From contig NZ_JACBFY010000005.1 in assembly GCF_021401245.1 (NCBI RefSeq), positions 520,288 to 584,287 of the forward strand: 64,000 nucleotides of DNA, in the 5' to 3' direction. Source of the DNA: Pseudacidovorax sp. NFM-22 (GTDB taxonomy: Bacteria; Pseudomonadota; Gammaproteobacteria; Burkholderiales; Burkholderiaceae_C). Below the pieces are notes generated by a model. That model was given only the letters and a program-made list of their open reading frames with translations. It had not been told where the DNA came from and made no database searches. Position numbers and translations under genes: made by a program. Shown here in pieces: positions 1-64,000 of this stretch. Each line of letters begins with the position of its first letter. Position 1 is the first letter of the stretch.

Positions 1-581
1 TCGTCATCGGCACCGGCCTGGGCCTGCTGCTGGGCACGCTGATCGCCACCTACCGCTACGTGGACATGCTGATGTATCCCTACATCATCATGTTCCAGTC
101 CATGCCCAAGGTGGCGCTGGCGCCCATCTTCGCGCTGTGGCTGGGCCTGGGCATGCAGTCCAAGGTGTTCAGCGCCGCCATCATCTGCTTCTTCCCGCTC
201 ATGGTGAACACCATCGCCGGCCTGCGCTCGGCCGACGAGGACCGGGTCAGCCTGATGCTGTCGCTGGGCGCCTCGCCCTGGCAGGTCTTCCGGCACCTGC
301 GCCTGCCCGGCGCGCTGCCCTTCGTCATCGCCGGGCTGGAGCTGGCGGTGGTGCTGTCGCTCATCGGCGTGATCGTGGCGGAGTTCGTGGGCGCCGAGGC
401 GGGCCTGGGCACGCTGATCCAGACCATGAGCTTCAACATGGACGTGGCCGGCCAGTTCTCGGTGCTGCTGCTGCTGTCGGTGATCGGCCTGGTGCTCAAC
501 CGCCTGATCAAGATGCTGCGCCGGCGCGTGCTGTTCTGGGACCCTTCCGAGAAGGCACGCCGGGCGACGCCCAGCGTCTGA
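1..581 (+). CDS. ABC transporter permease, NitT/TauT (SsuC-like) type, 5' end outside window
   Basis: The frame is open from base 3 to the stop at 581, so the N-terminus lies outside the window. About 193 residues are visible. They are hydrophobic, with several membrane segments. The BPD_transp_1 'EAA' loop is visible as MLSLGASPWQVFRHLRLPGA, the site that contacts the ATPase. This family forms the inner-membrane channel of importers for sulfonates, nitrate, taurine or pyrimidine-like solutes. The gene is followed 59 bp later by a matching periplasmic binding protein. The ATPase is not in the window and is presumably upstream. The substrate is unknown. Confidence 0.9.
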   Translation, partial: VIGTGLGLLLGTLIATYRYVDMLMYPYIIMFQSMPKVALAPIFALWLGLGMQSKVFSAAIICFFPLMVNTIAGLRSADEDRVSLMLSLGASPWQVFRHLRLPGALPFVIAGLELAVVLSLIGVIVAEFVGAEAGLGTLIQTMSFNMDVAGQFSVLLLLSVIGLVLNRLIKMLRRRVLFWDPSEKARRATPSV

Positions 582-640
582 CCGCGCCCCGCGGGCGCCG
601 CCCGCACCCCGATCCCACCCTTGAACCGGAGCCGTCGTCC

Positions 641-1738
641 ATGACCCCTGCATCCCTGATCCAGCGCCGCACCCTCGTGCGTGCCGCAGCCGCCGCCACG
701 GTGTCGGCCGGGCCCTTGCGCGCACTGGCGGCCGCGCCCTCGCGCGTGCGCTACGTGCTGGCGATCCCCACGCTGTCGGTGGTGATCTCCAACCAGACCT
801 CCATCCCCACCGCGCTCGGCTACTACGACGAGGAAAGCGTGCGCGTGGAGCCGGTGCTCGCCGGTGCTGCCGGCATCACGGGGGCGGTGCAGCTGGTGGC
901 CTCGGGCAACCAGGACATGGGCTCGGGCTCCTTCATTCCGGTGATGTCGCGCGCCGCCGCGGGCCAGGATTTGGGCCTCACCTTCTTCTACCAGCAGATC
1001 CGCAGCTACCCCGTGGAGGTGGCGGTGCCGACCGACCACCCGGCGCGCACCCTGGCGGACCTGCGGGGCAAGCTCATCGGCGTGCCGACGCTCGCCAACG
1101 AAGGCGTGGCGATGGTGGACTTCGCGGCGCGCGAGGCGGGCATGGTGCCCGGCACGGACCTGCGCGTGATCGCGGTGGGCTCGGGCGCGCAGGCCGGGCA
1201 GGCGCTGCGCTCGGGGCAGGTGGCCGCCTATGTCGCGCCGCGCTCGCAGACGCGGCAGCTCGAAAGCCTGGGCATCACCATGCGCGCCCTGCCTTCCCCG
1301 CCGCGCTTCAAGGACCTCTTCGGCGCCAGCACCTTCGCGCGGCGCGACTACATCGCCCGCAGTCGACGCACGGTGGTGGGCGTGGCACGCGCCATCGCCA
1401 AGAGCACGGTCTTTCTCGTCAACAACCCCGAGGCCGCCATCCGCCTGCACTGGAAGGCCTTCCCCGAGCAGATGCCCCAGGGCGGCAACCCCGACAAGGC
1501 GCTGCAGGATGCGATGCGTGTGATGACGGCGCAGATCGAGGCGCTGTCCTTCCAGGACAACGACAGCACGCACAAGTGGGGCTACTTCCGGCCCCAGTCG
1601 GTGGCTGCGCTGATCGACATCTTCGGCTGGACGAAGGTGCAACGGCCCCAGGACTTCTTCACCAACGACCTGATCGACGAGATCAATGCCTTCGACGCCG
1701 GCAAGATCGCCGCGCAGGCGCGCAGCTTCCGGGTCTGA
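641..1738 (+). CDS. ABC transporter periplasmic substrate-binding protein, NMT1/SsuA-like
   Basis: The protein has 365 residues. The N-terminus has an arginine pair followed by an Ala-rich hydrophobic stretch (QRRTLVRAAAAATVSAG), compatible with a Tat- or Sec-type signal peptide. The mature part reads as the NMT1/SsuA periplasmic fold: GYYDEESVRVEPVLAG near the start, then DLRGKLIGVPTLANEG, then VAAYVAPRSQTRQLESLG. The ATG at 641 was chosen because a GGAG-like box precedes it and the signal peptide starts there. Longer readings of the frame run through the permease gene and are spurious. With the upstream permease it forms an importer; the ligand is not predictable. Confidence 0.9.
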   Translation: MTPASLIQRRTLVRAAAAATVSAGPLRALAAAPSRVRYVLAIPTLSVVISNQTSIPTALGYYDEESVRVEPVLAGAAGITGAVQLVASGNQDMGSGSFIPVMSRAAAGQDLGLTFFYQQIRSYPVEVAVPTDHPARTLADLRGKLIGVPTLANEGVAMVDFAAREAGMVPGTDLRVIAVGSGAQAGQALRSGQVAAYVAPRSQTRQLESLGITMRALPSPPRFKDLFGASTFARRDYIARSRRTVVGVARAIAKSTVFLVNNPEAAIRLHWKAFPEQMPQGGNPDKALQDAMRVMTAQIEALSFQDNDSTHKWGYFRPQSVAALIDIFGWTKVQRPQDFFTNDLIDEINAFDAGKIAAQARSFRV

Positions 1739-1832
1739 CGAAACGCCCTGGCACGCCGGGCCTTCGCGAAGCGCTCGGCATGGTGGAAGCGACGGGTGGC
1801 GGCGTTGCGCCCGCGCCCCGCCGCGCTCTGCA

Positions 1833-2162
1833 TCAAACCGCGATTTCGAGCGAGGCGATCAGGCCCTGCGCAAGGCGGAAGCGGTACCGCAGGTCCACCG
1901 GGCTGCCGGGGAAGTCGCCCCGCACATGCGCCGTGACGGTACACACGTCGTCCCGCGCCTCCAGCGCGAAGGGCTCGACGGTGTAGCGGTACTGCGTCGA
2001 CGCCGCGGCCTTCCAGGCCCGGATCGCCGCCCGGCCGGCATGGGTGCGTCCTTCGTCCGTCACGGTGGCGTCCGCCGTGAAGCAGGCGCCCACGGCGTCC
2101 GGGTCCTGGCGGTCTGCCGCGAAGTAGGCGGTGATGGGTAGCGGAAGCTCGGTCGTCTTCAT
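1833..2162 (-). CDS. SnoaL/NTF2-like protein
   Basis: This 109-residue protein has the small cone-shaped NTF2/SnoaL fold pattern: ITAYFAADRQDPDAVGACFT, then an acidic DATVTDEG strand, then a GRAAIRAWKAAA helix, and a C-terminal sheet ending YRFRLAQGLIASLEI. Members are small isomerases, dehydratases or ligand-binding proteins; no catalytic assignment is possible here. It is transcribed divergently from the LysR gene at 2260 with 97 bp between starts, the usual arrangement for a LysR regulator and its target. Control by that regulator is inferred. Confidence 0.8.
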   Translation of the reverse strand: MKTTELPLPITAYFAADRQDPDAVGACFTADATVTDEGRTHAGRAAIRAWKAAASTQYRYTVEPFALEARDDVCTVTAHVRGDFPGSPVDLRYRFRLAQGLIASLEIAV

Positions 2163-2229
2163 TCTGTGCTCCTGGGTTGGAAAGACCTCACGATGCCTGC
2201 TGCGGAGTGATTAGAGAATCCGCCAGAAT

Positions 2230-2246
2230 CTTCATGGGTCATGAAG
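2230..2246. promoter_or_regulatory. Perfect inverted repeat between NTF2-like gene and LysR gene
   Basis: CTTCATG-GGT-CATGAAG is a 7-bp perfect inverted repeat with a 3-bp spacer. It lies 13 bp before the LysR start codon and overlaps the region just before its Shine-Dalgarno AGGAG (2248-2252). It could be an operator. LysR proteins usually bind longer T-N11-A sites, so the protein that binds here is uncertain. Confidence 0.45.
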
Positions 2247-2259
2247 CAGGAGATACAGA

Positions 2260-3174
2260 ATGCGCGGATCGGAGTTTGCGGAGCTCAAGGCCTTCGCCGC
2301 CGTGGTCGAGCGCGCCAGCTTCGCGCGGGCCGCGGCGGCGCTCGGCCTCTCGCCCTCGGCCTTGAGCCAGACGATCCGGCAGCTCGAAACGCGCCTGGGC
2401 CAGCGGCTGCTGAACCGCACCACCCGCAGCGTGGCGCCGACGCAGGCCGGCGCCCGGCTCTACGAGCAGCTGGCACCGCTGCTGCAGTCGTTGTCGGCCG
2501 CCGTGGCCGAGGCGTCATCGGCCGCCGGGCAGATGGGCGGCGTCCTGCGGATCAACACGCTGGGCATGGCGGCACGGCAGCTCATCGCGCCCCGGCTCGA
2601 CCGCTTCCATCGCGCGCACCCCGACGTGGTGCTGGACATCGTGGTCGACGATGCGCTCGGCGACATCGTCGCCGGCCGCTTCGACGCCGGCATCCGGGTG
2701 GGCGGCCGACTGGAGAAGGACATGGTCGCCGTCCGGCTGACGCCGGATATCCGCATGGTGGCCGTGGCCTCGCCCGACTACGTCTCGCGCCATGGCGCAC
2801 CGGCCACCCCACAGGACCTGCACCACCACGCCTGCATCAACTGGCGGCTGGAGGCCGATGGCCGGGCCTACCGCTGGGAGTTCGAACGACGGCGCGAACG
2901 CCTGGAGATCGCCGTGACGGGGCCCCTGGTGACCAACGATGCCGGCCTGGGCCTCTCGGCCGCCCTGCAGGGCCTGGGCATCGCCTACGCCTTCGATCAG
3001 GAGAGCGTGGCCACGCTGCTGGCCGACGGGCGGCTGGTGCAGGTGCTGGCGGATTGGTCCATCACGCGGCCGGGCCTGTTTCTCTACCACCCGAGCCGGC
3101 GGCACATGCCGGCGCCGCTGCGCGCCTTCATCGACTGCCTGCTGGACCGCGATCAGCCCTCGCCGGCGGCATAG
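2260..3174 (+). CDS. LysR-family transcriptional regulator
   Basis: The 304-residue protein opens with the LysR winged helix: FAAVVERASFARAAAALGLS, then SALSQTIRQLETRLGQRLLN, at about residues 10-55. The effector-binding domain follows from about residue 90 (VVLDIVVDDALGDIVAGRFD). The sequence is close to the 'CrgA/DsdC-like' short-loop LysR proteins common in Burkholderiales. A clear AGGAG box sits 7 bp before the ATG. It is divergent from the NTF2-like gene, its likely target. Its last 22 bp overlap the 3' end of the convergent ABC exporter gene. Confidence 0.93.
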   Translation: MRGSEFAELKAFAAVVERASFARAAAALGLSPSALSQTIRQLETRLGQRLLNRTTRSVAPTQAGARLYEQLAPLLQSLSAAVAEASSAAGQMGGVLRINTLGMAARQLIAPRLDRFHRAHPDVVLDIVVDDALGDIVAGRFDAGIRVGGRLEKDMVAVRLTPDIRMVAVASPDYVSRHGAPATPQDLHHHACINWRLEADGRAYRWEFERRRERLEIAVTGPLVTNDAGLGLSAALQGLGIAYAFDQESVATLLADGRLVQVLADWSITRPGLFLYHPSRRHMPAPLRAFIDCLLDRDQPSPAA

Positions 3175-4964
3175 TCCCGCGCGCCGTGCATGCGCCACTC
3201 GCCGCCGCCCAGCAGTTCGAGCACATGCGTGTGGTAGCGCAGCACCGCTTGCCGGTGCGCGATGCTGACCATGGTGGCGCCCGTGTCGCGCAGGCGCTGG
3301 TAGAGCGCGGCCTCGGTGGCTGCATCGAGCGCGCTGGTGGCCTCGTCCAGGATGACCACGCGCGGCCGGCGGGCCAGCACGCGGGCGAAGGCCATGCGCT
3401 GCTGCTCGCCCATCGACAGCAGCTTCTCCCAGTCGTGGACGGCGTCGAGCCCGCCCACGCGCTCGGCCAGGCCGCCCAGGTGCGCGGCGTCGAGGATGTC
3501 CAGCAGCTGCGCGTCTGTGTGCTTCGATGCATCGGCGGGATAGAGGATCTGGCTGCGCAGCGTGCCCAGCTGCATGTAGGGCCGCTGCGGCAGGAAGAAG
3601 ACCTGCTCGGGCGGCAGGGTGCGCACCGTGCCGCTGCCGTTGCGCCACAGGCCGGCCAGTGCGCGCAGCAGCGAGCTCTTTCCGCAGCCGCTGGGGCCCG
3701 CGATCATCAGACCCTCGCCCGGATTGAGGCGCAGCGAGAGGTCGCGGATCAGCAGCCGGTTGAACTGCGGCGTGTAGAGCGTCACGTTCTCCACGCACAA
3801 CTCGTCGTTGCCGCATTCGCTCTGGATCTGGCCGGCCGGCGCGCTCGCCACCGCCACGGCCGAGGGCGCGCGCGTGCTGCCCGGCATCACCACGCCGGCG
3901 AGGGTGTGCAGGCGGTCGATGCCCGCCACGAAGCGGCTCAGGCCTTCGAAGTTGTCCACGATCAGGCCCACGGCACCGAGCACGGCGGCGAAGGCGCCGC
4001 CGGCCTGCACGGCGCGGCCCACTTCCAGGTTGCCAGCCAGCACCTCGCCCGCCAGGATGATGCTGGGCACCACCAGCGTCAGCTGACTGAAGGCGCGCTG
4101 GAAGAGATTGAGCGAGCGCTGCTTCTTGATGAGCCGACCGTAGTTGGAGAAGGCGGCCTGGAAGCGGTTGTCCAGCTCCACGCGCTCCTGCGCTTCGCCA
4201 CGGTAGAAGGCGATGGATTCGGCGTTCTCGCGAAAGCGCATCAGCCCGAAGCGGAAGTCCGCCTCGCGCCGCAGCTGCCAGAAGTTGAGCCGGATGAGCG
4301 GCGCCCCGAAGACGTACAGCGCCACCACCGTGCCCACCGTGGCATAGATCGCCAGGAAGAGCACCAGCATCTTCGAGATGGACCACAGCACCGCGCTGAA
4401 AGCCACCAGCTGCATCAGCGAGCCGAGAAAGATCAGCGCGTAGTTGATGGAGCGGCCGGTGAAGGTGTTGATGTCCTCGCTGATGCGCTGGTCGGGGTTG
4501 TCCAAGTCCTGCCGGCTGCCCAGCTCGTAGTAGCGCCGCTGCTGCAGGTAGCCATCGAGGAAGCGGTGCGTGAGCCACCGGCGCCAGTGGTTGCCGAGGT
4601 AATCGCGCAGGTAGTAATAGCCGGCGTACATGGGCGCGGCGAAGGCCAGCACCACCAGGCTCCAGCGTACGGCGCTCCAGAAGCGGTCGGCATCGCGGGC
4701 GGCCAAGGCCGAGGTCATCTCGCCGGTGCGCGAGATCAGCATCACGGCCAGGTGCGTCTCGCACAACATCACCACCAGCAGCACGCCCAGCAGGCTCCAG
4801 GCCTTGACCCGCTGGTCCCCCACCCAGTAGGGGCGGGCCACTTCCATGAACTGACGCCACGCCGCCATCGAGAGCGTGGGGGCGCGGTGTCGGCGCTGCT
4901 TGTGGCTGCGGTCGCGGGGCTTGGGCGAAAGGTCAACGGGTTCGGGGGGCGCGATGGCGGACAT
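3153..4964 (-). CDS. ABC transporter, fused permease and ATPase, YddA/SbmA-related
   Basis: This 603-residue fused half-transporter has a membrane domain of the ABC_membrane_2 type at about residues 50-330. The ATPase follows, with Walker A GPSGCGKSS near 423-431, the signature LSMGEQQR near 516-523, Walker B VVILDEATSALD near 538-549, and the switch histidine in SIAHR near 568-572. The LSxGEQQR signature is typical of the YddA/PMP70/SbmA group, whose members move fatty-acyl compounds, vitamin B12 or peptides across the inner membrane. It stands alone and converges with the LysR gene, overlapping it by 22 bp. The substrate is unknown. Confidence 0.92.
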   Translation of the reverse strand: MSAIAPPEPVDLSPKPRDRSHKQRRHRAPTLSMAAWRQFMEVARPYWVGDQRVKAWSLLGVLLVVMLCETHLAVMLISRTGEMTSALAARDADRFWSAVRWSLVVLAFAAPMYAGYYYLRDYLGNHWRRWLTHRFLDGYLQQRRYYELGSRQDLDNPDQRISEDINTFTGRSINYALIFLGSLMQLVAFSAVLWSISKMLVLFLAIYATVGTVVALYVFGAPLIRLNFWQLRREADFRFGLMRFRENAESIAFYRGEAQERVELDNRFQAAFSNYGRLIKKQRSLNLFQRAFSQLTLVVPSIILAGEVLAGNLEVGRAVQAGGAFAAVLGAVGLIVDNFEGLSRFVAGIDRLHTLAGVVMPGSTRAPSAVAVASAPAGQIQSECGNDELCVENVTLYTPQFNRLLIRDLSLRLNPGEGLMIAGPSGCGKSSLLRALAGLWRNGSGTVRTLPPEQVFFLPQRPYMQLGTLRSQILYPADASKHTDAQLLDILDAAHLGGLAERVGGLDAVHDWEKLLSMGEQQRMAFARVLARRPRVVILDEATSALDAATEAALYQRLRDTGATMVSIAHRQAVLRYHTHVLELLGGGEWRMHGARDYAAGEG

Positions 4965-5056
4965 CAGGCGTCTGAAGTCAGGGAGAGGAAGTGCAGCGCT
5001 CGCACGAAGGCGGCGCGGGCATGGGAGGCTTCAGACTCGGCCAGGGGCGGGTGCGC

Positions 5057-5257
5057 TCAGCAGCAGCCCAGGTGCGCCTGCACCGCACGGCCGTTCAGGC
5101 CGGCGCGGTCGACCGCGCCGATCAGGTGCTGCTCGTCGACGCCCAGTTCCTGGGCGTAGTGGCGGATCTCGGTGCGGTCGTTGACGTTGATGTCGGAGCG
5201 CTCGCTGCGACGCAGGGCGAAGGGCTCTTCGGCAAGGTACTTTTCCATGGAATGCAT
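5057..5257 (-). CDS. DUF3606 small protein
   Basis: The 66-residue product carries a DUF3606-like core: DINVNDRTEIRHYAQELGV, then DEQHLIGAVDRAGLNGRAV, then a short AHLG tail ending in two cysteines. DUF3606 proteins are short, widespread in proteobacteria and of unknown function. The ATG at 5257 was chosen because a GGGAG box lies about 8 bp upstream. The frame stays open further upstream, but that part is Pro/Arg-rich and looks non-coding. No operon partner is evident. Confidence 0.75.
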   Translation of the reverse strand: MHSMEKYLAEEPFALRRSERSDINVNDRTEIRHYAQELGVDEQHLIGAVDRAGLNGRAVQAHLGCC

Positions 5258-5453
5258 GACCGGCTCCCGGACGTTCGTGGGTGATCGAATGCCGACGATG
5301 ATCCGGCCAGCCTGACATCCAGGCCCTGCGGACGGCGGCTGATGCCGTTGAAGTCCGCCGCCTACGCGCAGCGAAGGCGGCCATGCCGCTCGCAAGGCCT
5401 TCCGGCGCGGAGCCTTTGCCGCATGTGCGCCGGGACGCATTGCGAATCAAGTA

Positions 5454-5464
5454 TGGTTCAACCA
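5454..5464. promoter_or_regulatory. TGGTTNAACCA operator, site 1
   Basis: TGGTTCAACCA, an exact copy of the 11-bp palindrome repeated across the window. It lies 49 bp before the acyl-CoA dehydrogenase ATG at 5513. A weak -10-like AAGTAT (5449-5454) abuts it. Proposed binding site for a FadR-type GntR repressor. Confidence 0.75.
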
Positions 5465-5512
5465 ATTAGGTGCTAGCATGCCTGGCGTCCTTCTTCTTCT
5501 GCAAGCCCCGCC

Positions 5513-6670
5513 ATGCACCAACCCCACTGGATGAATGCCGAGCTCGAGTCGCTGCGCGATGCCGCGCGGCGCTTCTACGAAACCGAACTGGTGCCGCACG
5601 AGCCGCGCTGGTGCGCCCAGCAGCATGTGGATCGCGAGGTCTGGTACAAGGCCGGCGCCGCCGGCCTGCTGTGCCCCGGCATCGCCGAGGCCTACGGTGG
5701 CGGCGGCGGCAGCTTCCTGCACGAGGCCGTGATCTTTGCCGAGCAGGCCCGTGCCATCGCCGGCGGCATGGGCAACTCGCTGCACAGCGGCATCGTGGCC
5801 CATTACGTCGAGAACTTCGCCAGCGAGGACCAGAAGCGCCGCTGGCTGCCGAAGATGGCCACCGGCGAGCTGGTCGGTGCGCTGGCCATGACCGAGCCGG
5901 GCACCGGCAGCGACCTGCAGTCCATCCGCACGCGGGCACTGCGCGATGGCGATCACTATGTGGTCGATGGGGCCAAGACCTACATCACCAACGGCACCAG
6001 CGCCGACCTGATCTGCCTGGTCGCCAAGACCGATCCGTCGCAGGGCGCGCGCGGCGTGTCCATCCTGGTGGTCGAGGCCGCGAAGGTGACGGGCCTGCGC
6101 CGCGGCCAGCCGCTGCACAAGATCGGCATGCATTCGCAGGACACCTGCGAGTTGTTCTTCGACGGCATGCGCGTGCCCTGCGAGAACCTGCTGGGGCCCG
6201 AGGAGGGCCAGGGCTTTCGGCAGCTGATGAAGGAGCTGGCGCGGGAGCGGCTGATCACCGCGCTGATGTCCCTGGCCTGCATGGAGCGCGCCATCGAGGA
6301 GACGCTGCGCTTCACCGCAGGCCGGCGCGTGTTCGGCCAGCCGCTGCTCGAGATGCAGAACACCCGCTTCAGGCTGGCGGAATGCGAGACCCAGGCCCAC
6401 CTGGCGGGCGCCTTCGTCGACGACTGCGCCCGCCGCCTCCTGGCCGGCGCGCTGTCGCCCGCGACCGCCGCCATGGCCAAGTGGTGGGTCACCGACGCCT
6501 GCGGCAAGGTGGTGGACGAATGCCTGCAGCTGCACGGTGGCGCCGGCTACATGACCGAATACCCCATCGCCCGCCTGTACCAGAACGTGCGGGTGCACCG
6601 CATCCTGGCCGGCACCAACGAGATCATGAAGGAGCTGATCGCCCGCGACATGGCGCAGCGCGCGGTCTGA
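5513..6670 (+). CDS. Acyl-CoA dehydrogenase, LCAD/isovaleryl-type active site
   Basis: The 385-residue flavoprotein oxidises acyl-CoA to 2-enoyl-CoA. The FAD/substrate motif AMTEPGTGSD is near residue 125 and the C-terminal GTNEIMKELI motif near 371. The usual short/medium-chain catalytic Glu before 'GT' is Ala here (ILAGTNEI). A Glu in the RERL helix (about E245) matches the base used by long-chain and isovaleryl-CoA dehydrogenases, so the enzyme looks active and may favour branched or bulky acyl groups. It is monocistronic, with operator site 1 in its promoter and a Bug gene convergent downstream. Confidence 0.9.
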   Translation: MHQPHWMNAELESLRDAARRFYETELVPHEPRWCAQQHVDREVWYKAGAAGLLCPGIAEAYGGGGGSFLHEAVIFAEQARAIAGGMGNSLHSGIVAHYVENFASEDQKRRWLPKMATGELVGALAMTEPGTGSDLQSIRTRALRDGDHYVVDGAKTYITNGTSADLICLVAKTDPSQGARGVSILVVEAAKVTGLRRGQPLHKIGMHSQDTCELFFDGMRVPCENLLGPEEGQGFRQLMKELARERLITALMSLACMERAIEETLRFTAGRRVFGQPLLEMQNTRFRLAECETQAHLAGAFVDDCARRLLAGALSPATAAMAKWWVTDACGKVVDECLQLHGGAGYMTEYPIARLYQNVRVHRILAGTNEIMKELIARDMAQRAV

Positions 6671-6709
6671 CGCCGCGCCGCGCCGGGGCCCGGCCGGACG
6701 GCGCCGACG

Positions 6710-7678
6710 CTATTGCAGCTGGATCGCGCTCTTGCCCTTGATCCCCGCCCACTCGTCGTAGGCCTTGCGCATCACGGCGGCGAACTGCGTCGGCGTGATG
6801 GGCGTGGGCGGCTGCAGGCCGAAGCCGGCGATGCGCTCGCGCACGTCGGGCATCGCACCGGCCCGGCTGAAGGCATCGGCAAGGCGGTCGACCACCGGCT
6901 GCGGCGTCTTCGCGGGGGCGAACACGCCGGCGAAGGATTCGGCCGTCAGCCCGCCGATGCCCAGCTCCTGGAAGGTGGGCAGGTCCGGCAGCGAGGGAAT
7001 GCGCCGCGCGCCGGTCGTGGCCAGCACGCGGATGCGCCCATCGGCAGCGAACTGCATGGCCGAGTAGCCCGACACCACGCCGGCATCCAGGCGCCCCGCG
7101 ATCAGGTCGGGAATGATCGGCGCCTCTCCCTTGTACGGCACGTGGTTCAGGCTGAAGCCGCCGGCGCGCGAAATGATCTCGCCGAAGTAGTGCGAGGTCG
7201 AGGCATGGCCGGTGGTGCCGAAGCTCAGTGGCTTGGGGGCTTCCCGCGCGCGCTGCATGAATTCGGCCAGCGTGCGGGGCCCCTGTCCAGGCACGGCCCA
7301 GATGCCCGTGATCTCGTAGCAGCGCGCCACCGGCACGAAGTCGCGGAAGGGGTCGTAGTTCACCTGCGGCAGCAGCAGCGGATTCGTGACCAGCGCCGTC
7401 ATGTTGAACAGCAGCGTGTAGCCGTCGGCCGGCGCGCGGGCCACGGCCTCGCTGCCGATCATCGAATTGGCACCGGGACGGTTGTCCACCACCACAGGCT
7501 GGCCGAGCAGCCCTTCCACCTTCTGCGCAAACATCCGCGCCACGGCATCGGTCTGCCCGCCCGGCGGGTAGGGAACGATCAACTTGATGGGACGGTCGGG
7601 GAAGGCCGGGGCCTGCGCACCGGCAGCGAAAGGGGCGATGCCGAGCAGGGCCAGGGTCTGGCGGCGAGAAATGGGCAT
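6710..7678 (-). CDS. Bug-family (TctC-like) periplasmic solute receptor
   Basis: The 322-residue protein has an RR-containing signal peptide (ISRRQTLALLGIAPFAAGAQ) and the Bug hallmarks: FPDRPIKLIVPYPPGGQTD, GQPVVVDNRPGA and PADGYTLLF. Bug proteins bind carboxylates or related small organic ligands in the periplasm, for tripartite tricarboxylate transporters or for sensing. No TctA/TctB membrane subunits are in the window, so it is an orphan receptor. The start at 7678 puts the signal peptide at the N-terminus; a longer reading adds 30 unlikely residues. It is divergent from the oxidoreductase at 7853 with operator site 2 between them, so the cluster substrate is a plausible ligand. Confidence 0.9.
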   Translation of the reverse strand: MPISRRQTLALLGIAPFAAGAQAPAFPDRPIKLIVPYPPGGQTDAVARMFAQKVEGLLGQPVVVDNRPGANSMIGSEAVARAPADGYTLLFNMTALVTNPLLLPQVNYDPFRDFVPVARCYEITGIWAVPGQGPRTLAEFMQRAREAPKPLSFGTTGHASTSHYFGEIISRAGGFSLNHVPYKGEAPIIPDLIAGRLDAGVVSGYSAMQFAADGRIRVLATTGARRIPSLPDLPTFQELGIGGLTAESFAGVFAPAKTPQPVVDRLADAFSRAGAMPDVRERIAGFGLQPPTPITPTQFAAVMRKAYDEWAGIKGKSAIQLQ

Positions 7679-7760
7679 GGGTGTCTCCGTCTTGAGGGGT
7701 GGCGCGCGGCCCGCGTGCGCCGCGCCCGCCAATGTTTCAAAGCAGGCGCGGCACGTCAAT

Positions 7761-7771
7761 AGGTTCAACCA
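7761..7771. promoter_or_regulatory. TGGTTNAACCA operator, site 2 (variant)
   Basis: AGGTTCAACCA, one mismatch from the consensus. It sits in the 174-bp divergent region between the Bug gene (minus strand) and the quinone-oxidoreductase-like gene (plus strand), so one site could control both. A TAGCAT element follows at 7786-7791. Confidence 0.65.
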
Positions 7772-7852
7772 TACGATTTATCGGCTAGCATCTTCGGGCC
7801 TACCCACCCGAGCTGACTGGCGGCGCCCGCGCCGCCCCGGAGACATCGCCCC

Positions 7853-8827
7853 ATGAGAGCCCTGCAGGTTCCCGGCTACGGCCCCGACGACCGCATCACC
7901 CTCCTGACCCTGCCCCCGCCCCTGCCCGCGCCGGGCGAGGTGCGCATCCGCGTGCAGGCCTGCGGCATTTCCTACGTCGACCTGCTGCTTGCGCGCGGCG
8001 CCTACCAGGTGCGCCCGCCGCCGCCTTTCGTGCCAGGCAGCGAATACAGCGGCATCGTCGATGCCATCGGCGAGGGCACGGACACGCACCTGGCACCGGG
8101 CGACCCGGTCTGCGGCACGCGCCAGGGCGCCTGGGCGGAGTACATCTGCCTGCCGGCCGCACGCGCGCAGCCCCTGCCCTCCGGCATCGACCCGACGCTG
8201 GCTGCGGTGGCCAGCGCGTCGGCCTACACCGCGCTGTACGGCCTGCGCGAACGCGGGGCGCTGAAGGCCGGCGACACCCTGCTCGTGCTGGGCGCCGCCG
8301 GTGCCGTCGGCCATGCGGCGGTGCAGATCGGCCGGGCGCTCGGTGCACGCGTGCTCGCCCTGGCCTCCAGCGAAGCCAAGCGCGCCGCCGCGCGCGATGC
8401 CGGCGCCGACGCGGTGATCGACGGTGCCAGCGACGACTGGAAGGAGCAGGTCAAGCGCCTGGCCGTTCCGCGCGGCGTGGATGTGGTGTTCGACCCCGTG
8501 GGCGGCCCGGCCACCGATGCGGCCTTCCGCACCCTGGGCTGGGGCGGGCGGCACCTGATGGTCGGCTTCGCCGGCGGCGAGATCGGTGCCCTCAAGACCA
8601 ACCTGGCTATCGTCAAGGGCGCTGCCCTGGTGGGGGTGGACGTGCGGCAGTTCGGCGAGCGCGAGCCGGCCCGCGCGGCAGCCCTGCTGCGCGAGAGCGT
8701 CGGCTGGTTCACCCAAGGCCGGGTGCGGCCCCTGGTCCGGCAGGTGCTGCCGGTCGAACGCTTCGACGAGGCGGCCACCCTGGCGCAGGAACGCCAGGGC
8801 GTGGGCCGCGTCGTCATCACCTTCTGA
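7853..8827 (+). CDS. Zinc-independent MDR oxidoreductase, NADPH:quinone reductase-like
   Basis: The 324-residue protein belongs to the medium-chain dehydrogenase/reductase superfamily. It has an N-terminal GroES-like domain (RVQACGISYVDLLLARGAYQ) and a Rossmann domain with VLGAAGAVGHAAVQIGRALG near residue 147. The zinc ligands of alcohol dehydrogenases are absent, which places it with quinone oxidoreductases and 2-enoyl reductases. In this setting it may reduce an activated double bond in the degraded substrate (inference). A GGAGA box precedes the ATG by 9 bp. The enoyl-CoA hydratase at 8839 follows after 11 bp, so the two are co-transcribed. Confidence 0.88.
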   Translation: MRALQVPGYGPDDRITLLTLPPPLPAPGEVRIRVQACGISYVDLLLARGAYQVRPPPPFVPGSEYSGIVDAIGEGTDTHLAPGDPVCGTRQGAWAEYICLPAARAQPLPSGIDPTLAAVASASAYTALYGLRERGALKAGDTLLVLGAAGAVGHAAVQIGRALGARVLALASSEAKRAAARDAGADAVIDGASDDWKEQVKRLAVPRGVDVVFDPVGGPATDAAFRTLGWGGRHLMVGFAGGEIGALKTNLAIVKGAALVGVDVRQFGEREPARAAALLRESVGWFTQGRVRPLVRQVLPVERFDEAATLAQERQGVGRVVITF

Positions 8828-8838
8828 GGCGCGTCGCC

Positions 8839-9609
8839 ATGCCCACTTCCGACACGCGCGGCGGCGTCCGCGTCGCCCGCCAGGACGCGCTGCTCTGCAT
8901 CACGCTAGACCGTCCGGCCAAGCGCAATGCCGTGGACCGCGCCATGGCCGACGCCCTGGACGCGGCCTTGAACATGCTGGACGACGATCCCGCCCTGCGC
9001 GCAGGCGTGCTCGACGGCGGCCCGTCGGTCTTCTGCGCTGGCAGCGATCTGGCGGCGAAGGGCGACTACGTGACAGCCCGCGGTGGTGAATACGGCCTCA
9101 TCCGCCGACGGCGGCGCAAGCCCCTCATCGCCGCCATCGAGGGGCTGGCGCTCGGCGGTGGGCTGGAGATCGCATTGGCCTGCGACATGGTGGTCGCGGC
9201 CCGCGATGCGCAGCTCGGCCTGCCCGAGGTCAAGCGTGGCGTGCTGCCCACCTGCGGTGCGCTGTTCCGCCTGCTGCAGGCACTGCCGCCCGCCATCGCG
9301 CGCGAGCTGGTGCTGACCGGCCAGCCCATCGACGGGGCCCGCGCCCATGCGCTGGGCCTGGTGAACCGTCTGAGCGAGCCGGGCCAGGCGCAGGCCGATG
9401 CGCGCGCCTTGGCCACACAGATCGCCGCCAATGCACCGCTTTCGGTCCAGGCCAGCCTGGAGGCCATGAACGGCCTTCTGGCCGCCGCCGACGCGGCGGG
9501 CTGGCAGGCCACCGAGGCCGCACTCGCACGCATCCGCGGCAGCGAGGACCTGGCCGAAGGCCTGCGCGCCTTCTTCGAGAAGCGGCCGCCCGTCTGGCAG
9601 GGCCGCTGA
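8839..9609 (+). CDS. Enoyl-CoA hydratase/isomerase, both catalytic glutamates present
   Basis: This 256-residue crotonase-fold protein has the oxyanion-hole segments CAGSDLA and ALGGGLEIALACD. Glu is present at both positions that correspond to Glu144 and Glu164 of rat enoyl-CoA hydratase (GGGLE and GLPEV). It should therefore be a true 2-enoyl-CoA hydratase, unlike the crotonase homologues at 19542 and 23991. It is the second gene of a two-gene unit with the MDR oxidoreductase. Operator site 3 and the racemase gene follow on the same strand. Confidence 0.9.
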   Translation: MPTSDTRGGVRVARQDALLCITLDRPAKRNAVDRAMADALDAALNMLDDDPALRAGVLDGGPSVFCAGSDLAAKGDYVTARGGEYGLIRRRRRKPLIAAIEGLALGGGLEIALACDMVVAARDAQLGLPEVKRGVLPTCGALFRLLQALPPAIARELVLTGQPIDGARAHALGLVNRLSEPGQAQADARALATQIAANAPLSVQASLEAMNGLLAAADAAGWQATEAALARIRGSEDLAEGLRAFFEKRPPVWQGR

Positions 9610-9651
9610 GCGATGCGCTGCGGCGGCCGTCCGCCGCTGCGGCGCCATCAC

Positions 9652-9676
9652 GGCTTCGATGGCTTCGATGGCTTCG
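9652..9676. repeat. Short 9-bp tandem repeat
   Basis: GGCTTCGAT is repeated 2.8 times in tandem (9652-9660, 9661-9669, 9670-9676) in the gap between the hydratase and racemase genes. It is too short to call functional. It lies just upstream of the proposed racemase promoter. Confidence 0.6.
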
Positions 9677-9685
9677 CAGCGCCCG

Positions 9686-9730
9686 TCGACAAGCCGCCGA
9701 CGGCCATGTTAGATTTCCTTGGTCCAACCA
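9686..9730 (+). promoter_or_regulatory. Promoter with TGGTTNAACCA operator, site 3
   Basis: A sigma70-like promoter can be read as TCGACA (9686-9691), 17 bp, TTAGAT (9709-9714). The operator variant TGGTCCAACCA follows at 9720-9730, covering the expected transcription start. It serves the leader peptide and racemase gene. Confidence 0.6.
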
Positions 9731-9762
9731 TTGATTTACGTCGACCGAACTCAGGAGACCCC

Positions 9763-9807
9763 ATGTCCCTCTGCACATCCATCCCCGCCGCCGGAGCGCC
9801 CCGCTGA
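9763..9807 (+). CDS. Possible 14-residue leader peptide coupled to the racemase gene
   Basis: The strongest Shine-Dalgarno in this leader (AGGAG, about 6 bp before ATG 9763) serves a 14-codon frame, [14 protein letters not shown]. Its stop overlaps the racemase ATG as TGATG at 9805-9809. The racemase start has no good box of its own, so its translation probably depends on ribosomes finishing this mini-frame. It could be a simple coupling device or a chance frame. No family resemblance is seen. Confidence 0.45.
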
Positions 9808-10943
9808 TGCCCGGCCCGCTCCACGGCGTACGCGTGATCGAGATCGCCTCGATCGGCCCCGGCCCGCTGGCCGCCATGCTGCTGGCCGACATGGGGGCGG
9901 AAGTGATCCGCGTCGACCGCCCCGGCCCGGCCGCCGGCGCAGGCATGGTTCCGCCGCACCAGGACATCTCGCGCCGCGGCCGGCGCTCCATCGCGCTGGA
10001 CATCAAGCAGGAGGCCGCCCGCGAGGTGCTGCTGCGACTGATCGACGGCGCCGACGTGGTGGTGGAGGGCTTCCGCCCCGGCGTGATGGAACGGCTGGGG
10101 CTGGGGCCCGACACCTGCCTGGCGCGCAACCCACGGCTGGTCTACGGCCGCATGACCGGCTGGGGCCAACAGGGGCCGCTGGCCGCGGCGGCGGGCCACG
10201 ACATCAACTACATCGCGCTGGCGGGCGCGCTGGGCATGATCGGGACGCCCGAGGCACCGGTGGCGCCGCTCAATCTGGTCGGCGACTACGGCGGCGGCAC
10301 CATGCTGCTGGCCTTCGGCATCGCCTGCGCGCTGTTCGAGGCGCGTGGCAGCGGTCAGGGCCAGGTGGTCGATGCGGCCATGGTCGATGGCGTGTCGCTG
10401 CTCATGACGCTGTTCCACAGCATGCAGGCCGCGGGCCGCAGCAAGCCGCGCGGCACCGGCGTGCTGGACGGCGGCAGCCACTTCTACGGCAGCTACCGCT
10501 GCGCGGATGGCGGCTGGATCTCGCTGGGCACCATCGAGCCGCAGTTCTACGCCCTGTTGCTGGAGAAGCTGGGCATCGAGGACCCCGCGGCCTGGCCGCA
10601 GCACGAGCCCAGCCGCTGGCCGGCACTGAAAGCCGAACTGGCGCGCCGGTTCGCCCAGAAGACACGCGACGAATGGTGCGCCCTGCTCGAAGGCACGGAC
10701 GTGTGCTTCGCGCCGGTGCTGGCCCTGGACGAAGTGCCCCGCCATCCGCACCAGGTGGCGCGGGACGCCTTCTACACGCAGGACGGCCTGACGCAGCCGG
10801 CGCCGGCGCCGCGCTTCAGCCGCTCGGCGCCCGAACGGCCGCGCCCGCCGGTGTCCGCGGGCACGGACACCGACGCGATCCTGCGTGAACTCGGCTACGG
10901 CGACACGGAGATCGCGGCCCTGCGCGGCGCCGGCGCGGGCTGA
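9807..10943 (+). CDS. Alpha-methylacyl-CoA racemase (CaiB/BaiF family)
   Basis: The 378-residue CaiB/BaiF protein carries the AMACR/MCR active-site set rather than a CoA-transferase one. His131 and Asp132 lie in [11 protein letters not shown], Asp160 in GDYGGG, and Glu244 in GTIEPQFY; these match H126, D156 and E241 of the mycobacterial racemase. Such enzymes interconvert (2R)- and (2S)-methylacyl-CoA so that methyl-branched chains can enter beta-oxidation. This is strong evidence that the cluster handles methyl-branched acyl-CoAs, such as isoprenoid or steroid side chains. It is preceded by operator site 3 and a coupled leader frame, and it converges with the kinase gene at 11018. Confidence 0.88.
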
Positions 10944-11017
10944 ACGGGCGCGGCCCCTCAGGGCTGCGCTTCACGAACCGTGCGGCACTCGGACGCTGCG
11001 GTTCGGCGCGGGCATCC

Positions 11018-12088
11018 TTAGCGCTCGATCCACCCGGCGGCACGCTGCAACAGGCCGCGCGCGGCGTGGTGCAGCCGCTCGCCGGTGGCCACCGGCGCGA
11101 GGCCGGCACAGGCCCGCGCATGCGTGCCCTCCAGCACGATGGCCAGCTTGTAGCAGGCCAGCACGGCATACCAGCGGAAGGCGGCAATGTCGCGCCGGGT
11201 GAAGCGGGCGTAGTGCTCGACCAGTTCCTCCTCGCGCACGAAGCCCTCCCACGGGGCGATGCTGAGCGTGAGGTGGTGCGAGCCGTCGGGCCGCGGCCAG
11301 GTGGCCAGCAGCCAGCCCAGGTCCAGCAGTGGATCGCCCACGGTGGACATCTCCCAGTCCACCACCGCGGCCAGCTCGCCGCTGTCGTGGCGGAACAGGA
11401 CGTTGGACAGGTGGAAGTCCCCGTGCAGCAGCCCCGGCGCCGTGTCCGCCGGCTGATGGGCCTGCAGCCACTGGGCGATGGGCGCCACATCCGGCAGGCC
11501 CGCCGGCCCCGGCCAGCCGGCATGGGTGGCATAGCTTTCGAGCTGACGGCTCCAGCGCTGCACCTGTCGTGTCAGGAAGCCCTGAGGGCGGCCGAAGTCC
11601 GCCAGGCCCAGGGCCGTGGGATCGAGGTTGCCCAGCACCGCGATGGCCTCGGCCATGGCCAGGCCCATGCGCCGCCGCAGGTCGGGCCGCGCGGCATGCA
11701 GCGGCGGCAAACCGCCGGTGCCGGCGTTGAAGCCTTCGACCGCACGCATGACGAAGAAGGCGGTGCCCAGCACCTGCGTGTCGGCGCAGGCGGCGACCAG
11801 CGCGGGATGCGGGACGCCGCTGCCCGCCAGCGCGCCGAGCACGCGGGCCTCGCGCAGCATGGCCTGGTCGCTTTCGGGCCGGGGATGCGCGGGCGGCCGG
11901 CGCAGCACATAGGCCTGGCCGTCGCGCTCGAAGCGCAGGAGGATGTTCTGTGTGCCGCCGGTCAGCAGCCGGCAACCCTCCAGCGGCCCGCGGCCGACGC
12001 CCTGGCCATCGAGCCAGTCCTGGAGCCGATCCAGCGCAACCGGCAGGACTGCGGCGGCATCCGCAGCGATGTCGGCGCCCCTGCTCAG
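11018..12088 (-). CDS. APH-like acyl-CoA kinase/phosphotransferase, ACAD10/11 or LvaA-like, probable CTG start
   Basis: The protein has about 356 residues with the aminoglycoside-phosphotransferase fold: GGTQNILLRFERDGQAYVLRR (glycine-rich part and ATP lysine region), catalytic loop HGDFHLSNVLF and metal-binding VVDWEMSTVGDP. Together with the adjoining dehydrogenase it mirrors the two halves of human ACAD10/ACAD11 and bacterial LvaA/LvaC, in which a 4-hydroxyacyl-CoA is phosphorylated before elimination. No ATG, GTG or TTG lies near the frame start. A CTG at 12088-12086 overlaps the upstream stop and is preceded by a strong AGGGAGG box. It is the last gene of a ten-gene operon. Confidence 0.85.
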   Translation of the reverse strand: MSRGADIAADAAAVLPVALDRLQDWLDGQGVGRGPLEGCRLLTGGTQNILLRFERDGQAYVLRRPPAHPRPESDQAMLREARVLGALAGSGVPHPALVAACADTQVLGTAFFVMRAVEGFNAGTGGLPPLHAARPDLRRRMGLAMAEAIAVLGNLDPTALGLADFGRPQGFLTRQVQRWSRQLESYATHAGWPGPAGLPDVAPIAQWLQAHQPADTAPGLLHGDFHLSNVLFRHDSGELAAVVDWEMSTVGDPLLDLGWLLATWPRPDGSHHLTLSIAPWEGFVREEELVEHYARFTRRDIAAFRWYAVLACYKLAIVLEGTHARACAGLAPVATGERLHHAARGLLQRAAGWIER

Positions 12089-13362
12089 AGCGCCTCCCTG
12101 AAGCGCTCGCGCGCCTTCTGCGCCAGCGTGGGCAGGTGCTGGCTCGGGAACAGCTCGTCGCCCGGCCGGACCTGCGCCAGCAGCTCCTTGGCCAGGGTGA
12201 TCTGGTGCACCTCGGTCGGGCCGTCGGCCAGCCCCATGACGTAGGACGCCAGCAGCTGGTCGAAGAAGGGCATCTCGTTGCTCACACCCAGCGAGCCGTG
12301 CACCTGGATGGCCCGCGACACGATGTCGTGCAGCACCTTGGGCATGGCGGCCTTGACGGCCGAGATGTCCTTGCGCACCTTCTTGTAATCGTCGTGCTTG
12401 TCGATCAGCCAGGCGGTGCGCATCACCAGCAGGCGGAACTGCTCCAGCTGGATCCACGAATCGGCCACCATGGCCTGCACCAGCTGCTTGTCGGCCAGGG
12501 TGCCGCGCCGGCTCGGGCGCGACACCGCCCGCTCGCACATCATGTCCAGCGCCTTGCGGGCCTCGCCGATGGTGCGCATGGCATGGTGGATGCGCCCGCC
12601 GCCCAGCCGCGTCTGCGCCACCAGGAAGGCGTCGCCCTGCCCGCCCAGCATGTGGTCCGCCGGCACGCGCAGGTCTTCGTAGGCGAGGTAGCCGTGGGCA
12701 TGGCCCTGCGGCTTGCGGCCGGCCAGGTGCACATCGCGCACATGGCGCAGGCCCGGTGCGTCCGGGGGCACGATGAAGGCCGACAGCCGCCGGTGCGGCT
12801 TGGCCTCCGGATCGGTGACGGCCAGCGTGATGAAGAAGGCGGCGTAGTTGGAGCTGGAGGCGAACCACTTCTGGCCGTTGAGCACCCAGTCGCCACCCTC
12901 GCGCCGGGCGGTGGTGCGGATCAGCGTCGGGTCGGCGCCGCCGTGCGGCTCGGTCATGGCGAAGCTGGAGACGATCTCGTTGGCCAGCAGCGGTTCGAGC
13001 CAGCGGCGCTTCTGCGCGGGCGTGCCGTAGTGCGCCAGGATCTCGGCATTGCCGGTATCGGGCGCCTGGCAGCCGAAGACGGTAGGCGCATAGGCCGAGC
13101 GCCCGAGGATCTCGTTGAGCAGGGCCAGCTTGACCTGACCGTAGCCCGGTCCGCCCAGGGCCGGCCCCAGGTGACAGGCCCACAGGCCGCGGGCCTTGAC
13201 CTGCGCCTGCAGCGGCCGGACGAGGCGGTTGCGCAGCGGATCCTGCACCGCATAGGGGCTGACGAGCACATGCTCGAGCGGCTCGACCTCTTCGCGCACG
13301 AAGCGGTCCACCCAGTCCAGCTGCTGCTGGAAGTCGGAATCGGTCTCGAAGTCCCAGGCCAT
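12085..13362 (-). CDS. Acyl-CoA dehydrogenase, ACAD11/LvaC-like
   Basis: The 425-residue protein is longer than ordinary acyl-CoA dehydrogenases. It matches the ACAD10/11 dehydrogenase half: SFAMTEPHGGADPTLIRTTA near residue 135, NGQKWFASSSNYAAFFI, SRAIQVHGSLGVSNEMPFF, and DGPTEVHQITLAKELL near 390. In LvaC and ACAD11 this enzyme acts on the 4-phosphoacyl-CoA made by the partner kinase. The kinase gene follows directly, its start overlapping this stop, which supports functional coupling. The ATG at 13362 follows an AGGAGA box. Confidence 0.88.
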   Translation of the reverse strand: MAWDFETDSDFQQQLDWVDRFVREEVEPLEHVLVSPYAVQDPLRNRLVRPLQAQVKARGLWACHLGPALGGPGYGQVKLALLNEILGRSAYAPTVFGCQAPDTGNAEILAHYGTPAQKRRWLEPLLANEIVSSFAMTEPHGGADPTLIRTTARREGGDWVLNGQKWFASSSNYAAFFITLAVTDPEAKPHRRLSAFIVPPDAPGLRHVRDVHLAGRKPQGHAHGYLAYEDLRVPADHMLGGQGDAFLVAQTRLGGGRIHHAMRTIGEARKALDMMCERAVSRPSRRGTLADKQLVQAMVADSWIQLEQFRLLVMRTAWLIDKHDDYKKVRKDISAVKAAMPKVLHDIVSRAIQVHGSLGVSNEMPFFDQLLASYVMGLADGPTEVHQITLAKELLAQVRPGDELFPSQHLPTLAQKARERFREAL

Positions 13363-13382
13363 CGCGTTCTCTCCTGCTGCTG

Positions 13383-14144
13383 TCAGGCCGTCAGGCCGCC
13401 GTCCACCGCAATGGTGTGGCCCACGACATAGGCCGCGAGCGGCGACGCCAGGAACATCGCCACGGCGGCGATGTCCTGCGGCGTGCCGATGCGCGCGGCG
13501 GGTATGCGCTGCAGGGTGGCCTGCAGGCGCTGCGGATTGCGGGTGGTCACGCGCGTGAGCTTGGTGTCCACCAGGCCCGGTGCGATGCCGTTCACGCGGA
13601 TGCCGTCGGGCGCCAGGGCCACGCCCAGCGTGCGGGTGAGGTTGATCGCCGCCGCCTTGGAGGCGGCATAGGCCGGATTGCCGACGGCCGACCTGTAGCC
13701 CGAGACCGAGCTCACGACGACCACGGCGCCGCCCGCCGCCTTGAGCGGCCCGTGCAGATGCATGCAGCAGCCCATCACGCTGTGGAGGTTGACCTCGACC
13801 ACGCGGCGGAAGGTGTCGAGGTCGAACTCGGCCCGGCCGTACTCGACGATGCCCTGCGACAGCACCAGCACGTCCAGCCGGTCGAAAAGCGGCGTCCAGG
13901 CGCCGATGGCCCGCACATCGCCCACGTCCACCTGCGAGAAGTGCAGGCCCTGCAGATCGCTGCCCTCCTCGGCCCGGTAGTCCTCGGCGCGCGCACGGGT
14001 GCCCCACACGTGCACCTGCGCGCCCGCCGCGCGAAAGGCCTGCGCGATGCCGTTGCCGATGCCGCTGGTGCCGCCCACCACGAGCACGCGCTGGCCGTCG
14101 AAGCGAAGGCCGTGCGAGCCGGGCTGTGTCGAGGCGGGGTTCAC
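13383..14144 (-). CDS. SDR-family oxidoreductase
   Basis: This 253-residue classical short-chain dehydrogenase has VVGGTSGIGNGIAQAF as the cofactor motif near residue 21 (GG replaces the usual TG). It has SSVSGY as the catalytic-Ser region, YAASK as the Tyr/Lys pair, and the C-terminal AVDGGLTA. It probably interconverts a hydroxyl and a keto group with NAD(P)H. Placed next to the ACAD11/LvaC-like gene, it occupies the position expected for a LvaD-like 4-oxoacyl-CoA reductase, but a 3-hydroxyacyl or ring-hydroxyl role is equally possible. It lies in the ten-gene minus-strand operon that starts at 22226. Confidence 0.88.
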   Translation of the reverse strand: MNPASTQPGSHGLRFDGQRVLVVGGTSGIGNGIAQAFRAAGAQVHVWGTRARAEDYRAEEGSDLQGLHFSQVDVGDVRAIGAWTPLFDRLDVLVLSQGIVEYGRAEFDLDTFRRVVEVNLHSVMGCCMHLHGPLKAAGGAVVVVSSVSGYRSAVGNPAYAASKAAAINLTRTLGVALAPDGIRVNGIAPGLVDTKLTRVTTRNPQRLQATLQRIPAARIGTPQDIAAVAMFLASPLAAYVVGHTIAVDGGLTA

Positions 14145-14169
14145 GCCGAGTCGCCCGCAGGCCGTCCGT

Positions 14170-16332
14170 TCACTCGAAGCGCTCGTTGCGCTCGGCCTTG
14201 CTCAGCAGCAGCGCCGGGGGCTCGAAGCGCTCGCCGTACTTCTGCGCGAGCGCCATGGCCCGCTCGGCGAAGGCCCGGGTGCCGACCATGTTGACGAACT
14301 GCAGCGTGCCGCCCGTCCAGCGCGGAAAACCGATGCCCAGGATGGAGCCGATGTTGGCGTCGCGCGCCGTCTCGACCACGCCCTCCTGCATGGCGCGGAT
14401 CGACTCGATGGCCTGCGCATACAGCAGGCGGTCCTGCAGGTCCTCCATGGGCACGTCGGCACCGCCCTTGCCGTACTCCGCCGCCAGGCCCGGCCAGAGC
14501 CGCTTGGGCCCGTCCGCCGGATAGTCGTAGAAGCCCCCGCCGCCCGCGCGCCCCGGCCGCTTCAGGCCGTCGACCATGCGCTCGATCACCGCCCACGCCG
14601 GATGCTGCGGCAGCGGCTGGCCTTCGGCCGCCAGGTCCGCCTCGGTCTGGCGGCGCATGGACATCGCCAGCGCCATCGAGGTCTCGTCCATCACGGCCAG
14701 CGGCCCGACCGGCATGCCCACGGCCAGGGCCGCGTTCTCGATGACCTCCGCCGCCACGCCCTCGGCCAGCATCGCGGCGCCCTCCTTGGTGAACATGCCG
14801 AACACGCGGCTGGTGAAGAAGCCGCGCGCATCGTTGACCACGATGGGCGTCTTGCCGATCTGCTGCACGAAGTCCAGCGCCCGCGCGAGCGTCTCGGCCG
14901 AGGTCCTGCGGCCCTTGATGACCTCCACCAGCGGCATGCGGTCCACTGGCGAGAAGAAGTGCAGGCCGATGAAGTTCTCCGGCCTTTCGGAGGCCTCGGC
15001 CAGTCCGCTGATGGGCAGCGTGGACGTGTTGGAGGCGAAGATGCCGCCGGGGGCGAGCATGGGCTCGGCCTCGCGCGTCACCTGGGCCTTGAGCGGCCGG
15101 TTCTCGAACACGCCCTCCACGATCAGCTCGCAGCCCGCCAGGTCGGCGGCATCGCCCGTCGGCGTGATCCGCGCCAGCTGCGCATCGCGCTTCTCGGGCG
15201 CCAGGGCGCCCTTGGCGACGCGCTTGTCGAGGTTGGCCGCGACGCGCTCGAGGCCCTTGCGCGCCTGCTCGGCCGTCGCGTCCTTGAGCACGGCGGCAAT
15301 GCCCCGCGCCGCGCACACCTGGGCAATGCCCGACCCCATCAGCCCCGCGCCGAGGATGCCGATGCGGCCGACCGTGCCGGTGGGGACGCCGGCCGGTCGC
15401 CCCTTGCCGGACTTCACCTCGTTCATCTGGAAGAAGAAGGTGGTGATCAGGTTCTTGGCCACCGGCCCGGTGGCCAGGCCCACGAAGTGCCGGCTCTCGA
15501 TGCGCGTGGCGGTGTCGAAGTCCACCACCGCGCCTTCGACCGCGGCCGACATGATGGCCAGCGGCGCCGGATAGCGCCCACGCGTCTTCTTCATCAGCAG
15601 CACCGGCGCCGTCCGCAGGTAGGTCAGCGAGGCCGGCGCGGTGGCCGTGGCGCCGGGCAGGCGCCAGCCCTTGCGGTCCCAGGGTTGCGCCGGGGCGGGG
15701 TTGGCCGCGATCCACTGCCGCGCCAGCGCCATCAGCACGTCGGCGTCGGCGGCCACGCCATCGATCAGTTTCATTGCCTGCGCGCGCGCCGGGTCGAAGG
15801 TGGTGCCGTCGACGAGCAGCGGCATCGCCGCCTCGAGCCCGAGCATGCGCACCAGCCGCACCACGCCGCCACCGCCAGGCAGCAGGCCCAGGCCTGACTC
15901 GGGCAGCCCCAGCATCAGCCGCGGGTCATCGAGGGCGAAGCGCGCATGGCAGGCCAGGCACAGCTCGAAGCCGCCGCCGAGCGCCGTGCCGTTGATGGCG
16001 GCCACCACGGGCCGGCCCAGCGTCTCCAGCCGGCGCAGCACCGCCTTCATGGCCTGCGAGCGCTCGTACAGCGCCGCCTTGCCGTCCGGTCCCACGGCCA
16101 GCAGGCTGTTCAGGTCGCCACCGGCGAAGAAGGTCTTCTTGGCCGAGCTGAGGATGACGCCGGTGATGCTGTCGATCTCGGCGGCGATGCGGTCCACGGC
16201 CGCTGCATAGGCGCTGCGGAACACCGTGTTCATGGTGTTGGCCGACTGGCCGGCCATGTCGAAGGTCAGGGTGACGACGCCGCTGGCGTCCTTGTCCCAG
16301 CGGATGGCTTCCTGGATGTAGTCCTGGCTCAC
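14170..16332 (-). CDS. Bifunctional enoyl-CoA hydratase/3-hydroxyacyl-CoA dehydrogenase, FadB/FadJ-type
   Basis: The 720-residue fusion has a crotonase domain at about residues 10-200, with FFAGGDL, LGGGFELCLACH and LGLPESGLG, so both catalytic glutamates are present. The NAD domain starts at GILGAGLMGSGIAQV near 325, followed by the catalytic His segment LHFFSPVDRMPLVEV. The C-terminal dehydrogenase repeat ends at the stop. It carries out hydration and oxidation of 2-enoyl-CoA to 3-ketoacyl-CoA. The thiolase gene lies 11 bp upstream, a complete beta-oxidation core. The length matches FadJ-like proteins. Confidence 0.93.
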   Translation of the reverse strand: MSQDYIQEAIRWDKDASGVVTLTFDMAGQSANTMNTVFRSAYAAAVDRIAAEIDSITGVILSSAKKTFFAGGDLNSLLAVGPDGKAALYERSQAMKAVLRRLETLGRPVVAAINGTALGGGFELCLACHARFALDDPRLMLGLPESGLGLLPGGGGVVRLVRMLGLEAAMPLLVDGTTFDPARAQAMKLIDGVAADADVLMALARQWIAANPAPAQPWDRKGWRLPGATATAPASLTYLRTAPVLLMKKTRGRYPAPLAIMSAAVEGAVVDFDTATRIESRHFVGLATGPVAKNLITTFFFQMNEVKSGKGRPAGVPTGTVGRIGILGAGLMGSGIAQVCAARGIAAVLKDATAEQARKGLERVAANLDKRVAKGALAPEKRDAQLARITPTGDAADLAGCELIVEGVFENRPLKAQVTREAEPMLAPGGIFASNTSTLPISGLAEASERPENFIGLHFFSPVDRMPLVEVIKGRRTSAETLARALDFVQQIGKTPIVVNDARGFFTSRVFGMFTKEGAAMLAEGVAAEVIENAALAVGMPVGPLAVMDETSMALAMSMRRQTEADLAAEGQPLPQHPAWAVIERMVDGLKRPGRAGGGGFYDYPADGPKRLWPGLAAEYGKGGADVPMEDLQDRLLYAQAIESIRAMQEGVVETARDANIGSILGIGFPRWTGGTLQFVNMVGTRAFAERAMALAQKYGERFEPPALLLSKAERNERFE

Positions 16333-16342
16333 GGCGATCTCC

Positions 16343-17551
<1,209 letters not shown>

Positions 17552-17607
17552 GGGAATCCTCGTAGGGGCTGGATGAAGGGAAAGGCGCGCCAGGAGAGGC
17601 GCCGCAT

Positions 17608-21427
<3,820 letters not shown>

Positions 21428-21452
21428 GGGGGCTCCTGACGGGTCGCGGCGC

Positions 21453-22226
21453 TCAGAGGCTGATGTGGAAGCCGCCGTTGACGCCGATGTGCTGGCCGGT
21501 CATGTAGCTGCCTGCATCGGACAGCAGGAAGGCCAGCATGCGCACCGCCTCCTCGGCGGTGGACCAGCGGCCCAGGGGAATCTGCGCCAGCATGCCGTCC
21601 TTGAACTTCTCGCCGCGCACCACTTCGGTCATGGGCGTTTCCACCACGCCGAAGCAGATGGAGTTGGTGCGGATGTTGTAGCGGCCCCATTCGCGGGCGG
21701 CGGTCATCGTCATGCCCAGCAGGCCGGCCTTGGCGGCGGCGTAGTTGATCTGGCCGATGGAACCCTTGCGGCCAGCGTCCGAAGAGATGTTGATGATCGA
21801 ACCGCCGCGGGTGTCGCCGCCGCGCGACCGCGCCACCATGTGCCGGCCCACGGCCTGCAGCCAGTAGAAGCTGCCGGTGAGGTGCACGTCGATCACGTCC
21901 TTCCATTGCTGGTCGGTCATCTTCTCGATCATGGCCGGGCGCGTGATGCCGGCGTTGTTGACCAGGCCGTGCAGCGCGCCGAAGCGCTCCACCGCCTCGT
22001 CCACGGCGCGGGTGGCCAGCGCGGCGTCTGTCACGCTGCCGACCACCGTCATCACCCGGTCGGCGGGCAGCTCGGCCATGGCGGAGCGCAGGCCGTCGCC
22101 GTTCATGTCCACCGCCACCACGCGGCCATCGAGCTGAACGATCAGCTCGGTCAGCGCCTTGCCGATGCCCTGGCCGGCGCCGGTGACGACGACCGTGCGG
22201 TCCTGCAGAGTGACGATAGGGTTCAT
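21453..22226 (-). CDS. SDR-family oxidoreductase, first gene of ten-gene operon
   Basis: The 257-residue short-chain dehydrogenase has VVTGAGQGIGKAL, NNAGITRP, NISSDAGRKGSIGQINYAAAK (Ser, Tyr, Lys) and a C-terminal GVNGG. It is likely a 3-hydroxyacyl-CoA or hydroxysteroid-type dehydrogenase. ATG 22226 was chosen because a GGAG box lies 9 bp upstream. Two upstream ATGs at 22241 and 22259 fall in or beside the operator. The gene heads the operon running to 11018 and is controlled by the promoter/operator at 22248-22288. Confidence 0.9.
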   Translation of the reverse strand: MNPIVTLQDRTVVVTGAGQGIGKALTELIVQLDGRVVAVDMNGDGLRSAMAELPADRVMTVVGSVTDAALATRAVDEAVERFGALHGLVNNAGITRPAMIEKMTDQQWKDVIDVHLTGSFYWLQAVGRHMVARSRGGDTRGGSIINISSDAGRKGSIGQINYAAAKAGLLGMTMTAAREWGRYNIRTNSICFGVVETPMTEVVRGEKFKDGMLAQIPLGRWSTAEEAVRMLAFLLSDAGSYMTGQHIGVNGGFHISL

Positions 22227-22247
22227 GAGTCGGTGCTCCATTTTGTT

Positions 22248-22288
22248 TGGTTGAACCAATGTTAGATGTTGGCAGATTCAGACGTCAA
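22248..22288 (-). promoter_or_regulatory. Promoter with TGGTTNAACCA operator, site 4 (ten-gene operon)
   Basis: Read on the minus strand: -35 TTGACG (22288-22283), 18-bp spacer, -10 TAACAT (22264-22259), then the exact operator TGGTTCAACCA (22258-22248) with no gap. A bound repressor would cover the transcription start. Confidence 0.75.
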
Positions 22289-22343
22289 CGGTCGTCCCGG
22301 TGGCCGGCCCGCGCATCTGTCGCGTCCGTGTCTCGTCCCTATT

Positions 22344-22354
22344 TGGTTGAACCA
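22344..22354. promoter_or_regulatory. TGGTTNAACCA operator, site 5
   Basis: TGGTTGAACCA, an exact copy, extended to ATTTGGTTGAACCAATAT with near-perfect symmetry. It lies 46 bp before the thiolase-fold gene at 22401 and 85 bp from site 4, so the divergent region holds one operator per direction. A possible -10 (CCTATT) abuts it. Confidence 0.75.
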
Positions 22355-22400
22355 ATATTATGGCGGCGATCATCTTTCAAGGTTCACAGGAGAAACGCCG

Positions 22401-23576
22401 ATGACCATCAAGGGCAAGGCCTGCATCGCAGGGGCCTTCGAGCATCCGACGCGCAAGGCGCCGGACAAGACCGTGGCCCAGCTGCATGCCGAATGCGCGC
22501 GCGGCGCGCTGGCCGATTCCGGCCTCACGCTGCAGGACGTGGACGGCTACTTCTGCGCCGGCGACGCGCCCGGCCTCGGCGCCAACAGCATGGCCGACTA
22601 CCTGGGCCTGACCCGCCTGCGCCACGTCGACACCACGGATACCGGCGGCTCCGCCTACCTCATCCACGTGTCGCATGCCGCGCAGGCCATCGCCGCCGGC
22701 AAGTGCGACGTGGCGCTGATCACCCTGGCCGGGCGGCCGCGCACCGAAGGCGGCAGCGGCGTGGGCGTCGGTGCCCGCTTGGTGACGGCCGCCACGCCCG
22801 ACGCGGCGTGGGAGATGCCGTACTCGCCGGTCACGGTCAACATGTACGCCCTGGCCGCCGCGCGCCACATGCACGAGTACGGCACCACCCTCGAACAGCT
22901 GGCCTGGATCAAGGTGGCCGCCTCGCAGCATGCCCAGCACAACCCGCATGCGATGCTGCGGGAGACCGTGACGGTCGAGGAGGTGCTGGCCTCGCCGTTG
23001 ATCTCCGACCCGCTGCACAAGCTCGACTGCTGTGTGGTGAGCGACGGCGGCGGTGCCCTGGTGGTGGTGCGGCCCGAGATCGCACGCCGGCTCAAGCGGC
23101 CCGTGGTGCGGGTGCTGGGTGCCGGCGAAACCATCAAGGGCCAGCTCGGCGGCGCGGTGGACCTGACCTGGTCGGGCGCTGCCGTGTCCGGCCCGGCCGC
23201 CTTTGCCGAGGCGGGCGTGAAGCCGGCCGACATCCAGTACGCCTCGATCTACGACAGCTTCACCATCACGGTGCTGATGCAGCTGGAAGACCTCGGCTTC
23301 TGCCCCAAGGGCCAGGGCGGCCGCTTCGTGGCCGACGGCAATCTGATCTCCGGCGTGGGCAGGCTGCCCTTCAACACCGACGGTGGCGGCCTGTGCAACA
23401 ACCACCCGGCCAACCGGGGCGGCATCACCAAGGTGATCGAGGCGGTGCGCCAGCTGCGCGGCGAGGCCCATCCCAAGGTACAGGTGCCCGACTGCCGGCT
23501 GGCGCTGGCACAGGGCACGGGCGGCCTGCTCGGCTCGCGCCACGGCAGCGCCACGCTCATCATGGAAAGGGAATGA
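22401..23576 (+). CDS. Cys-less thiolase-fold protein (SCP-x/Ltp2 type), probable acyl-CoA aldolase or lyase
   Basis: The 391-residue thiolase-superfamily protein lacks the nucleophile: aligning AAQAI at 93-97 with thiolases puts Gly83 (DTGGSA) at the Cys position. A YDSFTITV segment (Tyr284) replaces the usual NEAF/HDCF motif. His335 remains in LCNNHP. Steroid side-chain aldolases such as Ltp2 and Sal1/Sal2 are Cys-less thiolase homologues that use tyrosines and need a DUF35 partner. A DUF35 gene follows after 4 bp, so a retro-aldol role is plausible. AGGAGA precedes the ATG at 8 bp, and operator site 5 lies upstream. Confidence 0.85.
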   Translation: MTIKGKACIAGAFEHPTRKAPDKTVAQLHAECARGALADSGLTLQDVDGYFCAGDAPGLGANSMADYLGLTRLRHVDTTDTGGSAYLIHVSHAAQAIAAGKCDVALITLAGRPRTEGGSGVGVGARLVTAATPDAAWEMPYSPVTVNMYALAAARHMHEYGTTLEQLAWIKVAASQHAQHNPHAMLRETVTVEEVLASPLISDPLHKLDCCVVSDGGGALVVVRPEIARRLKRPVVRVLGAGETIKGQLGGAVDLTWSGAAVSGPAAFAEAGVKPADIQYASIYDSFTITVLMQLEDLGFCPKGQGGRFVADGNLISGVGRLPFNTDGGGLCNNHPANRGGITKVIEAVRQLRGEAHPKVQVPDCRLALAQGTGGLLGSRHGSATLIMERE

Positions 23577-23580
23577 CATC

Positions 23581-23979
23581 ATGGCGACCCCGTACACCGA
23601 ACGCCCCCTCACCACGCTACCGCACGATGCCGCCACCGAGCGCTTCTGGGCCGGCACCGCCGAACACCTGCTGCTGACGCGCCAGTGCACGAGCTGCCAC
23701 AAGCCCCACTGGTACCCGCGGCCGGTCTGCCCCTTCTGCCAGGGCGACACCGAGTGGCGCAGCCTGTCGGGCAAGGGCACGATCTACAGCGTCAGCGTGA
23801 CGCGCCGCGCGGGTCCGGTGGCCTATGCCATCGCCTATGTGACGCTGGACGAGGGCATCACCATGCTGACCAACATCGTGGATTGCGACCTCGATTCGCT
23901 GCACATCGGCCAGCGCGTGCAGGTGCGCTTCAAGCCTGCCGAAGACGGCACGCTGGTGCCCATGTTCACGCCCAGCTGA
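23581..23979 (+). CDS. DUF35 OB-fold protein with zinc ribbon, partner of 22401
   Basis: The 132-residue protein has an N-terminal rubredoxin-like zinc ribbon, CTSCHKPHWYPRPVCPFC (CxxC...CxxC), at about residues 38-55. A small OB domain follows (GKGTIYSVSVTRRAGPVAYAIAYVTL). DUF35 proteins bind acyl-CoA and form obligate complexes with Cys-less thiolases/aldolases or with HMG-CoA synthase-type enzymes. Tight spacing to the thiolase-fold gene supports a heteromeric complex. Two further DUF35 genes in the window (40597, 49811) sit beside equivalent partners. Confidence 0.9.
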   Translation: MATPYTERPLTTLPHDAATERFWAGTAEHLLLTRQCTSCHKPHWYPRPVCPFCQGDTEWRSLSGKGTIYSVSVTRRAGPVAYAIAYVTLDEGITMLTNIVDCDLDSLHIGQRVQVRFKPAEDGTLVPMFTPS

Positions 23980-23990
23980 AAGGCGCCGCC

Positions 23991-24785
23991 ATGGACACCT
24001 TGCAGTTCGAGGTCCGGGACCAGGTCGGCTGGGTGCGCCTGTCCCGTCCCGCCATCCACAACCCCTTCGACGCGGACCTGCGTGCCGACCTGATGACCGT
24101 GCTGGAGCAGGTCCGCGACGACCCCAGCATCCGCGTGCTGGTGCTCACCGCCACGCCCGGCACCTTCTGTGCCGGCGGCAACCTGCATCTGCTCAAGGCG
24201 CAGATGGATTCCGGGCCGGCCTACTGGCAGCAGCGCATCCGCGGCGGGCTGCGATTCGTCCAGGACATGCTGAACCTGGGGCGGCCGGTCATCGCCGCCG
24301 TGGACGGCCCGGCCATGGGCGCCGGCTTCGCGCTGGCCCTCACGGCCGACATCGTGCTGGCGTCCGAGCGTGCGCGCTTCTGCATGGCCTACCTGCGGCT
24401 GGGACTGGTGCCCGATCTGGGCGCGATGTACCTGCTGCCGCGCGCGGTGGGCGTGCAGCGGGCCAAGGAGCTGATCTTCTCCACCCGCGACATCGATGGG
24501 CACGAGGCGCAGCGCCTGGGCATCGCGATGGAGGTCCATCCGAGCGAAGCGCTGGAGGCCCGCGCCGCCGCCGTCGCCCGCAGCCTCACGCAGGCCGCGC
24601 CCACGGCCCTGGCCCTGACCAAGGCCGCGCTCAATGCTTCGCTCGATGCGGACCAGCAGACCCTGTTCAGCATGGAGGCGGGCAGCCAGGCCGCCGCCTT
24701 CGCGGCGCCCGAGCCGCGCGAAGCCATCGAGGCCATGCTGGCCCGGCGGCCGCCGCCGTACCGCGGCTTCCCGCCAGCCGCCTGA
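23991..24785 (+). CDS. Crotonase-fold enoyl-CoA isomerase, PaaG-like
   Basis: The 264-residue paralogue of the 19542 product has CAGGNLHLL and [16 protein letters not shown]. The second catalytic region reads MAYLRLGLVPDLGAMYLLPR. Both hydratase Glu positions are replaced, while the PD pair typical of PaaG-type isomerases is kept. It is likely to move a double bond in an enoyl-CoA. ATG 23991 lies 11 bp after the DUF35 stop, and an AAAGG box precedes it. It ends the thiolase-fold/DUF35/crotonase unit; two GntR genes follow. Confidence 0.87.
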   Translation: MDTLQFEVRDQVGWVRLSRPAIHNPFDADLRADLMTVLEQVRDDPSIRVLVLTATPGTFCAGGNLHLLKAQMDSGPAYWQQRIRGGLRFVQDMLNLGRPVIAAVDGPAMGAGFALALTADIVLASERARFCMAYLRLGLVPDLGAMYLLPRAVGVQRAKELIFSTRDIDGHEAQRLGIAMEVHPSEALEARAAAVARSLTQAAPTALALTKAALNASLDADQQTLFSMEAGSQAAAFAAPEPREAIEAMLARRPPPYRGFPPAA

Positions 24786-24852
24786 GCGCGATCGCCCGAG
24801 CGTCCTGCCGGGGCCCGGGGACGCGTCGTCGCTGTATTACGATTGCCCAAAG

Positions 24853-24863
24853 AGGTTCATCCA
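24853..24863. promoter_or_regulatory. TGGTTNAACCA operator, site 6 (degenerate), over the GntR ribosome binding site
   Basis: AGGTTCATCCA, two mismatches from consensus. It overlaps the AGAGG Shine-Dalgarno (24851-24855) and ends directly before ATG 24864 of a GntR gene. It suggests weak self-repression; the divergence from consensus makes this the least certain site. Confidence 0.45.
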
Positions 24864-25691
24864 ATGCCGACGAAGCGCATCTCCCCGTCCATTCCGCGCG
24901 CCAAGGCCGGCCCCGGCGCCACAGCCGCCCTCGCAGAACCGGCCGTCACGCCCCTGTTCCAGCCGGTGCGCACGCGCCGCACCTTCGAGGCGGTCGCCAG
25001 TCAGATCCGCGAACAGCTGGCCCGCGGCGAGCTGCGCCCCGGCGACCGGCTGCCCGCCGAGAAGGACCTGGCCGAGCAGTTCGATGTCAGCCGAAGCGCC
25101 GTGCGCGAGGCGCTGCGCAGCCTGGAGTCGGCGGGCGTGGTGGAGGCCCTCACCGGCCTGAACGGCGGCTTCTTCATCCGCAACGGCAAGCCCACCAGCC
25201 TGACCCAGTCCGTGCGCGACATGGTGTCGCTGCAGCAGGCGTCGATCGCCCACGTCACCGAGGCCCGCATCGAGCTGATGGCGGTGGCCATCCGCCTGGC
25301 CTGCGAGCGGGCCACCGAGGAGGAGATCGACGCCATCGAGGCCGACATCGACTACCACACCGACCTGTTCCGGCAAGGCCACGGCTCGCGCAATACCCAT
25401 TCGGTGATCCGCTTCTACCAGCTCATCGCCGAGGCCACCCACAACGAGGTGTTCACGGCGATGGTCGATGCGTTGTCGGAAATCATCCGCGGCCTGCTGG
25501 CCCAGGTGGACCCGCGTCCGCGCAAGGACTTCATGCAGGTGCGCCGCAAGGTGCTCACGCACCTGCGCGCCCGCGATGCCTCGGCCGCGGCGGCGGCCAT
25601 GACGGCACACCTCAAGCTCATCAGCGACTACCTCGAAAGCGAAAGCAAGAAGGCCGCGACCAAGCGCGCCGCTGCCCGCCGGGCCGCTTGA
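24864..25691 (+). CDS. GntR regulator, FadR subfamily (FCD domain), tandem copy 1
   Basis: The 275-residue protein has a GntR winged helix at about residues 33-100 (QIREQLARGELRPGDRLPAEK, VSRSAVREALRSLESAG). An all-helical FCD effector domain follows, with LIAEATHNEVF and VLTHLRARDAS. FCD proteins are acyl-CoA- or carboxylate-responsive repressors that bind TnGTnnnACnA-type palindromes, exactly the pattern repeated in this window. It is a prime candidate for the regulon repressor. An operator-like site overlaps its own ribosome binding site. A second GntR gene of identical length follows at 25712. Confidence 0.9.
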   Translation: MPTKRISPSIPRAKAGPGATAALAEPAVTPLFQPVRTRRTFEAVASQIREQLARGELRPGDRLPAEKDLAEQFDVSRSAVREALRSLESAGVVEALTGLNGGFFIRNGKPTSLTQSVRDMVSLQQASIAHVTEARIELMAVAIRLACERATEEEIDAIEADIDYHTDLFRQGHGSRNTHSVIRFYQLIAEATHNEVFTAMVDALSEIIRGLLAQVDPRPRKDFMQVRRKVLTHLRARDASAAAAAMTAHLKLISDYLESESKKAATKRAAARRAA

Positions 25692-25711
25692 CGCCCCAGC
25701 TCTCCAGACCC

Positions 25712-26539
25712 ATGGCAACCAAGACTTCGTCTCCCTCCGCTCTCTCCGCCGCGCCGCATCCCGACCCGGCGGCGCCGGCCGTGCGCTTCCAGGCCGTGCG
25801 CTCGGCCCGCGCCTTCGAGGAGATCGCCGACCAGATCCGCACCGAACTGGCCGAAGGCCGGCTGAAGGTGGGCAGCCGCCTGCCGGCCGAACGGGCCCTG
25901 GCGGTGCAGTTCGGCGTGTCGCGCAACACGCTGCGCGAGGCACTGCGCTCGCTGGAACACGGCGGCCTGGTGCGGCTGCAGAAGGGCGCCAGCGGCGGTG
26001 CCTTCATCAGCGAAGGCTCGGGCCTGGCCATCACCACCAGCCTGATGGACCTGTACCACATCGGCACCATCACGCCCGCCCACCTGACCGAGGCGCGCAT
26101 CTGGCTCGAATCGGTGATCGTGCGCGAGGCCTGCAGCCGCGCCACGCCCGCGGACCTGGAGGCGCTGCGCAACAACGTCGAGGCCGCCGCTCAGGCCACG
26201 AAGGACGGCGACTTCCAGCGCCGCGCCGAGATGCACCTGGACTTCCACCGCATCCTGGCGCGCATGACGGGCAACCCGCTCATGGTGCTGATGATGGACA
26301 GCCTGATGGCCGTGCTCAGCCGTTTCATCCAGACCCTGGGCGAGTACGAGAACGCCTTTGTGCTGCCCTCGCGCAAGCGCTTCCTCAAGCACATGGAGGC
26401 GCGCGACGTCGACGCCGCCGTGGCCGAGATGGAGGCCAGCCTCAAGCGCCTGCAGAAGGGCTACCTCTCGCACCTGGCGACCGATGACGCTACGTCGGCG
26501 CCCGCGCCCCGCAGCCGCGCACCGGCCAAGAAGCGCTGA
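25712..26539 (+). CDS. GntR regulator, FadR subfamily (FCD domain), tandem copy 2
   Basis: The protein has 275 residues, the same length as the preceding GntR. The winged helix (QIRTELAEGRLKVGSRLPAER, VSRNTLREALRSLEHGGLV) and FCD domain (LDFHRILARMTGNPL, KRFLKHMEARDVD) are clearly related to copy 1 but diverged. Here the DFH metal-binding His is present, whereas copy 1 has FYQ. ATG 25712 lies 20 bp after the first stop. A TTG at 25688 overlapping that stop is an alternative start. The pair probably arose by duplication and may respond to different intermediates or form mixed regulation. Confidence 0.9.
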   Translation: MATKTSSPSALSAAPHPDPAAPAVRFQAVRSARAFEEIADQIRTELAEGRLKVGSRLPAERALAVQFGVSRNTLREALRSLEHGGLVRLQKGASGGAFISEGSGLAITTSLMDLYHIGTITPAHLTEARIWLESVIVREACSRATPADLEALRNNVEAAAQATKDGDFQRRAEMHLDFHRILARMTGNPLMVLMMDSLMAVLSRFIQTLGEYENAFVLPSRKRFLKHMEARDVDAAVAEMEASLKRLQKGYLSHLATDDATSAPAPRSRAPAKKR

Positions 26540-26636
26540 GCGCCGCGGGGTCGCGCCCCGCTTCCTTTTTCCTGTCTTTCCTGCCTCGCCGTTGGCGAAG
26601 GCGGATGCTCGCGGCCGCCTGCCCGGTGCGGCCGCG

Positions 26637-26676
26637 TTGCGTGCATGCGTCTTCGAGCCATAGAATGGCTCTACCA
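26637..26676 (+). promoter_or_regulatory. Promoter with TGGTTNAACCA operator, site 7
   Basis: TTGCGT (26637-26642), 18 bp, TAGAAT (26661-26666), with operator variant TGGCTCTACCA (26666-26676) starting on the last base of the -10 box. It serves the MaoC gene. The TAGAAT-operator junction is the same arrangement as in the Rieske promoter at 45405. Confidence 0.7.
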
Positions 26677-26714
26677 TTGACAAATGCATGGCCTGCAGCC
26701 GTGCGGCCACCACC

Positions 26715-27194
26715 ATGTCCTACACCTACGAGCGCACCCCGCGCGGGATGTATTTCGAGGATTTCGAGATCGGCCGGACCATCGTCACCTCGCGGCGCAC
26801 GGTCACGCTGACCGACATCGTCAACTTTGCCTGCCTGTCGGGCGACCACAACGCGCCGCACGTCGACCATGAGTTCTGCAAGACCCAGTCCTATGGCGAG
26901 CCCATCGCGCACGGTCCATTGGTGCTGGCCATCGTGGGCGGGCTGCAGTGCCTCACCGGCATCAACGACGGCACCATCATCGCCATGACGGGCCTGGACC
27001 AGTGGCGCATGCACCTGCCGGTGAAGGCGGGCGACACCATCCATGCGCTGATCACGCCGGTGGAGAAGAAGCTCACCAGCAGCGGCACGAAGGGCATCGT
27101 GACCTGCGAACGCATCGTCAAGAACCAGCGCGGCGAGACGGTGCACACCATGGTGATCGGCAACATGTACCGCTGCCGGCCGACGGCCGCCTGA
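26715..27194 (+). CDS. MaoC-like enoyl-CoA hydratase, single hotdog
   Basis: The 159-residue single-hotdog protein opens RGMYFEDFEIGRTIVT. It has the hydratase motif NFACLSGDHNAPHVDHEFC (Asp, Asn, His), followed by PIAHGPLVLAIVGGL. It should hydrate a 2-enoyl-CoA, probably as a dimer. ATG 26715 is preferred because the family N-terminus begins there. An in-frame ATG at 26688 lies only 12 bp after the operator and would give nine extra residues; neither has a convincing ribosome binding site. It is monocistronic under operator site 7, with the Bug gene 140 bp downstream under its own site. Confidence 0.88.
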   Translation: MSYTYERTPRGMYFEDFEIGRTIVTSRRTVTLTDIVNFACLSGDHNAPHVDHEFCKTQSYGEPIAHGPLVLAIVGGLQCLTGINDGTIIAMTGLDQWRMHLPVKAGDTIHALITPVEKKLTSSGTKGIVTCERIVKNQRGETVHTMVIGNMYRCRPTAA

Positions 27195-27250
27195 CCGCGG
27201 CGACGGCCGGGCATGCGCCGCCAGGGGGCGGCCTCCGGTCAACCCCTAGG

Positions 27251-27294
27251 TGGACAGCGCGCAGGGACGGGCCACAATCTTATTGGCCCAACCA
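27251..27294 (+). promoter_or_regulatory. Promoter with TGGTTNAACCA operator, site 8
   Basis: A weak sigma70-like promoter is TGGACA (27251-27256), 16 bp, CACAAT (27273-27278). Operator variant TGGCCCAACCA follows at 27284-27294. It serves the Bug-flavoprotein-crotonase operon starting at 27335. Confidence 0.6.
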
Positions 27295-27334
27295 TTGATT
27301 TCCCACCGACGCGCCGCCAAAAGGAAGACAGCCC

Positions 27335-28309
27335 ATGCACCGCCCGACCGCCGCCCGAATCCTCTGCCTGGCCTTCGCTGCCGCGGCGCCGGCACTCGCC
27401 GCCGCCCAGGAGGCGTATCCGACTCGGCCCATCACCATCGTCGTGCCCTACGCGGCCGGCGGCACCAGCGATGGCCAGGTTCGCATGTTCCAGGACGCGC
27501 TGGGCAAGGAACTGGGCCAGCCCATCGTGGTGGACAACCGCCCCGGCGCCTCGGGCGCCATCGCCGCCCAGCTGGTGGCGCGCGCACGGCCCGACGGCTA
27601 CACCCTGCTCTATCCCAACAACGGTGTGCTGACCACGCCGTTGCTCAACGACAAGGCCGGCTACGACGCCTTCAAGGACTTGCGGCCCGTGACGCTGACC
27701 TCGGTGGTGCCCATGGTGCTGGTGGTCAACAAGGCCGTGCCTGCGGACGACGCCAAGTCCTTCTTCGAATGGGCGCGCAAGCAGCCCAAGGGCGTCATGT
27801 ACGCCTCCGCCGGCACGGCCTCCTACGGCCATCTCTCCACGGCCCGCCTCATCCAGCTGTCGGGCATCAAGGCCGAACACATTCCCTACAAGGGCGAGGC
27901 GGCCTCCACCATGGCGGCGCGCACGGGCGAGGTGCAGATGCTGGTGACCACGCCCTCCTCCGCCATGCTGGGCCAGGTGCAGCAGGGCAACCTGAAGCTG
28001 CTGGGCGTCGGCACCCGGGAACCCTCCAGCGTGGTACCGGGCACCCCGCCCCTGAACCGCGCCGTGCCCGGCTACGAGGCCCAGGCCTGGTTCGGCGTCA
28101 TGGCACCGTCGGGAACGCCCGACGCCGTGGTGGAACGGCTCAACGCCGCCTTCCGCAAGGTCATGGCCGACGACGGGCTCAAGACCCGGCTGCTCGCCAC
28201 CGGGGCCGTGGCTCGCACCACCAGCCCGGCCGAGTTCGCCCAGATGATGAGGACCGAGTCCGATCAGCTGCGCGAGATCGTCACCCAGTTCAACATCAAG
28301 GCGGAATGA
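27335..28309 (+). CDS. Bug-family (TctC-like) periplasmic solute receptor
   Basis: The 324-residue receptor has a clean signal peptide ending ALAAAQ. It has YPTRPITIVVPYAAGGTSD, GQPIVVDNRPGASGAIA and RPDGYTLLYP, the Bug signature segments. A GGAAG box precedes the ATG. It heads an operon: its stop overlaps the ATG of a ketosteroid-dehydrogenase-like flavoprotein (ATGA at 28306), which in turn overlaps a crotonase gene. This direct coupling to catabolic enzymes suggests the ligand is the substrate or a related intermediate. No membrane subunits are nearby. Confidence 0.92.
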   Translation: MHRPTAARILCLAFAAAAPALAAAQEAYPTRPITIVVPYAAGGTSDGQVRMFQDALGKELGQPIVVDNRPGASGAIAAQLVARARPDGYTLLYPNNGVLTTPLLNDKAGYDAFKDLRPVTLTSVVPMVLVVNKAVPADDAKSFFEWARKQPKGVMYASAGTASYGHLSTARLIQLSGIKAEHIPYKGEAASTMAARTGEVQMLVTTPSSAMLGQVQQGNLKLLGVGTREPSSVVPGTPPLNRAVPGYEAQAWFGVMAPSGTPDAVVERLNAAFRKVMADDGLKTRLLATGAVARTTSPAEFAQMMRTESDQLREIVTQFNIKAE

Positions 28310-30096
28310 ACGCGCGCGCCCCCGAAGCGGCGGAGCACGACCTGGTGGTCGTCGGCTCTGGCGCAGCAGGCCTGACCGCCGCGATCACGGCCCGCAAGCG
28401 CGGGCTGGATGTGGTGGTGCTCGAAAAGGAGCCCGTCTTCGGCGGCACCACGGCACTGTCGGGTGGCGTGCTGTGGATTCCGCTGACGCACCACGGCCTG
28501 CGGCAGAACCCGGCCGACACCGCAGAACAAGTACGTGCCTTCATGCAGGCCGAGACCGGCCGGTTCTACGACGCAGCCGCGGTGGACGCCTTCATCGAGA
28601 ACGGCCCGCGCATGGTGGACTTCCTGGAGCGCGAGACGGCCATGCAGTTCGTGCCCACGCTCTACCCCGACTACCACCCCACCGCGCCGGGCGGCGCCGA
28701 CGTCGGCCGCTCGATCCTGGCCAAGCCCTACGACATCCGCGGCCTGGGCAAGGACATGGCCCGGCTCAAGCCGCCGCTGCGCAGCATCACCTTCATGGGG
28801 ATGATGTTCAACTCGTCCAACGCCGACCTGAAGCACTTCTTCCGGGCCACCAAGTCGCTCACCTCCTTCTTCTACGTGGCGCGGCGCCTGGCCAACCACC
28901 TCAAGGAGCTGCTGCTCTACCGCCGCGCCGTGCAGGTCACCAGCGGCAATGCGCTGGCGGCACGGCTGGCGCAGTCCGCGCTGGACCTGGGCATTCCCAT
29001 CCTGACCGGCATGCCGGCACAACGTCTGCTGGTGGAGGACGGCCGCGTCACCGGCGTGGTGGCCGGACCGGACGGGGCCGAGCGCACGCTGCGGGCACGG
29101 CATGGGGTGATCCTTGCCTGCGGCGGATTTCCGCACGACACCCGCCGGATCGCGCAGGCCTACCCGCACCTTCGACGCAGCCACCGCCACCTGTCGCCCA
29201 CGCCGCAGAGCAACACCGGCGACGGCTGCGCCATGGCCGAAGCGGCCGGCGGCGTGGTGGAGATCCGCTTCCAGGAGCCCGCCGCCTGGATGCCCGTCAC
29301 CCATGTGGATTTCGGCGGCGGCCAGACCGGCGTGTTCCCGCATCTGCTGGATCGCTACAAGCCCGGCGTGATCGGCGTGATGGCCAACGGCCGGCGCTTC
29401 ACCAACGAATCCAACTCCTACCACGACGTCGGCGCCGCCCTGCACCGGGCCTGCGAAGGCATGCCCGAGACCGCGATGTGGCTCGTCTGCGACCAGGCTG
29501 CGCTCAGCAAGTACGGCCTGGGCTACGTCAAGCCGGCGCCGATTCCGCATGGCGCGCTGCTGCGCAATGGCTATCTCCTGCGCGGCCGCACGCTGGAAGA
29601 GCTGGCCCGCAACGCCGGCATCGACCCTGACGGTCTGGCCCGCACCGTGGCCGACTACAACCAGCCCGCGGCGCGGGGCGAGGACCCGGCCTTCGGTCGC
29701 GGCAGCACCAGTTTCAACCGCTACCTGGCCGACCCCGAACACGGACCCAACCCCTGCGTGGCGCCCCTCGCCCAGGGGCCCTTCTACGCCATCAAGCTGC
29801 TGATGGGCGACCTGGGCACCTTCGACGGCCTGAGCACTGCCGTCACCGGCGAAGTGCTGCGCCGTGACGGCAGCACGATTCCCGGCCTCTATGCGGCGGG
29901 CAACGACCGAGCCAGCGTGATGGGTGGCAACTACCCGGCCGCGGGCATCACGCACGGGCCCAACATGGCCTTCGCCTTTCTCACGGCCAACCAGATTGCC
30001 GATCAGGCGCTGCAACTCGGCAAGGCGGCGCCGTCCATGCCAGTCGGGCAGCCGATGCCAGGCGTTGCGGCGGGCCAACCGGTGCAGGTGGCGTGA
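28306..30096 (+). CDS. FAD-dependent dehydrogenase, 3-ketosteroid delta1-dehydrogenase/fumarate-reductase flavoprotein family
   Basis: The 596-residue protein opens with the FAD dinucleotide motif VVGSGAAGLTAAITARKRGL. KstD-like landmarks follow: YPDYHPTAPGG, GRRFTNESNSYHD, and the C-terminal GNYPAAGITHGPNM. Tyr near 543 and Gly four residues later match Tyr487 and Gly491 of the Rhodococcus enzyme. The family removes hydrogens next to a carbonyl (1,2-desaturation of 3-ketosteroids) or reduces such alkenes. The start overlaps the Bug stop. It is paralogous to the product at 43628. Activity on a true steroid is not proven by sequence. Confidence 0.88.
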   Translation: MNARAPEAAEHDLVVVGSGAAGLTAAITARKRGLDVVVLEKEPVFGGTTALSGGVLWIPLTHHGLRQNPADTAEQVRAFMQAETGRFYDAAAVDAFIENGPRMVDFLERETAMQFVPTLYPDYHPTAPGGADVGRSILAKPYDIRGLGKDMARLKPPLRSITFMGMMFNSSNADLKHFFRATKSLTSFFYVARRLANHLKELLLYRRAVQVTSGNALAARLAQSALDLGIPILTGMPAQRLLVEDGRVTGVVAGPDGAERTLRARHGVILACGGFPHDTRRIAQAYPHLRRSHRHLSPTPQSNTGDGCAMAEAAGGVVEIRFQEPAAWMPVTHVDFGGGQTGVFPHLLDRYKPGVIGVMANGRRFTNESNSYHDVGAALHRACEGMPETAMWLVCDQAALSKYGLGYVKPAPIPHGALLRNGYLLRGRTLEELARNAGIDPDGLARTVADYNQPAARGEDPAFGRGSTSFNRYLADPEHGPNPCVAPLAQGPFYAIKLLMGDLGTFDGLSTAVTGEVLRRDGSTIPGLYAAGNDRASVMGGNYPAAGITHGPNMAFAFLTANQIADQALQLGKAAPSMPVGQPMPGVAAGQPVQVA

Positions 30097-30983
30097 TGGG
30101 CAAGTGGCGAACCGAAGCGCGCTTCGTCGGCATGACAGTGGACGACGGGGTCGCCCGCGTCACCCTCGACCATCCGGCACGCCGCAACGCCCTGTCGTGG
30201 GACATGCTGGTCGAGCTGCGGGCCGCGCTGCTGGAGGCGGACGACCTGCGCGCCGTGCATGTCATCGTGCTCGAAGGCGCAGGGCCGGACTTCTGCGCCG
30301 GCTACGACATGCAGTCGGCCTACGCGCGCTATGCCAGCGAATCCGCCGGCGAGGCCGGCGCGGACGTCTACCGCAGCGGCAGCGGCTCCTTCGACGACGA
30401 TGCCTGGAAGCTCGAGCGCTTCCAGGAACTGCTGCGCACGCCCTTCACGCTGCACAAGCCGGTGATCGCCAAGGTGCATGGCCATTGCGTGGCCGGTGGC
30501 ACCGACTTGGCGCTGTACTGCGACATGGTGATCGCCGCGGACGACGCCCGCATCGGCTTCCCGGCCACGCGCGCCATGGGCTCGCCGCCCAACCACATGT
30601 GGTTCTACAACGTGGGGCCGCAATGGGCCAAGCGGCTGCTGCTGAGCGGGGATGTGGTCAGCGGTGCCGATGCGGCGCGAATCGGCCTGGCCGTGGCCAG
30701 CGCACCGGCCGAGGCGCTGGAGCAAGAGGTGATGAGCCTGGCGCGCCGCCTCGCCACCATCGATGCGGAGCTGCTGGCCACCAACAAGCGCATCGTCAAC
30801 ATCGCACTGGAACTCGCGGGTGCCGGCACCATCGCCCGCCTGGCCGCCGAGATGGACAGCCGGGCCCACCTGAGCCGCGCCAAGCGGGAATTCGATGCCG
30901 ACGTGGCGGCGATGGGCTTCAAGGCCGCCGCACGTCGGCGGGACGAACCCTTCGGCGACGGCACGGTGCGACCCAGCTGGTGA
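30096..30983 (+). CDS. Enoyl-CoA hydratase/isomerase family protein, non-canonical active site
   Basis: The 295-residue crotonase-fold protein is longer than usual because of an insertion after CAGYDMQSAYARYAS. The conserved GHCVAGGTDLALYCDMVIA is present, but Asp replaces the first catalytic Glu (GGTD). The second is lost in RIGFPATRAMGSPPN. The reaction is therefore unclear; other crotonase chemistry such as C-C cleavage or isomerisation is possible. ATG 30096 overlaps the flavoprotein stop (TGATG). It is the last gene of the 27335 operon and converges with the Bug gene at 31053. Confidence 0.86.
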   Translation: MGKWRTEARFVGMTVDDGVARVTLDHPARRNALSWDMLVELRAALLEADDLRAVHVIVLEGAGPDFCAGYDMQSAYARYASESAGEAGADVYRSGSGSFDDDAWKLERFQELLRTPFTLHKPVIAKVHGHCVAGGTDLALYCDMVIAADDARIGFPATRAMGSPPNHMWFYNVGPQWAKRLLLSGDVVSGADAARIGLAVASAPAEALEQEVMSLARRLATIDAELLATNKRIVNIALELAGAGTIARLAAEMDSRAHLSRAKREFDADVAAMGFKAAARRRDEPFGDGTVRPSW

Positions 30984-30989
30984 GGCCTG

Positions 30990-31007
30990 CGGCGCCCGCA
31001 GGCGCCG
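30990..31007. terminator. Possible hairpin between convergent genes
   Basis: CGGCGCC-CGCA-GGCGCCG forms a 7-bp perfect stem with a 4-base loop just after the crotonase stop. No U-run follows on either strand, so it is at best a weak or Rho-assisted terminator. Confidence 0.35.
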
Positions 31008-31052
31008 TGGCTCCAGGCCCCAGAGGCCCCGGGCCGCCGGCTTGGCCCCTTC

Positions 31053-32018
31053 TCAGAGCTTGACGCGCCCCGAGCGCACCAGCTTCTCCGAACTCGCCAG
31101 CTGCTCCTTAAAGAAGGCGTGCGTGCGATCCGGCGCCCAGCCGACCGAGTCGAAGCCCAGCTCGGCAATCTTGGCCTTGACGTCGGGCAGCAGCACGATC
31201 TCGTTGACCTCCTTCGTGAGCAGGTCCACCACGGCCTTGGGCGTGCCGGCGGGTGCCATCAGCGCCGCCCAGCCCGGCATGTCCACGCCGGGATAGCCGA
31301 GTTCGGCAAAGGTGGGCACGTCGGGATAGCTGGGCGAGCGCTCGGCCGAGGCCACGGCCAGCGTGCGGATGCGACCCGGGTAGCGCTTGGTGCCGCCGAT
31401 GGAGGCGCACACGGCCTGCACCTGGCCGCCGATCACGTCCTGCAGCGCAGGCGCCTCGCCCTTGTAGGGCACATGGATGGTCTCGATGCCGGCCGCCACG
31501 TTGAACAGCTCGCCGACGAAGTGCCCACCCGAGCCCTGCCCGTAGGAGGCGTAGGCGAGCTGCCCCGGCCGGGTCTTGGCCAGCGCCACGTACTGCCGCA
31601 GCGTGGAGGCCGCGAGGTTTTCGCTGATGCCCAGTGCGATGGGCGTGAGCGCGAGCATGCCCACGGTGCTGAAGTCCTCTTGCCGGTAACCCGGCTTGGA
31701 CATCAGCAGCAGGTTGCTGAGAAAGGCGCTATAGGCCAGCAGCAGCGTGTAGCCGTCAGGGGCAGCCCGGGCCACGGTCTGTGCCGCGATGGCACCGGTG
31801 GCGCCGGGCTTGGACTCCACGATCACCGGCTGGCCCAGCCGCTCGGTGAGCTTCTGGCCCACCAGCCGCATCATGATGTCGTGGCCGCCGCCCGGGGGCG
31901 TGGGGATGATGAAGCGGATGACGTTGTTGGGATAGCCCTGCGCCTGGGCCGCCGTGGTGGCGGCGCCGCCCAGGGTGGCCAGGCCGGCCGCCAGCACCTG
32001 TCGCCGGGAAAATTCCAT
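31053..32018 (-). CDS. Bug-family (TctC-like) periplasmic solute receptor
   Basis: The 321-residue receptor begins MEFSRRQVLAAGLATLG, an RR-type signal peptide, followed by YPNNVIRFIIPTPPGGGHD, GQPVIVESKPGATGAIA and APDGYTLLL. ATG 32018 gives the signal peptide directly; a longer frame would start inside the operator. It is a single-gene unit under operator site 9, convergent with the crotonase gene at 30096. The ligand is presumably linked to the regulon's substrate. Confidence 0.9.
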   Translation of the reverse strand: MEFSRRQVLAAGLATLGGAATTAAQAQGYPNNVIRFIIPTPPGGGHDIMMRLVGQKLTERLGQPVIVESKPGATGAIAAQTVARAAPDGYTLLLAYSAFLSNLLLMSKPGYRQEDFSTVGMLALTPIALGISENLAASTLRQYVALAKTRPGQLAYASYGQGSGGHFVGELFNVAAGIETIHVPYKGEAPALQDVIGGQVQAVCASIGGTKRYPGRIRTLAVASAERSPSYPDVPTFAELGYPGVDMPGWAALMAPAGTPKAVVDLLTKEVNEIVLLPDVKAKIAELGFDSVGWAPDRTHAFFKEQLASSEKLVRSGRVKL

Positions 32019-32036
32019 GGTGTGCGTCTCTTTGAT

Positions 32037-32047
32037 TGGTTGAACCA
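32037..32047. promoter_or_regulatory. TGGTTNAACCA operator, site 9
   Basis: TGGTTGAACCA, an exact copy, 18 bp upstream of the Bug gene start at 32018 (minus strand). A GTAGAT sequence abuts it on the upstream side and may be the -10 box; no convincing -35 was found. Confidence 0.75.
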
Positions 32048-32089
32048 TCTACGTTATCAGGACGGAGGCGCCTCGCGCTCGGGAATAAC

Positions 32090-32117
32090 GCGAAGGTGGC
32101 GCCCCGTGTGCCTTCGC
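32090..32117. terminator. Possible hairpin downstream of the DUF6285 operon
   Basis: GCGAAGG (32090-32096) and CCTTCGC (32111-32117) form a 7-bp stem with a 14-base loop, about 90 bp past the DUF6285 stop on the minus strand. No T-run follows. The termination role is only a suggestion. Confidence 0.3.
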
Positions 32118-32205
32118 CGGCAGCGGATGCATGGCGTTGACTGGCCTTCGGGTGCGCTTCACGAGTGCGCGCGCCGTCGGCATCTGCGGAGTCGGGCGAG
32201 CATCC

Positions 32206-32637
32206 CTAGCCGCCGGTGTCGCCGCCCGGCTGCACCCAGCGGGGGCTGTTGATGGCAAGCGCATCCCGCAGCCCATCGCGCAGATACGCCAGCAGGGTTG
32301 GCGAATCGAGCGGCAGCCGGCCGGAGGCGATCTCCGCGCGCAGGGCGTCGTCCGGGGCCAGGGCATCCGCTTGCGCCTCTGCGGCCGAGCGCTCACCGAG
32401 CAGCGCGGCCAGCCCGGCCCGCGCCTGCGCGTCGGCCGCCGGGCCAAGGCGCAGCTCACGCGCCACCAGCCGCAGCACGTTGACGCACACCCGCAGCTGG
32501 AAGGCGTGATAGCCGTCCAGCGAGGGGCGCAGTTCCAGGTCGAGGTAGTCGGCCGCGGCATCGAGCAGCACCTCGGCGGGCGGCACCCGTGTGGACACGG
32601 GGCGGTCTTCGGCCTTGCCTGCGGAGGGGGCGCTCAC
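32206..32637 (-). CDS. DUF6285 protein, probable partner of the APH-like kinase (LvaB-like position)
   Basis: The 143-residue helical protein contains PPAEVLLDAAADYLDLELR and YHAFQLRVCVNVLRLVAREL, then LLAYLRDGLRDALAINSPRW at the C-terminus, the pattern I associate with DUF6285. Such genes accompany phosphotransferase-family genes in proteobacteria. In the levulinate pathway the kinase LvaA requires a small partner, LvaB, and this gene holds the same relative position; whether LvaB is a DUF6285 member should be checked. GTG 32637 overlaps the kinase stop (GTGA). It is the last gene of the 37557-32206 operon. Confidence 0.82.
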   Translation of the reverse strand: MSAPSAGKAEDRPVSTRVPPAEVLLDAAADYLDLELRPSLDGYHAFQLRVCVNVLRLVARELRLGPAADAQARAGLAALLGERSAAEAQADALAPDDALRAEIASGRLPLDSPTLLAYLRDGLRDALAINSPRWVQPGGDTGG

Positions 32638-33653
32638 GGCGCCATCTCCAGCGGCGCGACCAGGTTCAGAAAGTCCCACAGCGGCTCCTCCATGCGGCGG
32701 CCGATGGCGGCCAGTTCCAGGCTGGCGGGGCGGCCGTCGGGCCGCTTCTGGCTGCCGCGGCGGGCGCAGGCGATGGCCCACTTGAGATTGGCGAAGGCCT
32801 CCCAGAAGCGCACCCGCTGCGGGTCGACGGGCTGCCCGGAAGCCGACTCATAGGCGGCATAGAGCGCCTCGCGCGCGCCGAAGCCGCCCACTTCGCCCGG
32901 GCCGCCGAATCGCCAGGTGCGCATGCACAGCACGCCCAGGTCCTGCATGGGATCGCCGATGCGGGCGATCTCCCAGTCCAGCACGCAGCACACACCGTCC
33001 GGCCCGACGACGAGGTTGCCGGTGCGGAAGTCGGCATGCACCAGCGCCGGCGCCACCGGCGGCGGCAGGTGGCGGCCGATCCAGGCCATGGCATGGTCGA
33101 GCGCGGCATGGCGCACGCCGCAGCCATCGAGCAGGGCGCGGTAGGCCGCCAGTTCCTGCGCCGGCGTGAAGGCCTGCAGGAAGGACAGCCCGCGGATGGG
33201 CGTGCGATGGATCGTGGCGAGGATCTCGCCGCACTGGCCCGCCATGCGGGTGCGGGCAGCTGCGAAGGCCTCGTCGCGCAGGATGCGCCGGCCCAGCGTC
33301 TCGCCGGCCACGCGCCGGGTGACGTAGCCCTCACCCAGGCCGTCCTCGGGCGCGAGCACCGCCTCCACCACGGGCGCGGGCGTGCCGGCGGCGCGGGCGG
33401 CCTGCATCAGCGCCGCCTCCTGCGGGCCGTTCAGCTTGGGCACCTGGCCGGCGGCGGCACCGAGTGGGGGCGTCTGCTGCAGGATCAGCGGCTGCGGCGG
33501 CGCGCCCGGCACGGCCCAGTCGAAGGACCAGGTGGCCTTGGTCCCGCCGGCCGTCAGCCGCTGCAGGCCACGCACCTCGCCGGTCGAACCGGAGCGGCGC
33601 GCCAGCACACGGCCCAGCGCGTCCGCGACTTCGTCGCTTGGCGACGCGGCCAT
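32634..33653 (-). CDS. APH-like acyl-CoA kinase/phosphotransferase, LvaA-like
   Basis: The 339-residue aminoglycoside-phosphotransferase-fold protein has RLTAGGTKATWSFDW (glycine-rich loop region), catalytic loop HADFRTGNLVV and metal-binding VLDWEIARIGDPMQDLG. It is related to the 11018 kinase but distinct. With its DUF6285 partner it resembles the LvaAB pair that phosphorylates 4-hydroxyvaleryl-CoA; in ACAD10/11 the same fold phosphorylates longer 4-hydroxyacyl-CoAs. ATG 33653 overlaps the ligase stop by one base, and GTGA links it to DUF6285, so the three gene products are made together. Confidence 0.88.
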   Translation of the reverse strand: MAASPSDEVADALGRVLARRSGSTGEVRGLQRLTAGGTKATWSFDWAVPGAPPQPLILQQTPPLGAAAGQVPKLNGPQEAALMQAARAAGTPAPVVEAVLAPEDGLGEGYVTRRVAGETLGRRILRDEAFAAARTRMAGQCGEILATIHRTPIRGLSFLQAFTPAQELAAYRALLDGCGVRHAALDHAMAWIGRHLPPPVAPALVHADFRTGNLVVGPDGVCCVLDWEIARIGDPMQDLGVLCMRTWRFGGPGEVGGFGAREALYAAYESASGQPVDPQRVRFWEAFANLKWAIACARRGSQKRPDGRPASLELAAIGRRMEEPLWDFLNLVAPLEMAP

Positions 33654-35182
33654 CAGATCTGCCGGCCGGTGTTCTGCCAGAAGGGATCGCGCAGCCGGCG
33701 CTTGAAGATCTTGCCGCTGTCCTCGCGCGGCAGGCTGGCATGGAAGTCGATGCGCCGCGGCACCTTGTAGCGGGCCAGGCGGGCTTCCAGGTAGTGGCGG
33801 ATGTCCGCCTCCGTGAGCTGCGCGCCGGGCTCGCGCTCCACGGCCGCAGCCAGCGACTCGCCGAAGTCCTCGTCCGGAATGCCGAAGACGGCGCAGTCGC
33901 GCACGCCCGGGCACTGGGCCAGCACCATCTCGATCTCCGCGGGATACACGTTGGTGCCACCGAAGATCACCATGTCCGAGCGGCGGTCGCACAGGTACAG
34001 CCGGCCGTCCTTGAGGTAGCCGACGTCGCCCACGCTGATCAGGCCGTCGCGCTCGACGCTGCTGCGCTTGGCGTCGTTGTTGAGGTAGGTGAAGTCGGGA
34101 TAGGCGGACACGCGCATGTAGATCTCGCCGATCTCGCCCTCGGGCACCGGGCGGCCGTCCTCGCCGTAGAAGGCCACGCGCGTGCCCGGCGTGGGGGTGC
34201 CGACCGAGCCGGGGTGCGCCAGCCAGTCCTGCGGCGTGGACAGCGTGGCCGTGCCCACCTCAGTGCCGCCGTAGGTCTCGTAGACCACCGGCCCCCACCA
34301 GTCCATCAGGGCCTGCTTGACCTCACGCGGGCACGGCGCGCCGGTGTGGGTGACCCACTGCAGCGAGCCCACGTCGTAGCGCGCGCGCACCTCGGCCGGC
34401 AGCTTGAGCAGGCGCACGAACATGGTGGGCACCATCACCGCATGGGTGATGCGGTGCCGGGCGATCAGCGCCAGGGTTTCCTCGGCGTCGAACTTGGACT
34501 GCACCACCAGCAGCTCGGCCGCACCGAAGGCCTGGCGGCCATAGGCATTGGGCGAGGCGTGGTACAGCGGGCCGGTGATCAGCGCCCGCACGCCGGGCAC
34601 GAGGCCGTACACGCGCTCGATGATCTCCCGGTAGGCCTGCGCCTGCTCGGGCGTGGAGGGATGGCGCCGCACGCCCTTGGGATGCCCGGTGGTGCCCGAG
34701 GTGTAGATCATGGTCGCGCGGCTCGGCCGCGGCGCCGCGTCCCAGGGCGCGAAGCGTTCGCACCATTGCGGCCAGAGCACGTCGTCGGGCGCGGGTCGGG
34801 CCTGCGCGGCGTCGATGCCGTAGCGCGCCAGCACCTGCGGCGGCGTGGGCACCACGCGCACGACGAGCCCGGCCGGCAGCCGGCCGCGCAGCGGCGCCAG
34901 CAGGTCCGCATGGGCCACCAGCACCTTGGGGCGGGCGTCCTCCAGCACGTAGAGCAGTTCCTCCGCCTTGCCGTGCCAGTTCAGCGGAACCGCGTAGGCA
35001 CCGATGGCGGCCGCCGCCTGCTGCACCTCGAAGAAGGCGAAGTCGTTGCGCAGCAGCAGCGCCACGCAGTCGCCCTCGGCAACGCCCAGCTCGGCCATAC
35101 CGGTGGCTGCGCGCCGGGCCTGCAATTGCACCTGCGACCGGGGCACGCCCTGGTCATCCAGATAGATCATGGCTTCGTTCAT
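33653..35182 (-). CDS. AMP-forming acyl-CoA ligase
   Basis: The 509-residue ANL-superfamily enzyme has the P-loop MIYTSGTTGHPKGVRR near residue 175, YETYGGTEVG, the hinge GDVGYLKDGRLYLCDRRSDM and the C-terminal catalytic Lys in EDSGKIFKRRL. It activates a carboxylic acid to its CoA thioester via acyl-AMP. The operon also encodes two acyl-CoA dehydrogenases, a kinase and DUF6285, so it likely feeds that branch (a LvaE-like position). A second ligase is at 37702. Confidence 0.92.
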   Translation of the reverse strand: MNEAMIYLDDQGVPRSQVQLQARRAATGMAELGVAEGDCVALLLRNDFAFFEVQQAAAAIGAYAVPLNWHGKAEELLYVLEDARPKVLVAHADLLAPLRGRLPAGLVVRVVPTPPQVLARYGIDAAQARPAPDDVLWPQWCERFAPWDAAPRPSRATMIYTSGTTGHPKGVRRHPSTPEQAQAYREIIERVYGLVPGVRALITGPLYHASPNAYGRQAFGAAELLVVQSKFDAEETLALIARHRITHAVMVPTMFVRLLKLPAEVRARYDVGSLQWVTHTGAPCPREVKQALMDWWGPVVYETYGGTEVGTATLSTPQDWLAHPGSVGTPTPGTRVAFYGEDGRPVPEGEIGEIYMRVSAYPDFTYLNNDAKRSSVERDGLISVGDVGYLKDGRLYLCDRRSDMVIFGGTNVYPAEIEMVLAQCPGVRDCAVFGIPDEDFGESLAAAVEREPGAQLTEADIRHYLEARLARYKVPRRIDFHASLPREDSGKIFKRRLRDPFWQNTGRQI

Positions 35183-35243
35183 GGCCGTCTTGCTCTGCTC
35201 GTTGTCTCTGATGTTTCTATCGGGGGCTGGTCATCGGCGCCCG

Positions 35244-36380
35244 TCACGCCGCCAGCGCGGTCGCCAGCCGCGCCGTATGGGCACCGCTGTCGCCGAACAG
35301 CTGGTCCATCACGTGGATGCGGCGCAGGCAGTGGCCGACGGCGTATTCCTCGGTCATGCCGATACCCCCGTGCAGCTGGATGGCGCCATGCGCCACCTCG
35401 CGTGCATGGCGGCCGACGCACAGCTTGGCACGGTGCAGGTCGAGGCTCGACTCGTCGCCCTCGGGCAGATCGACCGCGACCGCGGCGGCCATGGCCATGC
35501 TGCGGGCCATCTCCAGGTCCACGCGCATCTCGGCCACCCGATGACGCAGCGCCTGGTTCTCGCCGATGGCGCGGCCGAACTGCTTGCGGGTGTGAAGGTA
35601 GTCGACCGCGAGCCGGTTGGCGGTCTCCGCCGCGCCCAGCATGTCGGCGCAGGCGAGCGCGATGCCCATGGCGACCGCACCGTCGATGGCACGGCCGCCC
35701 GCATCGCCGTCGGCGGGTTCGGCCAGGGGACGGGCCGGCACGGCCACCAGCCTCAGTTCGGCGGCCGGCGTGTCGTCCACCAGCCGGTAGGTGCGCCATT
35801 GCAGCCCGGGGGCGCCGGCATCGACGAGGAAGAGCGCACGGCCAGCCGGGCTGTCCGCGCTGCCGTCGATGCGGGCACTGACGATGACGTGGCCGGCCGA
35901 GCCCGCACCGAGCACATGGGCCTTGGCGCCATCAAGCACCCACGCTCCGCCGCGGCGCGTGGCGCGGGTCTCGATCCAGCAGGGCGCGTGCCGGCCGGCG
36001 ATTTCGTCATGGGCCCAGGCCATGCGCGCGCTGCCGTCGGCCAGGGCGGGCAGCCGCTCGGCGCACAGTGCCTCGTCGGCGCCCAGTCGCAGCACCGTCG
36101 CAGCCAACACCTGGGGCAGCAGCGGCTCCAGGCACAGGGCCCCACCCAGGGCCTGCATCACCGGCAGCAGGGCGCGGGCGCCGCCGTCGAAGCCGCCGTG
36201 CGCCGACGGCACCGCCAGCGCGGTGACGCCCAGCTCGGCCAGGTGCTGCCAGGTCTGCGGGTCCTGCCCGCCCTCGCTGGCAGCATGGGCGCGGCGCTGC
36301 TCGAAGCCGTAGCGCTCGGCCATCAGGCGCGTCAGGCTGTCCTGCAGCGCGCGTTGTTCATCGTCGAGTTCGAAATTCAT
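35244..36380 (-). CDS. Acyl-CoA dehydrogenase, likely non-catalytic subunit of an alpha2beta2 enzyme
   Basis: The 378-residue acyl-CoA dehydrogenase homologue begins MNFELDDEQRALQDSLTRLM. It has RKQFGRAIGENQALRHRVAEM and AIQLHGGIGMTEEYAVGHC. The usual C-terminal GTxEI/Q motif is missing: the end reads DQLFGDSGAHTARLA. In actinobacterial steroid degradation, two adjacent genes encode unlike subunits of alpha2beta2 dehydrogenases, one of them degenerate. The neighbouring gene 13 bp upstream encodes the complementary type, so heteromer formation is inferred. Start 36380 matches the family N-terminus. Confidence 0.87.
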   Translation of the reverse strand: MNFELDDEQRALQDSLTRLMAERYGFEQRRAHAASEGGQDPQTWQHLAELGVTALAVPSAHGGFDGGARALLPVMQALGGALCLEPLLPQVLAATVLRLGADEALCAERLPALADGSARMAWAHDEIAGRHAPCWIETRATRRGGAWVLDGAKAHVLGAGSAGHVIVSARIDGSADSPAGRALFLVDAGAPGLQWRTYRLVDDTPAAELRLVAVPARPLAEPADGDAGGRAIDGAVAMGIALACADMLGAAETANRLAVDYLHTRKQFGRAIGENQALRHRVAEMRVDLEMARSMAMAAAVAVDLPEGDESSLDLHRAKLCVGRHAREVAHGAIQLHGGIGMTEEYAVGHCLRRIHVMDQLFGDSGAHTARLATALAA

Positions 36381-36393
36381 CGGGTTCCCTGCC

Positions 36394-37557
36394 TCATCCC
36401 AGGATGGCCTTGGCCAGAATGTCCTTCTGCACTTCGCTGGTGCCGCCGTAGATGCTGGCGGCGCGCGAGTAGAAGTAGCGTGGCACCAGCGGGCCGTGCA
36501 CGAGTTCCTCGTCGCCCTCGCGCTGCTCCAGGCCGGCCGGACCGGCGAGCCGCGCCAGCAGCGCATTCACCGCCTGCTGCAGCGCCACGCCCTTGAGCTT
36601 GAGCACCGACGCGAAGGCCGGCAGCGCCTGCTGCTCGGCGGGGGTGAGCAGGAAGCGGTAGTTGGTCAGCTCGAGTGCGCGGATCTCCGCATCGAGTGCC
36701 GCCATCTCGGCGCGCAGCCCGGCATCGTCGATCAGCCGCCCGCCTTGGGGCAGCGCCGGGGCCGCCATGTGGCGTGCAAGGTCCAGCCGCTCGCGGCACA
36801 GCCCGACGTTGGCGATGCCGGTGCGCTCGTTGCCGAGCAGGAACTTGGCGCAGTCCCAGCCCTTGTTCTCCTCGCCCACCAGGTTGGCCACGGGCACCTG
36901 CACGTCGTCGAAGAACACCTCGTTGAGGTGGTGGCCACCGTCGATGGAGCGGATGGGGCGGATGGTGATGCCGGGCGACTTCAGGTCGATCAGCAGGAAG
37001 GAGATGCCGGCCTGCTTGCGGGCTTCGGGGTCGGTGCGCACCAGCGCGAACACCCAGTCGGCGAGGTGGGCGGTGGTGGTCCAGATCTTCTGCCCGTTGA
37101 CCACATAGTGGTCGCCCCGGCGCTCGGCGCGGGTGCGCAGCGAGGCCAGGTCCGAGCCGGCACCCGGTTCCGAGAAGCCCTGGCAGAACCACAGGTCGAG
37201 GTTGGCGAGCCGCGGCAGAAAGTGGTCGCACTGCGCCGGCGTGCCGAACTTCATCAGCACCGGGCCCAGCATGGTGAGGTTGAACACCTGCGGCAGCGGT
37301 GCAGGCGCGCGGTAGAGCTCGTCCATGAGGATCAGACGCTCCATCTGCCCCAGCTCGGCGCCACCATAGCGCGCCGGCCAGTGCGGCGCGGCCCAACCGC
37401 GCTCATTGAGGATGCGCTGCCAGGTCACGGTGTCCTGCTTGCGCGCCGGATGGCCGGCGCGCAGACGCGAGCGGATGTCCGCCGGCAGACGCTCGTCGAT
37501 GAAGGCCCGTACCTCGGCACGGAAGGCGCGCTGCGCCGGTGTGAACTCCAGATCCAT
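36394..37557 (-). CDS. Acyl-CoA dehydrogenase, FadE26/ChsE4-like subunit
   Basis: The 387-residue dehydrogenase has ERGWAAPHWPARYGGAELG, the flavin motif FCQGFSEPGAGSD, VNGQKIWTTTAHLADW and YGGTSEVQKDILAKAILG. The GNERTGIA segment is typical of bacterial dehydrogenases that act on steroid side chains and other bulky acyl-CoAs. It is likely paired with the 35244 product. ATG 37557 was chosen because an AGAGGA box lies nearby. The longer frame from 37614 would begin inside the operator. It is the first gene of the operon controlled by site 10. Confidence 0.9.
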   Translation of the reverse strand: MDLEFTPAQRAFRAEVRAFIDERLPADIRSRLRAGHPARKQDTVTWQRILNERGWAAPHWPARYGGAELGQMERLILMDELYRAPAPLPQVFNLTMLGPVLMKFGTPAQCDHFLPRLANLDLWFCQGFSEPGAGSDLASLRTRAERRGDHYVVNGQKIWTTTAHLADWVFALVRTDPEARKQAGISFLLIDLKSPGITIRPIRSIDGGHHLNEVFFDDVQVPVANLVGEENKGWDCAKFLLGNERTGIANVGLCRERLDLARHMAAPALPQGGRLIDDAGLRAEMAALDAEIRALELTNYRFLLTPAEQQALPAFASVLKLKGVALQQAVNALLARLAGPAGLEQREGDEELVHGPLVPRYFYSRAASIYGGTSEVQKDILAKAILG

Positions 37558-37606
37558 CCAGTCCTCTCGATGGGGCCGGCCCGGAAAGGCGGCCCGCAGA
37601 AAATTA

Positions 37607-37617
37607 TGGTTCAACCA
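37607..37617. promoter_or_regulatory. TGGTTNAACCA operator, site 10
   Basis: TGGTTCAACCA, an exact copy, 49 bp upstream of the acyl-CoA dehydrogenase start at 37557 (minus strand). It should control the five-gene operon down to DUF6285 at 32206. An AATCAT sequence abuts it on the upstream side; the -35 is unclear. Confidence 0.75.
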
Positions 37618-37701
37618 ATGATTGATGGCAATGGCGGCGGACCCGGGTGCCGCGGCGCCCTCCGCCCCTGAATGGGGTCGAACGCCGGGCCCCGGCCGGC
37701 T

Positions 37702-39246
37702 TCAGACGATGCGGCTGCTGCGGCCGCTCCAGTAACGCTCGCGCAGGAGCCGCTTGTAGAGCTTGCCGTTGTCCTGGCGTGGCATCTGGGCCTCGAAGTC
37801 GATGCTGCGCGGACACTTGAGCGCGGCCAGGCGCGAGCGGCAGAAGGCCAGCAGTTCCGCTTCCAGCGCGGGGCCGGCTTGGTCCATGTCCACCGGCTGG
37901 ACCACGGCCTTCACTTCTTCGCCGAATTCGGCGTTGGGCACGCCGAACACGGCCACGTCCATGACCTTCGGATGCAGCGTGAGCACCCCCTCGGCCTCCT
38001 GCGGATAGATGTTCACCCCGCCCGAGATGATCATGTAGGCCTTGCGGTCCGTGAGGTAGAGATAGCCTTCCTCGTCAAGGTAGCCCACGTCGCCCAGGGT
38101 GGACCAGCCCTGCGCGTTGAACACGCCCTCGGTCTTGCCGGGGTCGTTGTGGTAGGTGAAGCGACGGCTTCCCTCGAAGTAGATGGTTCCGGGCTCGCCG
38201 GGCGGCAGCACCCGGCCCTCGTCGTCCACGATGCGGATGGTGTTGAGCAGCGACCTGCCGACCGAGCCGCGGTGCGACAGCCATTCCTCGGAGGTGATGA
38301 AGGTGCAGCCCGAGCCTTCCGAGCCGCTGTACTGCTCGACGATGCACGGCCCCCACCAGTCGATCATCTGCTGCTTGACGTCCACCGGGCAGGGTGCCGC
38401 GGCATGCAGGGCGCAGCGCAGCGAGGACACGTCATAGGACGCGCGCACCTCGGTGGGCAGCTTGAGCATGCGTACGAACATCGTCGGCACCACCTGCGTG
38501 TGCGTCACGCCGAAGCGCTGGACGGCGGCAAGGAACCCCTCGGGGTCGAACTTCTCCATCACCACCACGGTGCCGCCCATGCGCTGCACCGTCGTACTGA
38601 AGCCCAGCGGCGCCGCATGGTAGAGCGGTGCCGGCGAGAGATAGATCGTGTCCTCGTCGAAGCCCAGGGTGCGCGCGAAGGTCGCCATGATGGGCACCAT
38701 GGCCTCGACCGGGTTGTTGGCGAAGGGCACCTTGATGCCCTTGGGCTGACCCGTCGTGCCCGAGGAATACAGCATGTTGTGGCCCCCCACCTCGTCGGCA
38801 ATGGGCGTGTCGGGGCGAGTGCCCGCGGCTTCTTCCCACCGCGCGAAGGCGCCGAAGGATGCGTCCACCGCCAGGCAGTGCGCCACGGCGGGGCAGAGGT
38901 CCGGCAGTTGCAGTGCCACCGTCTGCATGGCCGCCGAGGACACCAGCGCCGCGGCGCCGCAGTCGTTGACGATGTACGCCGCCTCGGCGGCGCTCAGGTG
39001 CGTGCTGATGGGTGTGAAGTACAGCCCCGCACTCATCGCGGCCCAATAGACCTCGTAGAAGCGGAGGTTGTTCTCCATCAGCACGGCGATGTGGTCCCCC
39101 GGGCGCAGCCCGAGGGCACGCAGGAGGTGCGCGCCCTGATTGGCGCGCGCTGTCAACGCGGCGTAGCTGAGGACAGCACCGGTGCCAGCCATGATGACGG
39201 CCGCCTTGTCGGGGTGGCGGAGGGCGGCGAGGCGGGGATGGGTCAT
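37702..39246 (-). CDS. AMP-forming acyl-CoA ligase
   Basis: The 514-residue ANL-superfamily ligase has MLYSSGTTGQPKGIKVPF near residue 160, VEQYSGSEGSG, GDVGYLDEEGYLYLTDRKAYM and the C-terminal Lys motif RQDNGKLYKRLLRERYW. It forms acyl-CoA from a carboxylate, ATP and CoA. It stands alone under operator site 11 and is probably the entry enzyme or a second activation step for a degradation intermediate. ATG 39246 is the family start; open frame further upstream is antisense to other sequence and discarded. Confidence 0.92.
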   Translation of the reverse strand: MTHPRLAALRHPDKAAVIMAGTGAVLSYAALTARANQGAHLLRALGLRPGDHIAVLMENNLRFYEVYWAAMSAGLYFTPISTHLSAAEAAYIVNDCGAAALVSSAAMQTVALQLPDLCPAVAHCLAVDASFGAFARWEEAAGTRPDTPIADEVGGHNMLYSSGTTGQPKGIKVPFANNPVEAMVPIMATFARTLGFDEDTIYLSPAPLYHAAPLGFSTTVQRMGGTVVVMEKFDPEGFLAAVQRFGVTHTQVVPTMFVRMLKLPTEVRASYDVSSLRCALHAAAPCPVDVKQQMIDWWGPCIVEQYSGSEGSGCTFITSEEWLSHRGSVGRSLLNTIRIVDDEGRVLPPGEPGTIYFEGSRRFTYHNDPGKTEGVFNAQGWSTLGDVGYLDEEGYLYLTDRKAYMIISGGVNIYPQEAEGVLTLHPKVMDVAVFGVPNAEFGEEVKAVVQPVDMDQAGPALEAELLAFCRSRLAALKCPRSIDFEAQMPRQDNGKLYKRLLRERYWSGRSSRIV

Positions 39247-39259
39247 GCGCCGTTTCTTA

Positions 39260-39270
39260 TGGTTCAACCA
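39260..39270. promoter_or_regulatory. TGGTTNAACCA operator, site 11
   Basis: TGGTTCAACCA, an exact copy, 13 bp upstream of the ligase ATG at 39246 (minus strand). A TAGTAT -10 candidate lies at 39281-39276, five bases from the operator. Little untranslated leader would remain. Confidence 0.75.
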
Positions 39271-39343
39271 ATCGAATACTAGCACGTCCACGCACGTCGA
39301 GGCTGTCAGGGGAAGTCCCAGGCGAAGCCGCGCAGCGGCCATG

Positions 39344-39365
39344 AAAAAGGGGGCTTGCGCCCCCT
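39344..39365 (-). terminator. Rho-independent terminator of the 43560-39387 operon
   Basis: On the minus strand AGGGGGC-GCAA-GCCCCCT forms a 7-bp GC-rich stem with a tetraloop, followed at once by TTTTT (39348-39344). It lies 22 bp after the acyl-CoA dehydrogenase stop. It is the clearest intrinsic terminator in the window. Confidence 0.88.
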
Positions 39366-39386
39366 GATGGAGTCGGGCCGACCCGT

Positions 39387-40547
39387 TCAGCCCAGGTCCA
39401 TCTGCTTGGCGAGGATGTTGCGCTGGATCTCGTTGGTGCCGCCGCCGATGGGGCCCACGCGCGAGTCGCGGAAGAACATCTGCATGTCGTACTCCATCGA
39501 ATAGCCCGCGCCGCCCATGATCTGCATGCCGATATCGGCGCACTTGAAGTTGTTGTCGGTGGCGACGATCTTGGCGATGGAGGCCTCGGTCACCGCCGGG
39601 GTGCCCGAGTCCAGCACGTCGGCCGCGCGGTAGACCATCTGGCGGGCCGTCTCCGACAGGATCAGCATGTCCGCCAGCTTGTGCTGGATCACCTGGAACT
39701 GAGAGATCGGCTGGCCGAACTGCACGCGGTCCTTGGCATAGCCGCGGGCGTACTCGGTGATCTTGAAGCAATGGCCGGCCGAGATGGCGGCCAGGCCCAG
39801 CCGCTCCAGGCCCAGGCAGCTCATGATGTTCTTCCAGGCCCGGCCCTCGCCGCCGAACAGGTTCTGCGCCGGCACGCGCACGTTCTCGAAGAACACCTCG
39901 TTGGCATGCGAGGTCCGGCGGCCCAGCATCTGCAGCGGCCGCACCGTCACGCCGGGCGTCCTGGCGTCGACCAGCAGCGTGCTGATGCCCTGGTGGCGGT
40001 TGGCGCCATCGCGGTCGGTGCGTGTGATGACGACGAAGTAGTCCGCCACATGGCCGCAGGTGATCCACACCTTGTTGCCGTTGAGGATGTAGTCGTCGCC
40101 CTCGCGCTGCGCGAAGGTCTTGACGCCGGCCACGTCCGAGCCCGTGCCGGGCTCCGACATGCACAGCGCCAGCTTGGCCTTGCCCGCGATGATGCGGGGC
40201 ACCAGGTCCTTCTTCATCTCGGGGCTGCCGAACTTGGCGATGTGCATGCCCGCATACACGGCCGAGGTGGTGATGGCCTGCGCGATGCCGGTGTAGTGGT
40301 AGCCCATGGCCTCCAGGAAGATGGCGATGTCGCGGTAGGAGCCGCCGGTGCCGCCCAGCTCTTCCGGATAGAAGAGGCCGATGTAGCCGGCATCGGCCAG
40401 CGCTTCATAGGCTTCGAGCGGGAACTCGCGGGCCTCGTCCATCTTGCGGATCTTCTCCCAGGGCAGATGGCGGCCCAGCAGGTCGAGCACGCCCTCGCGC
40501 ATCATGCGCTGGTCGTCGGTGAGGCCGGTGGTGTTGAACAAGCTCAT
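39387..40547 (-). CDS. Acyl-CoA dehydrogenase, isovaleryl/LCAD-type active site
   Basis: The 386-residue flavoprotein has CMSEPGTGSDVAGVKTFA, LNGNKVWITCGHVADYF, RVQFGQPISQFQVIQHKLADM, QIMGGAGYSMEYDMQ and IGGGTNEIQRNILAKQ. The Glu before 'GT' is Gly, but LGLERLGLA (about E248) supplies the Glu used by isovaleryl- and long-chain-type enzymes. It probably acts on branched or bulky acyl-CoA. It is the last gene of a four-gene operon (CoA-transferase, thiolase-fold, DUF35, dehydrogenase) that ends at the terminator 39344-39365. Confidence 0.92.
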   Translation of the reverse strand: MSLFNTTGLTDDQRMMREGVLDLLGRHLPWEKIRKMDEAREFPLEAYEALADAGYIGLFYPEELGGTGGSYRDIAIFLEAMGYHYTGIAQAITTSAVYAGMHIAKFGSPEMKKDLVPRIIAGKAKLALCMSEPGTGSDVAGVKTFAQREGDDYILNGNKVWITCGHVADYFVVITRTDRDGANRHQGISTLLVDARTPGVTVRPLQMLGRRTSHANEVFFENVRVPAQNLFGGEGRAWKNIMSCLGLERLGLAAISAGHCFKITEYARGYAKDRVQFGQPISQFQVIQHKLADMLILSETARQMVYRAADVLDSGTPAVTEASIAKIVATDNNFKCADIGMQIMGGAGYSMEYDMQMFFRDSRVGPIGGGTNEIQRNILAKQMDLG

Positions 40548-40596
40548 GGCTTTCTTTCTCCTGTGTATCGAATCGGGTTGAAGGCGAAGGCCCTTC

Positions 40597-41028
40597 TCAG
40601 CCGAGCGGGCGCGCGGCGAACAGCGGGCCGTCCCGGTACTGCAGCACCACCATCTCCACGGCCTGGCCGATGACCGGCGGACGCTGGGGGTCCTCGACCA
40701 GGCGGCAGGCCAGCCGCAGGCCATCGTCGAGATCGACGATGCCGCAGGCATAGGGTGCTTCGGCCGAGAACACCGCGGGGGCGGCGTGGATGCGGGTCCA
40801 GGAATAGAGCGTGCCGGTGCGCCCCAGCGGGGCCCACTCGACGTCCGTGGACCAGCAGTGCGGGCACACCGGCTTGGGCGGAAAGGTCTGGCGCGCGCAG
40901 GACTTGCAGCGCGTACTCATCCAGCGGCCTTCGCGCAGTGCCTGCCAGAAGGTGGTCGTGAACGCCGATTCCCGCGGCGGATAGGCCCGGTCCTCGGCCA
41001 CGGGGAGTTGCGGCAGGGGCGGCGTCAT
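40597..41028 (-). CDS. DUF35 OB-fold protein with zinc ribbon, partner of 41025
   Basis: The 143-residue protein has the zinc ribbon CKSCARQTFPPKPVCPHC near residues 41-58. An OB domain follows (RTGTLYSWTRIHAAPAVFS, YACGIVDLDDGLRLACRL). Its ATG overlaps the stop of the Cys-less thiolase-fold gene by 4 bp (ATGA at 41025), the tightest possible coupling. As with 23581 and 49811, it is expected to form a complex with the adjacent thiolase-fold protein and help bind the acyl-CoA. Confidence 0.9.
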   Translation of the reverse strand: MTPPLPQLPVAEDRAYPPRESAFTTTFWQALREGRWMSTRCKSCARQTFPPKPVCPHCWSTDVEWAPLGRTGTLYSWTRIHAAPAVFSAEAPYACGIVDLDDGLRLACRLVEDPQRPPVIGQAVEMVVLQYRDGPLFAARPLG

Positions 41029-42218
41029 TGCACGGCCTCCATGACATGGATGAGGGCGGCGTTGTAGTTGCCCAGTTCGCCCGTGGCCAGGCCGAAGCGG
41101 GCGTTCTTCACCTGCCGTTCGCCCGCACGGCCACGCAACTGCTCGGCGAGTTCCACATAGTTGTAGAGCGAGGTCACGTAGGCCGGATGGCCACGGGAGG
41201 TGAGGCCGCCCGAAGTCGAGATCGGAATGCGCCCGCCCAGCCGGGTCTGGCCTTCGGCCGCGGCCCGCGCACCCTGGCCGCGCGGCAGCAGGCCGATGGC
41301 CTCGCTCACCAGCACCTCCACGATGGTGCAGGGGGCATAGAGTTCGGCCAGGTCGAGCTGCTCCGGGCCGATGCCCGCCTGCCGGTAGGCGTCCTGTGCG
41401 GCCTGGCGCGCCGCCGTGAAGACGATCATGTCGTTGGGCACGTCGCTGATCTGGTGCGAGCCGTCGTGGCAGAAGCCGCGGCCGCGCACGAGCACGTAGG
41501 GCCGGCCGAGCGACTTGGCCACTTCTTCGCTGGCCAGCACCAGGCAGGCGGCACCATCGCCACGCGGCGGCACCTCGTACAGCCCCAGCGGCTCGACGAT
41601 GGGGCGCTGGGCCACCACCTCCTCCAGCGTGATCGGCTTGCGGAACTGGGCCAGCGGGTTGAGCGAGGCATGGTGCCGGTTCTTCACCGCCACCGCCGCG
41701 ATCTGCTCGCGCGTCGCGCCGTGCTCGTGCATGTAGCGCATGGCGTCCATGGCGTACCAGGCAATGGGCGTGAAGCCGGCCGAGGTGTGGAAGTCCACGT
41801 CGCCGGTGGTGCGCATGCTGCTCATCATGTGCTCGGTGGCGGACACCGCGCTTTCCATGTTGATGCCCAGGGCCAGCGCCACATTGGCCCGGCCCAGCAG
41901 GATGTCGTTGCAGGCCTGGTCGAAGGCCAGGGCGGCGGTCATGCCGTTGCCCATCACCTCCATCACATTGCCACGACAGGCCAGGCGCAGTTGCCCCATC
42001 AGGAAGGTGTGGAAGTATTTCTGCCGCGTGTAGGGCCGCGGCAGCGTGAAGACCAGGCTCTGGATGTCCTGCTTGTCGACGCCGGCATCGCGCACGGCCT
42101 CGACCACCAGGCGGGTCATGATCTCGTGCTCGAGCGTCTGCAGGGCGGCGTCGTCGGCCGTCTGGTGGCGGCCGACCGGAATGGCGCTCGCGCCGACGAT
42201 GGCGACGGCGCGGCTCAC
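41025..42218 (-). CDS. Cys-less thiolase-fold protein (SCP-x/Ltp type)
   Basis: The 397-residue thiolase-superfamily protein has, by alignment of ACNDI (102-106) with the thiolase AAQAI, Gly92 (VMGNGMTAA) where the nucleophilic Cys should be. It has ELYAPCTIVEVL instead of NEAF, but keeps a GHP His (GGLTSRGHPAYV). It is therefore not a classical thiolase; an aldolase or acyl-transfer role with its DUF35 partner is inferred. GTG 42218 is the proposed start, with a GGAGG-like box about 9 bp upstream. It follows the CoA-transferase gene by 58 bp. Confidence 0.84.
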   Translation of the reverse strand: MSRAVAIVGASAIPVGRHQTADDAALQTLEHEIMTRLVVEAVRDAGVDKQDIQSLVFTLPRPYTRQKYFHTFLMGQLRLACRGNVMEVMGNGMTAALAFDQACNDILLGRANVALALGINMESAVSATEHMMSSMRTTGDVDFHTSAGFTPIAWYAMDAMRYMHEHGATREQIAAVAVKNRHHASLNPLAQFRKPITLEEVVAQRPIVEPLGLYEVPPRGDGAACLVLASEEVAKSLGRPYVLVRGRGFCHDGSHQISDVPNDMIVFTAARQAAQDAYRQAGIGPEQLDLAELYAPCTIVEVLVSEAIGLLPRGQGARAAAEGQTRLGGRIPISTSGGLTSRGHPAYVTSLYNYVELAEQLRGRAGERQVKNARFGLATGELGNYNAALIHVMEAVQ

Positions 42219-42276
42219 GGGACGGCCCTCCGCGCAGGGCGCCCCGGGATTCGCGCTCGGGCGTGGACCGGGGCGT

Positions 42277-43560
42277 TCATGGCTGGGCCACCAAAGCAGG
42301 TGCGCCGAAGGCGCCGGCCGCGCGCAGCGCCTCGATGCGCTCCTCGTCCAGGCCCAGCGCGTCCGCCAGCACGGCCTCGGTGTCCGCCCCCACGGCCGGT
42401 GCCGCCCGCTCCACCACGGCCGGCGTGCGCGACAGCCGAAGCGGCGTCGCCACATTGGGCACCCATCCCTTGACTGGATGCGGGATGCGCGTGACCAGCT
42501 GGCGGTCGCGTGCCTCCTCCGAGGCCAGGGCCTGCGCCAGCGTGCGCACTTCGCCCGATGGCACGCCCGCCGCGCGCAGCCGCGGCTGCCAGTGGCGCCA
42601 GGGATGCTTGCCGAACTCGGCCTGCATGATGTCGAACAGGTAGTCGCGCTGCTGCAGGCGGTTGGCGCGCTTGGACAGCACGGGGTCGTGCGCGATGTCC
42701 GGCCGCTCCAGCACCTGCTCGAACAGGCGCACGAAGATGCCATCGTTGCCGCAGTTGATGTAGAAGGGCATGTCCTGGCACTGGAAGACGCCCGATGGGC
42801 AGGTGTCCGGGCTGGTGTTGCCGTTGCGCTGCGGCTCGTAGCCGGTGGTCAGGTGCTGCATGGCGCCGAAGCCGGTCATCAGCACTGCCGTGTCGAACAG
42901 CGCCACCTCCACGAACTGACCCTGGCCGTCGCGGGTGCGCGCCATCAGCGCCAGCAGGATCGCATTGGTGGCGGACATGGCGGTGGCCACGTCCATCACC
43001 GCCGCGCCGCTGCGCACGCCCTGGCGGTCGGCGTAGCCATTCATCGAGATGAAGCCGCTTTCGGCCTGCGCGATGGGATCGAAGCCCAGCCGGTCTGCAT
43101 GCGGCCCCGTGCGGCCATAGGCGGACACCGAGCAGTAGATGAGCTTCGGGTTCAGCCGCGCGCAGCTGTCGTAGTCGAAGCCGAAGCGCTCCATCACGCC
43201 GGTGGAGAAGTTCTCCACCACCACGTCGGCGGTCTCGATGAGGGCGCGCACCACCTCGCGGCCCGCTTCGGACTTGAGGTCCACGCCGATGCTGCGCTTG
43301 TTGCGGTTGGTCCAGATGTAGGGCGCGCCCTGCGCGGGCAGCTCCGGGTCCATCGGCGGGTAGTAGCGAAAGTCCTCCCCCTTGACCGGCGCCTCGATCT
43401 TGATGACGTCGGCACCGAAGTCGGCCAGCGTCATGGTGGCCAGCGGCCCGGCCACGAAGTGCGTGAAGTCCACCACCCGGATGCCCTGGAGCGCCTGCGG
43501 CGTGCGCGCTGGGGGCACCGGCTGCTCGGGCAAGGCGTTGATTCTTGCTTGATCGAACAC
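42277..43560 (-). CDS. CaiB/BaiF-family CoA-transferase
   Basis: The 427-residue protein has FVAGPLATMTLADFGADVIKIE, YIWTNRNKRSIGVDLKSEAG, SAYGRTGPHADRLGFDPIAQAESG and RSGAAVMDVATAMSATNAI. The Asp in the last segment matches the catalytic Asp of formyl-CoA transferase-type enzymes. Unlike the 9807 racemase it lacks the GHDINY histidine motif, so CoA transfer between acyl groups is the better call. It is the first gene of the operon under operator site 12. It may activate the substrate at the expense of a product CoA ester. Confidence 0.88.
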   Translation of the reverse strand: MFDQARINALPEQPVPPARTPQALQGIRVVDFTHFVAGPLATMTLADFGADVIKIEAPVKGEDFRYYPPMDPELPAQGAPYIWTNRNKRSIGVDLKSEAGREVVRALIETADVVVENFSTGVMERFGFDYDSCARLNPKLIYCSVSAYGRTGPHADRLGFDPIAQAESGFISMNGYADRQGVRSGAAVMDVATAMSATNAILLALMARTRDGQGQFVEVALFDTAVLMTGFGAMQHLTTGYEPQRNGNTSPDTCPSGVFQCQDMPFYINCGNDGIFVRLFEQVLERPDIAHDPVLSKRANRLQQRDYLFDIMQAEFGKHPWRHWQPRLRAAGVPSGEVRTLAQALASEEARDRQLVTRIPHPVKGWVPNVATPLRLSRTPAVVERAAPAVGADTEAVLADALGLDEERIEALRAAGAFGAPALVAQP

Positions 43561-43582
43561 TGTCCGTCCTCGAAAATGTGTA

Positions 43583-43620
43583 TGGTTCTACCATTCTTGC
43601 ACAAGCACACCGGGAGGCAA
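43583..43620 (-). promoter_or_regulatory. Promoter with TGGTTNAACCA operator, site 12 (divergent)
   Basis: Operator variant TGGTTCTACCA at 43583-43593 lies between the CoA-transferase gene (minus) and the flavoprotein gene at 43628 (plus). On the minus strand TTGCCT (43620-43615), 16 bp, AAGAAT (43598-43593) runs straight into the operator. Both directions could be controlled by one site. Confidence 0.68.
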
Positions 43621-43627
43621 TCGGTAA

Positions 43628-45322
43628 ATGACCCTGGACATCCCTGAGACGGAAGCGGACCTGCTGGTGATCGGCGCCGGCGCCGCAGGCATGACGGCCG
43701 CGCTCGTCGCCGCGCTGGAGGGACTGCGCGTGGTGCTGTGCGAAGCCACGCAGCAGGTGGGCGGCACCACCGCCACTTCCGCCGGCACGCTGTGGATTCC
43801 GGGCAATCCGCAGGGCGTCGCCGCGGGCCATGGGGACACGGTGGACGCCGCACGCACCTACCTCGATGCATTGATCGGCGAGCCCGACCACGACGGCCGA
43901 CGCGAGGCCTTTCTGGGCAGCGGACCCGCCATGCTGCGCTACCTCGAAGCGCGCACGGCCGTGAGGTTCGCGAGTGCCGGCATGCATCCGGACTACCTTC
44001 CGCATCTGCCCGGCGCGGCCGTCCGGGGCCGGGCCGTCTCTCCCCTGCCCTTCGATGGACGGCTGCTGGGCGCCGACTTCGGACGCGTGCGCCCACCCCT
44101 GGCCGAGTTCATGGTGCTGGGGGGCATGATGCTCGGCAAGGCAGACATCGCCGCCCTGGTCGGCCGCTATCGCTCATGGCGGGCCTTCATCCACAGCGCG
44201 CGGCTGGTGCTGCGCCACGCCCGCGAGCGCATCCGGCATCCGCGCGGGGCCCGGTGGGTGATGGGCAATGCTCTCGTGGGCCGACTGCTGCACAGCCTGC
44301 GCACGGCGGGTGTGCAGCTGCACTTCGGCACCCGGCTGCGCGGGCTCGAGATGGAAGGCGGGCGCGTGGTGGGCGCACGGGTGGACGCACATGGCCAGAC
44401 GCGGGTGATGCGTGCACGCCGGGGCGTCGTGCTGGCCACGGGCGGCGTGGGCCATGACGCGGCGCTGCGGCATCTTCTTGCGCCGCAGGGGCCGACCATG
44501 CTCGCGCTCGCGGCCGAGGCGGTGCGCGGCGACGGCCTGGGTGCGGGTCGCGCAGCCGGGGCGGCGCTGACGGGCCTGGAGCGGCCATTCCTCTGGCAGC
44601 CGGTGTCGGTGGTGCACCGCAAGGACGGCTCGACCGGCCTCTTTCCGCACTTGTTCCTGGACCGGGCCAAGCCCGGTCTGATCGCCGTGGACGGCCGGGG
44701 CCGCCGCTTCGTGGACGAGGCGGCGTCGTACCACCATTTCGTCGAAGGCATGGTGCGTGCGGACGCGGTGCCCGCCCAGCTGGTGTGCAGCACCGCCTTC
44801 ATCCGGCGCCACGGGCTGGGCGCCATCGCGCCCGGCACGCGCGACCTGCGGCCCTGGGTGGCGCGTCGAATGCTGGTGGTCGCGCCGACGCTCGATGCGC
44901 TGGCGCAAACGCTGGGCCTGCCGGCCGCCACCCTGGCCGACACCGTACAGCGCCACGACCACTGGGCCCGGCTCGGCGAGGACCCGGATTTCCACAAGGG
45001 TGCCTCGGTGTTCGACCGCTTCAACGGCGATCCGGCACACGCCCCCAATCCCTGTGTCGGACCGGTAGGGCCGGGACCGTATGCCGCCATGGCGGTATGG
45101 CCCGGGGATGCGGCATCGAGCGCCGGGCTGGCCACCGACGCCCAGGGCTGCGTGCTCGACGCGCACGGTCGCCCCATCGGCGGGCTCTATGCCTGCGGCA
45201 ACGATGCAGCCTCGCCGATGCAGGGCCACTATCCCGGCCCCGGCACGACGCTGGGGCCTGGCATGGCCCAGGCCTACCGCATCGCACGCCATGCCAGCGC
45301 AGCGGGCCGCGGTGGCAGCTGA
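43628..45322 (+). CDS. FAD-dependent dehydrogenase, 3-ketosteroid delta1-dehydrogenase-like
   Basis: The 564-residue flavoprotein has VIGAGAAGMTAALVAALEGLRV, MHPDYLPHLPGAAV, GRGRRFVDEAASYHHF and, near the C-terminus, GHYPGPGTTLGPGM. In this last segment Tyr (about 535) and Gly four residues on match Tyr487/Gly491 of Rhodococcus KstD. Paralogous to the 28306 product but only moderately similar, so the two may act on different intermediates. It lies 68 bp from the divergent CoA-transferase gene and just upstream of the Rieske oxygenase promoter, recalling KstD/KshA pairing in steroid ring opening. Confidence 0.87.
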   Translation: MTLDIPETEADLLVIGAGAAGMTAALVAALEGLRVVLCEATQQVGGTTATSAGTLWIPGNPQGVAAGHGDTVDAARTYLDALIGEPDHDGRREAFLGSGPAMLRYLEARTAVRFASAGMHPDYLPHLPGAAVRGRAVSPLPFDGRLLGADFGRVRPPLAEFMVLGGMMLGKADIAALVGRYRSWRAFIHSARLVLRHARERIRHPRGARWVMGNALVGRLLHSLRTAGVQLHFGTRLRGLEMEGGRVVGARVDAHGQTRVMRARRGVVLATGGVGHDAALRHLLAPQGPTMLALAAEAVRGDGLGAGRAAGAALTGLERPFLWQPVSVVHRKDGSTGLFPHLFLDRAKPGLIAVDGRGRRFVDEAASYHHFVEGMVRADAVPAQLVCSTAFIRRHGLGAIAPGTRDLRPWVARRMLVVAPTLDALAQTLGLPAATLADTVQRHDHWARLGEDPDFHKGASVFDRFNGDPAHAPNPCVGPVGPGPYAAMAVWPGDAASSAGLATDAQGCVLDAHGRPIGGLYACGNDAASPMQGHYPGPGTTLGPGMAQAYRIARHASAAGRGGS

Positions 45323-45382
45323 GGCCGGGGCGCGCACAAGGTGCCGGTCCGCGCTCCTTTTGCGCGCCTCGTGCCGAGGCGC

Positions 45383-45435
45383 TTGACGTGCCGAACGAGT
45401 TTCATAGAATTGGTTCTACCAATTTGGCTCAACCA
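45383..45435 (+). promoter_or_regulatory. Strong promoter with two tandem operators, sites 13 and 14
   Basis: The best sigma70 promoter in the window: TTGACG (45383-45388), 16 bp, TAGAAT (45405-45410). Operator TGGTTCTACCA (45411-45421) abuts the -10 box. A second operator, TGGCTCAACCA (45425-45435), follows with centres 14 bp apart. It serves the Rieske operon starting at 45473. It is the only promoter here with a doubled site. Confidence 0.8.
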
Positions 45436-45472
45436 ATCTACTCCGGCCGACCCACCCGGCCCCACGAACTCC

Positions 45473-46789
45473 ATGCTCTCCCGAGAAGACAACGAAACCC
45501 TCGTCCATGTCGGCCCCCAGACGCCCATGGGCCAGTTCATGCGGCTGTATTGGATTCCCTTCCTCAAGTCCTCGGACGTCGCGCCCGACGGCCAGCCGTA
45601 CCGCGTGCGGCTGCTCGGCGAGGAGCTCGTCGCCTTCCGCGACAGCAGCGGCCGCGTGGGCCTGGTGGCCCAGGCCTGCCCGCACCGCGGCGCGCCCCTG
45701 GTCTTCGGCCGCAACGAGGCCGACGGACTGCGCTGCGTCTATCACGGCTGGAAGTTCGGCGTGGACGGCCGCTGCCTCGACATCCCCGTCGAGCCGGCCG
45801 GCAGCCCGATGTGCAAGCGCATGCGCGTGACCGCCTATGCGGTGCGCGAGCGCAACGGCATGCTGTGGGCCTACATGGGCCCCGACCAGGAGAACCCGCC
45901 CGAGCTGCCCGCCGTGGAATGGAACCTGGTGCCCGAAACGCAGGTGGCCATCTCCATGCGCGTCCAGGAGTGCAACTGGCTGCAGGCCCTCGAAGGCGAG
46001 ATCGACTCGGCCCATGCCGCCATCCTGCATGGCCGCGTCGATGTCGGCGGCACCATCAACCAGTGGAAGCAGGGCGCCGACCTCACGCCGACCTTCGAAT
46101 GCGTGCAACACGATGCCGGCGTGAGCATCGCCGCGCGCCGCAAGACGCCGGACGGCCAGAACTACGTGCGCGTCAACCAGTTCATGCTGCCGTTCTGGAC
46201 GCTGGTGCCGCCGCAGGCCCAGTTCCCCGACCTCAGCGGCCATGCCTGGGTGCCCATCGACGACGAACACACGCTGTGCGTGATGTTCTCGTACACGCCG
46301 GCCCAGCCCTTCTACGAAAAGACGCGCCAGGTCTTCAAGAACGGGCACGCCGGCCGCGAGACCGGCCATCACTCCGAGGGCGCCTACGAGAAGCGGCCGG
46401 TGACCGAGCCGTATCACACGTACTGGAGCCGCTTCAACCGCGGCAATGCCTACCACTTCGACTACGCGCAGCAGGTCAGCAAATACAACGCGGGCATGCC
46501 CGGCCTGTGGATCCAGGACGCGGCCTGCCAATCGGGCGTGCAGCCCATCTACGACCGCAGCCAGGAGCACCTGGGCACCAGCGACAGCGGCATCGCGCGC
46601 ACCCGGCGCGTGCTGCTGGAGGGCGTGCGCCAGCTGAAGGCCGGCACGCCGCCGGTGTCGGCAGCAGAGCCCGGGCTGTTCATGAAGCGCGCCGTGTCCA
46701 TCACCATTCCCGCCGGCGGCGACTGGATGACGCTCGGCGGCGATCACATGCGTGCCGAACTGGGCAAGGACTTCGGCTACACGCCCTGA
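45473..46789 (+). CDS. Rieske non-heme iron oxygenase alpha subunit, phthalate dioxygenase-like
   Basis: The 438-residue protein has the Rieske [2Fe-2S] ligands Cys69, His71, Cys88 and His91 (CPHRGAPL...CVYHGW). The mononuclear iron site E174-x3-D178-x2-H181-x4-H186 (EGEIDSAHAAILH) is complete. Length and N-terminus (MLSREDNETLVHVGPQTPMG) match the phthalate 4,5-dioxygenase/aromatic acid demethylase branch. It needs electrons from a reductase, and no ferredoxin or reductase gene is in the window. Hydroxylation of a ring or demethylation of a substrate is likely. It is the first gene of an operon with GntR, Bug, thiolase-fold and DUF35 genes. Confidence 0.92.
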   Translation: MLSREDNETLVHVGPQTPMGQFMRLYWIPFLKSSDVAPDGQPYRVRLLGEELVAFRDSSGRVGLVAQACPHRGAPLVFGRNEADGLRCVYHGWKFGVDGRCLDIPVEPAGSPMCKRMRVTAYAVRERNGMLWAYMGPDQENPPELPAVEWNLVPETQVAISMRVQECNWLQALEGEIDSAHAAILHGRVDVGGTINQWKQGADLTPTFECVQHDAGVSIAARRKTPDGQNYVRVNQFMLPFWTLVPPQAQFPDLSGHAWVPIDDEHTLCVMFSYTPAQPFYEKTRQVFKNGHAGRETGHHSEGAYEKRPVTEPYHTYWSRFNRGNAYHFDYAQQVSKYNAGMPGLWIQDAACQSGVQPIYDRSQEHLGTSDSGIARTRRVLLEGVRQLKAGTPPVSAAEPGLFMKRAVSITIPAGGDWMTLGGDHMRAELGKDFGYTP

Positions 46790-46798
46790 GCCGTCCTC

Positions 46799-47605
46799 AT
46801 GCCCGACCCGCGCACCGCCATCGAGCCCATGCACGCGCGTGGCGCCCAGGCGCCCGCGCGCCCGCGCGACGGCGGCGGCCAGATCGGAACGGTGATCTCC
46901 GGCGTGCTGGCCTATCTGCGCGAGCGCAGGCTGCAGCCGGGCGACCGCCTGCCTTCGGAACGCGACCTGGCGGAGAGCCTGGCCGTGGGGCGCAATGCGG
47001 TGCGCGAGGCCCTGGCCATCCTCGGCACGCTGCGGGTGGTGGACTGCCGCCCCAACTCGGGCGTCTACCTGCGCCACATGGGCCGCGACAGCAGCTTCGA
47101 GGCGCTGGTGATGCTGGCCGACATGGGCGCCACCCCCACGCCCACCGAGGTGGCCGAGACGATGGAGGTGCGCGCCCATCTCGAACTGCTGGCCGCCGGC
47201 CTGGCCTGCAAGCGCCGCACCGAGGACGACCTGCAGCGCATGGAAGGCATCCTGGCCCGCACCCGCGCAATCCTGGCGGGTGGCGGCAACATCGCCGAGG
47301 CCGACAGCGAGTTCCATCTCGCCCTGGTCGAGGCCACGCACAACTCGGTGCTGGTGCGCGTGCTCAACGCCTTCTACCGTTTCACCGCATTGCGGCGCGA
47401 GGCCCTGTTCCATAACCTGGCGCAGGGCCAGGCCTCGGAGCAGGACCACCGCCAGATGCTGACCCACCTGCGCGCGCGCAGCGCACCCGAGGCCCAGGCC
47501 CTGATCCTGCGCCACATGCAGCGCGCCCGACGCTACTGGACCGACCGGCTGGCCGATGCCGCGCCGGCCCCTTCATCCCAAGAACATTCCGGAGACGCCC
47601 CATGA
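46799..47605 (+). CDS. GntR regulator, FadR subfamily (FCD domain)
   Basis: The 268-residue protein has a winged helix near residues 35-95 (VLAYLRERRLQPGDRLPSERD, VGRNAVREALAILGTLRVV). The FCD domain has the full set of metal-ligand segments (DSEFHLALVEATHNSVL, HLRARSAPEAQALILRHM). It is encoded inside the Rieske operon, 9 bp after the oxygenase, so it is itself under the tandem operators. It is a second candidate, besides 24864/25712, for binding TGGTTNAACCA. Its stop overlaps the Bug ATG (ATGA at 47602). Confidence 0.92.
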   Translation: MPDPRTAIEPMHARGAQAPARPRDGGGQIGTVISGVLAYLRERRLQPGDRLPSERDLAESLAVGRNAVREALAILGTLRVVDCRPNSGVYLRHMGRDSSFEALVMLADMGATPTPTEVAETMEVRAHLELLAAGLACKRRTEDDLQRMEGILARTRAILAGGGNIAEADSEFHLALVEATHNSVLVRVLNAFYRFTALRREALFHNLAQGQASEQDHRQMLTHLRARSAPEAQALILRHMQRARRYWTDRLADAAPAPSSQEHSGDAP

Positions 47606-48579
47606 CCCTTGCCCCCTTCAACCGTTTCAACCGCCGCGCAGCGCTCGCCGCCATCAGCCTGCTCGCCGTCGGCGCGGCCTTCGCGCAGTCCTATCCCAGC
47701 AAGCCGATCCGCATCGTCGTGCCCTATGCCGCCGGGGGCAGCACCGACCAGCTGGCGCGGGCCATCCAGCAGCCGATGAGCGAGTTCCTGGGCCAGCCGG
47801 TGATCGTCGACAACAAGCCCGGCGCCGGCGGCACCATCGGCGTGGACAGCGTCGCCAAGGCAGCGCCGGACGGCTACACGCTGGTGTTCGGCAACAGCGG
47901 TCCCAATGCGATCGTCTCGCTCATGCGCAAGGTGCCCTATGACGAGCTCAAGGACCTGCGGCCGATCTCCACCGTGGCGATCACGCCCATGATCCTGGCC
48001 GTACCCACCGACAGCCCGGCGCGCACGCTGAAGGACTTCATCGCCTACGCGCGCAAGGAGGGCCCGGCGCTCAACTTCGGCTCGGTGGGCAACGGATCGC
48101 TGTCGCACCTCACCGGCGCCTACTTCAACGAGCTGGCCGGCACGCAGATGCAGCACGTTCCCTACAACGGCGGCGCGCCCATGACCACCGCCTTCGTCGG
48201 TGGGCAGATCCAGGCAGCCTTCGTCACGGGCCTGGATGGCGCCACGCTGCTGGCCTCCGGCCGCGTGCGCTACCTGGCCGTGGGCACCACGCAGCGCAGC
48301 GAGGCGGTGCCCGAGCTGCCGCCCATCGCCGAGGTCGTTCCCGGCTTCGAGAGCGTGGCCTGGTTCGGGGTACTGGCCCCACGGAACATTCCCGACGACG
48401 TGGCGGCGCGGCTGAACGCGGCCGTGCGCGCGGCGGTGGAACGGCCCGAGGTGCGGCGCCTCTTCGCCGATCGCAAGGTGGAGGCGCGCAGCAGCACGCC
48501 CGAGCAGCTGGAGCAACTGATCCGCAAGGAGGCGGCGCAGTGGGGCCCGGTGGTGCGCAAGGCCAACATCCAGATGTGA
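47602..48579 (+). CDS. Bug-family (TctC-like) periplasmic solute receptor
   Basis: The 325-residue receptor has signal peptide RRAALAAISLLAVGAAFAQ, then YPSKPIRIVVPYAAGGSTD, GQPVIVDNKPGAGGTIG and APDGYTLVFG. Its start overlaps the GntR stop by 4 bp, with a GGAGA box inside the GntR gene. A receptor translationally coupled to a regulator and a Rieske oxygenase suggests that its ligand is an aromatic or ring-containing acid handled by this operon (inference). No TctA/TctB genes are nearby. Confidence 0.92.
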   Translation: MTLAPFNRFNRRAALAAISLLAVGAAFAQSYPSKPIRIVVPYAAGGSTDQLARAIQQPMSEFLGQPVIVDNKPGAGGTIGVDSVAKAAPDGYTLVFGNSGPNAIVSLMRKVPYDELKDLRPISTVAITPMILAVPTDSPARTLKDFIAYARKEGPALNFGSVGNGSLSHLTGAYFNELAGTQMQHVPYNGGAPMTTAFVGGQIQAAFVTGLDGATLLASGRVRYLAVGTTQRSEAVPELPPIAEVVPGFESVAWFGVLAPRNIPDDVAARLNAAVRAAVERPEVRRLFADRKVEARSSTPEQLEQLIRKEAAQWGPVVRKANIQM

Positions 48580-48590
48580 GCGGCACCCCC

Positions 48591-49814
48591 ATGCCAGCGC
48601 ACACGCGCCGGGCCGGCGCCACCGTTGCGGCGCGCGCCGCCCGCACGCTGCGCGGGCAGGTGGCGGTCATCGGCATCGGCGAGGGCGGTTACTGGCGCCA
48701 TGGCCAGTCGCCCGACCCCGAATTCAAGCTGGCCCTCAAGGCCATCCTGGCCGCATGCCAGGACGCCGGCCTGGACCCGCGGGAGATCGACGGCTTCGCC
48801 TCGTATGGCGACGACCGCAACGACGCCTCGCGGCTGGCGACGGCCCTGGGCATCCACCGCCTGCGCTCGGCCACGATGCAGTGGGGCGGCGGCGGTGGCG
48901 GCTGCTGCGCCGCGGTGGCCAATGCCGCCGCCGCCATCGCGGCCGGCATGGCGGACTGCGTGGTGGTCTTCCGGGCCCTGGCCCAGGGCGAGCACGGGCG
49001 CTTCGGCCAGGTGTCGGGTGTGTCGACCATCTCGGGCGAGAAGGCCTACCTGATGCCCTACGGCGTGCTGGCCCCGCCGCAGCGCTTCGCCATGCGGGTG
49101 CAACGCTTCATGCACGAGCACGGCGTGCAGCAGGCGGCGCTGCGCGCCATCGCCCTGGCCTGCTACCACCATGCGCAGGCCAATCCGCGCGCGCTGATGC
49201 ACGGGCGGCCGCTCGACGCCGCCCGGTACGACGCCTCGCGCTGGATCACCGAGCCCTTCCATCTCTTCGACTGCTGCATGGAGAACGACGGGGCGGCGGC
49301 GCTGGTGCTGGTCGCGGCAGAGCGCGCACGCGATTTCGCGGCCGAGCCGGTCTACCTGCTCGGCGCCGCGGCCGGCGCACCGCACCGCGCCGCCGCCACG
49401 GCCCACAACGCGCCCGATTACGGCAGCGCCGGCTACGCCGCCGTCGCCGAAGACCTGTGGCGCATGGCCGGCCTGGGACCCTCGGACGTGGGCTCGGTGC
49501 AGAGCTACGAGAACTTCACCGGCGGCGTGGTCATGGCGCTGGCGGAGCACGGCTTCTTCCGGCCCGAGGAGGCCAACGACTTCCTCATCCTCGACAACCT
49601 CGTCAGCCCCCACGGCCGGCTGCCCCTGAACACCAGCGGCGGCAACCTGGCCGAGTGCTACATGCACGGCCTCGAACTGGTGCTGGAGGCCGTACGCCAG
49701 GTGCGCGGCACCTCCACCAGCCAGGCACCGCGGCGCGACGCCGCACTGGTCATCGGCGCGCCCATGGTGTCGCCGGTGAGCAACCTTCTGCTGGGATCGG
49801 AGGCCACGCTGTGA
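48591..49814 (+). CDS. Cys-less thiolase-fold protein (Ltp2-like)
   Basis: The 407-residue thiolase-superfamily protein has, aligning AAAAI (112-116) with thiolases, Gly102 in the Gly-rich WGGGGGGCC segment at the nucleophile position; two Cys follow four residues later. SYENFTGGVVMAL takes the place of NEAF, and NTSGGNLAECYMHG replaces GHP. This gives the two tyrosines that I associate with Ltp2-type steroid aldolases, so it is the best aldolase candidate of the three. A DUF35 gene overlaps its stop. GTG 48576, overlapping the Bug stop, is an alternative start to ATG 48591. Confidence 0.83.
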   Translation: MPAHTRRAGATVAARAARTLRGQVAVIGIGEGGYWRHGQSPDPEFKLALKAILAACQDAGLDPREIDGFASYGDDRNDASRLATALGIHRLRSATMQWGGGGGGCCAAVANAAAAIAAGMADCVVVFRALAQGEHGRFGQVSGVSTISGEKAYLMPYGVLAPPQRFAMRVQRFMHEHGVQQAALRAIALACYHHAQANPRALMHGRPLDAARYDASRWITEPFHLFDCCMENDGAAALVLVAAERARDFAAEPVYLLGAAAGAPHRAAATAHNAPDYGSAGYAAVAEDLWRMAGLGPSDVGSVQSYENFTGGVVMALAEHGFFRPEEANDFLILDNLVSPHGRLPLNTSGGNLAECYMHGLELVLEAVRQVRGTSTSQAPRRDAALVIGAPMVSPVSNLLLGSEATL

Positions 49815-50266
49815 GCGAGACCTCGATCCCGCCGCTGCCCGCCGGCCTGCCGATTCCCGTGTCGGAGCCTGACGGCCTCTCGGCCCCGTACTGGCAGGGC
49901 CTGTGCGAGGAGCGGCTGCGCGTGCAGCGCTGCACGCACTGCGGCACCTGGCAGTTCGGCCCCGAATGGATCTGCCACCACTGCCATGCCTTCGACCCGG
50001 CGTGGACCGAGGTGCCGCCGCAGGGCGTCATCCACAGCTGGACGCGGGTGTGGCATCCGGCCCATGCGGCCCTGCGCGGGCACCGCCCCTATCGCGTGGC
50101 GCTGGTCGCGCTGCCACACGCTGGCGGCGTGCGCATGGTGGGCAACCTGCTGGGTGACCCGATGCAGGATGTCGCCATCGGTGCTGCGGTGCAGGGCGTT
50201 TTCGCGCACCATCGCGACACGCAACCCGCGTTCTCGCTGCTGCACTGGCGGCTGTGCGAGCGGTAG
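49811..50266 (+). CDS. DUF35 OB-fold protein with zinc ribbon, partner of 48591
   Basis: The 151-residue protein has the zinc ribbon CTHCGTWQFGPEWICHHC near residues 39-56. An OB domain follows (PPQGVIHSWTRVWHPAHAAL, YRVALVALPHAGGVRMVGNL). GTG 49811 overlaps the thiolase-fold stop (GTGA). This is the third DUF35/thiolase-fold pair in the window. In known systems the DUF35 subunit closes the acyl-CoA channel of the aldolase and is needed for activity. Confidence 0.9.
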   Translation: MSETSIPPLPAGLPIPVSEPDGLSAPYWQGLCEERLRVQRCTHCGTWQFGPEWICHHCHAFDPAWTEVPPQGVIHSWTRVWHPAHAALRGHRPYRVALVALPHAGGVRMVGNLLGDPMQDVAIGAAVQGVFAHHRDTQPAFSLLHWRLCER

Positions 50267-50302
50267 CCACCGAACCCTGCCCCTTCACTGCAACATCTCT
50301 CC

Positions 50303-51022
50303 ATGCCCATCGACCCAGCCTCCACTCGTGGCGAGCCTGCGCCCGCCCCCGCCGAGCCCGCCCTGGCGCTCCAGGCCCTGCTCGACCAACGCTACAGCTG
50401 CCGCGGCTTCCTGCCGCAGGAGGTGCCCCGCGCCACCATCGAGCGCATCGTCCAACTGTCGCAGCGCACCGCCTCGTGGTGTAACGCCCAGCCGTGGCAG
50501 GTGGTGGTCACCCGCGGCGCGGGCACCGAGCGCCTGCGCGAGGCGCTGCTCGCGGCGCAGGCCCAGCCGCCCCAGCCCGACTTCCCCTGGCCGCGCGAAT
50601 ACCACGGCGTCTACCAGGCGCGCCGGCGCGAATGCGGTCTCGCGCTGTACGACGCCGTGGGCGTCGCCAAGGGCGACCGCGAGGCCTCGGCCCGGCAGGC
50701 GCTGGAGAACTTCCGCTTCTTCGGCGCGCCGCACGTGGCCATCGTCACCAGCGACGAGGCACTGGGCGTGTACGGCGCGGTGGACTGCGGCGCCTTCGTC
50801 TCCAACTTCATGCTGGCCGCCACCAGCCTGGGCGTGGCCACCGTGCCTCAGGCGGCGCTGGCTTCGCGCGCGGACGTGCTGCGCGAACAACTGGGCCTGG
50901 CGGCCGACCGGCGCGTGGTCTGCGGAATCTCCTTCGGCTTTGCGGACGACACGCATCCGGCCAACGGCTTCCGCACCACGCGCGCGGGCCTGGACGAAGT
51001 GCTGACCTGGGTAGAAAGCTGA
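50303..51022 (+). CDS. Nitroreductase-family FMN oxidoreductase
   Basis: The 239-residue protein has the FMN-binding N-terminus LLDQRYSCRGFLPQEVPRATIE and TASWCNAQPWQVVV. It has the central VDCGAFVSNFMLAATSLGVAT and the C-terminal CGISFGFADDTHPANGFRT. The family reduces nitro groups, quinones or activated double bonds with NAD(P)H. It follows DUF35 after 36 bp and is likely part of the Rieske operon. A role in enoyl or dienone reduction during ring degradation is possible; no direct evidence fixes the substrate. Confidence 0.9.
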   Translation: MPIDPASTRGEPAPAPAEPALALQALLDQRYSCRGFLPQEVPRATIERIVQLSQRTASWCNAQPWQVVVTRGAGTERLREALLAAQAQPPQPDFPWPREYHGVYQARRRECGLALYDAVGVAKGDREASARQALENFRFFGAPHVAIVTSDEALGVYGAVDCGAFVSNFMLAATSLGVATVPQAALASRADVLREQLGLAADRRVVCGISFGFADDTHPANGFRTTRAGLDEVLTWVES

Positions 51023-51104
51023 GCACCTGCGGGCACAGGCCAGGGCGCCTTGTGCTGCGGTCTCCCCTCATGGCAGGGCGTGGGCCGGGTGGCATGATCC
51101 CGGC

Positions 51105-51119
51105 CCGGCCTCCGGCCGG
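51105..51119. terminator. Possible hairpin between nitroreductase and Bug genes
   Basis: CCGGCC-TCC-GGCCGG forms a 6-bp stem with a 3-base loop in the 139-bp gap, followed by only TT. It is a weak candidate for the end of the Rieske operon transcript. Confidence 0.3.
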
Positions 51120-51161
51120 TTCCTGAAGCATTCCAACACCTAGACAGACAGGACCCTCGCC

Positions 51162-52130
51162 ATGACTCTCGCCCCTTCGCGCCGCCGTGCGCTGCTCGTC
51201 GCCCTTTCCACCGGCCTGCTGGCCGCCGGCGCCTCGGCGCAGCAATGGCCCACCAAGCCGATCCACTTCGTCGTGCCCTTCTCGGCTGGCGGCGCCAACG
51301 ACCTGATGGGCCGCGCGGCGGCCGACGGCGTCTCCAAGGCGCTGGGCCAGCCGGTGGTGGTGGACAACAAGCCCGGTGCCGGGGCCGTGCTGGGCACCGA
51401 CGTGGTCGCCAAGAGCGCGCCCGACGGCTACACCTTCCTGATCAGCGCTGCGGGCGTGGTCTCCAACAGCATGATCCGCAAGGTGCCCTACAAGGACAGC
51501 GACCTGGTGCCCGTGGCCATGATCGGCCTGGCACCCTCGGTGATCGTGGCGCCGGCCAACTCGCCCTACAAGGACCTGACCGACTTCGTGAACAAGTCCA
51601 AGCAGGGCCAGGGCCTGCACTTCGCCACCGCCGGCACGGGCAGCACGCCGCACTTCGTCGAAGGCCTGCTGGAGAAGAACTACGGTGCCAAGCTCGACGT
51701 GGTGCCTTACAAGAGCGGCTCCGAGTCGATCACCGCCGTGCTCAGTGGCCAGGTCGATGCCACGTCGGAGGCCAGCATCGTGGTGCTGCCCTACGTCAAG
51801 GCCGGCAAGCTCAAGGCCCTGGCGACCACCTGGACGCAGCGCATCTCGGCCTACCCCGAGCTGCCCACGGCCGTGGAACTGGGCTTCAAGGACATCCGCA
51901 TCGCCCACTGGGCGGGCGTGCATGCGCCGGCCGGCACGCCGCCGGCCATCCTCGACAAGATGGCCGAGGCCGTGGACAAGGCCATGAAGGACCCGGCCAC
52001 CGTGCAACGCCTCAAGGGCATGGGCATCGAGCCCATCGGCGGCACGCGCGCCAGCTTCGTCAAGTTCGTCGACGAGGAGCGGGCCCGCCTGGGCGCGGTG
52101 GTCAAGGCCACCGGCATGAAGGAAGAGTGA
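51162..52130 (+). CDS. Bug-family (TctC-like) periplasmic solute receptor
   Basis: The 322-residue receptor has signal peptide RRRALLVALSTGLLAAGASAQ, then WPTKPIHFVVPFSAGGAND, GQPVVVDNKPGAGAVLG and APDGYTFLI. It is separated by 139 bp from the nitroreductase and has no TGGTTNAACCA site in its leader, so it may fall outside the regulon. It is the last gene of the catabolic region before the envelope operon. It is lysine-rich compared with its paralogues (DKMAEAVDKAMKDPATVQR). Confidence 0.92.
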   Translation: MTLAPSRRRALLVALSTGLLAAGASAQQWPTKPIHFVVPFSAGGANDLMGRAAADGVSKALGQPVVVDNKPGAGAVLGTDVVAKSAPDGYTFLISAAGVVSNSMIRKVPYKDSDLVPVAMIGLAPSVIVAPANSPYKDLTDFVNKSKQGQGLHFATAGTGSTPHFVEGLLEKNYGAKLDVVPYKSGSESITAVLSGQVDATSEASIVVLPYVKAGKLKALATTWTQRISAYPELPTAVELGFKDIRIAHWAGVHAPAGTPPAILDKMAEAVDKAMKDPATVQRLKGMGIEPIGGTRASFVKFVDEERARLGAVVKATGMKEE

Positions 52131-52137
52131 GCGCGGC

Positions 52138-52155
52138 GGCCGGCCCGCGCCGGCC
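52138..52155. terminator. Possible hairpin after the Bug gene
   Basis: GGCCGGC-CCGC-GCCGGCC forms a 7-bp perfect GC stem with a tetraloop, 8 bp after the Bug stop. No U-run follows, so any termination would be Rho-assisted. It marks the boundary to the envelope operon. Confidence 0.4.
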
Positions 52156-52221
52156 AGCCTGAACGGCGTCTGAAACGCACGGTCAGGAAGGATTCACGGC
52201 GGACTCCTAGCATCCGCCGCC

Positions 52222-52323
52222 ATGCTGACCGACCCTTCTCCGGCGCCCGTTCATCCCGCGTTCACGCGCATGCGCCGTGACGGGCGGCGCGTCGGCGCAT
52301 GCGGCTGCGGGGTCGCGCGATGA
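52222..52323 (+). CDS. Possible 33-residue leader frame coupled to the PAP2 gene
   Basis: An Arg/Pro/Gly-rich frame (starts MLTDPSPAPVHPAF, ends GACGCGVAR) runs from ATG 52222. It stops at TGA 52321-52323, overlapping the PAP2 ATG at 52320 (ATGA). No clear ribosome binding site or family resemblance is seen. It may be a coupling leader or chance. Confidence 0.3.
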   Translation: MLTDPSPAPVHPAFTRMRRDGRRVGACGCGVAR

Positions 52324-52916
52324 CCCGCCCCGACATGGCCCTCTTCCTCGCGATGACGGCCGGCAGTTCGCCCACGCCCTGGCTGCTGTCCATCGCCAGC
52401 GCACTCGCGCGCTTCGGTCCCTGGCTCAGCGCGGCCGTCATGCTCGGCGCCGGCCTGCGCCACCGCGACGAACGTGGCTACCTGCTCGCGCTGCTGTGCA
52501 TGGCGGCGATCGCCTCCCTGGTGGCCCATGCGCTGGCCAGCACGCTGGGCTATCCCCGCCCCTTCATGCTGGGCCTGACACCCAGCCATCTCCCCCATGG
52601 TGGCAGCGACGGCCTGCCGAGCACCCATGCCACCGTGATGGGCCTGGTCGCCTTCGGCCTGCTGGTGCGCCGGCCGCTGCGCTGGTATGGCCTGGCGGCC
52701 ATGGTCCTGGCGCTTGCCACGGGCTGGGCCCGCATCCATGTCGGCGTGCACTTCCCGCTGGACGTTGTGGCAGGACTGGGGCTCGCTGCGGCGCTGCTGA
52801 CCGGCTTCCTGGCTCTGCAGTGGCAACTCCGGATACGCCTGGGCGCCCAACCGGTCGCGCCGCCGCTCACGCCCCCGGCCATCGCCCCTTCGCATCGAGA
52901 GAAACCGCTGCCATGA
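52320..52916 (+). CDS. PAP2-family membrane phosphatase
   Basis: The 198-residue integral membrane protein has several hydrophobic segments. The three PAP2 motifs are present: GYPRPFMLGL (motif 1 remnant), LPSTHATVMG (motif 2) and GWARIHVGVHFPLDVVAG (motif 3 with catalytic His). PAP2 enzymes remove phosphate from undecaprenyl pyrophosphate, lipid A or phosphatidyl lipids at the periplasmic face. Here it is co-transcribed with GT2, ArnT-like and deacetylase genes, so it probably recycles or prepares the lipid carrier. An in-frame ATG at 52299 is a possible earlier start. Its stop overlaps the GT2 ATG. Confidence 0.88.
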   Translation: MTRPDMALFLAMTAGSSPTPWLLSIASALARFGPWLSAAVMLGAGLRHRDERGYLLALLCMAAIASLVAHALASTLGYPRPFMLGLTPSHLPHGGSDGLPSTHATVMGLVAFGLLVRRPLRWYGLAAMVLALATGWARIHVGVHFPLDVVAGLGLAAALLTGFLALQWQLRIRLGAQPVAPPLTPPAIAPSHREKPLP

Positions 52917-53944
52917 ATGCCGCCGTGCATGCCCCCACCGCGCGCCTGAAGGTCGTCGAGACCGACGAGGTCGTCGCCCAGCCCCCCGTGCAGCTCGCCG
53001 CGGCGGCACTGTCGTGCGTCATCCCCTGCTTCAACGAGGCGGCCAACCTGCGCCTGCTGCTGCCCCTGCTGGAGCAGCTGCTGCAGGGCATCGGCCTGCG
53101 CTGGGAAGTCATCGTGGTGGACGACGGCAGCAGCGACGACACCTCCGACGTGGCGCGCACCTGGTGCCAGCTGGCGGGCTTCCGGCTGGTGCGGCTGTCG
53201 CGCAACTTCGGCAAGGAGGCCGCGCTGAGCGCCGGACTCAAGGCCGCGCGCGGCGATGCCGTGGTGCTGCTCGATGGCGACCTGCAGCATTCGCCGCAGC
53301 TCATCGGCAAGATGGTCGAGCAGTGGCGCAGCGGCGCCGAAGTGGTCTACGCGGTGCGCGAGAACCGGGCCGACGAAGGCGCCCTCAAGCGCGTGGGCAC
53401 GCGGCTCTTCTACCGGGCGGTGAACATCTCCAGCCGCACGCCGCTGCCCGAGGACGCGGGCGACTTCCGGCTGATGGACCGCAAGGTGGTGGATGCCCTG
53501 CTGGCGCTGCCCGAGCGCAACCGCTTCATGAAGGGCCTGTACGCCTGGGTGGGCTTCAAGACCGTGGCGCTGCCCTACACGCCGGCCCCGCGGGCCGAAG
53601 GCCAGAGCCGCTTCGGCGCGCTGCGACTGCTGAACCTGGCGCTGGACGGCATCACCTCCTTCACCACCTGGCCGCTGCGGCTGATCAGCGTGATCGGGCT
53701 GCTGCTGGCCGTGCCGGCGCTGGGCTATGGCGTCTTCCTGGTGTTGAGCCACTTCATCTCGGGCAGCGATGTGCCGGGCTGGTCCACCATCGTCGTGAGC
53801 CTCATGTTCTTCATGGGCATCCAGCTGGTGTCGGTGGGCATCGTGGGCGAGTACGTGGGCCGCATCTTCGAGGAGGTCAAGGCCCGGCCGCTGTTCCTCG
53901 TGCGCGAGGAACACGGCCACGGCCTCGCGGAGCGCACGCCGTGA
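52913..53944 (+). CDS. GT2 polyprenyl-phosphate glycosyltransferase, ArnC/LgmA-like
   Basis: The 343-residue enzyme has a GT-A domain with CVIPCFNEAANLRLLL, VVDDGSSDDTSD, RLSRNFGKEAALSAGL and the DxD-like LLDGDLQHSP. Two C-terminal membrane helices follow (LISVIGLLLAVPALGYGVF and VSLMFFMGIQLVSVGIVGEY), and the end is cytosolic. This architecture transfers a sugar from a nucleotide donor to undecaprenyl phosphate. With an ArnT-like transferase and a ChbG-like deacetylase downstream, the sugar is likely an N-acetylhexosamine. Starts and stops overlap by 4 bp on both sides. Confidence 0.92.
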   Translation: MNAAVHAPTARLKVVETDEVVAQPPVQLAAAALSCVIPCFNEAANLRLLLPLLEQLLQGIGLRWEVIVVDDGSSDDTSDVARTWCQLAGFRLVRLSRNFGKEAALSAGLKAARGDAVVLLDGDLQHSPQLIGKMVEQWRSGAEVVYAVRENRADEGALKRVGTRLFYRAVNISSRTPLPEDAGDFRLMDRKVVDALLALPERNRFMKGLYAWVGFKTVALPYTPAPRAEGQSRFGALRLLNLALDGITSFTTWPLRLISVIGLLLAVPALGYGVFLVLSHFISGSDVPGWSTIVVSLMFFMGIQLVSVGIVGEYVGRIFEEVKARPLFLVREEHGHGLAERTP

Positions 53945-55545
53945 GCGCCGCCGCGCAGGCGCGCGGCACGTCGTCGTGGTGGAAGGGGCATGCCGCCTTC
54001 CTGCTGATGGTCGGCGTGTGGCTGGCCTGGACGGCCGGCCTGCGCCCGCTGACCGCCCCCGACGAGGGCCGCTATGCCGGCGTGGCGCGCGCCATGCTGG
54101 AGTCCGGGGATTGGCTGGTGCCGCGGCTCAACGGCCTGCCCTTCTTCCACAAGCCGCCGCTGTTCTACTGGCTCGGTGCCGGGGCCATGCAGCTCTTCGG
54201 CGTGCACGAATGGGCCGCGCGCCTGCCTTCGGTGCTGGGCGCCTGGCTGGCGGCCGCATCGCTCTACACCTTCCTGCGGCGGCATGCCGACCTGCGCCTG
54301 GCGCGCGGGGCCACGCTGGCGCTGTGCACCAGCCCCTTCTTCTTCGTCGGCGCGCAGTTCGCCAACCTCGACATGCTGGTGGCCGGCTGCATCACCGCCA
54401 CCGTCGCCTGCGCCGCGGATGCGCTGCTGTGCCTGGACGAGGAGCGCCCCTGGCGCATCGCCCTGGGGCTGGCATTCGCCTCGGCCGGGCTGGGCCTGCT
54501 GGCCAAGGGACTGATCGGCGTGGTGCTGCCGGGCGGCGTGATCGTGCTGTGGGCCCTGCTCACACGCCGCACCCGCGTGGCGCTGCGCATGGCCGTGTGG
54601 TGGCCGGGCTGGCTGCTGATGGCACTCGTCGCCGGACCGTGGTTCGTCGCCATGCAGCTGCGCTACCCGGAGTTCTTCGACTACTTCGTCATCACGCAGC
54701 ACTTCCGCCGCTTCGCGGCCAGCGGCTTCAACAACGAGCATCCGTTCTGGTTCTATGCACCGGTGGTGCTGGGCCTGTGCCTGCCCTGGACGCCATGGCT
54801 GCTGCTGTGGTGGCGCAAGGCCGCGCCGGCGCCCTCGCGCGGCACCCAGGGCCTGCCGCTGCTGATGCTGGTGTGGATGGGCGTGGTGGTGGTGTTCTTC
54901 TCGCTGCCGCGCTCCAAGCTGGTGGGCTACGTGCTGCCGGCCCTGCCGCCCCTGGCTGCCCTCGTCGCGCTGGGCCTGGAGCGCGCCCTGGCCGGCTCGC
55001 CGCGGCGCGCCAGGGCGCTGGGCGCCACCGGCGCGCTCGCCGCCCTGCTGTGCGTGGGAGGCGTGGCGGCGGCCGGGCACTACGGCACCCCGCCCGACGC
55101 CCGGCTGCAGCTGCCCGCGGGCGAGTCCGTGCGGCCCGGGGATCGCGTGGTGATGCTCGACCACTACTTCTACGAACTGCCCTTCTACTGGCAGCTTCCC
55201 GGCCCCGTCACGGTGGCGTCCGACTGGCGGCCCGCCGTGGCCCAGGCCAGCGACAACTGGCGCAAGGAACTGGCCGACGCCGGCGCCTTCGAGCCCGCGA
55301 CCCGGGCCACGTGGCTGCAGGGCGTCGACGCCCAACCGGCGCGGATCTGCGCCCCGGGCCGCACCTGGGTGATCGGCCCCTCCAACGCGCAGCTCGCCGC
55401 GCCCTGGGTGCTGGGCATGAAGCTGGTCACCTTCAACACCGAGATCGCGGTCTGGCGCCACGACGGGCGCGCGGGCGAGGGGCCGGACTGCCTGTCGGGC
55501 CACGGCACGCCCGGGGCACTGCCCGCCTGGGCCGGCGCCTCATGA
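53941..55545 (+). CDS. GT39/ArnT-like lipid A glycosyltransferase
   Basis: The 534-residue multi-membrane-span enzyme has the first-loop motif APDEGRYAGVARAML (the acidic pair is catalytic in ArnT). PFFHKPPLFYW follows, then helices and a C-terminal periplasmic region from about residue 365. The family moves a sugar from undecaprenyl phosphate to lipid A in the periplasm. The neighbours suggest a hexosamine such as GlcN or GalN rather than aminoarabinose, as in Bordetella LgmB and Francisella FlmK. GTG 53941 overlaps the GT2 stop. Confidence 0.9.
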   Translation: MSAAAQARGTSSWWKGHAAFLLMVGVWLAWTAGLRPLTAPDEGRYAGVARAMLESGDWLVPRLNGLPFFHKPPLFYWLGAGAMQLFGVHEWAARLPSVLGAWLAAASLYTFLRRHADLRLARGATLALCTSPFFFVGAQFANLDMLVAGCITATVACAADALLCLDEERPWRIALGLAFASAGLGLLAKGLIGVVLPGGVIVLWALLTRRTRVALRMAVWWPGWLLMALVAGPWFVAMQLRYPEFFDYFVITQHFRRFAASGFNNEHPFWFYAPVVLGLCLPWTPWLLLWWRKAAPAPSRGTQGLPLLMLVWMGVVVVFFSLPRSKLVGYVLPALPPLAALVALGLERALAGSPRRARALGATGALAALLCVGGVAAAGHYGTPPDARLQLPAGESVRPGDRVVMLDHYFYELPFYWQLPGPVTVASDWRPAVAQASDNWRKELADAGAFEPATRATWLQGVDAQPARICAPGRTWVIGPSNAQLAAPWVLGMKLVTFNTEIAVWRHDGRAGEGPDCLSGHGTPGALPAWAGAS

Positions 55546-56375
55546 GCCCACCGCACCCGGTCTTCCTGCGCCGCCTGTGCGTGTGCGCCGATGACTTCGG
55601 CCTGAGCCAGGGCATCGACCGCGCGATCCTGGCGCTGATCGACCAGGGCGTGGTCACGGCGACGAGTTGCATGGTGCTGCGGCAGGCCTGGGCGGCCGAC
55701 GCGCCCTGGCTGCGCGCCCGTAGGGCCGACCTCGTCGACGTGGGCCTGCACCTGGACCTGACCAACGTGGACGGCACCGCCCGCGAGGCCAGCCTGGCGG
55801 GCCTCGCGGCACGCAGCATGCTGATGCCCCGCGGCGCCGACCACTGGCGCCCGCTCCTGCGGCAACAGCTGGACCGCTTCGAGGACGCGATGGGCCGGCC
55901 ACCCAGCCATGTGGACGGCCACCGGCATGTGCACCAGCTGCCGGGCGTGCGCGAGACGCTGGCCGAGCTGCTGAACCAGCGCTACGGCCGTGCACTGCCC
56001 TGGCTGCGTGGCACGCGGCCCGGCCCGGCATCGGGCGCCGTCGCCTTCAAGCAGCAGCTCATCCACCGCCTGGGCGGGCCGGGCGCCCGGCGGCTCGCCC
56101 GGCGCCGGGGCATTCCCCTGAGCCATCGCCTGCTGGGCGTCTATGGCTTCGACCGCGACGTGCAGGCCTATGCGCGGTCGCTGGACGCGTGGATCGCCCA
56201 GTGCCAGGACGGCGATGTGCTCATGTGCCACCCGGCCATCGGCTCGACCCCTTACGACGGCATCGCCGCCGCACGCCAGATCGAGTTCGAGGCACTCAGC
56301 GCGCTGAGCCCCGCGCTGGTGGAACAGGGCTGGGGCGTGCGGCTTTCGCCCCAGCCCGTGCGCGCGGGGCGCTGA
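55542..56375 (+). CDS. ChbG/HpnK (YdjC)-family deacetylase, NaxD/LgmC-like
   Basis: The 277-residue protein has the metal-site Asp pair in CADDFGLSQGIDRAI, VGLHLDLT, the His pair in SHVDGHRHVHQLPGV, and MCHPAIGSTPYD near the C-terminus. This family removes N-acetyl groups from sugars; NaxD does so on undecaprenyl-phosphate-linked N-acetylhexosamine before lipid A modification. Co-transcription with GT2 and ArnT-like genes fits that role. The ATG overlaps the ArnT-like stop. The last 80 bp overlap the convergent GntR gene, an unusually long overlap. Confidence 0.9.
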   Translation: MSPPHPVFLRRLCVCADDFGLSQGIDRAILALIDQGVVTATSCMVLRQAWAADAPWLRARRADLVDVGLHLDLTNVDGTAREASLAGLAARSMLMPRGADHWRPLLRQQLDRFEDAMGRPPSHVDGHRHVHQLPGVRETLAELLNQRYGRALPWLRGTRPGPASGAVAFKQQLIHRLGGPGARRLARRRGIPLSHRLLGVYGFDRDVQAYARSLDAWIAQCQDGDVLMCHPAIGSTPYDGIAAARQIEFEALSALSPALVEQGWGVRLSPQPVRAGR

Positions 56376-57099
56376 GCGCCGGTGCCGCCCCGGCGGCGTC
56401 TGGCGCGGACGACCCCGCCTGCCTGACCGCGTTCTCGGTCTCCTGCAGGTGGCGGTCCATCAGCGCGATGGCCGTCTCCGCGTCGCGCGCGAGCACCGCA
56501 TCGACGATGGCCTGGTGCTCGGCATTCACGTCCCGCGCCTGCAGGTGGGCACTCTCCAGCCGGATCTTGCGGTAGCGCTGTGAATGGTCCGCCAGCTGGT
56601 TCCAGAAGCGCAGCAGCCATTGCGAGGTGCACGCTCCCACCAGCGCGGCATGGAAGGCACGGTGGTGCACTTCCCACTCCGAGGCCATGGCGTCGCTGCG
56701 GGTGAAGTCGGGCAGCGGCGTGCGGTGCAGCACATGCAATGCGGCCACGATGCCGGCCTCCCACCGCGCATCGCCATGGGCGATGGCATCGGCCAGGCAC
56801 AGCCGCTCGATCTCGCGGCGCGTGCGGGTCAGGTCGATGAGTTCGGCCGGCGACGACTCCACCACACGCGCACCCCGATGCGCCTCGATCGCCACCAGCC
56901 CCTCGCTGCCCAGGCGGGCCAGCGCCTCGCGGATGGGTGTCAGGCCGAGCTGGAAGCGCTTGTCCAGGTCGGCGGCGCGCAGCCGCTCGTTGGGTGCCAG
57001 CTCGCCACGCAGGATCTCCTGGCGCAGCCGCTCGTAGGCGCGCTCCGTCCGCGAGCCGGAGGCGTCGGGCACAGGTTCGTTTAACACGGATGCCTCCAT
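56296..57099 (-). CDS. GntR regulator with FCD domain
   Basis: The 267-residue protein has a winged helix near residues 18-85 (AYERLRQEILRGELAPNERLR, GLTPIREALARLGSEGLV). An FCD domain follows, with EVHHRAFHAALVGAC and NAEHQAIVDAVLARDAETAIALMDRHLQ. A low-complexity Ala/Pro/Arg tail of about 40 residues follows and accounts for the 80-bp overlap with the deacetylase gene. It is divergent from the porin at 57234, and two TTTCATGAAA palindromes lie between them, the likely operators. These differ from TGGTTNAACCA, so it controls a separate system. Confidence 0.92.
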   Translation of the reverse strand: MEASVLNEPVPDASGSRTERAYERLRQEILRGELAPNERLRAADLDKRFQLGLTPIREALARLGSEGLVAIEAHRGARVVESSPAELIDLTRTRREIERLCLADAIAHGDARWEAGIVAALHVLHRTPLPDFTRSDAMASEWEVHHRAFHAALVGACTSQWLLRFWNQLADHSQRYRKIRLESAHLQARDVNAEHQAIVDAVLARDAETAIALMDRHLQETENAVRQAGSSAPDAAGAAPALSAPRARAGAKAARPSPVPPARGSAR

Positions 57100-57131
57100 G
57101 AAGTAAATACGCCATTATACGAACGGCAATA

Positions 57132-57160
57132 TTTCATGAAACTTGTAGATTTCATGAAAT
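57132..57160. promoter_or_regulatory. Twin TTTCATGAAA palindromes in the GntR-porin divergent region
   Basis: Two perfect 10-bp palindromes TTTCATGAAA (57132-57141 and 57150-57159) have centres 18 bp apart; the second extends to ATTTCATGAAAT. They lie in an AT-rich stretch that is unusual for this window. Likely operators for the divergent GntR gene, controlling itself and the porin. Confidence 0.72.
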
Positions 57161-57233
57161 CCGAAGCGCCACATGAAAAACGCATCGGTTCATCCGTCCC
57201 ATTTGCCGCTTCGCATCCCTGTCCTTCCGTCCC

Positions 57234-58280
57234 ATGACCTCTGCACGTCCCCTCCCCTGTCTTGTTGCCCTGGCGCTTGCGAGCGCGGCGACCTCCTCCC
57301 TGGCGCAAAGCAGCGTCACAGTCTATGGGCTGGTCGACCTCGGCTTCGTGCGCGAAAGCGGCGGGCCGGGCGGCGCCGAGGCCAGCAAGCTGACCAGCGG
57401 GGTCTCCGCCGGTTCCCGGCTCGGCTTCCGGGGCGCCGAGGATCTCGGCGGCGGGCTCTCTGCCGTCTACCGGCTGGAGATGGGCCTGAATGCCGACACC
57501 GGCACCCTGGGCCAGGGCGGCCGCGGCTTCGGCCGGGAGTCCTGGGTCGGCCTGCAGGGCGACTGGGGCCGCGTGCTGCTGGGCCGGCAGTACACGCCGG
57601 TGGCCTTCCTCCAGGCCGAGTCCGACCCCTTCGGCACCGGGCTGGCCGGCGATTCGGCCAATCTGATCAGCCCCGGCGGCGCCGGCGGCAGCAACCGCAT
57701 GGACAACACCGTGCGCTATGCGCTGGAGACCCGCCAGGGCTTCACCGTGGACCTGGCCTACGGCTTCGGCGAGAAGACCAACGACGCCAGCCTCTCGCGC
57801 GAGTGGGGCGCCGCGGTCGGCTACGTGTCGGGGCCGGTGTACGTCAAGCTGGGCCATCACAACGTCAACGACGCCAACGGCAGGCCGGGCAGCATGAGCC
57901 TGCTGGCGGCCAAGTACGACTTCGGCCTGCTCACCGCGCACTTCAACTACGCGATCAACAAGGGCTCGTCGGTGTTCGGGGTGCTCAACCGCGATTCGCG
58001 CGACGTGCTGCTGGGCGTCTCCGTGCCCTACGGACCCGGCCGGTTTCTTGCGTCGTACATCCGCAAGGACGACCGCACCCTCGCCAACAACGATGCCAAC
58101 CAGTGGGCCATGGGCTACGTGCACAACCTCTCGCGGCGCACCGCCCTGTACGTGTCCATCGCACGCATCCACAACAACGCCCCGGCCGGCGCCGCCACCG
58201 GTTTCTACCGCGTGGGCAATGCCACCGAGCAGGGACTGGGCAGCCGCGCCTTCAACGTGGGCGTGCGCCATGCCTTCTGA
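57234..58280 (+). CDS. Gram-negative porin (Porin_4, Omp32-like)
   Basis: The 348-residue outer-membrane protein has a signal peptide ending SSLAQ and the classic mature start SSVTVYGLVDLGFVRE. Alternating beta strands and the porin segments GSRLGFRGAEDLGGGLSAVY and RESWVGLQGDWGRVLLGRQY follow. It ends in Phe (NVGVRHAF), as needed for insertion by the BAM complex. It should form trimeric 16-strand channels for anionic small solutes. It lies downstream of twin palindromes and divergent from GntR. A Bug gene follows after about 40 bp, a common uptake pairing. Confidence 0.95.
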   Translation: MTSARPLPCLVALALASAATSSLAQSSVTVYGLVDLGFVRESGGPGGAEASKLTSGVSAGSRLGFRGAEDLGGGLSAVYRLEMGLNADTGTLGQGGRGFGRESWVGLQGDWGRVLLGRQYTPVAFLQAESDPFGTGLAGDSANLISPGGAGGSNRMDNTVRYALETRQGFTVDLAYGFGEKTNDASLSREWGAAVGYVSGPVYVKLGHHNVNDANGRPGSMSLLAAKYDFGLLTAHFNYAINKGSSVFGVLNRDSRDVLLGVSVPYGPGRFLASYIRKDDRTLANNDANQWAMGYVHNLSRRTALYVSIARIHNNAPAGAATGFYRVGNATEQGLGSRAFNVGVRHAF

Positions 58281-58319
58281 GCGCCTGCCCGTCCGCCTCC
58301 GCCCTCATCCCCTTTGCCC

Positions 58320-58640
58320 ATGAACCCGCACATCGCCATGAACCGCCGCTCCCTCTGCCAGCACCTGCTGGCCTGCGCTGCCGCCCCGCTCGCGGCCATC
58401 GCACCGCTGACCGCCTTCGCGCAGGGCACGGCCGGCTATCCCGCCCGGCCCATCACGCTGGTCGTCGGCTATCCCGCCGGCGGCGACTCCGACGTGCTCG
58501 CCCGCTTCCTGGGCGAGAAGCTGTCGGCGCGGCTGGGTCAGCCCGTGGTGGTCGACAACCGCACGGGCGCCGCAGGCACCATCGCCGTCAACTACGTCTC
58601 GAAGGCGCCGCCCGATGGCTACACGCTGCTGCTGGCACCG
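58320..58640 (+). pseudogene. Bug-family receptor gene, truncated after about 105 codons
   Basis: It starts like an intact Bug gene: RR-type signal peptide (MNRRSLCQHLLACAAAPLAA), YPARPITLVVGYPAGGDSD, GQPVVVDNRTGAAGTIA and PPDGYTLLLA. Normal Bug proteins continue for another 200 residues or so. Here the homology stops at about 58635-58640, and the frame then runs into the antisense strand of the outer-membrane protein gene, ending at 58703. The reverse-strand gene is cut at the same point. This marks a rearrangement or assembly junction. The start may be ATG 58320 or 58338. Confidence 0.85.
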
Positions 58641-61600
58641 AGGCGATGTCCGAGCGGTAGCTGCCCGGCAGGCTCGCATCGGAGCCAAAGGCGTTGCCGC
58701 TGATGCTGCCGGCCGTGGCCGTGTCCCCGCGGATGGTCTCGCTGCGGTGCTCGTAGCGGGCCAGCGCATTGAAGCGGTCGTCGTCCTTCGGGCGGTAGGC
58801 CGCGCCCAGCTGCTGGCGCGACTGGGTGCGCTCGTTGCCCTGCTGGTCGCCCACGCCCTTGCTGCTGTTGTAGATGCTGCGTGCCAGCAGCGTCCACTCG
58901 TCGTTCAGCCGGTAGCCCACGCCCAGGCTATTGAGCACCGTGTCGGCGTCCGAGCCGGTGCGCTTCTCCAGGATGCCGCTCGCGCGGAAGGCGCCGTGGG
59001 TGTACTCCACGCCGCTGGTCACGGCGGTGGAGCTGCCCAGGCCCGAGGCCAGGCTGGTGCTGGAGACGGTGCCCAGGGCGCGGGTGCGCTCGATGCCGCC
59101 GGTCAGCTGCCAGTGCTCGCCGAGCTTGACGGTGTTGCGGATGCCGTTGGCGATCTGCGCGGTGCGGCTGCTGTCCGCATCGGCCAGGCGGTACTCGTTG
59201 TACACGCGCCCGCCCTCCATGTAGGCGCTCTCCACGCCCAGGATGCCCACGTTGCGGCTGGTGCTGCTGGTGGTGCTGTCCGTGTCCTCGTAGAGGCTGG
59301 AGCTGAGCTCGTAGCGGCCGTAGATGCGGGTCTTGCTGGTGATGGCGTAGTTGCCGCCGACGGCGGCCATGTGGCGGCCGCTGTCCTTGGTGTCCTGCTC
59401 GCCCTCCACAAAGACCTGCGCCTGCGGGGCGCCGGGCAGCGTGGCCGTCAGGCGCGCGCGCACGGTGGTCAGGCTGTTCTGGTCGCTCGCCAGGGAGCTG
59501 CTGCTGTTGGCCGCACTGCCCAGGGCCGTCACCGAGGAACCTGCTGCGCCGCTGTAGCTGGAGACCTGGTCGTAGCTGAACATCGAGGCCGAGCTGCTGT
59601 TGGCCGTGGCCCCATGGCGCAGGCCCACCTCGGCGCTGAAGTAGTCGTTGAAGCGCTTGAGCAGCGACACGCTCTGCCCGCGCGCGGCCGGCGTGGCCGC
59701 GGTGGCGGTGCTCAGGCTCGTGCCGTCGCTGCCAGTGGTCAGGCTGGCACTGGTGCCCTCGCTCTTGCTGTACAGCGCCTCGGCGCGCGCGGCCATGGTG
59801 GAGTCGATGCGGTACTCGGCGCGCACGCTGGCCTCGGTGTTGCCCGCGCCGAAGCCGGCCGCGGGGTTGTCGAAGCTGCTGGAGGCGCGCGCGACCTGCG
59901 CGGAGACGCCCAGGTTCTCCGTCTGGTGGCGCAGCTCGATGCGGCTGGCCGAGCCGGAGCCCTTGTCGTCGCTGTGCGTGCGCACGGCCTCGGTGGCCAT
60001 GCTGGTGTTCTCGCCCAGGCGGGCCAGGCCCGTCACGGCGGCCAGGCGGCGCGGGTTCTTGGGGTCGTCGTCCACATGGGCCACCACGCCGGCCTGCACG
60101 CGCTCGCCCAGTTTGAACTGCGCATCCACGCCTGCCACGGTGTACTTGGGGCCGCCCGCGTCCACTTCATACGTCACGCGCACGGACTGCGGGTTCAGGT
60201 CCGCATCCACCGCCGAGACCGGGCTCACGAACATCAGCCGGCGCGTGCTCGGCTCCAGCGTGTAGTCCACGAAGCGCGTGAGCGTGGTCGCCTTCAGGAT
60301 CACGTTGGCCTGGTTGCGGTCGCGCGAGACGATCTCCACCGTTTCGCTGTTCTCCACCATGTCGCCCAGGTTGCCGGCGAGGTAGTACGGGCCGGAGATG
60401 CCCTTGCCTGCGAATTCCTCGATCTGCTGGGTCTGCGAGGTGCGCGAGCCGTAGGCGGTCACGCGCATGCCGCCCTCGTCGTACACGCCCTTCATGCCGG
60501 TGAGCGTGCGGCTGGTCTGGCTGAGCTTGCGCACCTCGGTGCTGCTGGCGGTCTGGAAGTCGCCGTACAGCAGGTACGAGCGGTTCTTGTCGATGCGCAC
60601 GTAGAGCTTCTGCGAGCTCTGCGCGTCGTAGCCGCGCTCGGAGGCGTCGCCATAGACGGGGTAGAACTCGTCCGGACGGATGTCGCGGAACATGCGGTCG
60701 GCGCTGGACTTGGCCGTGTCCAGAGAGGCCGTGAGCAGGTACTCGCCCTTGATGGCGCCCTTCAGGAAGAACGCGGCGCGGCCCCCGGCGCGGCTGTTGC
60801 CGCTATCGCCGTTGCTGCCCAATGAGGACAGCTCCTGCTCGAAGGCGGCGCCTGCGGGCAGCTGGTCGATGCCCAGCTTGCCGCGCTTGGTCAGGTCCAG
60901 CGTGCCCTCCACGATGCCCACGGCGATCATGGGGCGCAGGTCCGGCAGCAGGGCCAGGCGCGCCTCCTGCACGATGGCGTTGACGGTGACGCGCACGCGC
61001 ACGTCCCCCGGGGTGCCCGGCGGGATCAGGTGATAGGTCGCGCGCCCGCCTTCGATGAAGGCCTGCAGGCCGGGCTCCTTGTCGTTGAGGTCCTCCTCCT
61101 GCCAGCGGCCGGCGTCGCTCTCCAGCGTGATCTGGGTGCGCGCGGTGACGGGCACGCCGGCCGCGTCGGTCAGCACGATCTGCACGGGCACGGGGGTGCG
61201 CGCGTCGGCACGCGCGTCGGTGGGCACCACGATGCGCACGAGGCCCAGCTTGTCGGGGGCCGTCACGCCGATCTCCACCGGCTCGCCGCGGGCGTTGCCC
61301 ATCTCGTCCATCACCTGCAGGCGCAGGCGGTTCATGCCGGGCTTGAAGGCCACGCCGATGTACTCCCAAGCGCTGGTCCCGGTCTTGGGCAAGGTGGCCT
61401 TCTTGCCGACGCGGCGGCCGTCGATGGCCTCGCCGTTGACGCTCAGTTGCAGCACGGCGCCCGCGGGGCCCTTCACGCGCACGTTGATGGCCTGCCCGGG
61501 CAGGGTGTCGCCGTCGCGCAGCTCCACGAAGCCGGGCTTGTTGTCCAGCTCGGGCAGGAGTTTCTCCAGCTCGATGCTGCTCGGTGCCACCGGCTGGGGC

Positions 61601-62610
61601 ACCAGGCCCGCGGTGACGCTGCCGGGCTGGCCGGCGGCCTGGCTGCCGACGCCGACGCCAGCGCTGGGGACCTGGCCCGTGGCCGGCAGCGACTTGACCT
61701 GCTGCGCGGCCGCCAGCGTGCCGGTGCCGCCCACGCTGCCGGTGCCGTCCAGGAAGTTGCCACCCCCGCCTACACCGCCACCGGCCGCACCCGCCCCGGC
61801 CGCACGCTGCGGCGCCCCGGGCAGCGCGATCAGCGGGCCCGTGGTGGCCGTGAGCGAGGCGCCCGCGCCGCCGCCGCTGCCGTTGATCTGGCCCGCGGCC
61901 GGCATGCCGCGCGTGTCGCTGGCCACCACCACCTGGCCCTTGGGATCCAGCCGGTTGCGCAGTTGCCCGGCCAGCTCCGCGTCGAGGTTCTTGGCGGCGG
62001 CCGCGCGGCGCGCCTGCACGTCCTTCTGGGTGGCCTCGTTGCCGCAGCCCTGCAGCGGGAAGTTGGCCTTGTGGAATTCGCCCTTCTTGAGGTCCACGAA
62101 GCGGCTGCCCGGCGTGCCGGCATTGCGGTTGCCCTGGATCGCCACCGTCGCGCCCACCGGCAGCGTGGTCTCGTCCAGGCGCAGCACGTGCGTCAGGGGC
62201 TCCGCCTCGTAGGCCCCGTCGGCCTTGAGCGCGAACTGCGCGCCACGGGCCGGCTGTGCCGAGCGCGCCACGTACTCCAGGCCCTCGGGCAGAGGCAGGT
62301 TCGCTGCCACCCCCTTCATCGCCTGCTTGCCCACGTTCCTGTAGACCGCCCGGTACTCGAGCACGTCCCCAGGGCGCACCCCGTCGACCTCCTCCAGCTT
62401 CTCGCGGCCCCGCTCGTCCTTGACCACCTTCTTCTGCGTCAGCTCCACCGTGATGGGCTTCTGCTCGGCCTTCTGCTCGACCTTCGCGGGAGCGGAGGCG
62501 GACGCCGACGGCGCCAACTGCGCAAAGGCCGGCACGGCCAGCACCACGCTCAGCAAGGCCGGCGCGATCAGGCGCACGTTCATCAAGGGATTCATCAGGC
62601 GGCGTTTCAT
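58588..62610 (-). CDS. Large outer-membrane beta-barrel protein with DUF11-like N-terminus, 3'-truncated
   Basis: The product has 1340 residues, of which about 1323 are genuine. The signal peptide ends VLAVPAFAQ. A DUF11-like domain follows (VRPGDVLEYRAVYRNVGKQA), then Gly/Ala-rich low-complexity DNA-encoded linkers (about residues 230-330), invasin/Big-like segments and a long C-terminal series of barrel strands (RVYNEYRLADADSSRTAQ, YRLNDEWTLLARSIYNSSKG). Homology ends at LPGSYRSDIAS near 58640; the last 17 codons to the stop are antisense Bug sequence. The final strands and the usual C-terminal aromatic residue are missing, so insertion in the membrane is doubtful. AGAGGTG precedes the ATG. 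Function is unknown. Confidence 0.8.
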   Translation of the reverse strand: MKRRLMNPLMNVRLIAPALLSVVLAVPAFAQLAPSASASAPAKVEQKAEQKPITVELTQKKVVKDERGREKLEEVDGVRPGDVLEYRAVYRNVGKQAMKGVAANLPLPEGLEYVARSAQPARGAQFALKADGAYEAEPLTHVLRLDETTLPVGATVAIQGNRNAGTPGSRFVDLKKGEFHKANFPLQGCGNEATQKDVQARRAAAAKNLDAELAGQLRNRLDPKGQVVVASDTRGMPAAGQINGSGGGAGASLTATTGPLIALPGAPQRAAGAGAAGGGVGGGGNFLDGTGSVGGTGTLAAAQQVKSLPATGQVPSAGVGVGSQAAGQPGSVTAGLVPQPVAPSSIELEKLLPELDNKPGFVELRDGDTLPGQAINVRVKGPAGAVLQLSVNGEAIDGRRVGKKATLPKTGTSAWEYIGVAFKPGMNRLRLQVMDEMGNARGEPVEIGVTAPDKLGLVRIVVPTDARADARTPVPVQIVLTDAAGVPVTARTQITLESDAGRWQEEDLNDKEPGLQAFIEGGRATYHLIPPGTPGDVRVRVTVNAIVQEARLALLPDLRPMIAVGIVEGTLDLTKRGKLGIDQLPAGAAFEQELSSLGSNGDSGNSRAGGRAAFFLKGAIKGEYLLTASLDTAKSSADRMFRDIRPDEFYPVYGDASERGYDAQSSQKLYVRIDKNRSYLLYGDFQTASSTEVRKLSQTSRTLTGMKGVYDEGGMRVTAYGSRTSQTQQIEEFAGKGISGPYYLAGNLGDMVENSETVEIVSRDRNQANVILKATTLTRFVDYTLEPSTRRLMFVSPVSAVDADLNPQSVRVTYEVDAGGPKYTVAGVDAQFKLGERVQAGVVAHVDDDPKNPRRLAAVTGLARLGENTSMATEAVRTHSDDKGSGSASRIELRHQTENLGVSAQVARASSSFDNPAAGFGAGNTEASVRAEYRIDSTMAARAEALYSKSEGTSASLTTGSDGTSLSTATAATPAARGQSVSLLKRFNDYFSAEVGLRHGATANSSSASMFSYDQVSSYSGAAGSSVTALGSAANSSSSLASDQNSLTTVRARLTATLPGAPQAQVFVEGEQDTKDSGRHMAAVGGNYAITSKTRIYGRYELSSSLYEDTDSTTSSTSRNVGILGVESAYMEGGRVYNEYRLADADSSRTAQIANGIRNTVKLGEHWQLTGGIERTRALGTVSSTSLASGLGSSTAVTSGVEYTHGAFRASGILEKRTGSDADTVLNSLGVGYRLNDEWTLLARSIYNSSKGVGDQQGNERTQSRQQLGAAYRPKDDDRFNALARYEHRSETIRGDTATAGSISGNAFGSDASLPGSYRSDIASVPAAACSHRAAPSRRS

Positions 62611-62744
62611 GGTCTTCACCTCTTTCAGGTCTTCAGGGCTGCTACAGGACAGGGTCAAACACGCGGGCGCCCTCACAGGGGCGCCGCTCGAAGGCAGGGG
62701 CGGCCGCAGCACGCGGCACACAGGCACGGGCACGCATCGGCGCG

Positions 62745-63821
62745 TCATCCGCCAAGCGCTCCAGACGTCCGCTGCGCAACGCCCGCACGCACGGACGACG
62801 TGCCGTGTCGGGCAGCGGAAACGGGCATCGGGGAGGTCGGCTGCACCGGCGTGCGTGAGGCAGCGGCAGCAGCAGTGGCTGCGGGAACAGCGAAGGCGTC
62901 CGCGAAGGACGGCGGGATGGAAGGTGGGGTGGACGGGGTCAACGACTCGCCGAAGGACGAGGTCTGCAACAGTGCAGTGGAGGCCGTCCTGGACGGCGTG
63001 AGGGCCGGCGCCATGGGCACGCAAGCAGCAGCAGCAGTAGTGGCCATCTGGCCCACCTGCACCATCTGCCCACGCCCGCCCGCCGGCTCGTCACCCACCC
63101 TCAGCCGGTAGCCCCAGCCATGTACCGACAGGATCGGACACGGCGCGCCCGAGCGCTCGAGCTTCTTCATCAGCCGCATCAGGATCATGCGCATGCTGCT
63201 GGTGGCCAGCGGCTTCTGCCCGAAGCTCGCCCGCGTCTGCGTCAGCAGCTCGATCAGCCCACCCAGCGACAGCGCATGCTGCGGCGCGCACACCATCGCG
63301 CTCAGGATCGCCCGCTCGCACAGGTTCAGCCTCAGCCGGAATCCATCCGGCGCCACCAGCACCCATCCGTCGCGCAGCAGCGACCACCCCGTCTCGCCCA
63401 GCGCCCCGTCGATGCGCGGCAGCACGCCGCCAGCACCACCGCTGCCAGAGGCCGCGCTCGCCGAAGAGAGGAAGTCGGATGCGCTCGAAGCGCACGCGCC
63501 CCGGTCGTTCGCAGCCGCCGGCGAGGCCAGCAGGGACGACAGCGGGAAGGAGAGAGTCGGGGACGAAAAGGGTAAGGACGGAAGCGGCGCCGACGCCACG
63601 AAGGACGTGGCCCGCGCGCAGGCCGCACTCGACGTGTTCGAGGCCGCAGACCCGGCCCGATCGGCCCTGTCAGCCTCTTGCGACGCACCCAGAACCTCGC
63701 GGCAGGCCTGTACCGTCTCCAGCACGGCGCGAAGCTCCCGCTCAAGCCGCTCCAGGTGCCGCGCCAGCGGGGCGTCCATACCCCCGTACAGGCCATCGGC
63801 CGGCGCCCCGCCCATGGGCAA
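62745..63821 (-). CDS. Winged-helix (OmpR-type) DNA-binding protein without receiver domain
   Basis: The 358-residue protein has an N-terminal coiled-coil-like helix (APLARHLERLERELRAVLET), then a Ser/Ala-rich linker. An OmpR/PhoB-type winged helix at about residues 150-243 follows (GWVLVAPDGFRLRLNLCERA, SSMRMILMRLMKKLERSG, SVHGWGYRLRVG). The C-terminal tail is Ala/Pro/Ser-rich. There is no phosphoacceptor receiver domain. It lies 134 bp upstream of the outer-membrane protein gene on the same strand, so it may regulate it. The start may be 63821 or the in-frame ATG at 63779. Confidence 0.82.
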   Translation of the reverse strand: MPMGGAPADGLYGGMDAPLARHLERLERELRAVLETVQACREVLGASQEADRADRAGSAASNTSSAACARATSFVASAPLPSLPFSSPTLSFPLSSLLASPAAANDRGACASSASDFLSSASAASGSGGAGGVLPRIDGALGETGWSLLRDGWVLVAPDGFRLRLNLCERAILSAMVCAPQHALSLGGLIELLTQTRASFGQKPLATSSMRMILMRLMKKLERSGAPCPILSVHGWGYRLRVGDEPAGGRGQMVQVGQMATTAAAACVPMAPALTPSRTASTALLQTSSFGESLTPSTPPSIPPSFADAFAVPAATAAAAASRTPVQPTSPMPVSAARHGTSSVRAGVAQRTSGALGG

Positions 63822-64000
63822 GCTGACCCCCGCCTGATCTCTGTTTAGACCAGTACGCCCCCCACGCGCGCCGCCCGCAGGAACCTGCCTTGGACAAAAA
63901 GGTTCCTTTAAATCCTAATAGCTACCAACTTTCTCAGGGCGACCGTTGTTACTCGTGGAGCACACAAACGTGATGGATGTAAATGACGCGGACAAAAAGG
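63822..64000. other. AT-richer region upstream of the winged-helix gene, with 11-bp direct repeats
   Basis: This segment has no convincing gene. It becomes AT-rich from about 63890, unlike the rest of the window, and should hold the winged-helix gene promoter and probably that of a plus-strand gene beyond the edge. GGACAAAAAGG occurs twice, at 63892-63902 and 63990-64000 (the last bases), 98 bp apart. Confidence 0.55.
63879..63907. promoter_or_regulatory. Inverted repeat upstream of the winged-helix gene
   Basis: AGGAACCT (63879-63886) and AGGTTCCT (63900-63907) form a perfect 8-bp inverted repeat with a 13-base spacer. It could be an operator, or a terminator-like hairpin since TTTAAAT follows. 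One copy of the GGACAAAAAGG repeat lies within it. Confidence 0.45.

Follow-up and report, generated by a model that had tools for sequence, protein, structure and literature searches.

Predicted operators in a 40-kb catabolic gene set of Pseudacidovorax and their candidate FadR-type GntR regulators

The systems closest to the one described here are regulons of FadR-subfamily GntR proteins, the FCD regulator AlkR and the steroid-type CoA pathways for side-chain and ring breakdown. In the available text of PMC4494728, FadR-subfamily regulators combine GntR and FCD domains, recognize an A/T-rich palindrome with the consensus TKGT-N3-ACMA, and have single sites in divergons. AlkR controls a catabolic function through a palindrome over the -10 region; in the available part of PMC12042122 the FCD consensus is written TGGNNNNNCCA and the effector is a long-chain acyl-CoA. 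The sequence TGGNNNNNCCA was found spelled out once in the open-access literature.

We analyzed a 64,000-nucleotide stretch of Pseudacidovorax sp. NFM-22 (hereafter the window) in which an 11-letter palindrome, TGGTTNAACCA, recurs; the extended form with A/T flanks is WTGGYHSDRCCAW. The 14 positions listed by the first-pass annotation each hold the sequence given for them, six being exact copies of TGGTTNAACCA and eight having one or two changes (Table 1). The likeness to FadR-subfamily palindromes proposed at that stage also holds, as the motif fits TKGT-N3-ACMA (available text of PMC4494728): the six exact sites match this consensus and the eight variants depart from it at one or two positions. 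The locus shares domains, type of palindrome and single sites in divergons with the FadR-subfamily regulons as far as these are described in that text, but differs from them in that a catabolic set of about 40 kb is associated with 14 sites and two tandem regulators. AlkR, which is likened to GntR1 by description, differs according to the available part of PMC12042122 in its own core, ATTGTCAGACAAT, and in its targets, the alkane oxidation genes.

The reading that we consider probable is that the 14 sites are operators from which GntR1, alone or together with its tandem paralogue GntR2, represses the flanking operons until a CoA thioester causes release. The regulator (GntR1, 24864-25691, with or without GntR2) would occupy the DNA at the -10 box or immediately downstream of it, the bound repressor would shut off the operons that border 12 intergenic regions, and a CoA thioester of the pathway would release it. 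We infer, then, that GntR1 or GntR2 recognizes the sites, acts there as a repressor and has an acyl-CoA as its effector. Through the predicted operators, all parts of the pathway would probably be switched jointly by a single repressor or by two. Sequence comparison gives good support to this regulon, which is new and whose predicted regulator is of a known type (FadR-type GntR). No account of this regulon or cluster was found among the papers retrieved, and none of five spellings of the exact core was found in open-access literature.

Table 1. Predicted operators and candidate regulators in the window.
Feature	Position	Strand	Context
Operator, exact	5454..5464		Before ACAD1 (5513-6670 +); also 14 bases from start of DUF3606 gene (5057-5440 -); variant counterpart in ALPHA2B
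Operator, 1 mismatch	7761..7771		Between TctC1 (-) and QOR-ECH1 (+); identical in ALPHA2B
Operator, 1 mismatch	9720..9730		Before CaiB1 (9807-10943 +); -10 box ends 4 bases upstream
Operator, exact	22248..22258		Abuts -10 box of SDR2 (21453-22241 -); conserved in 7 aligned sequences; genes downstream of SDR2 extend to about 11018
Operator, exact	22344..22354		Before SCP2-thiolase a (22401-23576 +) and OB-fold partner (23581-23979)
Weak operator-like site, 2 mismatches	24853..24863		Over GntR1 ribosome-binding site
GntR1	24864..25691	+	FadR-type GntR, favoured repressor; GntR 5.9e-20, FCD 5.4e-16
GntR2	25712..26539	+	Tandem paralogue, possible co-repressor; GntR 2.3e-19, FCD 1.6e-22
Operator, 2 mismatches	26666..26676		Before MaoC (26688-27194 +, start uncertain); identical in L031-L034
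Operator, 2 mismatches	27284..27294		Before TctC2-KstD1-ECH3 (27335-30983 +); same site before TctC2 of Root473
Operator, exact	32037..32047		Before TctC3 (31053-32018 -); conserved in L031-L034
Operator, exact	37607..37617		Before pimC-pimD-FadD1-APH2 (37557 to 32634 -); main conserved block, 6 sequences
Operator, exact	39260..39270		Before CoA ligase FadD2 (37702-39228 -); FadD2 of G053 preceded by two sites
Operator, 1 mismatch	43583..43593		Between CaiB2-thiolase b-OB-ACAD4 (-) and KstD2 (43628-45322 +)
Tandem operators 14 bp apart (45411, 45425; 1 mismatch each)	45411..45435		Before Rieske (45473-46789 +)
GntR3	46799..47605	+	FCD regulator, less likely
GntR4	56296..57099	-	FCD regulator outside site range, probably not part

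The window contains 20 matches with up to two mismatches, compared with a mean of 6.69 in shuffled sequences (sd 2.58, largest 13; none of 100 shuffles reached 20). According to a manual gene map, in which only 5.3% of the window is noncoding, 15 of these 20 matches are wholly noncoding. They include all 14 listed sites, in agreement with the earlier claim that these are intergenic, the one at 24853 overlapping the ribosome-binding site of GntR1; the fifteenth (63842) lies at the window end, where the gene map is weak. A scan of the 6.42-Mb genome showed that the window, which makes up 1% of it, holds six of the eight exact copies (binomial P = 2.7e-11) and 12 of the 21 matches to WTGGYHSDRCCAW (P = 2.6e-19; 3 matches for the reversed control). 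The motif is therefore not equally frequent in coding DNA or genome-wide, but is concentrated in the window and in noncoding DNA. This specificity is limited to the exact or A/T-flanked forms, because a genome scan that allows one mismatch and ignores the flanks gives 76 matches, and the reversed control gives 75. The pattern (T/A)GGnnnnnCCA, by which the eight variants had been defined, is not specific either, since only 16 of its 47 occurrences in the window are wholly noncoding. The first-pass annotation had also seen in the sites a functional boundary for the pathway, which is too strong: at least one good site, exact and A/T-flanked, precedes a further CaiB-NMO-TctC operon that lies 128 kb away from the window, and the regulon is therefore not closed at the window.

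Clustering of the sites, their noncoding position, their conservation across genera before homologous genes and their co-occurrence with GntR1 are all visible in the DNA. In the Comamonadaceae bacterium ALPHA2B each of the 14 sites has a counterpart at the same place (11 identical, 3 variant). Sites are also present before homologous genes, arranged in a different order, in Pseudacidovorax, Variovorax, Cupriavidus metallidurans CH34, a Delftia plasmid and other Burkholderiales, the rearranged clusters being those of Root473, G053, ULC146, CH34, VAI-C and the Delftia plasmid. The 11-mer forms the main, and nearly the sole, conserved block in three of four aligned promoters (SDR2/thiolase, pimC and CaiB2). 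Individual sites are conserved to the letter: the one at 24853 occurs as AGGTTSATCCAATG in the window, in four Pseudacidovorax-like loci, in ULC146 and in CH34, and the one at 43583 reads TGGTAGAACCA invariantly among five aligned sequences. The Rieske tandem is repeated in identical arrangement in three relatives (loci L112, L115 and L108); no pattern match was found before the Rieske gene of CH34. The recurrence of the sites in other genera favours a single regulatory system common to them.

Co-occurrence was examined at the SCP2-thiolase gene, which is carried by 17 of 150 Comamonadaceae genomes (21 loci). It is preceded by an operator in all three genomes that also encode a close GntR1, but in none of the 14 that do not. 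An order-wide search for GntR1 (349 genomes, E<=1e-60) gave a match in its own genome only; the Cupriavidus relatives of GntR1 were taken from a plasmid collection. Whole-genome counts of the loose pattern WTGGYHNDRCCAW were rejected as a test of co-occurrence, as they do not track GntR1: 22 occurrences (control 1) were counted in G071, which belongs to the same genus but lacks a GntR1 match, and G044, G055, G122 and G053 have 33 (8), 19 (7), 26 (2) and 14 (4), respectively. Stricter hits in G080, which has no GntR1 match, are nearly as many as in G122.

The genes associated with the predicted operators have the appearance of a pathway acting on a compound that is polycyclic or alicyclic and bears a branched side chain. 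The oxidative members are two 3-ketosteroid-dehydrogenase-like flavoproteins, a Rieske oxygenase and a pimC/pimD-type acyl-CoA dehydrogenase pair, and these are accompanied by SCP2-type thiolases with OB-fold partners, CoA ligases, CoA transferases and TctC receptors. The likeness to steroid-type pathways lies in the nearest solved structures, which are 3-oxosteroid/3-ketosteroid dehydrogenases for KstD1 and KstD2, acyl-CoA dehydrogenase 4x28 for pimC, and thiolase 4u4e together with lipid-transfer proteins for SCP2-thiolase a. We take 4x28 and 6ok1 to belong to steroid side-chain breakdown. The set differs from such pathways in that KstD1 (419.4) and KstD2 (403.6) both score below the 3-oxosteroid 1-dehydrogenase cut-off of 788 (NF005882), and in that the Rieske enzyme is closest, among solved structures, to the putative phthalate 4,5-dioxygenase 7fhr. 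Because the set is steroid-like by nearest structures but falls below the curated steroid cut-offs, a steroid substrate was not assigned.

The window encodes four GntR/FCD proteins rather than the three reported before, GntR4 having been missed, and the genome contains 34 FCD genes. GntR1 and GntR2 both have the GntR winged helix at the N-terminus and the FCD domain at the C-terminus that define the FadR (FCD) subfamily. Unlike the named equivalogues FadR, NanR, LldR, PdhR and GlcC, both score far below the NCBIfam cut-offs (GntR1: NanR 105.6 of 260, LldR 91.5 of 311, PdhR 90.1 of 330; GntR2: NanR 113.3 of 260, FadR 54.7 of 189). We used as a column check the three histidines that are presumably the metal ligands of metal-binding FCD proteins. 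In the alignment GntR3 and GntR4 keep all three, whereas GntR1 has Y, R and H and GntR2 has H, R and S at these columns, so that neither has the three histidines of a metal-binding FCD protein. Among the candidates scored, 390 GntR1 homologues were found at E<=1e-40. FY is present in 68 homologues fitting the search pattern, among the 120 matches listed; names among these 120, where a source provides one, are only of the GntR/FadR type, some of them of the pyruvate dehydrogenase repressor type.

The distribution of GntR2 nearly matches that of GntR1. The idea that one repressor coordinates the whole set stands as regards a shared system, but a single repressor goes too far, because the tandem genes GntR1 and GntR2 are conserved together and inseparable here. 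It is possible, though rather unlikely, that GntR2 is the true repressor and that GntR1 either acts on no more than its own divergon or serves some other function. GntR2 is 66-78% identical in Root473, G053, ULC146, CH34 and VAI-C, all of which have site clusters; its recognition helix SRNTLREAL is identical in four aligned orthologues, and in VAI-C the gene is preceded by a site. Moreover, the Delftia plasmid retains its sites although only 255 bases of GntR1 are left according to the annotation, in which a GntR2 relative (48%) is intact. Against this, G097 has a GntR2 relative (55%) beside homologues of CaiB2 and SCP2-thiolase c in a 3.8-kb locus (L104) without a pattern site, and four genomes have the operator between pimC and GntR1 in a divergon of these two genes.

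Much less probable is that the sites are read by GntR3 or another of the 34 FCD regulators. Similar words are bound by many FadR-type proteins (available text of PMC4494728), and GntR3 lies among the Rieske genes that follow the tandem operator, as it does in CH34 and VAI-C. However, the fetched stretches of ULC146 and Root473 gave no GntR3 hit between Rieske and TctC4 although the sites are kept, and a B. plantarii plasmid with a GntR3 relative (48%) and the Rieske set, and with no GntR1 or GntR2 hit, has no pattern site in 41 kb. GntR3 was on these grounds held less likely as main regulator.

With GntR1, alone or with GntR2, as the favoured regulator, the position of the sites relative to promoters bears on its mode of action. 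A promoter test on 56 hand-picked site directions, in which 25 of 35 offset hits fell within 9 of 160 offsets, was later repeated without picking (53 sites, 106 directions). A promoter-like pair ends between 7 bases before and 1 base into the operator at 28 of the 53 sites, and this spacing was seen for 30 of the 106 site directions compared with 13 of 4000 random positions. At the Rieske gene, TTGACG-N16-TAGAAT ends at the first tandem site (45411). As many operators abut the -10 box, their position suggests repression at the start of transcription. Against this, a simple consensus test places only 5 of the 14 listed sites near a promoter. That the sites serve an activator or dual regulator instead seems very improbable: some (e.g. 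those before ACAD1 and TctC3) lack a promoter by that test, but the position at the -10 box or start site in 28 of 53 sites suits a block better than upstream activation, and the FCD protein AlkR represses via a site over the -10 region (available part of PMC12042122). Finally, we give almost no weight to chance, or to a repeat element without regulatory role: one of the eight exact genome copies (C15:164792), ruled out as a regulatory target, sits within an integrase-core transposase gene and single matches can therefore be chance, but the enrichment, noncoding position and cross-genus conservation speak against this for the cluster.

A wider and more tentative reading of repression by GntR1 and GntR2 is that of a portable regulon, in which the operator word and a co-inherited pair of FadR-type paralogues may unite a steroid- or terpenoid-like CoA pathway across two families and across chromosomes, megaplasmids and a conjugative plasmid (Pseudacidovorax, Variovorax, Cupriavidus, Delftia). 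Operons are reshuffled yet operators are kept, and the inherited unit would therefore be the operator and not the gene order. The two repressors might read different CoA esters of the pathway, sensed via FCD domains in which the metal site has been lost. The predicted operators assign many CoA-ester genes that would otherwise remain anonymous to a defined regulon, and they allow membership to be checked simply from sequence; the named strains P. intermedius DSM 21352 and C. metallidurans CH34 carry the same cluster. The cluster supplies a pathway context for Rieske oxygenases of the CH34 type, which have a relative of solved structure in 7fhr. GntR1 points to an undescribed group of regulators, and the identity of its effector would point to the substrate of the pathway.

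All 14 candidate operators of the first-pass annotation were found exactly at the positions claimed for them; six are exact copies of TGGTTNAACCA, and the other eight deviate from it at one or two positions. The window contained 20 matches with up to two mismatches, compared with 6.69 in shuffles. In agreement with their description as intergenic, all 14 sites were among the 15 matches that were wholly noncoding on a gene map drawn manually from frame composition and Pfam, in a window of 70.8% G+C that is only 5.3% noncoding. The sites occupy 12 intergenic regions. Upstream of the ABC and porin genes beyond the sites, none is present even when two mismatches are allowed, as had also been claimed, and the same holds for the glycosyltransferase genes there.

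Eight exact copies are present in the 6.42 Mb genome, six of them in the window, and 12 of the 21 genomic copies of WTGGYHSDRCCAW (reversed control, 3) are located there. When one mismatch was allowed and flanks were ignored, 76 places matched versus 75 for the control; the motif is therefore usable only as an exact word or with its A/T flanks. One of the two exact copies outside the window sits inside an integrase-core gene and was discarded as a target. The other is A/T-flanked and located 128 kb from the window, upstream of CaiB, NMO and TctC genes. The regulon therefore probably extends past the window, and the functional boundary drawn around the original set of sites is not retained.

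Coordinates of predicted operators, genes and loci (window numbering unless a contig, C, or retrieved locus, L, is given)
Feature	Position	Strand
Window	C17:520288-584287	+
Candidate operators	5454, 7761, 9720, 22248, 22344, 24853, 26666, 27284, 32037, 37607, 39260, 43583, 45411, 45425	
DUF7064/DUF7065 gene	20354-21427	
SDR2	21453-22241	-
SCP2-thiolase a	22401-23576	+
AGGTTSATCCAATG	24843-24866	
GntR1	24864-25691	+
GntR2	25712-26539	+
pimC operon	37557 to 32634	-
Rieske oxygenase	45473-46789	+
GntR3	46799-47605	+
GntR4	56296-57099	-
Outside exact copy	C17:391840 (L099:8840-8850)	
GntR1-like relic, P. intermedius DSM 21352	L109:7405-7882	
Annotated GntR1 region, Delftia acidovorans plasmid NZ_CP065697.1	L123:10065-13349	

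Pfam and NCBIfam profile matches assigned to the cluster acyl-CoA dehydrogenases, enoyl-CoA and MaoC hydratases, CoA transferases, CoA ligases, a FadB-like enzyme and a thiolase, together with SCP2-type thiolases paired with OB-fold partners, two KstD-like flavoproteins, a Rieske oxygenase, an NMO-family enzyme and TctC receptors. A DUF7064/DUF7065 protein is encoded within the predicted controlled set and has homologues in related clusters. GntR4, a fourth GntR/FCD gene that had been overlooked, adjoins the porin gene.

Homologous genes with sites in front of the same genes were found in P. intermedius, ALPHA2B, the MAG Pseudacidovorax Gw_Bodden, ULC146bin1, Variovorax sp. Root473, the Comamonadaceae genome G053, C. 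metallidurans CH34, V. paradoxus VAI-C and the Delftia acidovorans plasmid, and gene order differs in the last six. GntR1 is 100% identical in the Bodden MAG and 96% in P. intermedius DSM 21352, and the source genome was accordingly treated as Pseudacidovorax-like. ALPHA2B has a same-place counterpart for 14/14 sites, 11 identical and three variant (ACAD1, CaiB1 and TctC2). Whole-record counts of WTGGYHSDRCCAW (control) were 21 (3) in P. intermedius, 20 (5) in ALPHA2B, 19 (6) in ULC146 and 15 (2) in the Bodden MAG; counted by hand, the cluster contigs held 12, 12, 7 and 9, respectively. The operator is the main conserved block upstream of SDR2/thiolase (n = 7), pimC (n = 6) and CaiB2 (n = 5). 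The Rieske upstream region (six sequences) aligned poorly because site number and position vary, and no pattern site was found upstream of the CH34 Rieske gene. AGGTTSATCCAATG covers the GntR1 ribosome-binding site; ULC146 and CH34 differ from it only in the centre base, as is expected for a palindromic site.

A GntR1 search of 150 Comamonadaceae genomes (E<=1e-30) matched eight, of which only G000, Root473 (G122, 68%) and G053 (59%) were close. Scanning the same genomes for WTGGYYSWACCAW on both strands gave, minus control, 21 in G000, 12 in G053, 11 in G122, 10 in G080 and 8 in G029. Counts (control) of the looser WTGGYHNDRCCAW did not track GntR1 presence (G071, 22 (1); G044, 33 (8); G055, 19 (7); G122, 26 (2); G053, 14 (4)), so that the signal lies in promoter clustering rather than in raw count. 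In the WTGGYYSWACCAW scan, matches exceeded controls in G080, G029 and G012, which lack a GntR1 match; perhaps another FadR-type regulon uses a similar word there. SCP2-thiolase was found in 17/150 genomes (21 loci). In each of the three genomes with a close GntR1, a site with at most one mismatch is present within 400 bases upstream of the thiolase; the other 18 loci, among them an additional copy in G053, have none. A counting argument puts the probability of such a split at 1 in 680, or at 1 in 120 when the own genome is excluded. On the B. plantarii plasmid, which encodes a GntR3 relative together with the Rieske oxygenase, CaiB2 and SCP2-thiolase c, there is no GntR1 or GntR2 match and no pattern site in 41 kb. 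In Root473, ULC146, CH34 and Delftia, pimC and GntR1 are divergent with an operator in between. At the corresponding place P. intermedius DSM 21352 has a decayed GntR1-like relic whose pieces show 53-55% identity; it diverges from pimC, and an operator is retained between the two. The annotated GntR1 of the Delftia plasmid comprises 255 bases and adjoins an IS1071 transposase gene, and operators persist. GntR1 is the preferred candidate regulator of the sites, not a proven one, because the distribution of GntR2 is nearly identical.

Promoter position was analyzed in seven genomes or records. Fifty-six hand-picked site directions yielded 35 promoter-like offsets; in 25 of these the -10 box ended in a range from 7 bases before the operator to 1 base inside it, which spans 9 of the 160 offsets. 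Repeating this without picking, on 53 pattern sites in both directions, gave 31 matches in those 9 offsets versus 27 in the remaining 151. Such matches occurred at 30/106 site directions (28/53 sites) versus 13/4000 random positions. Four points qualify these figures: the operator can itself provide the final T of the -10 box, sites have A/T-rich flanks, most random positions fall in coding, G+C-rich DNA, and homologous promoters are not independent. Coverage was 1/6 sites in Delftia and 5/12 in the window (5/14 of those listed). The unpicked analysis agrees with the hand-picked one, at weaker coverage. At SDR2 of Root473, G053, ULC146 and CH34, TTGACG is followed after 17 or 18 bases by TATCAT and then by the operator; SDR2 in the window is also a clear case, with TAACAT. 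This position predicts that a bound repressor would block RNA polymerase at the start site, comparable to the block described for AlkR (PMC12042122). The tandem sites 45411 and 45425 may permit cooperative binding.

The nearest solved structures of the cluster enzymes are 3-oxosteroid-type dehydrogenases, acyl-CoA dehydrogenase, and thiolase and lipid-transfer proteins. For the Rieske oxygenase it is PDB 7fhr, a putative phthalate 4,5-dioxygenase subunit (E 1.8e-247). The CH34 homologue shares 78% identity; a Rieske oxygenase of CH34 is used in comparison in PMC12445078. Many FCD proteins bind metal through three histidines; in the alignment two of them are absent from GntR1 and likewise from GntR2, and a bulky CoA ester as the ligand would fit this. 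In summary, with a regulator that is favoured yet unproven, comparison of sequences gives good support to the view that the predicted regulon is real and of a known type, and its predicted mechanism is testable.
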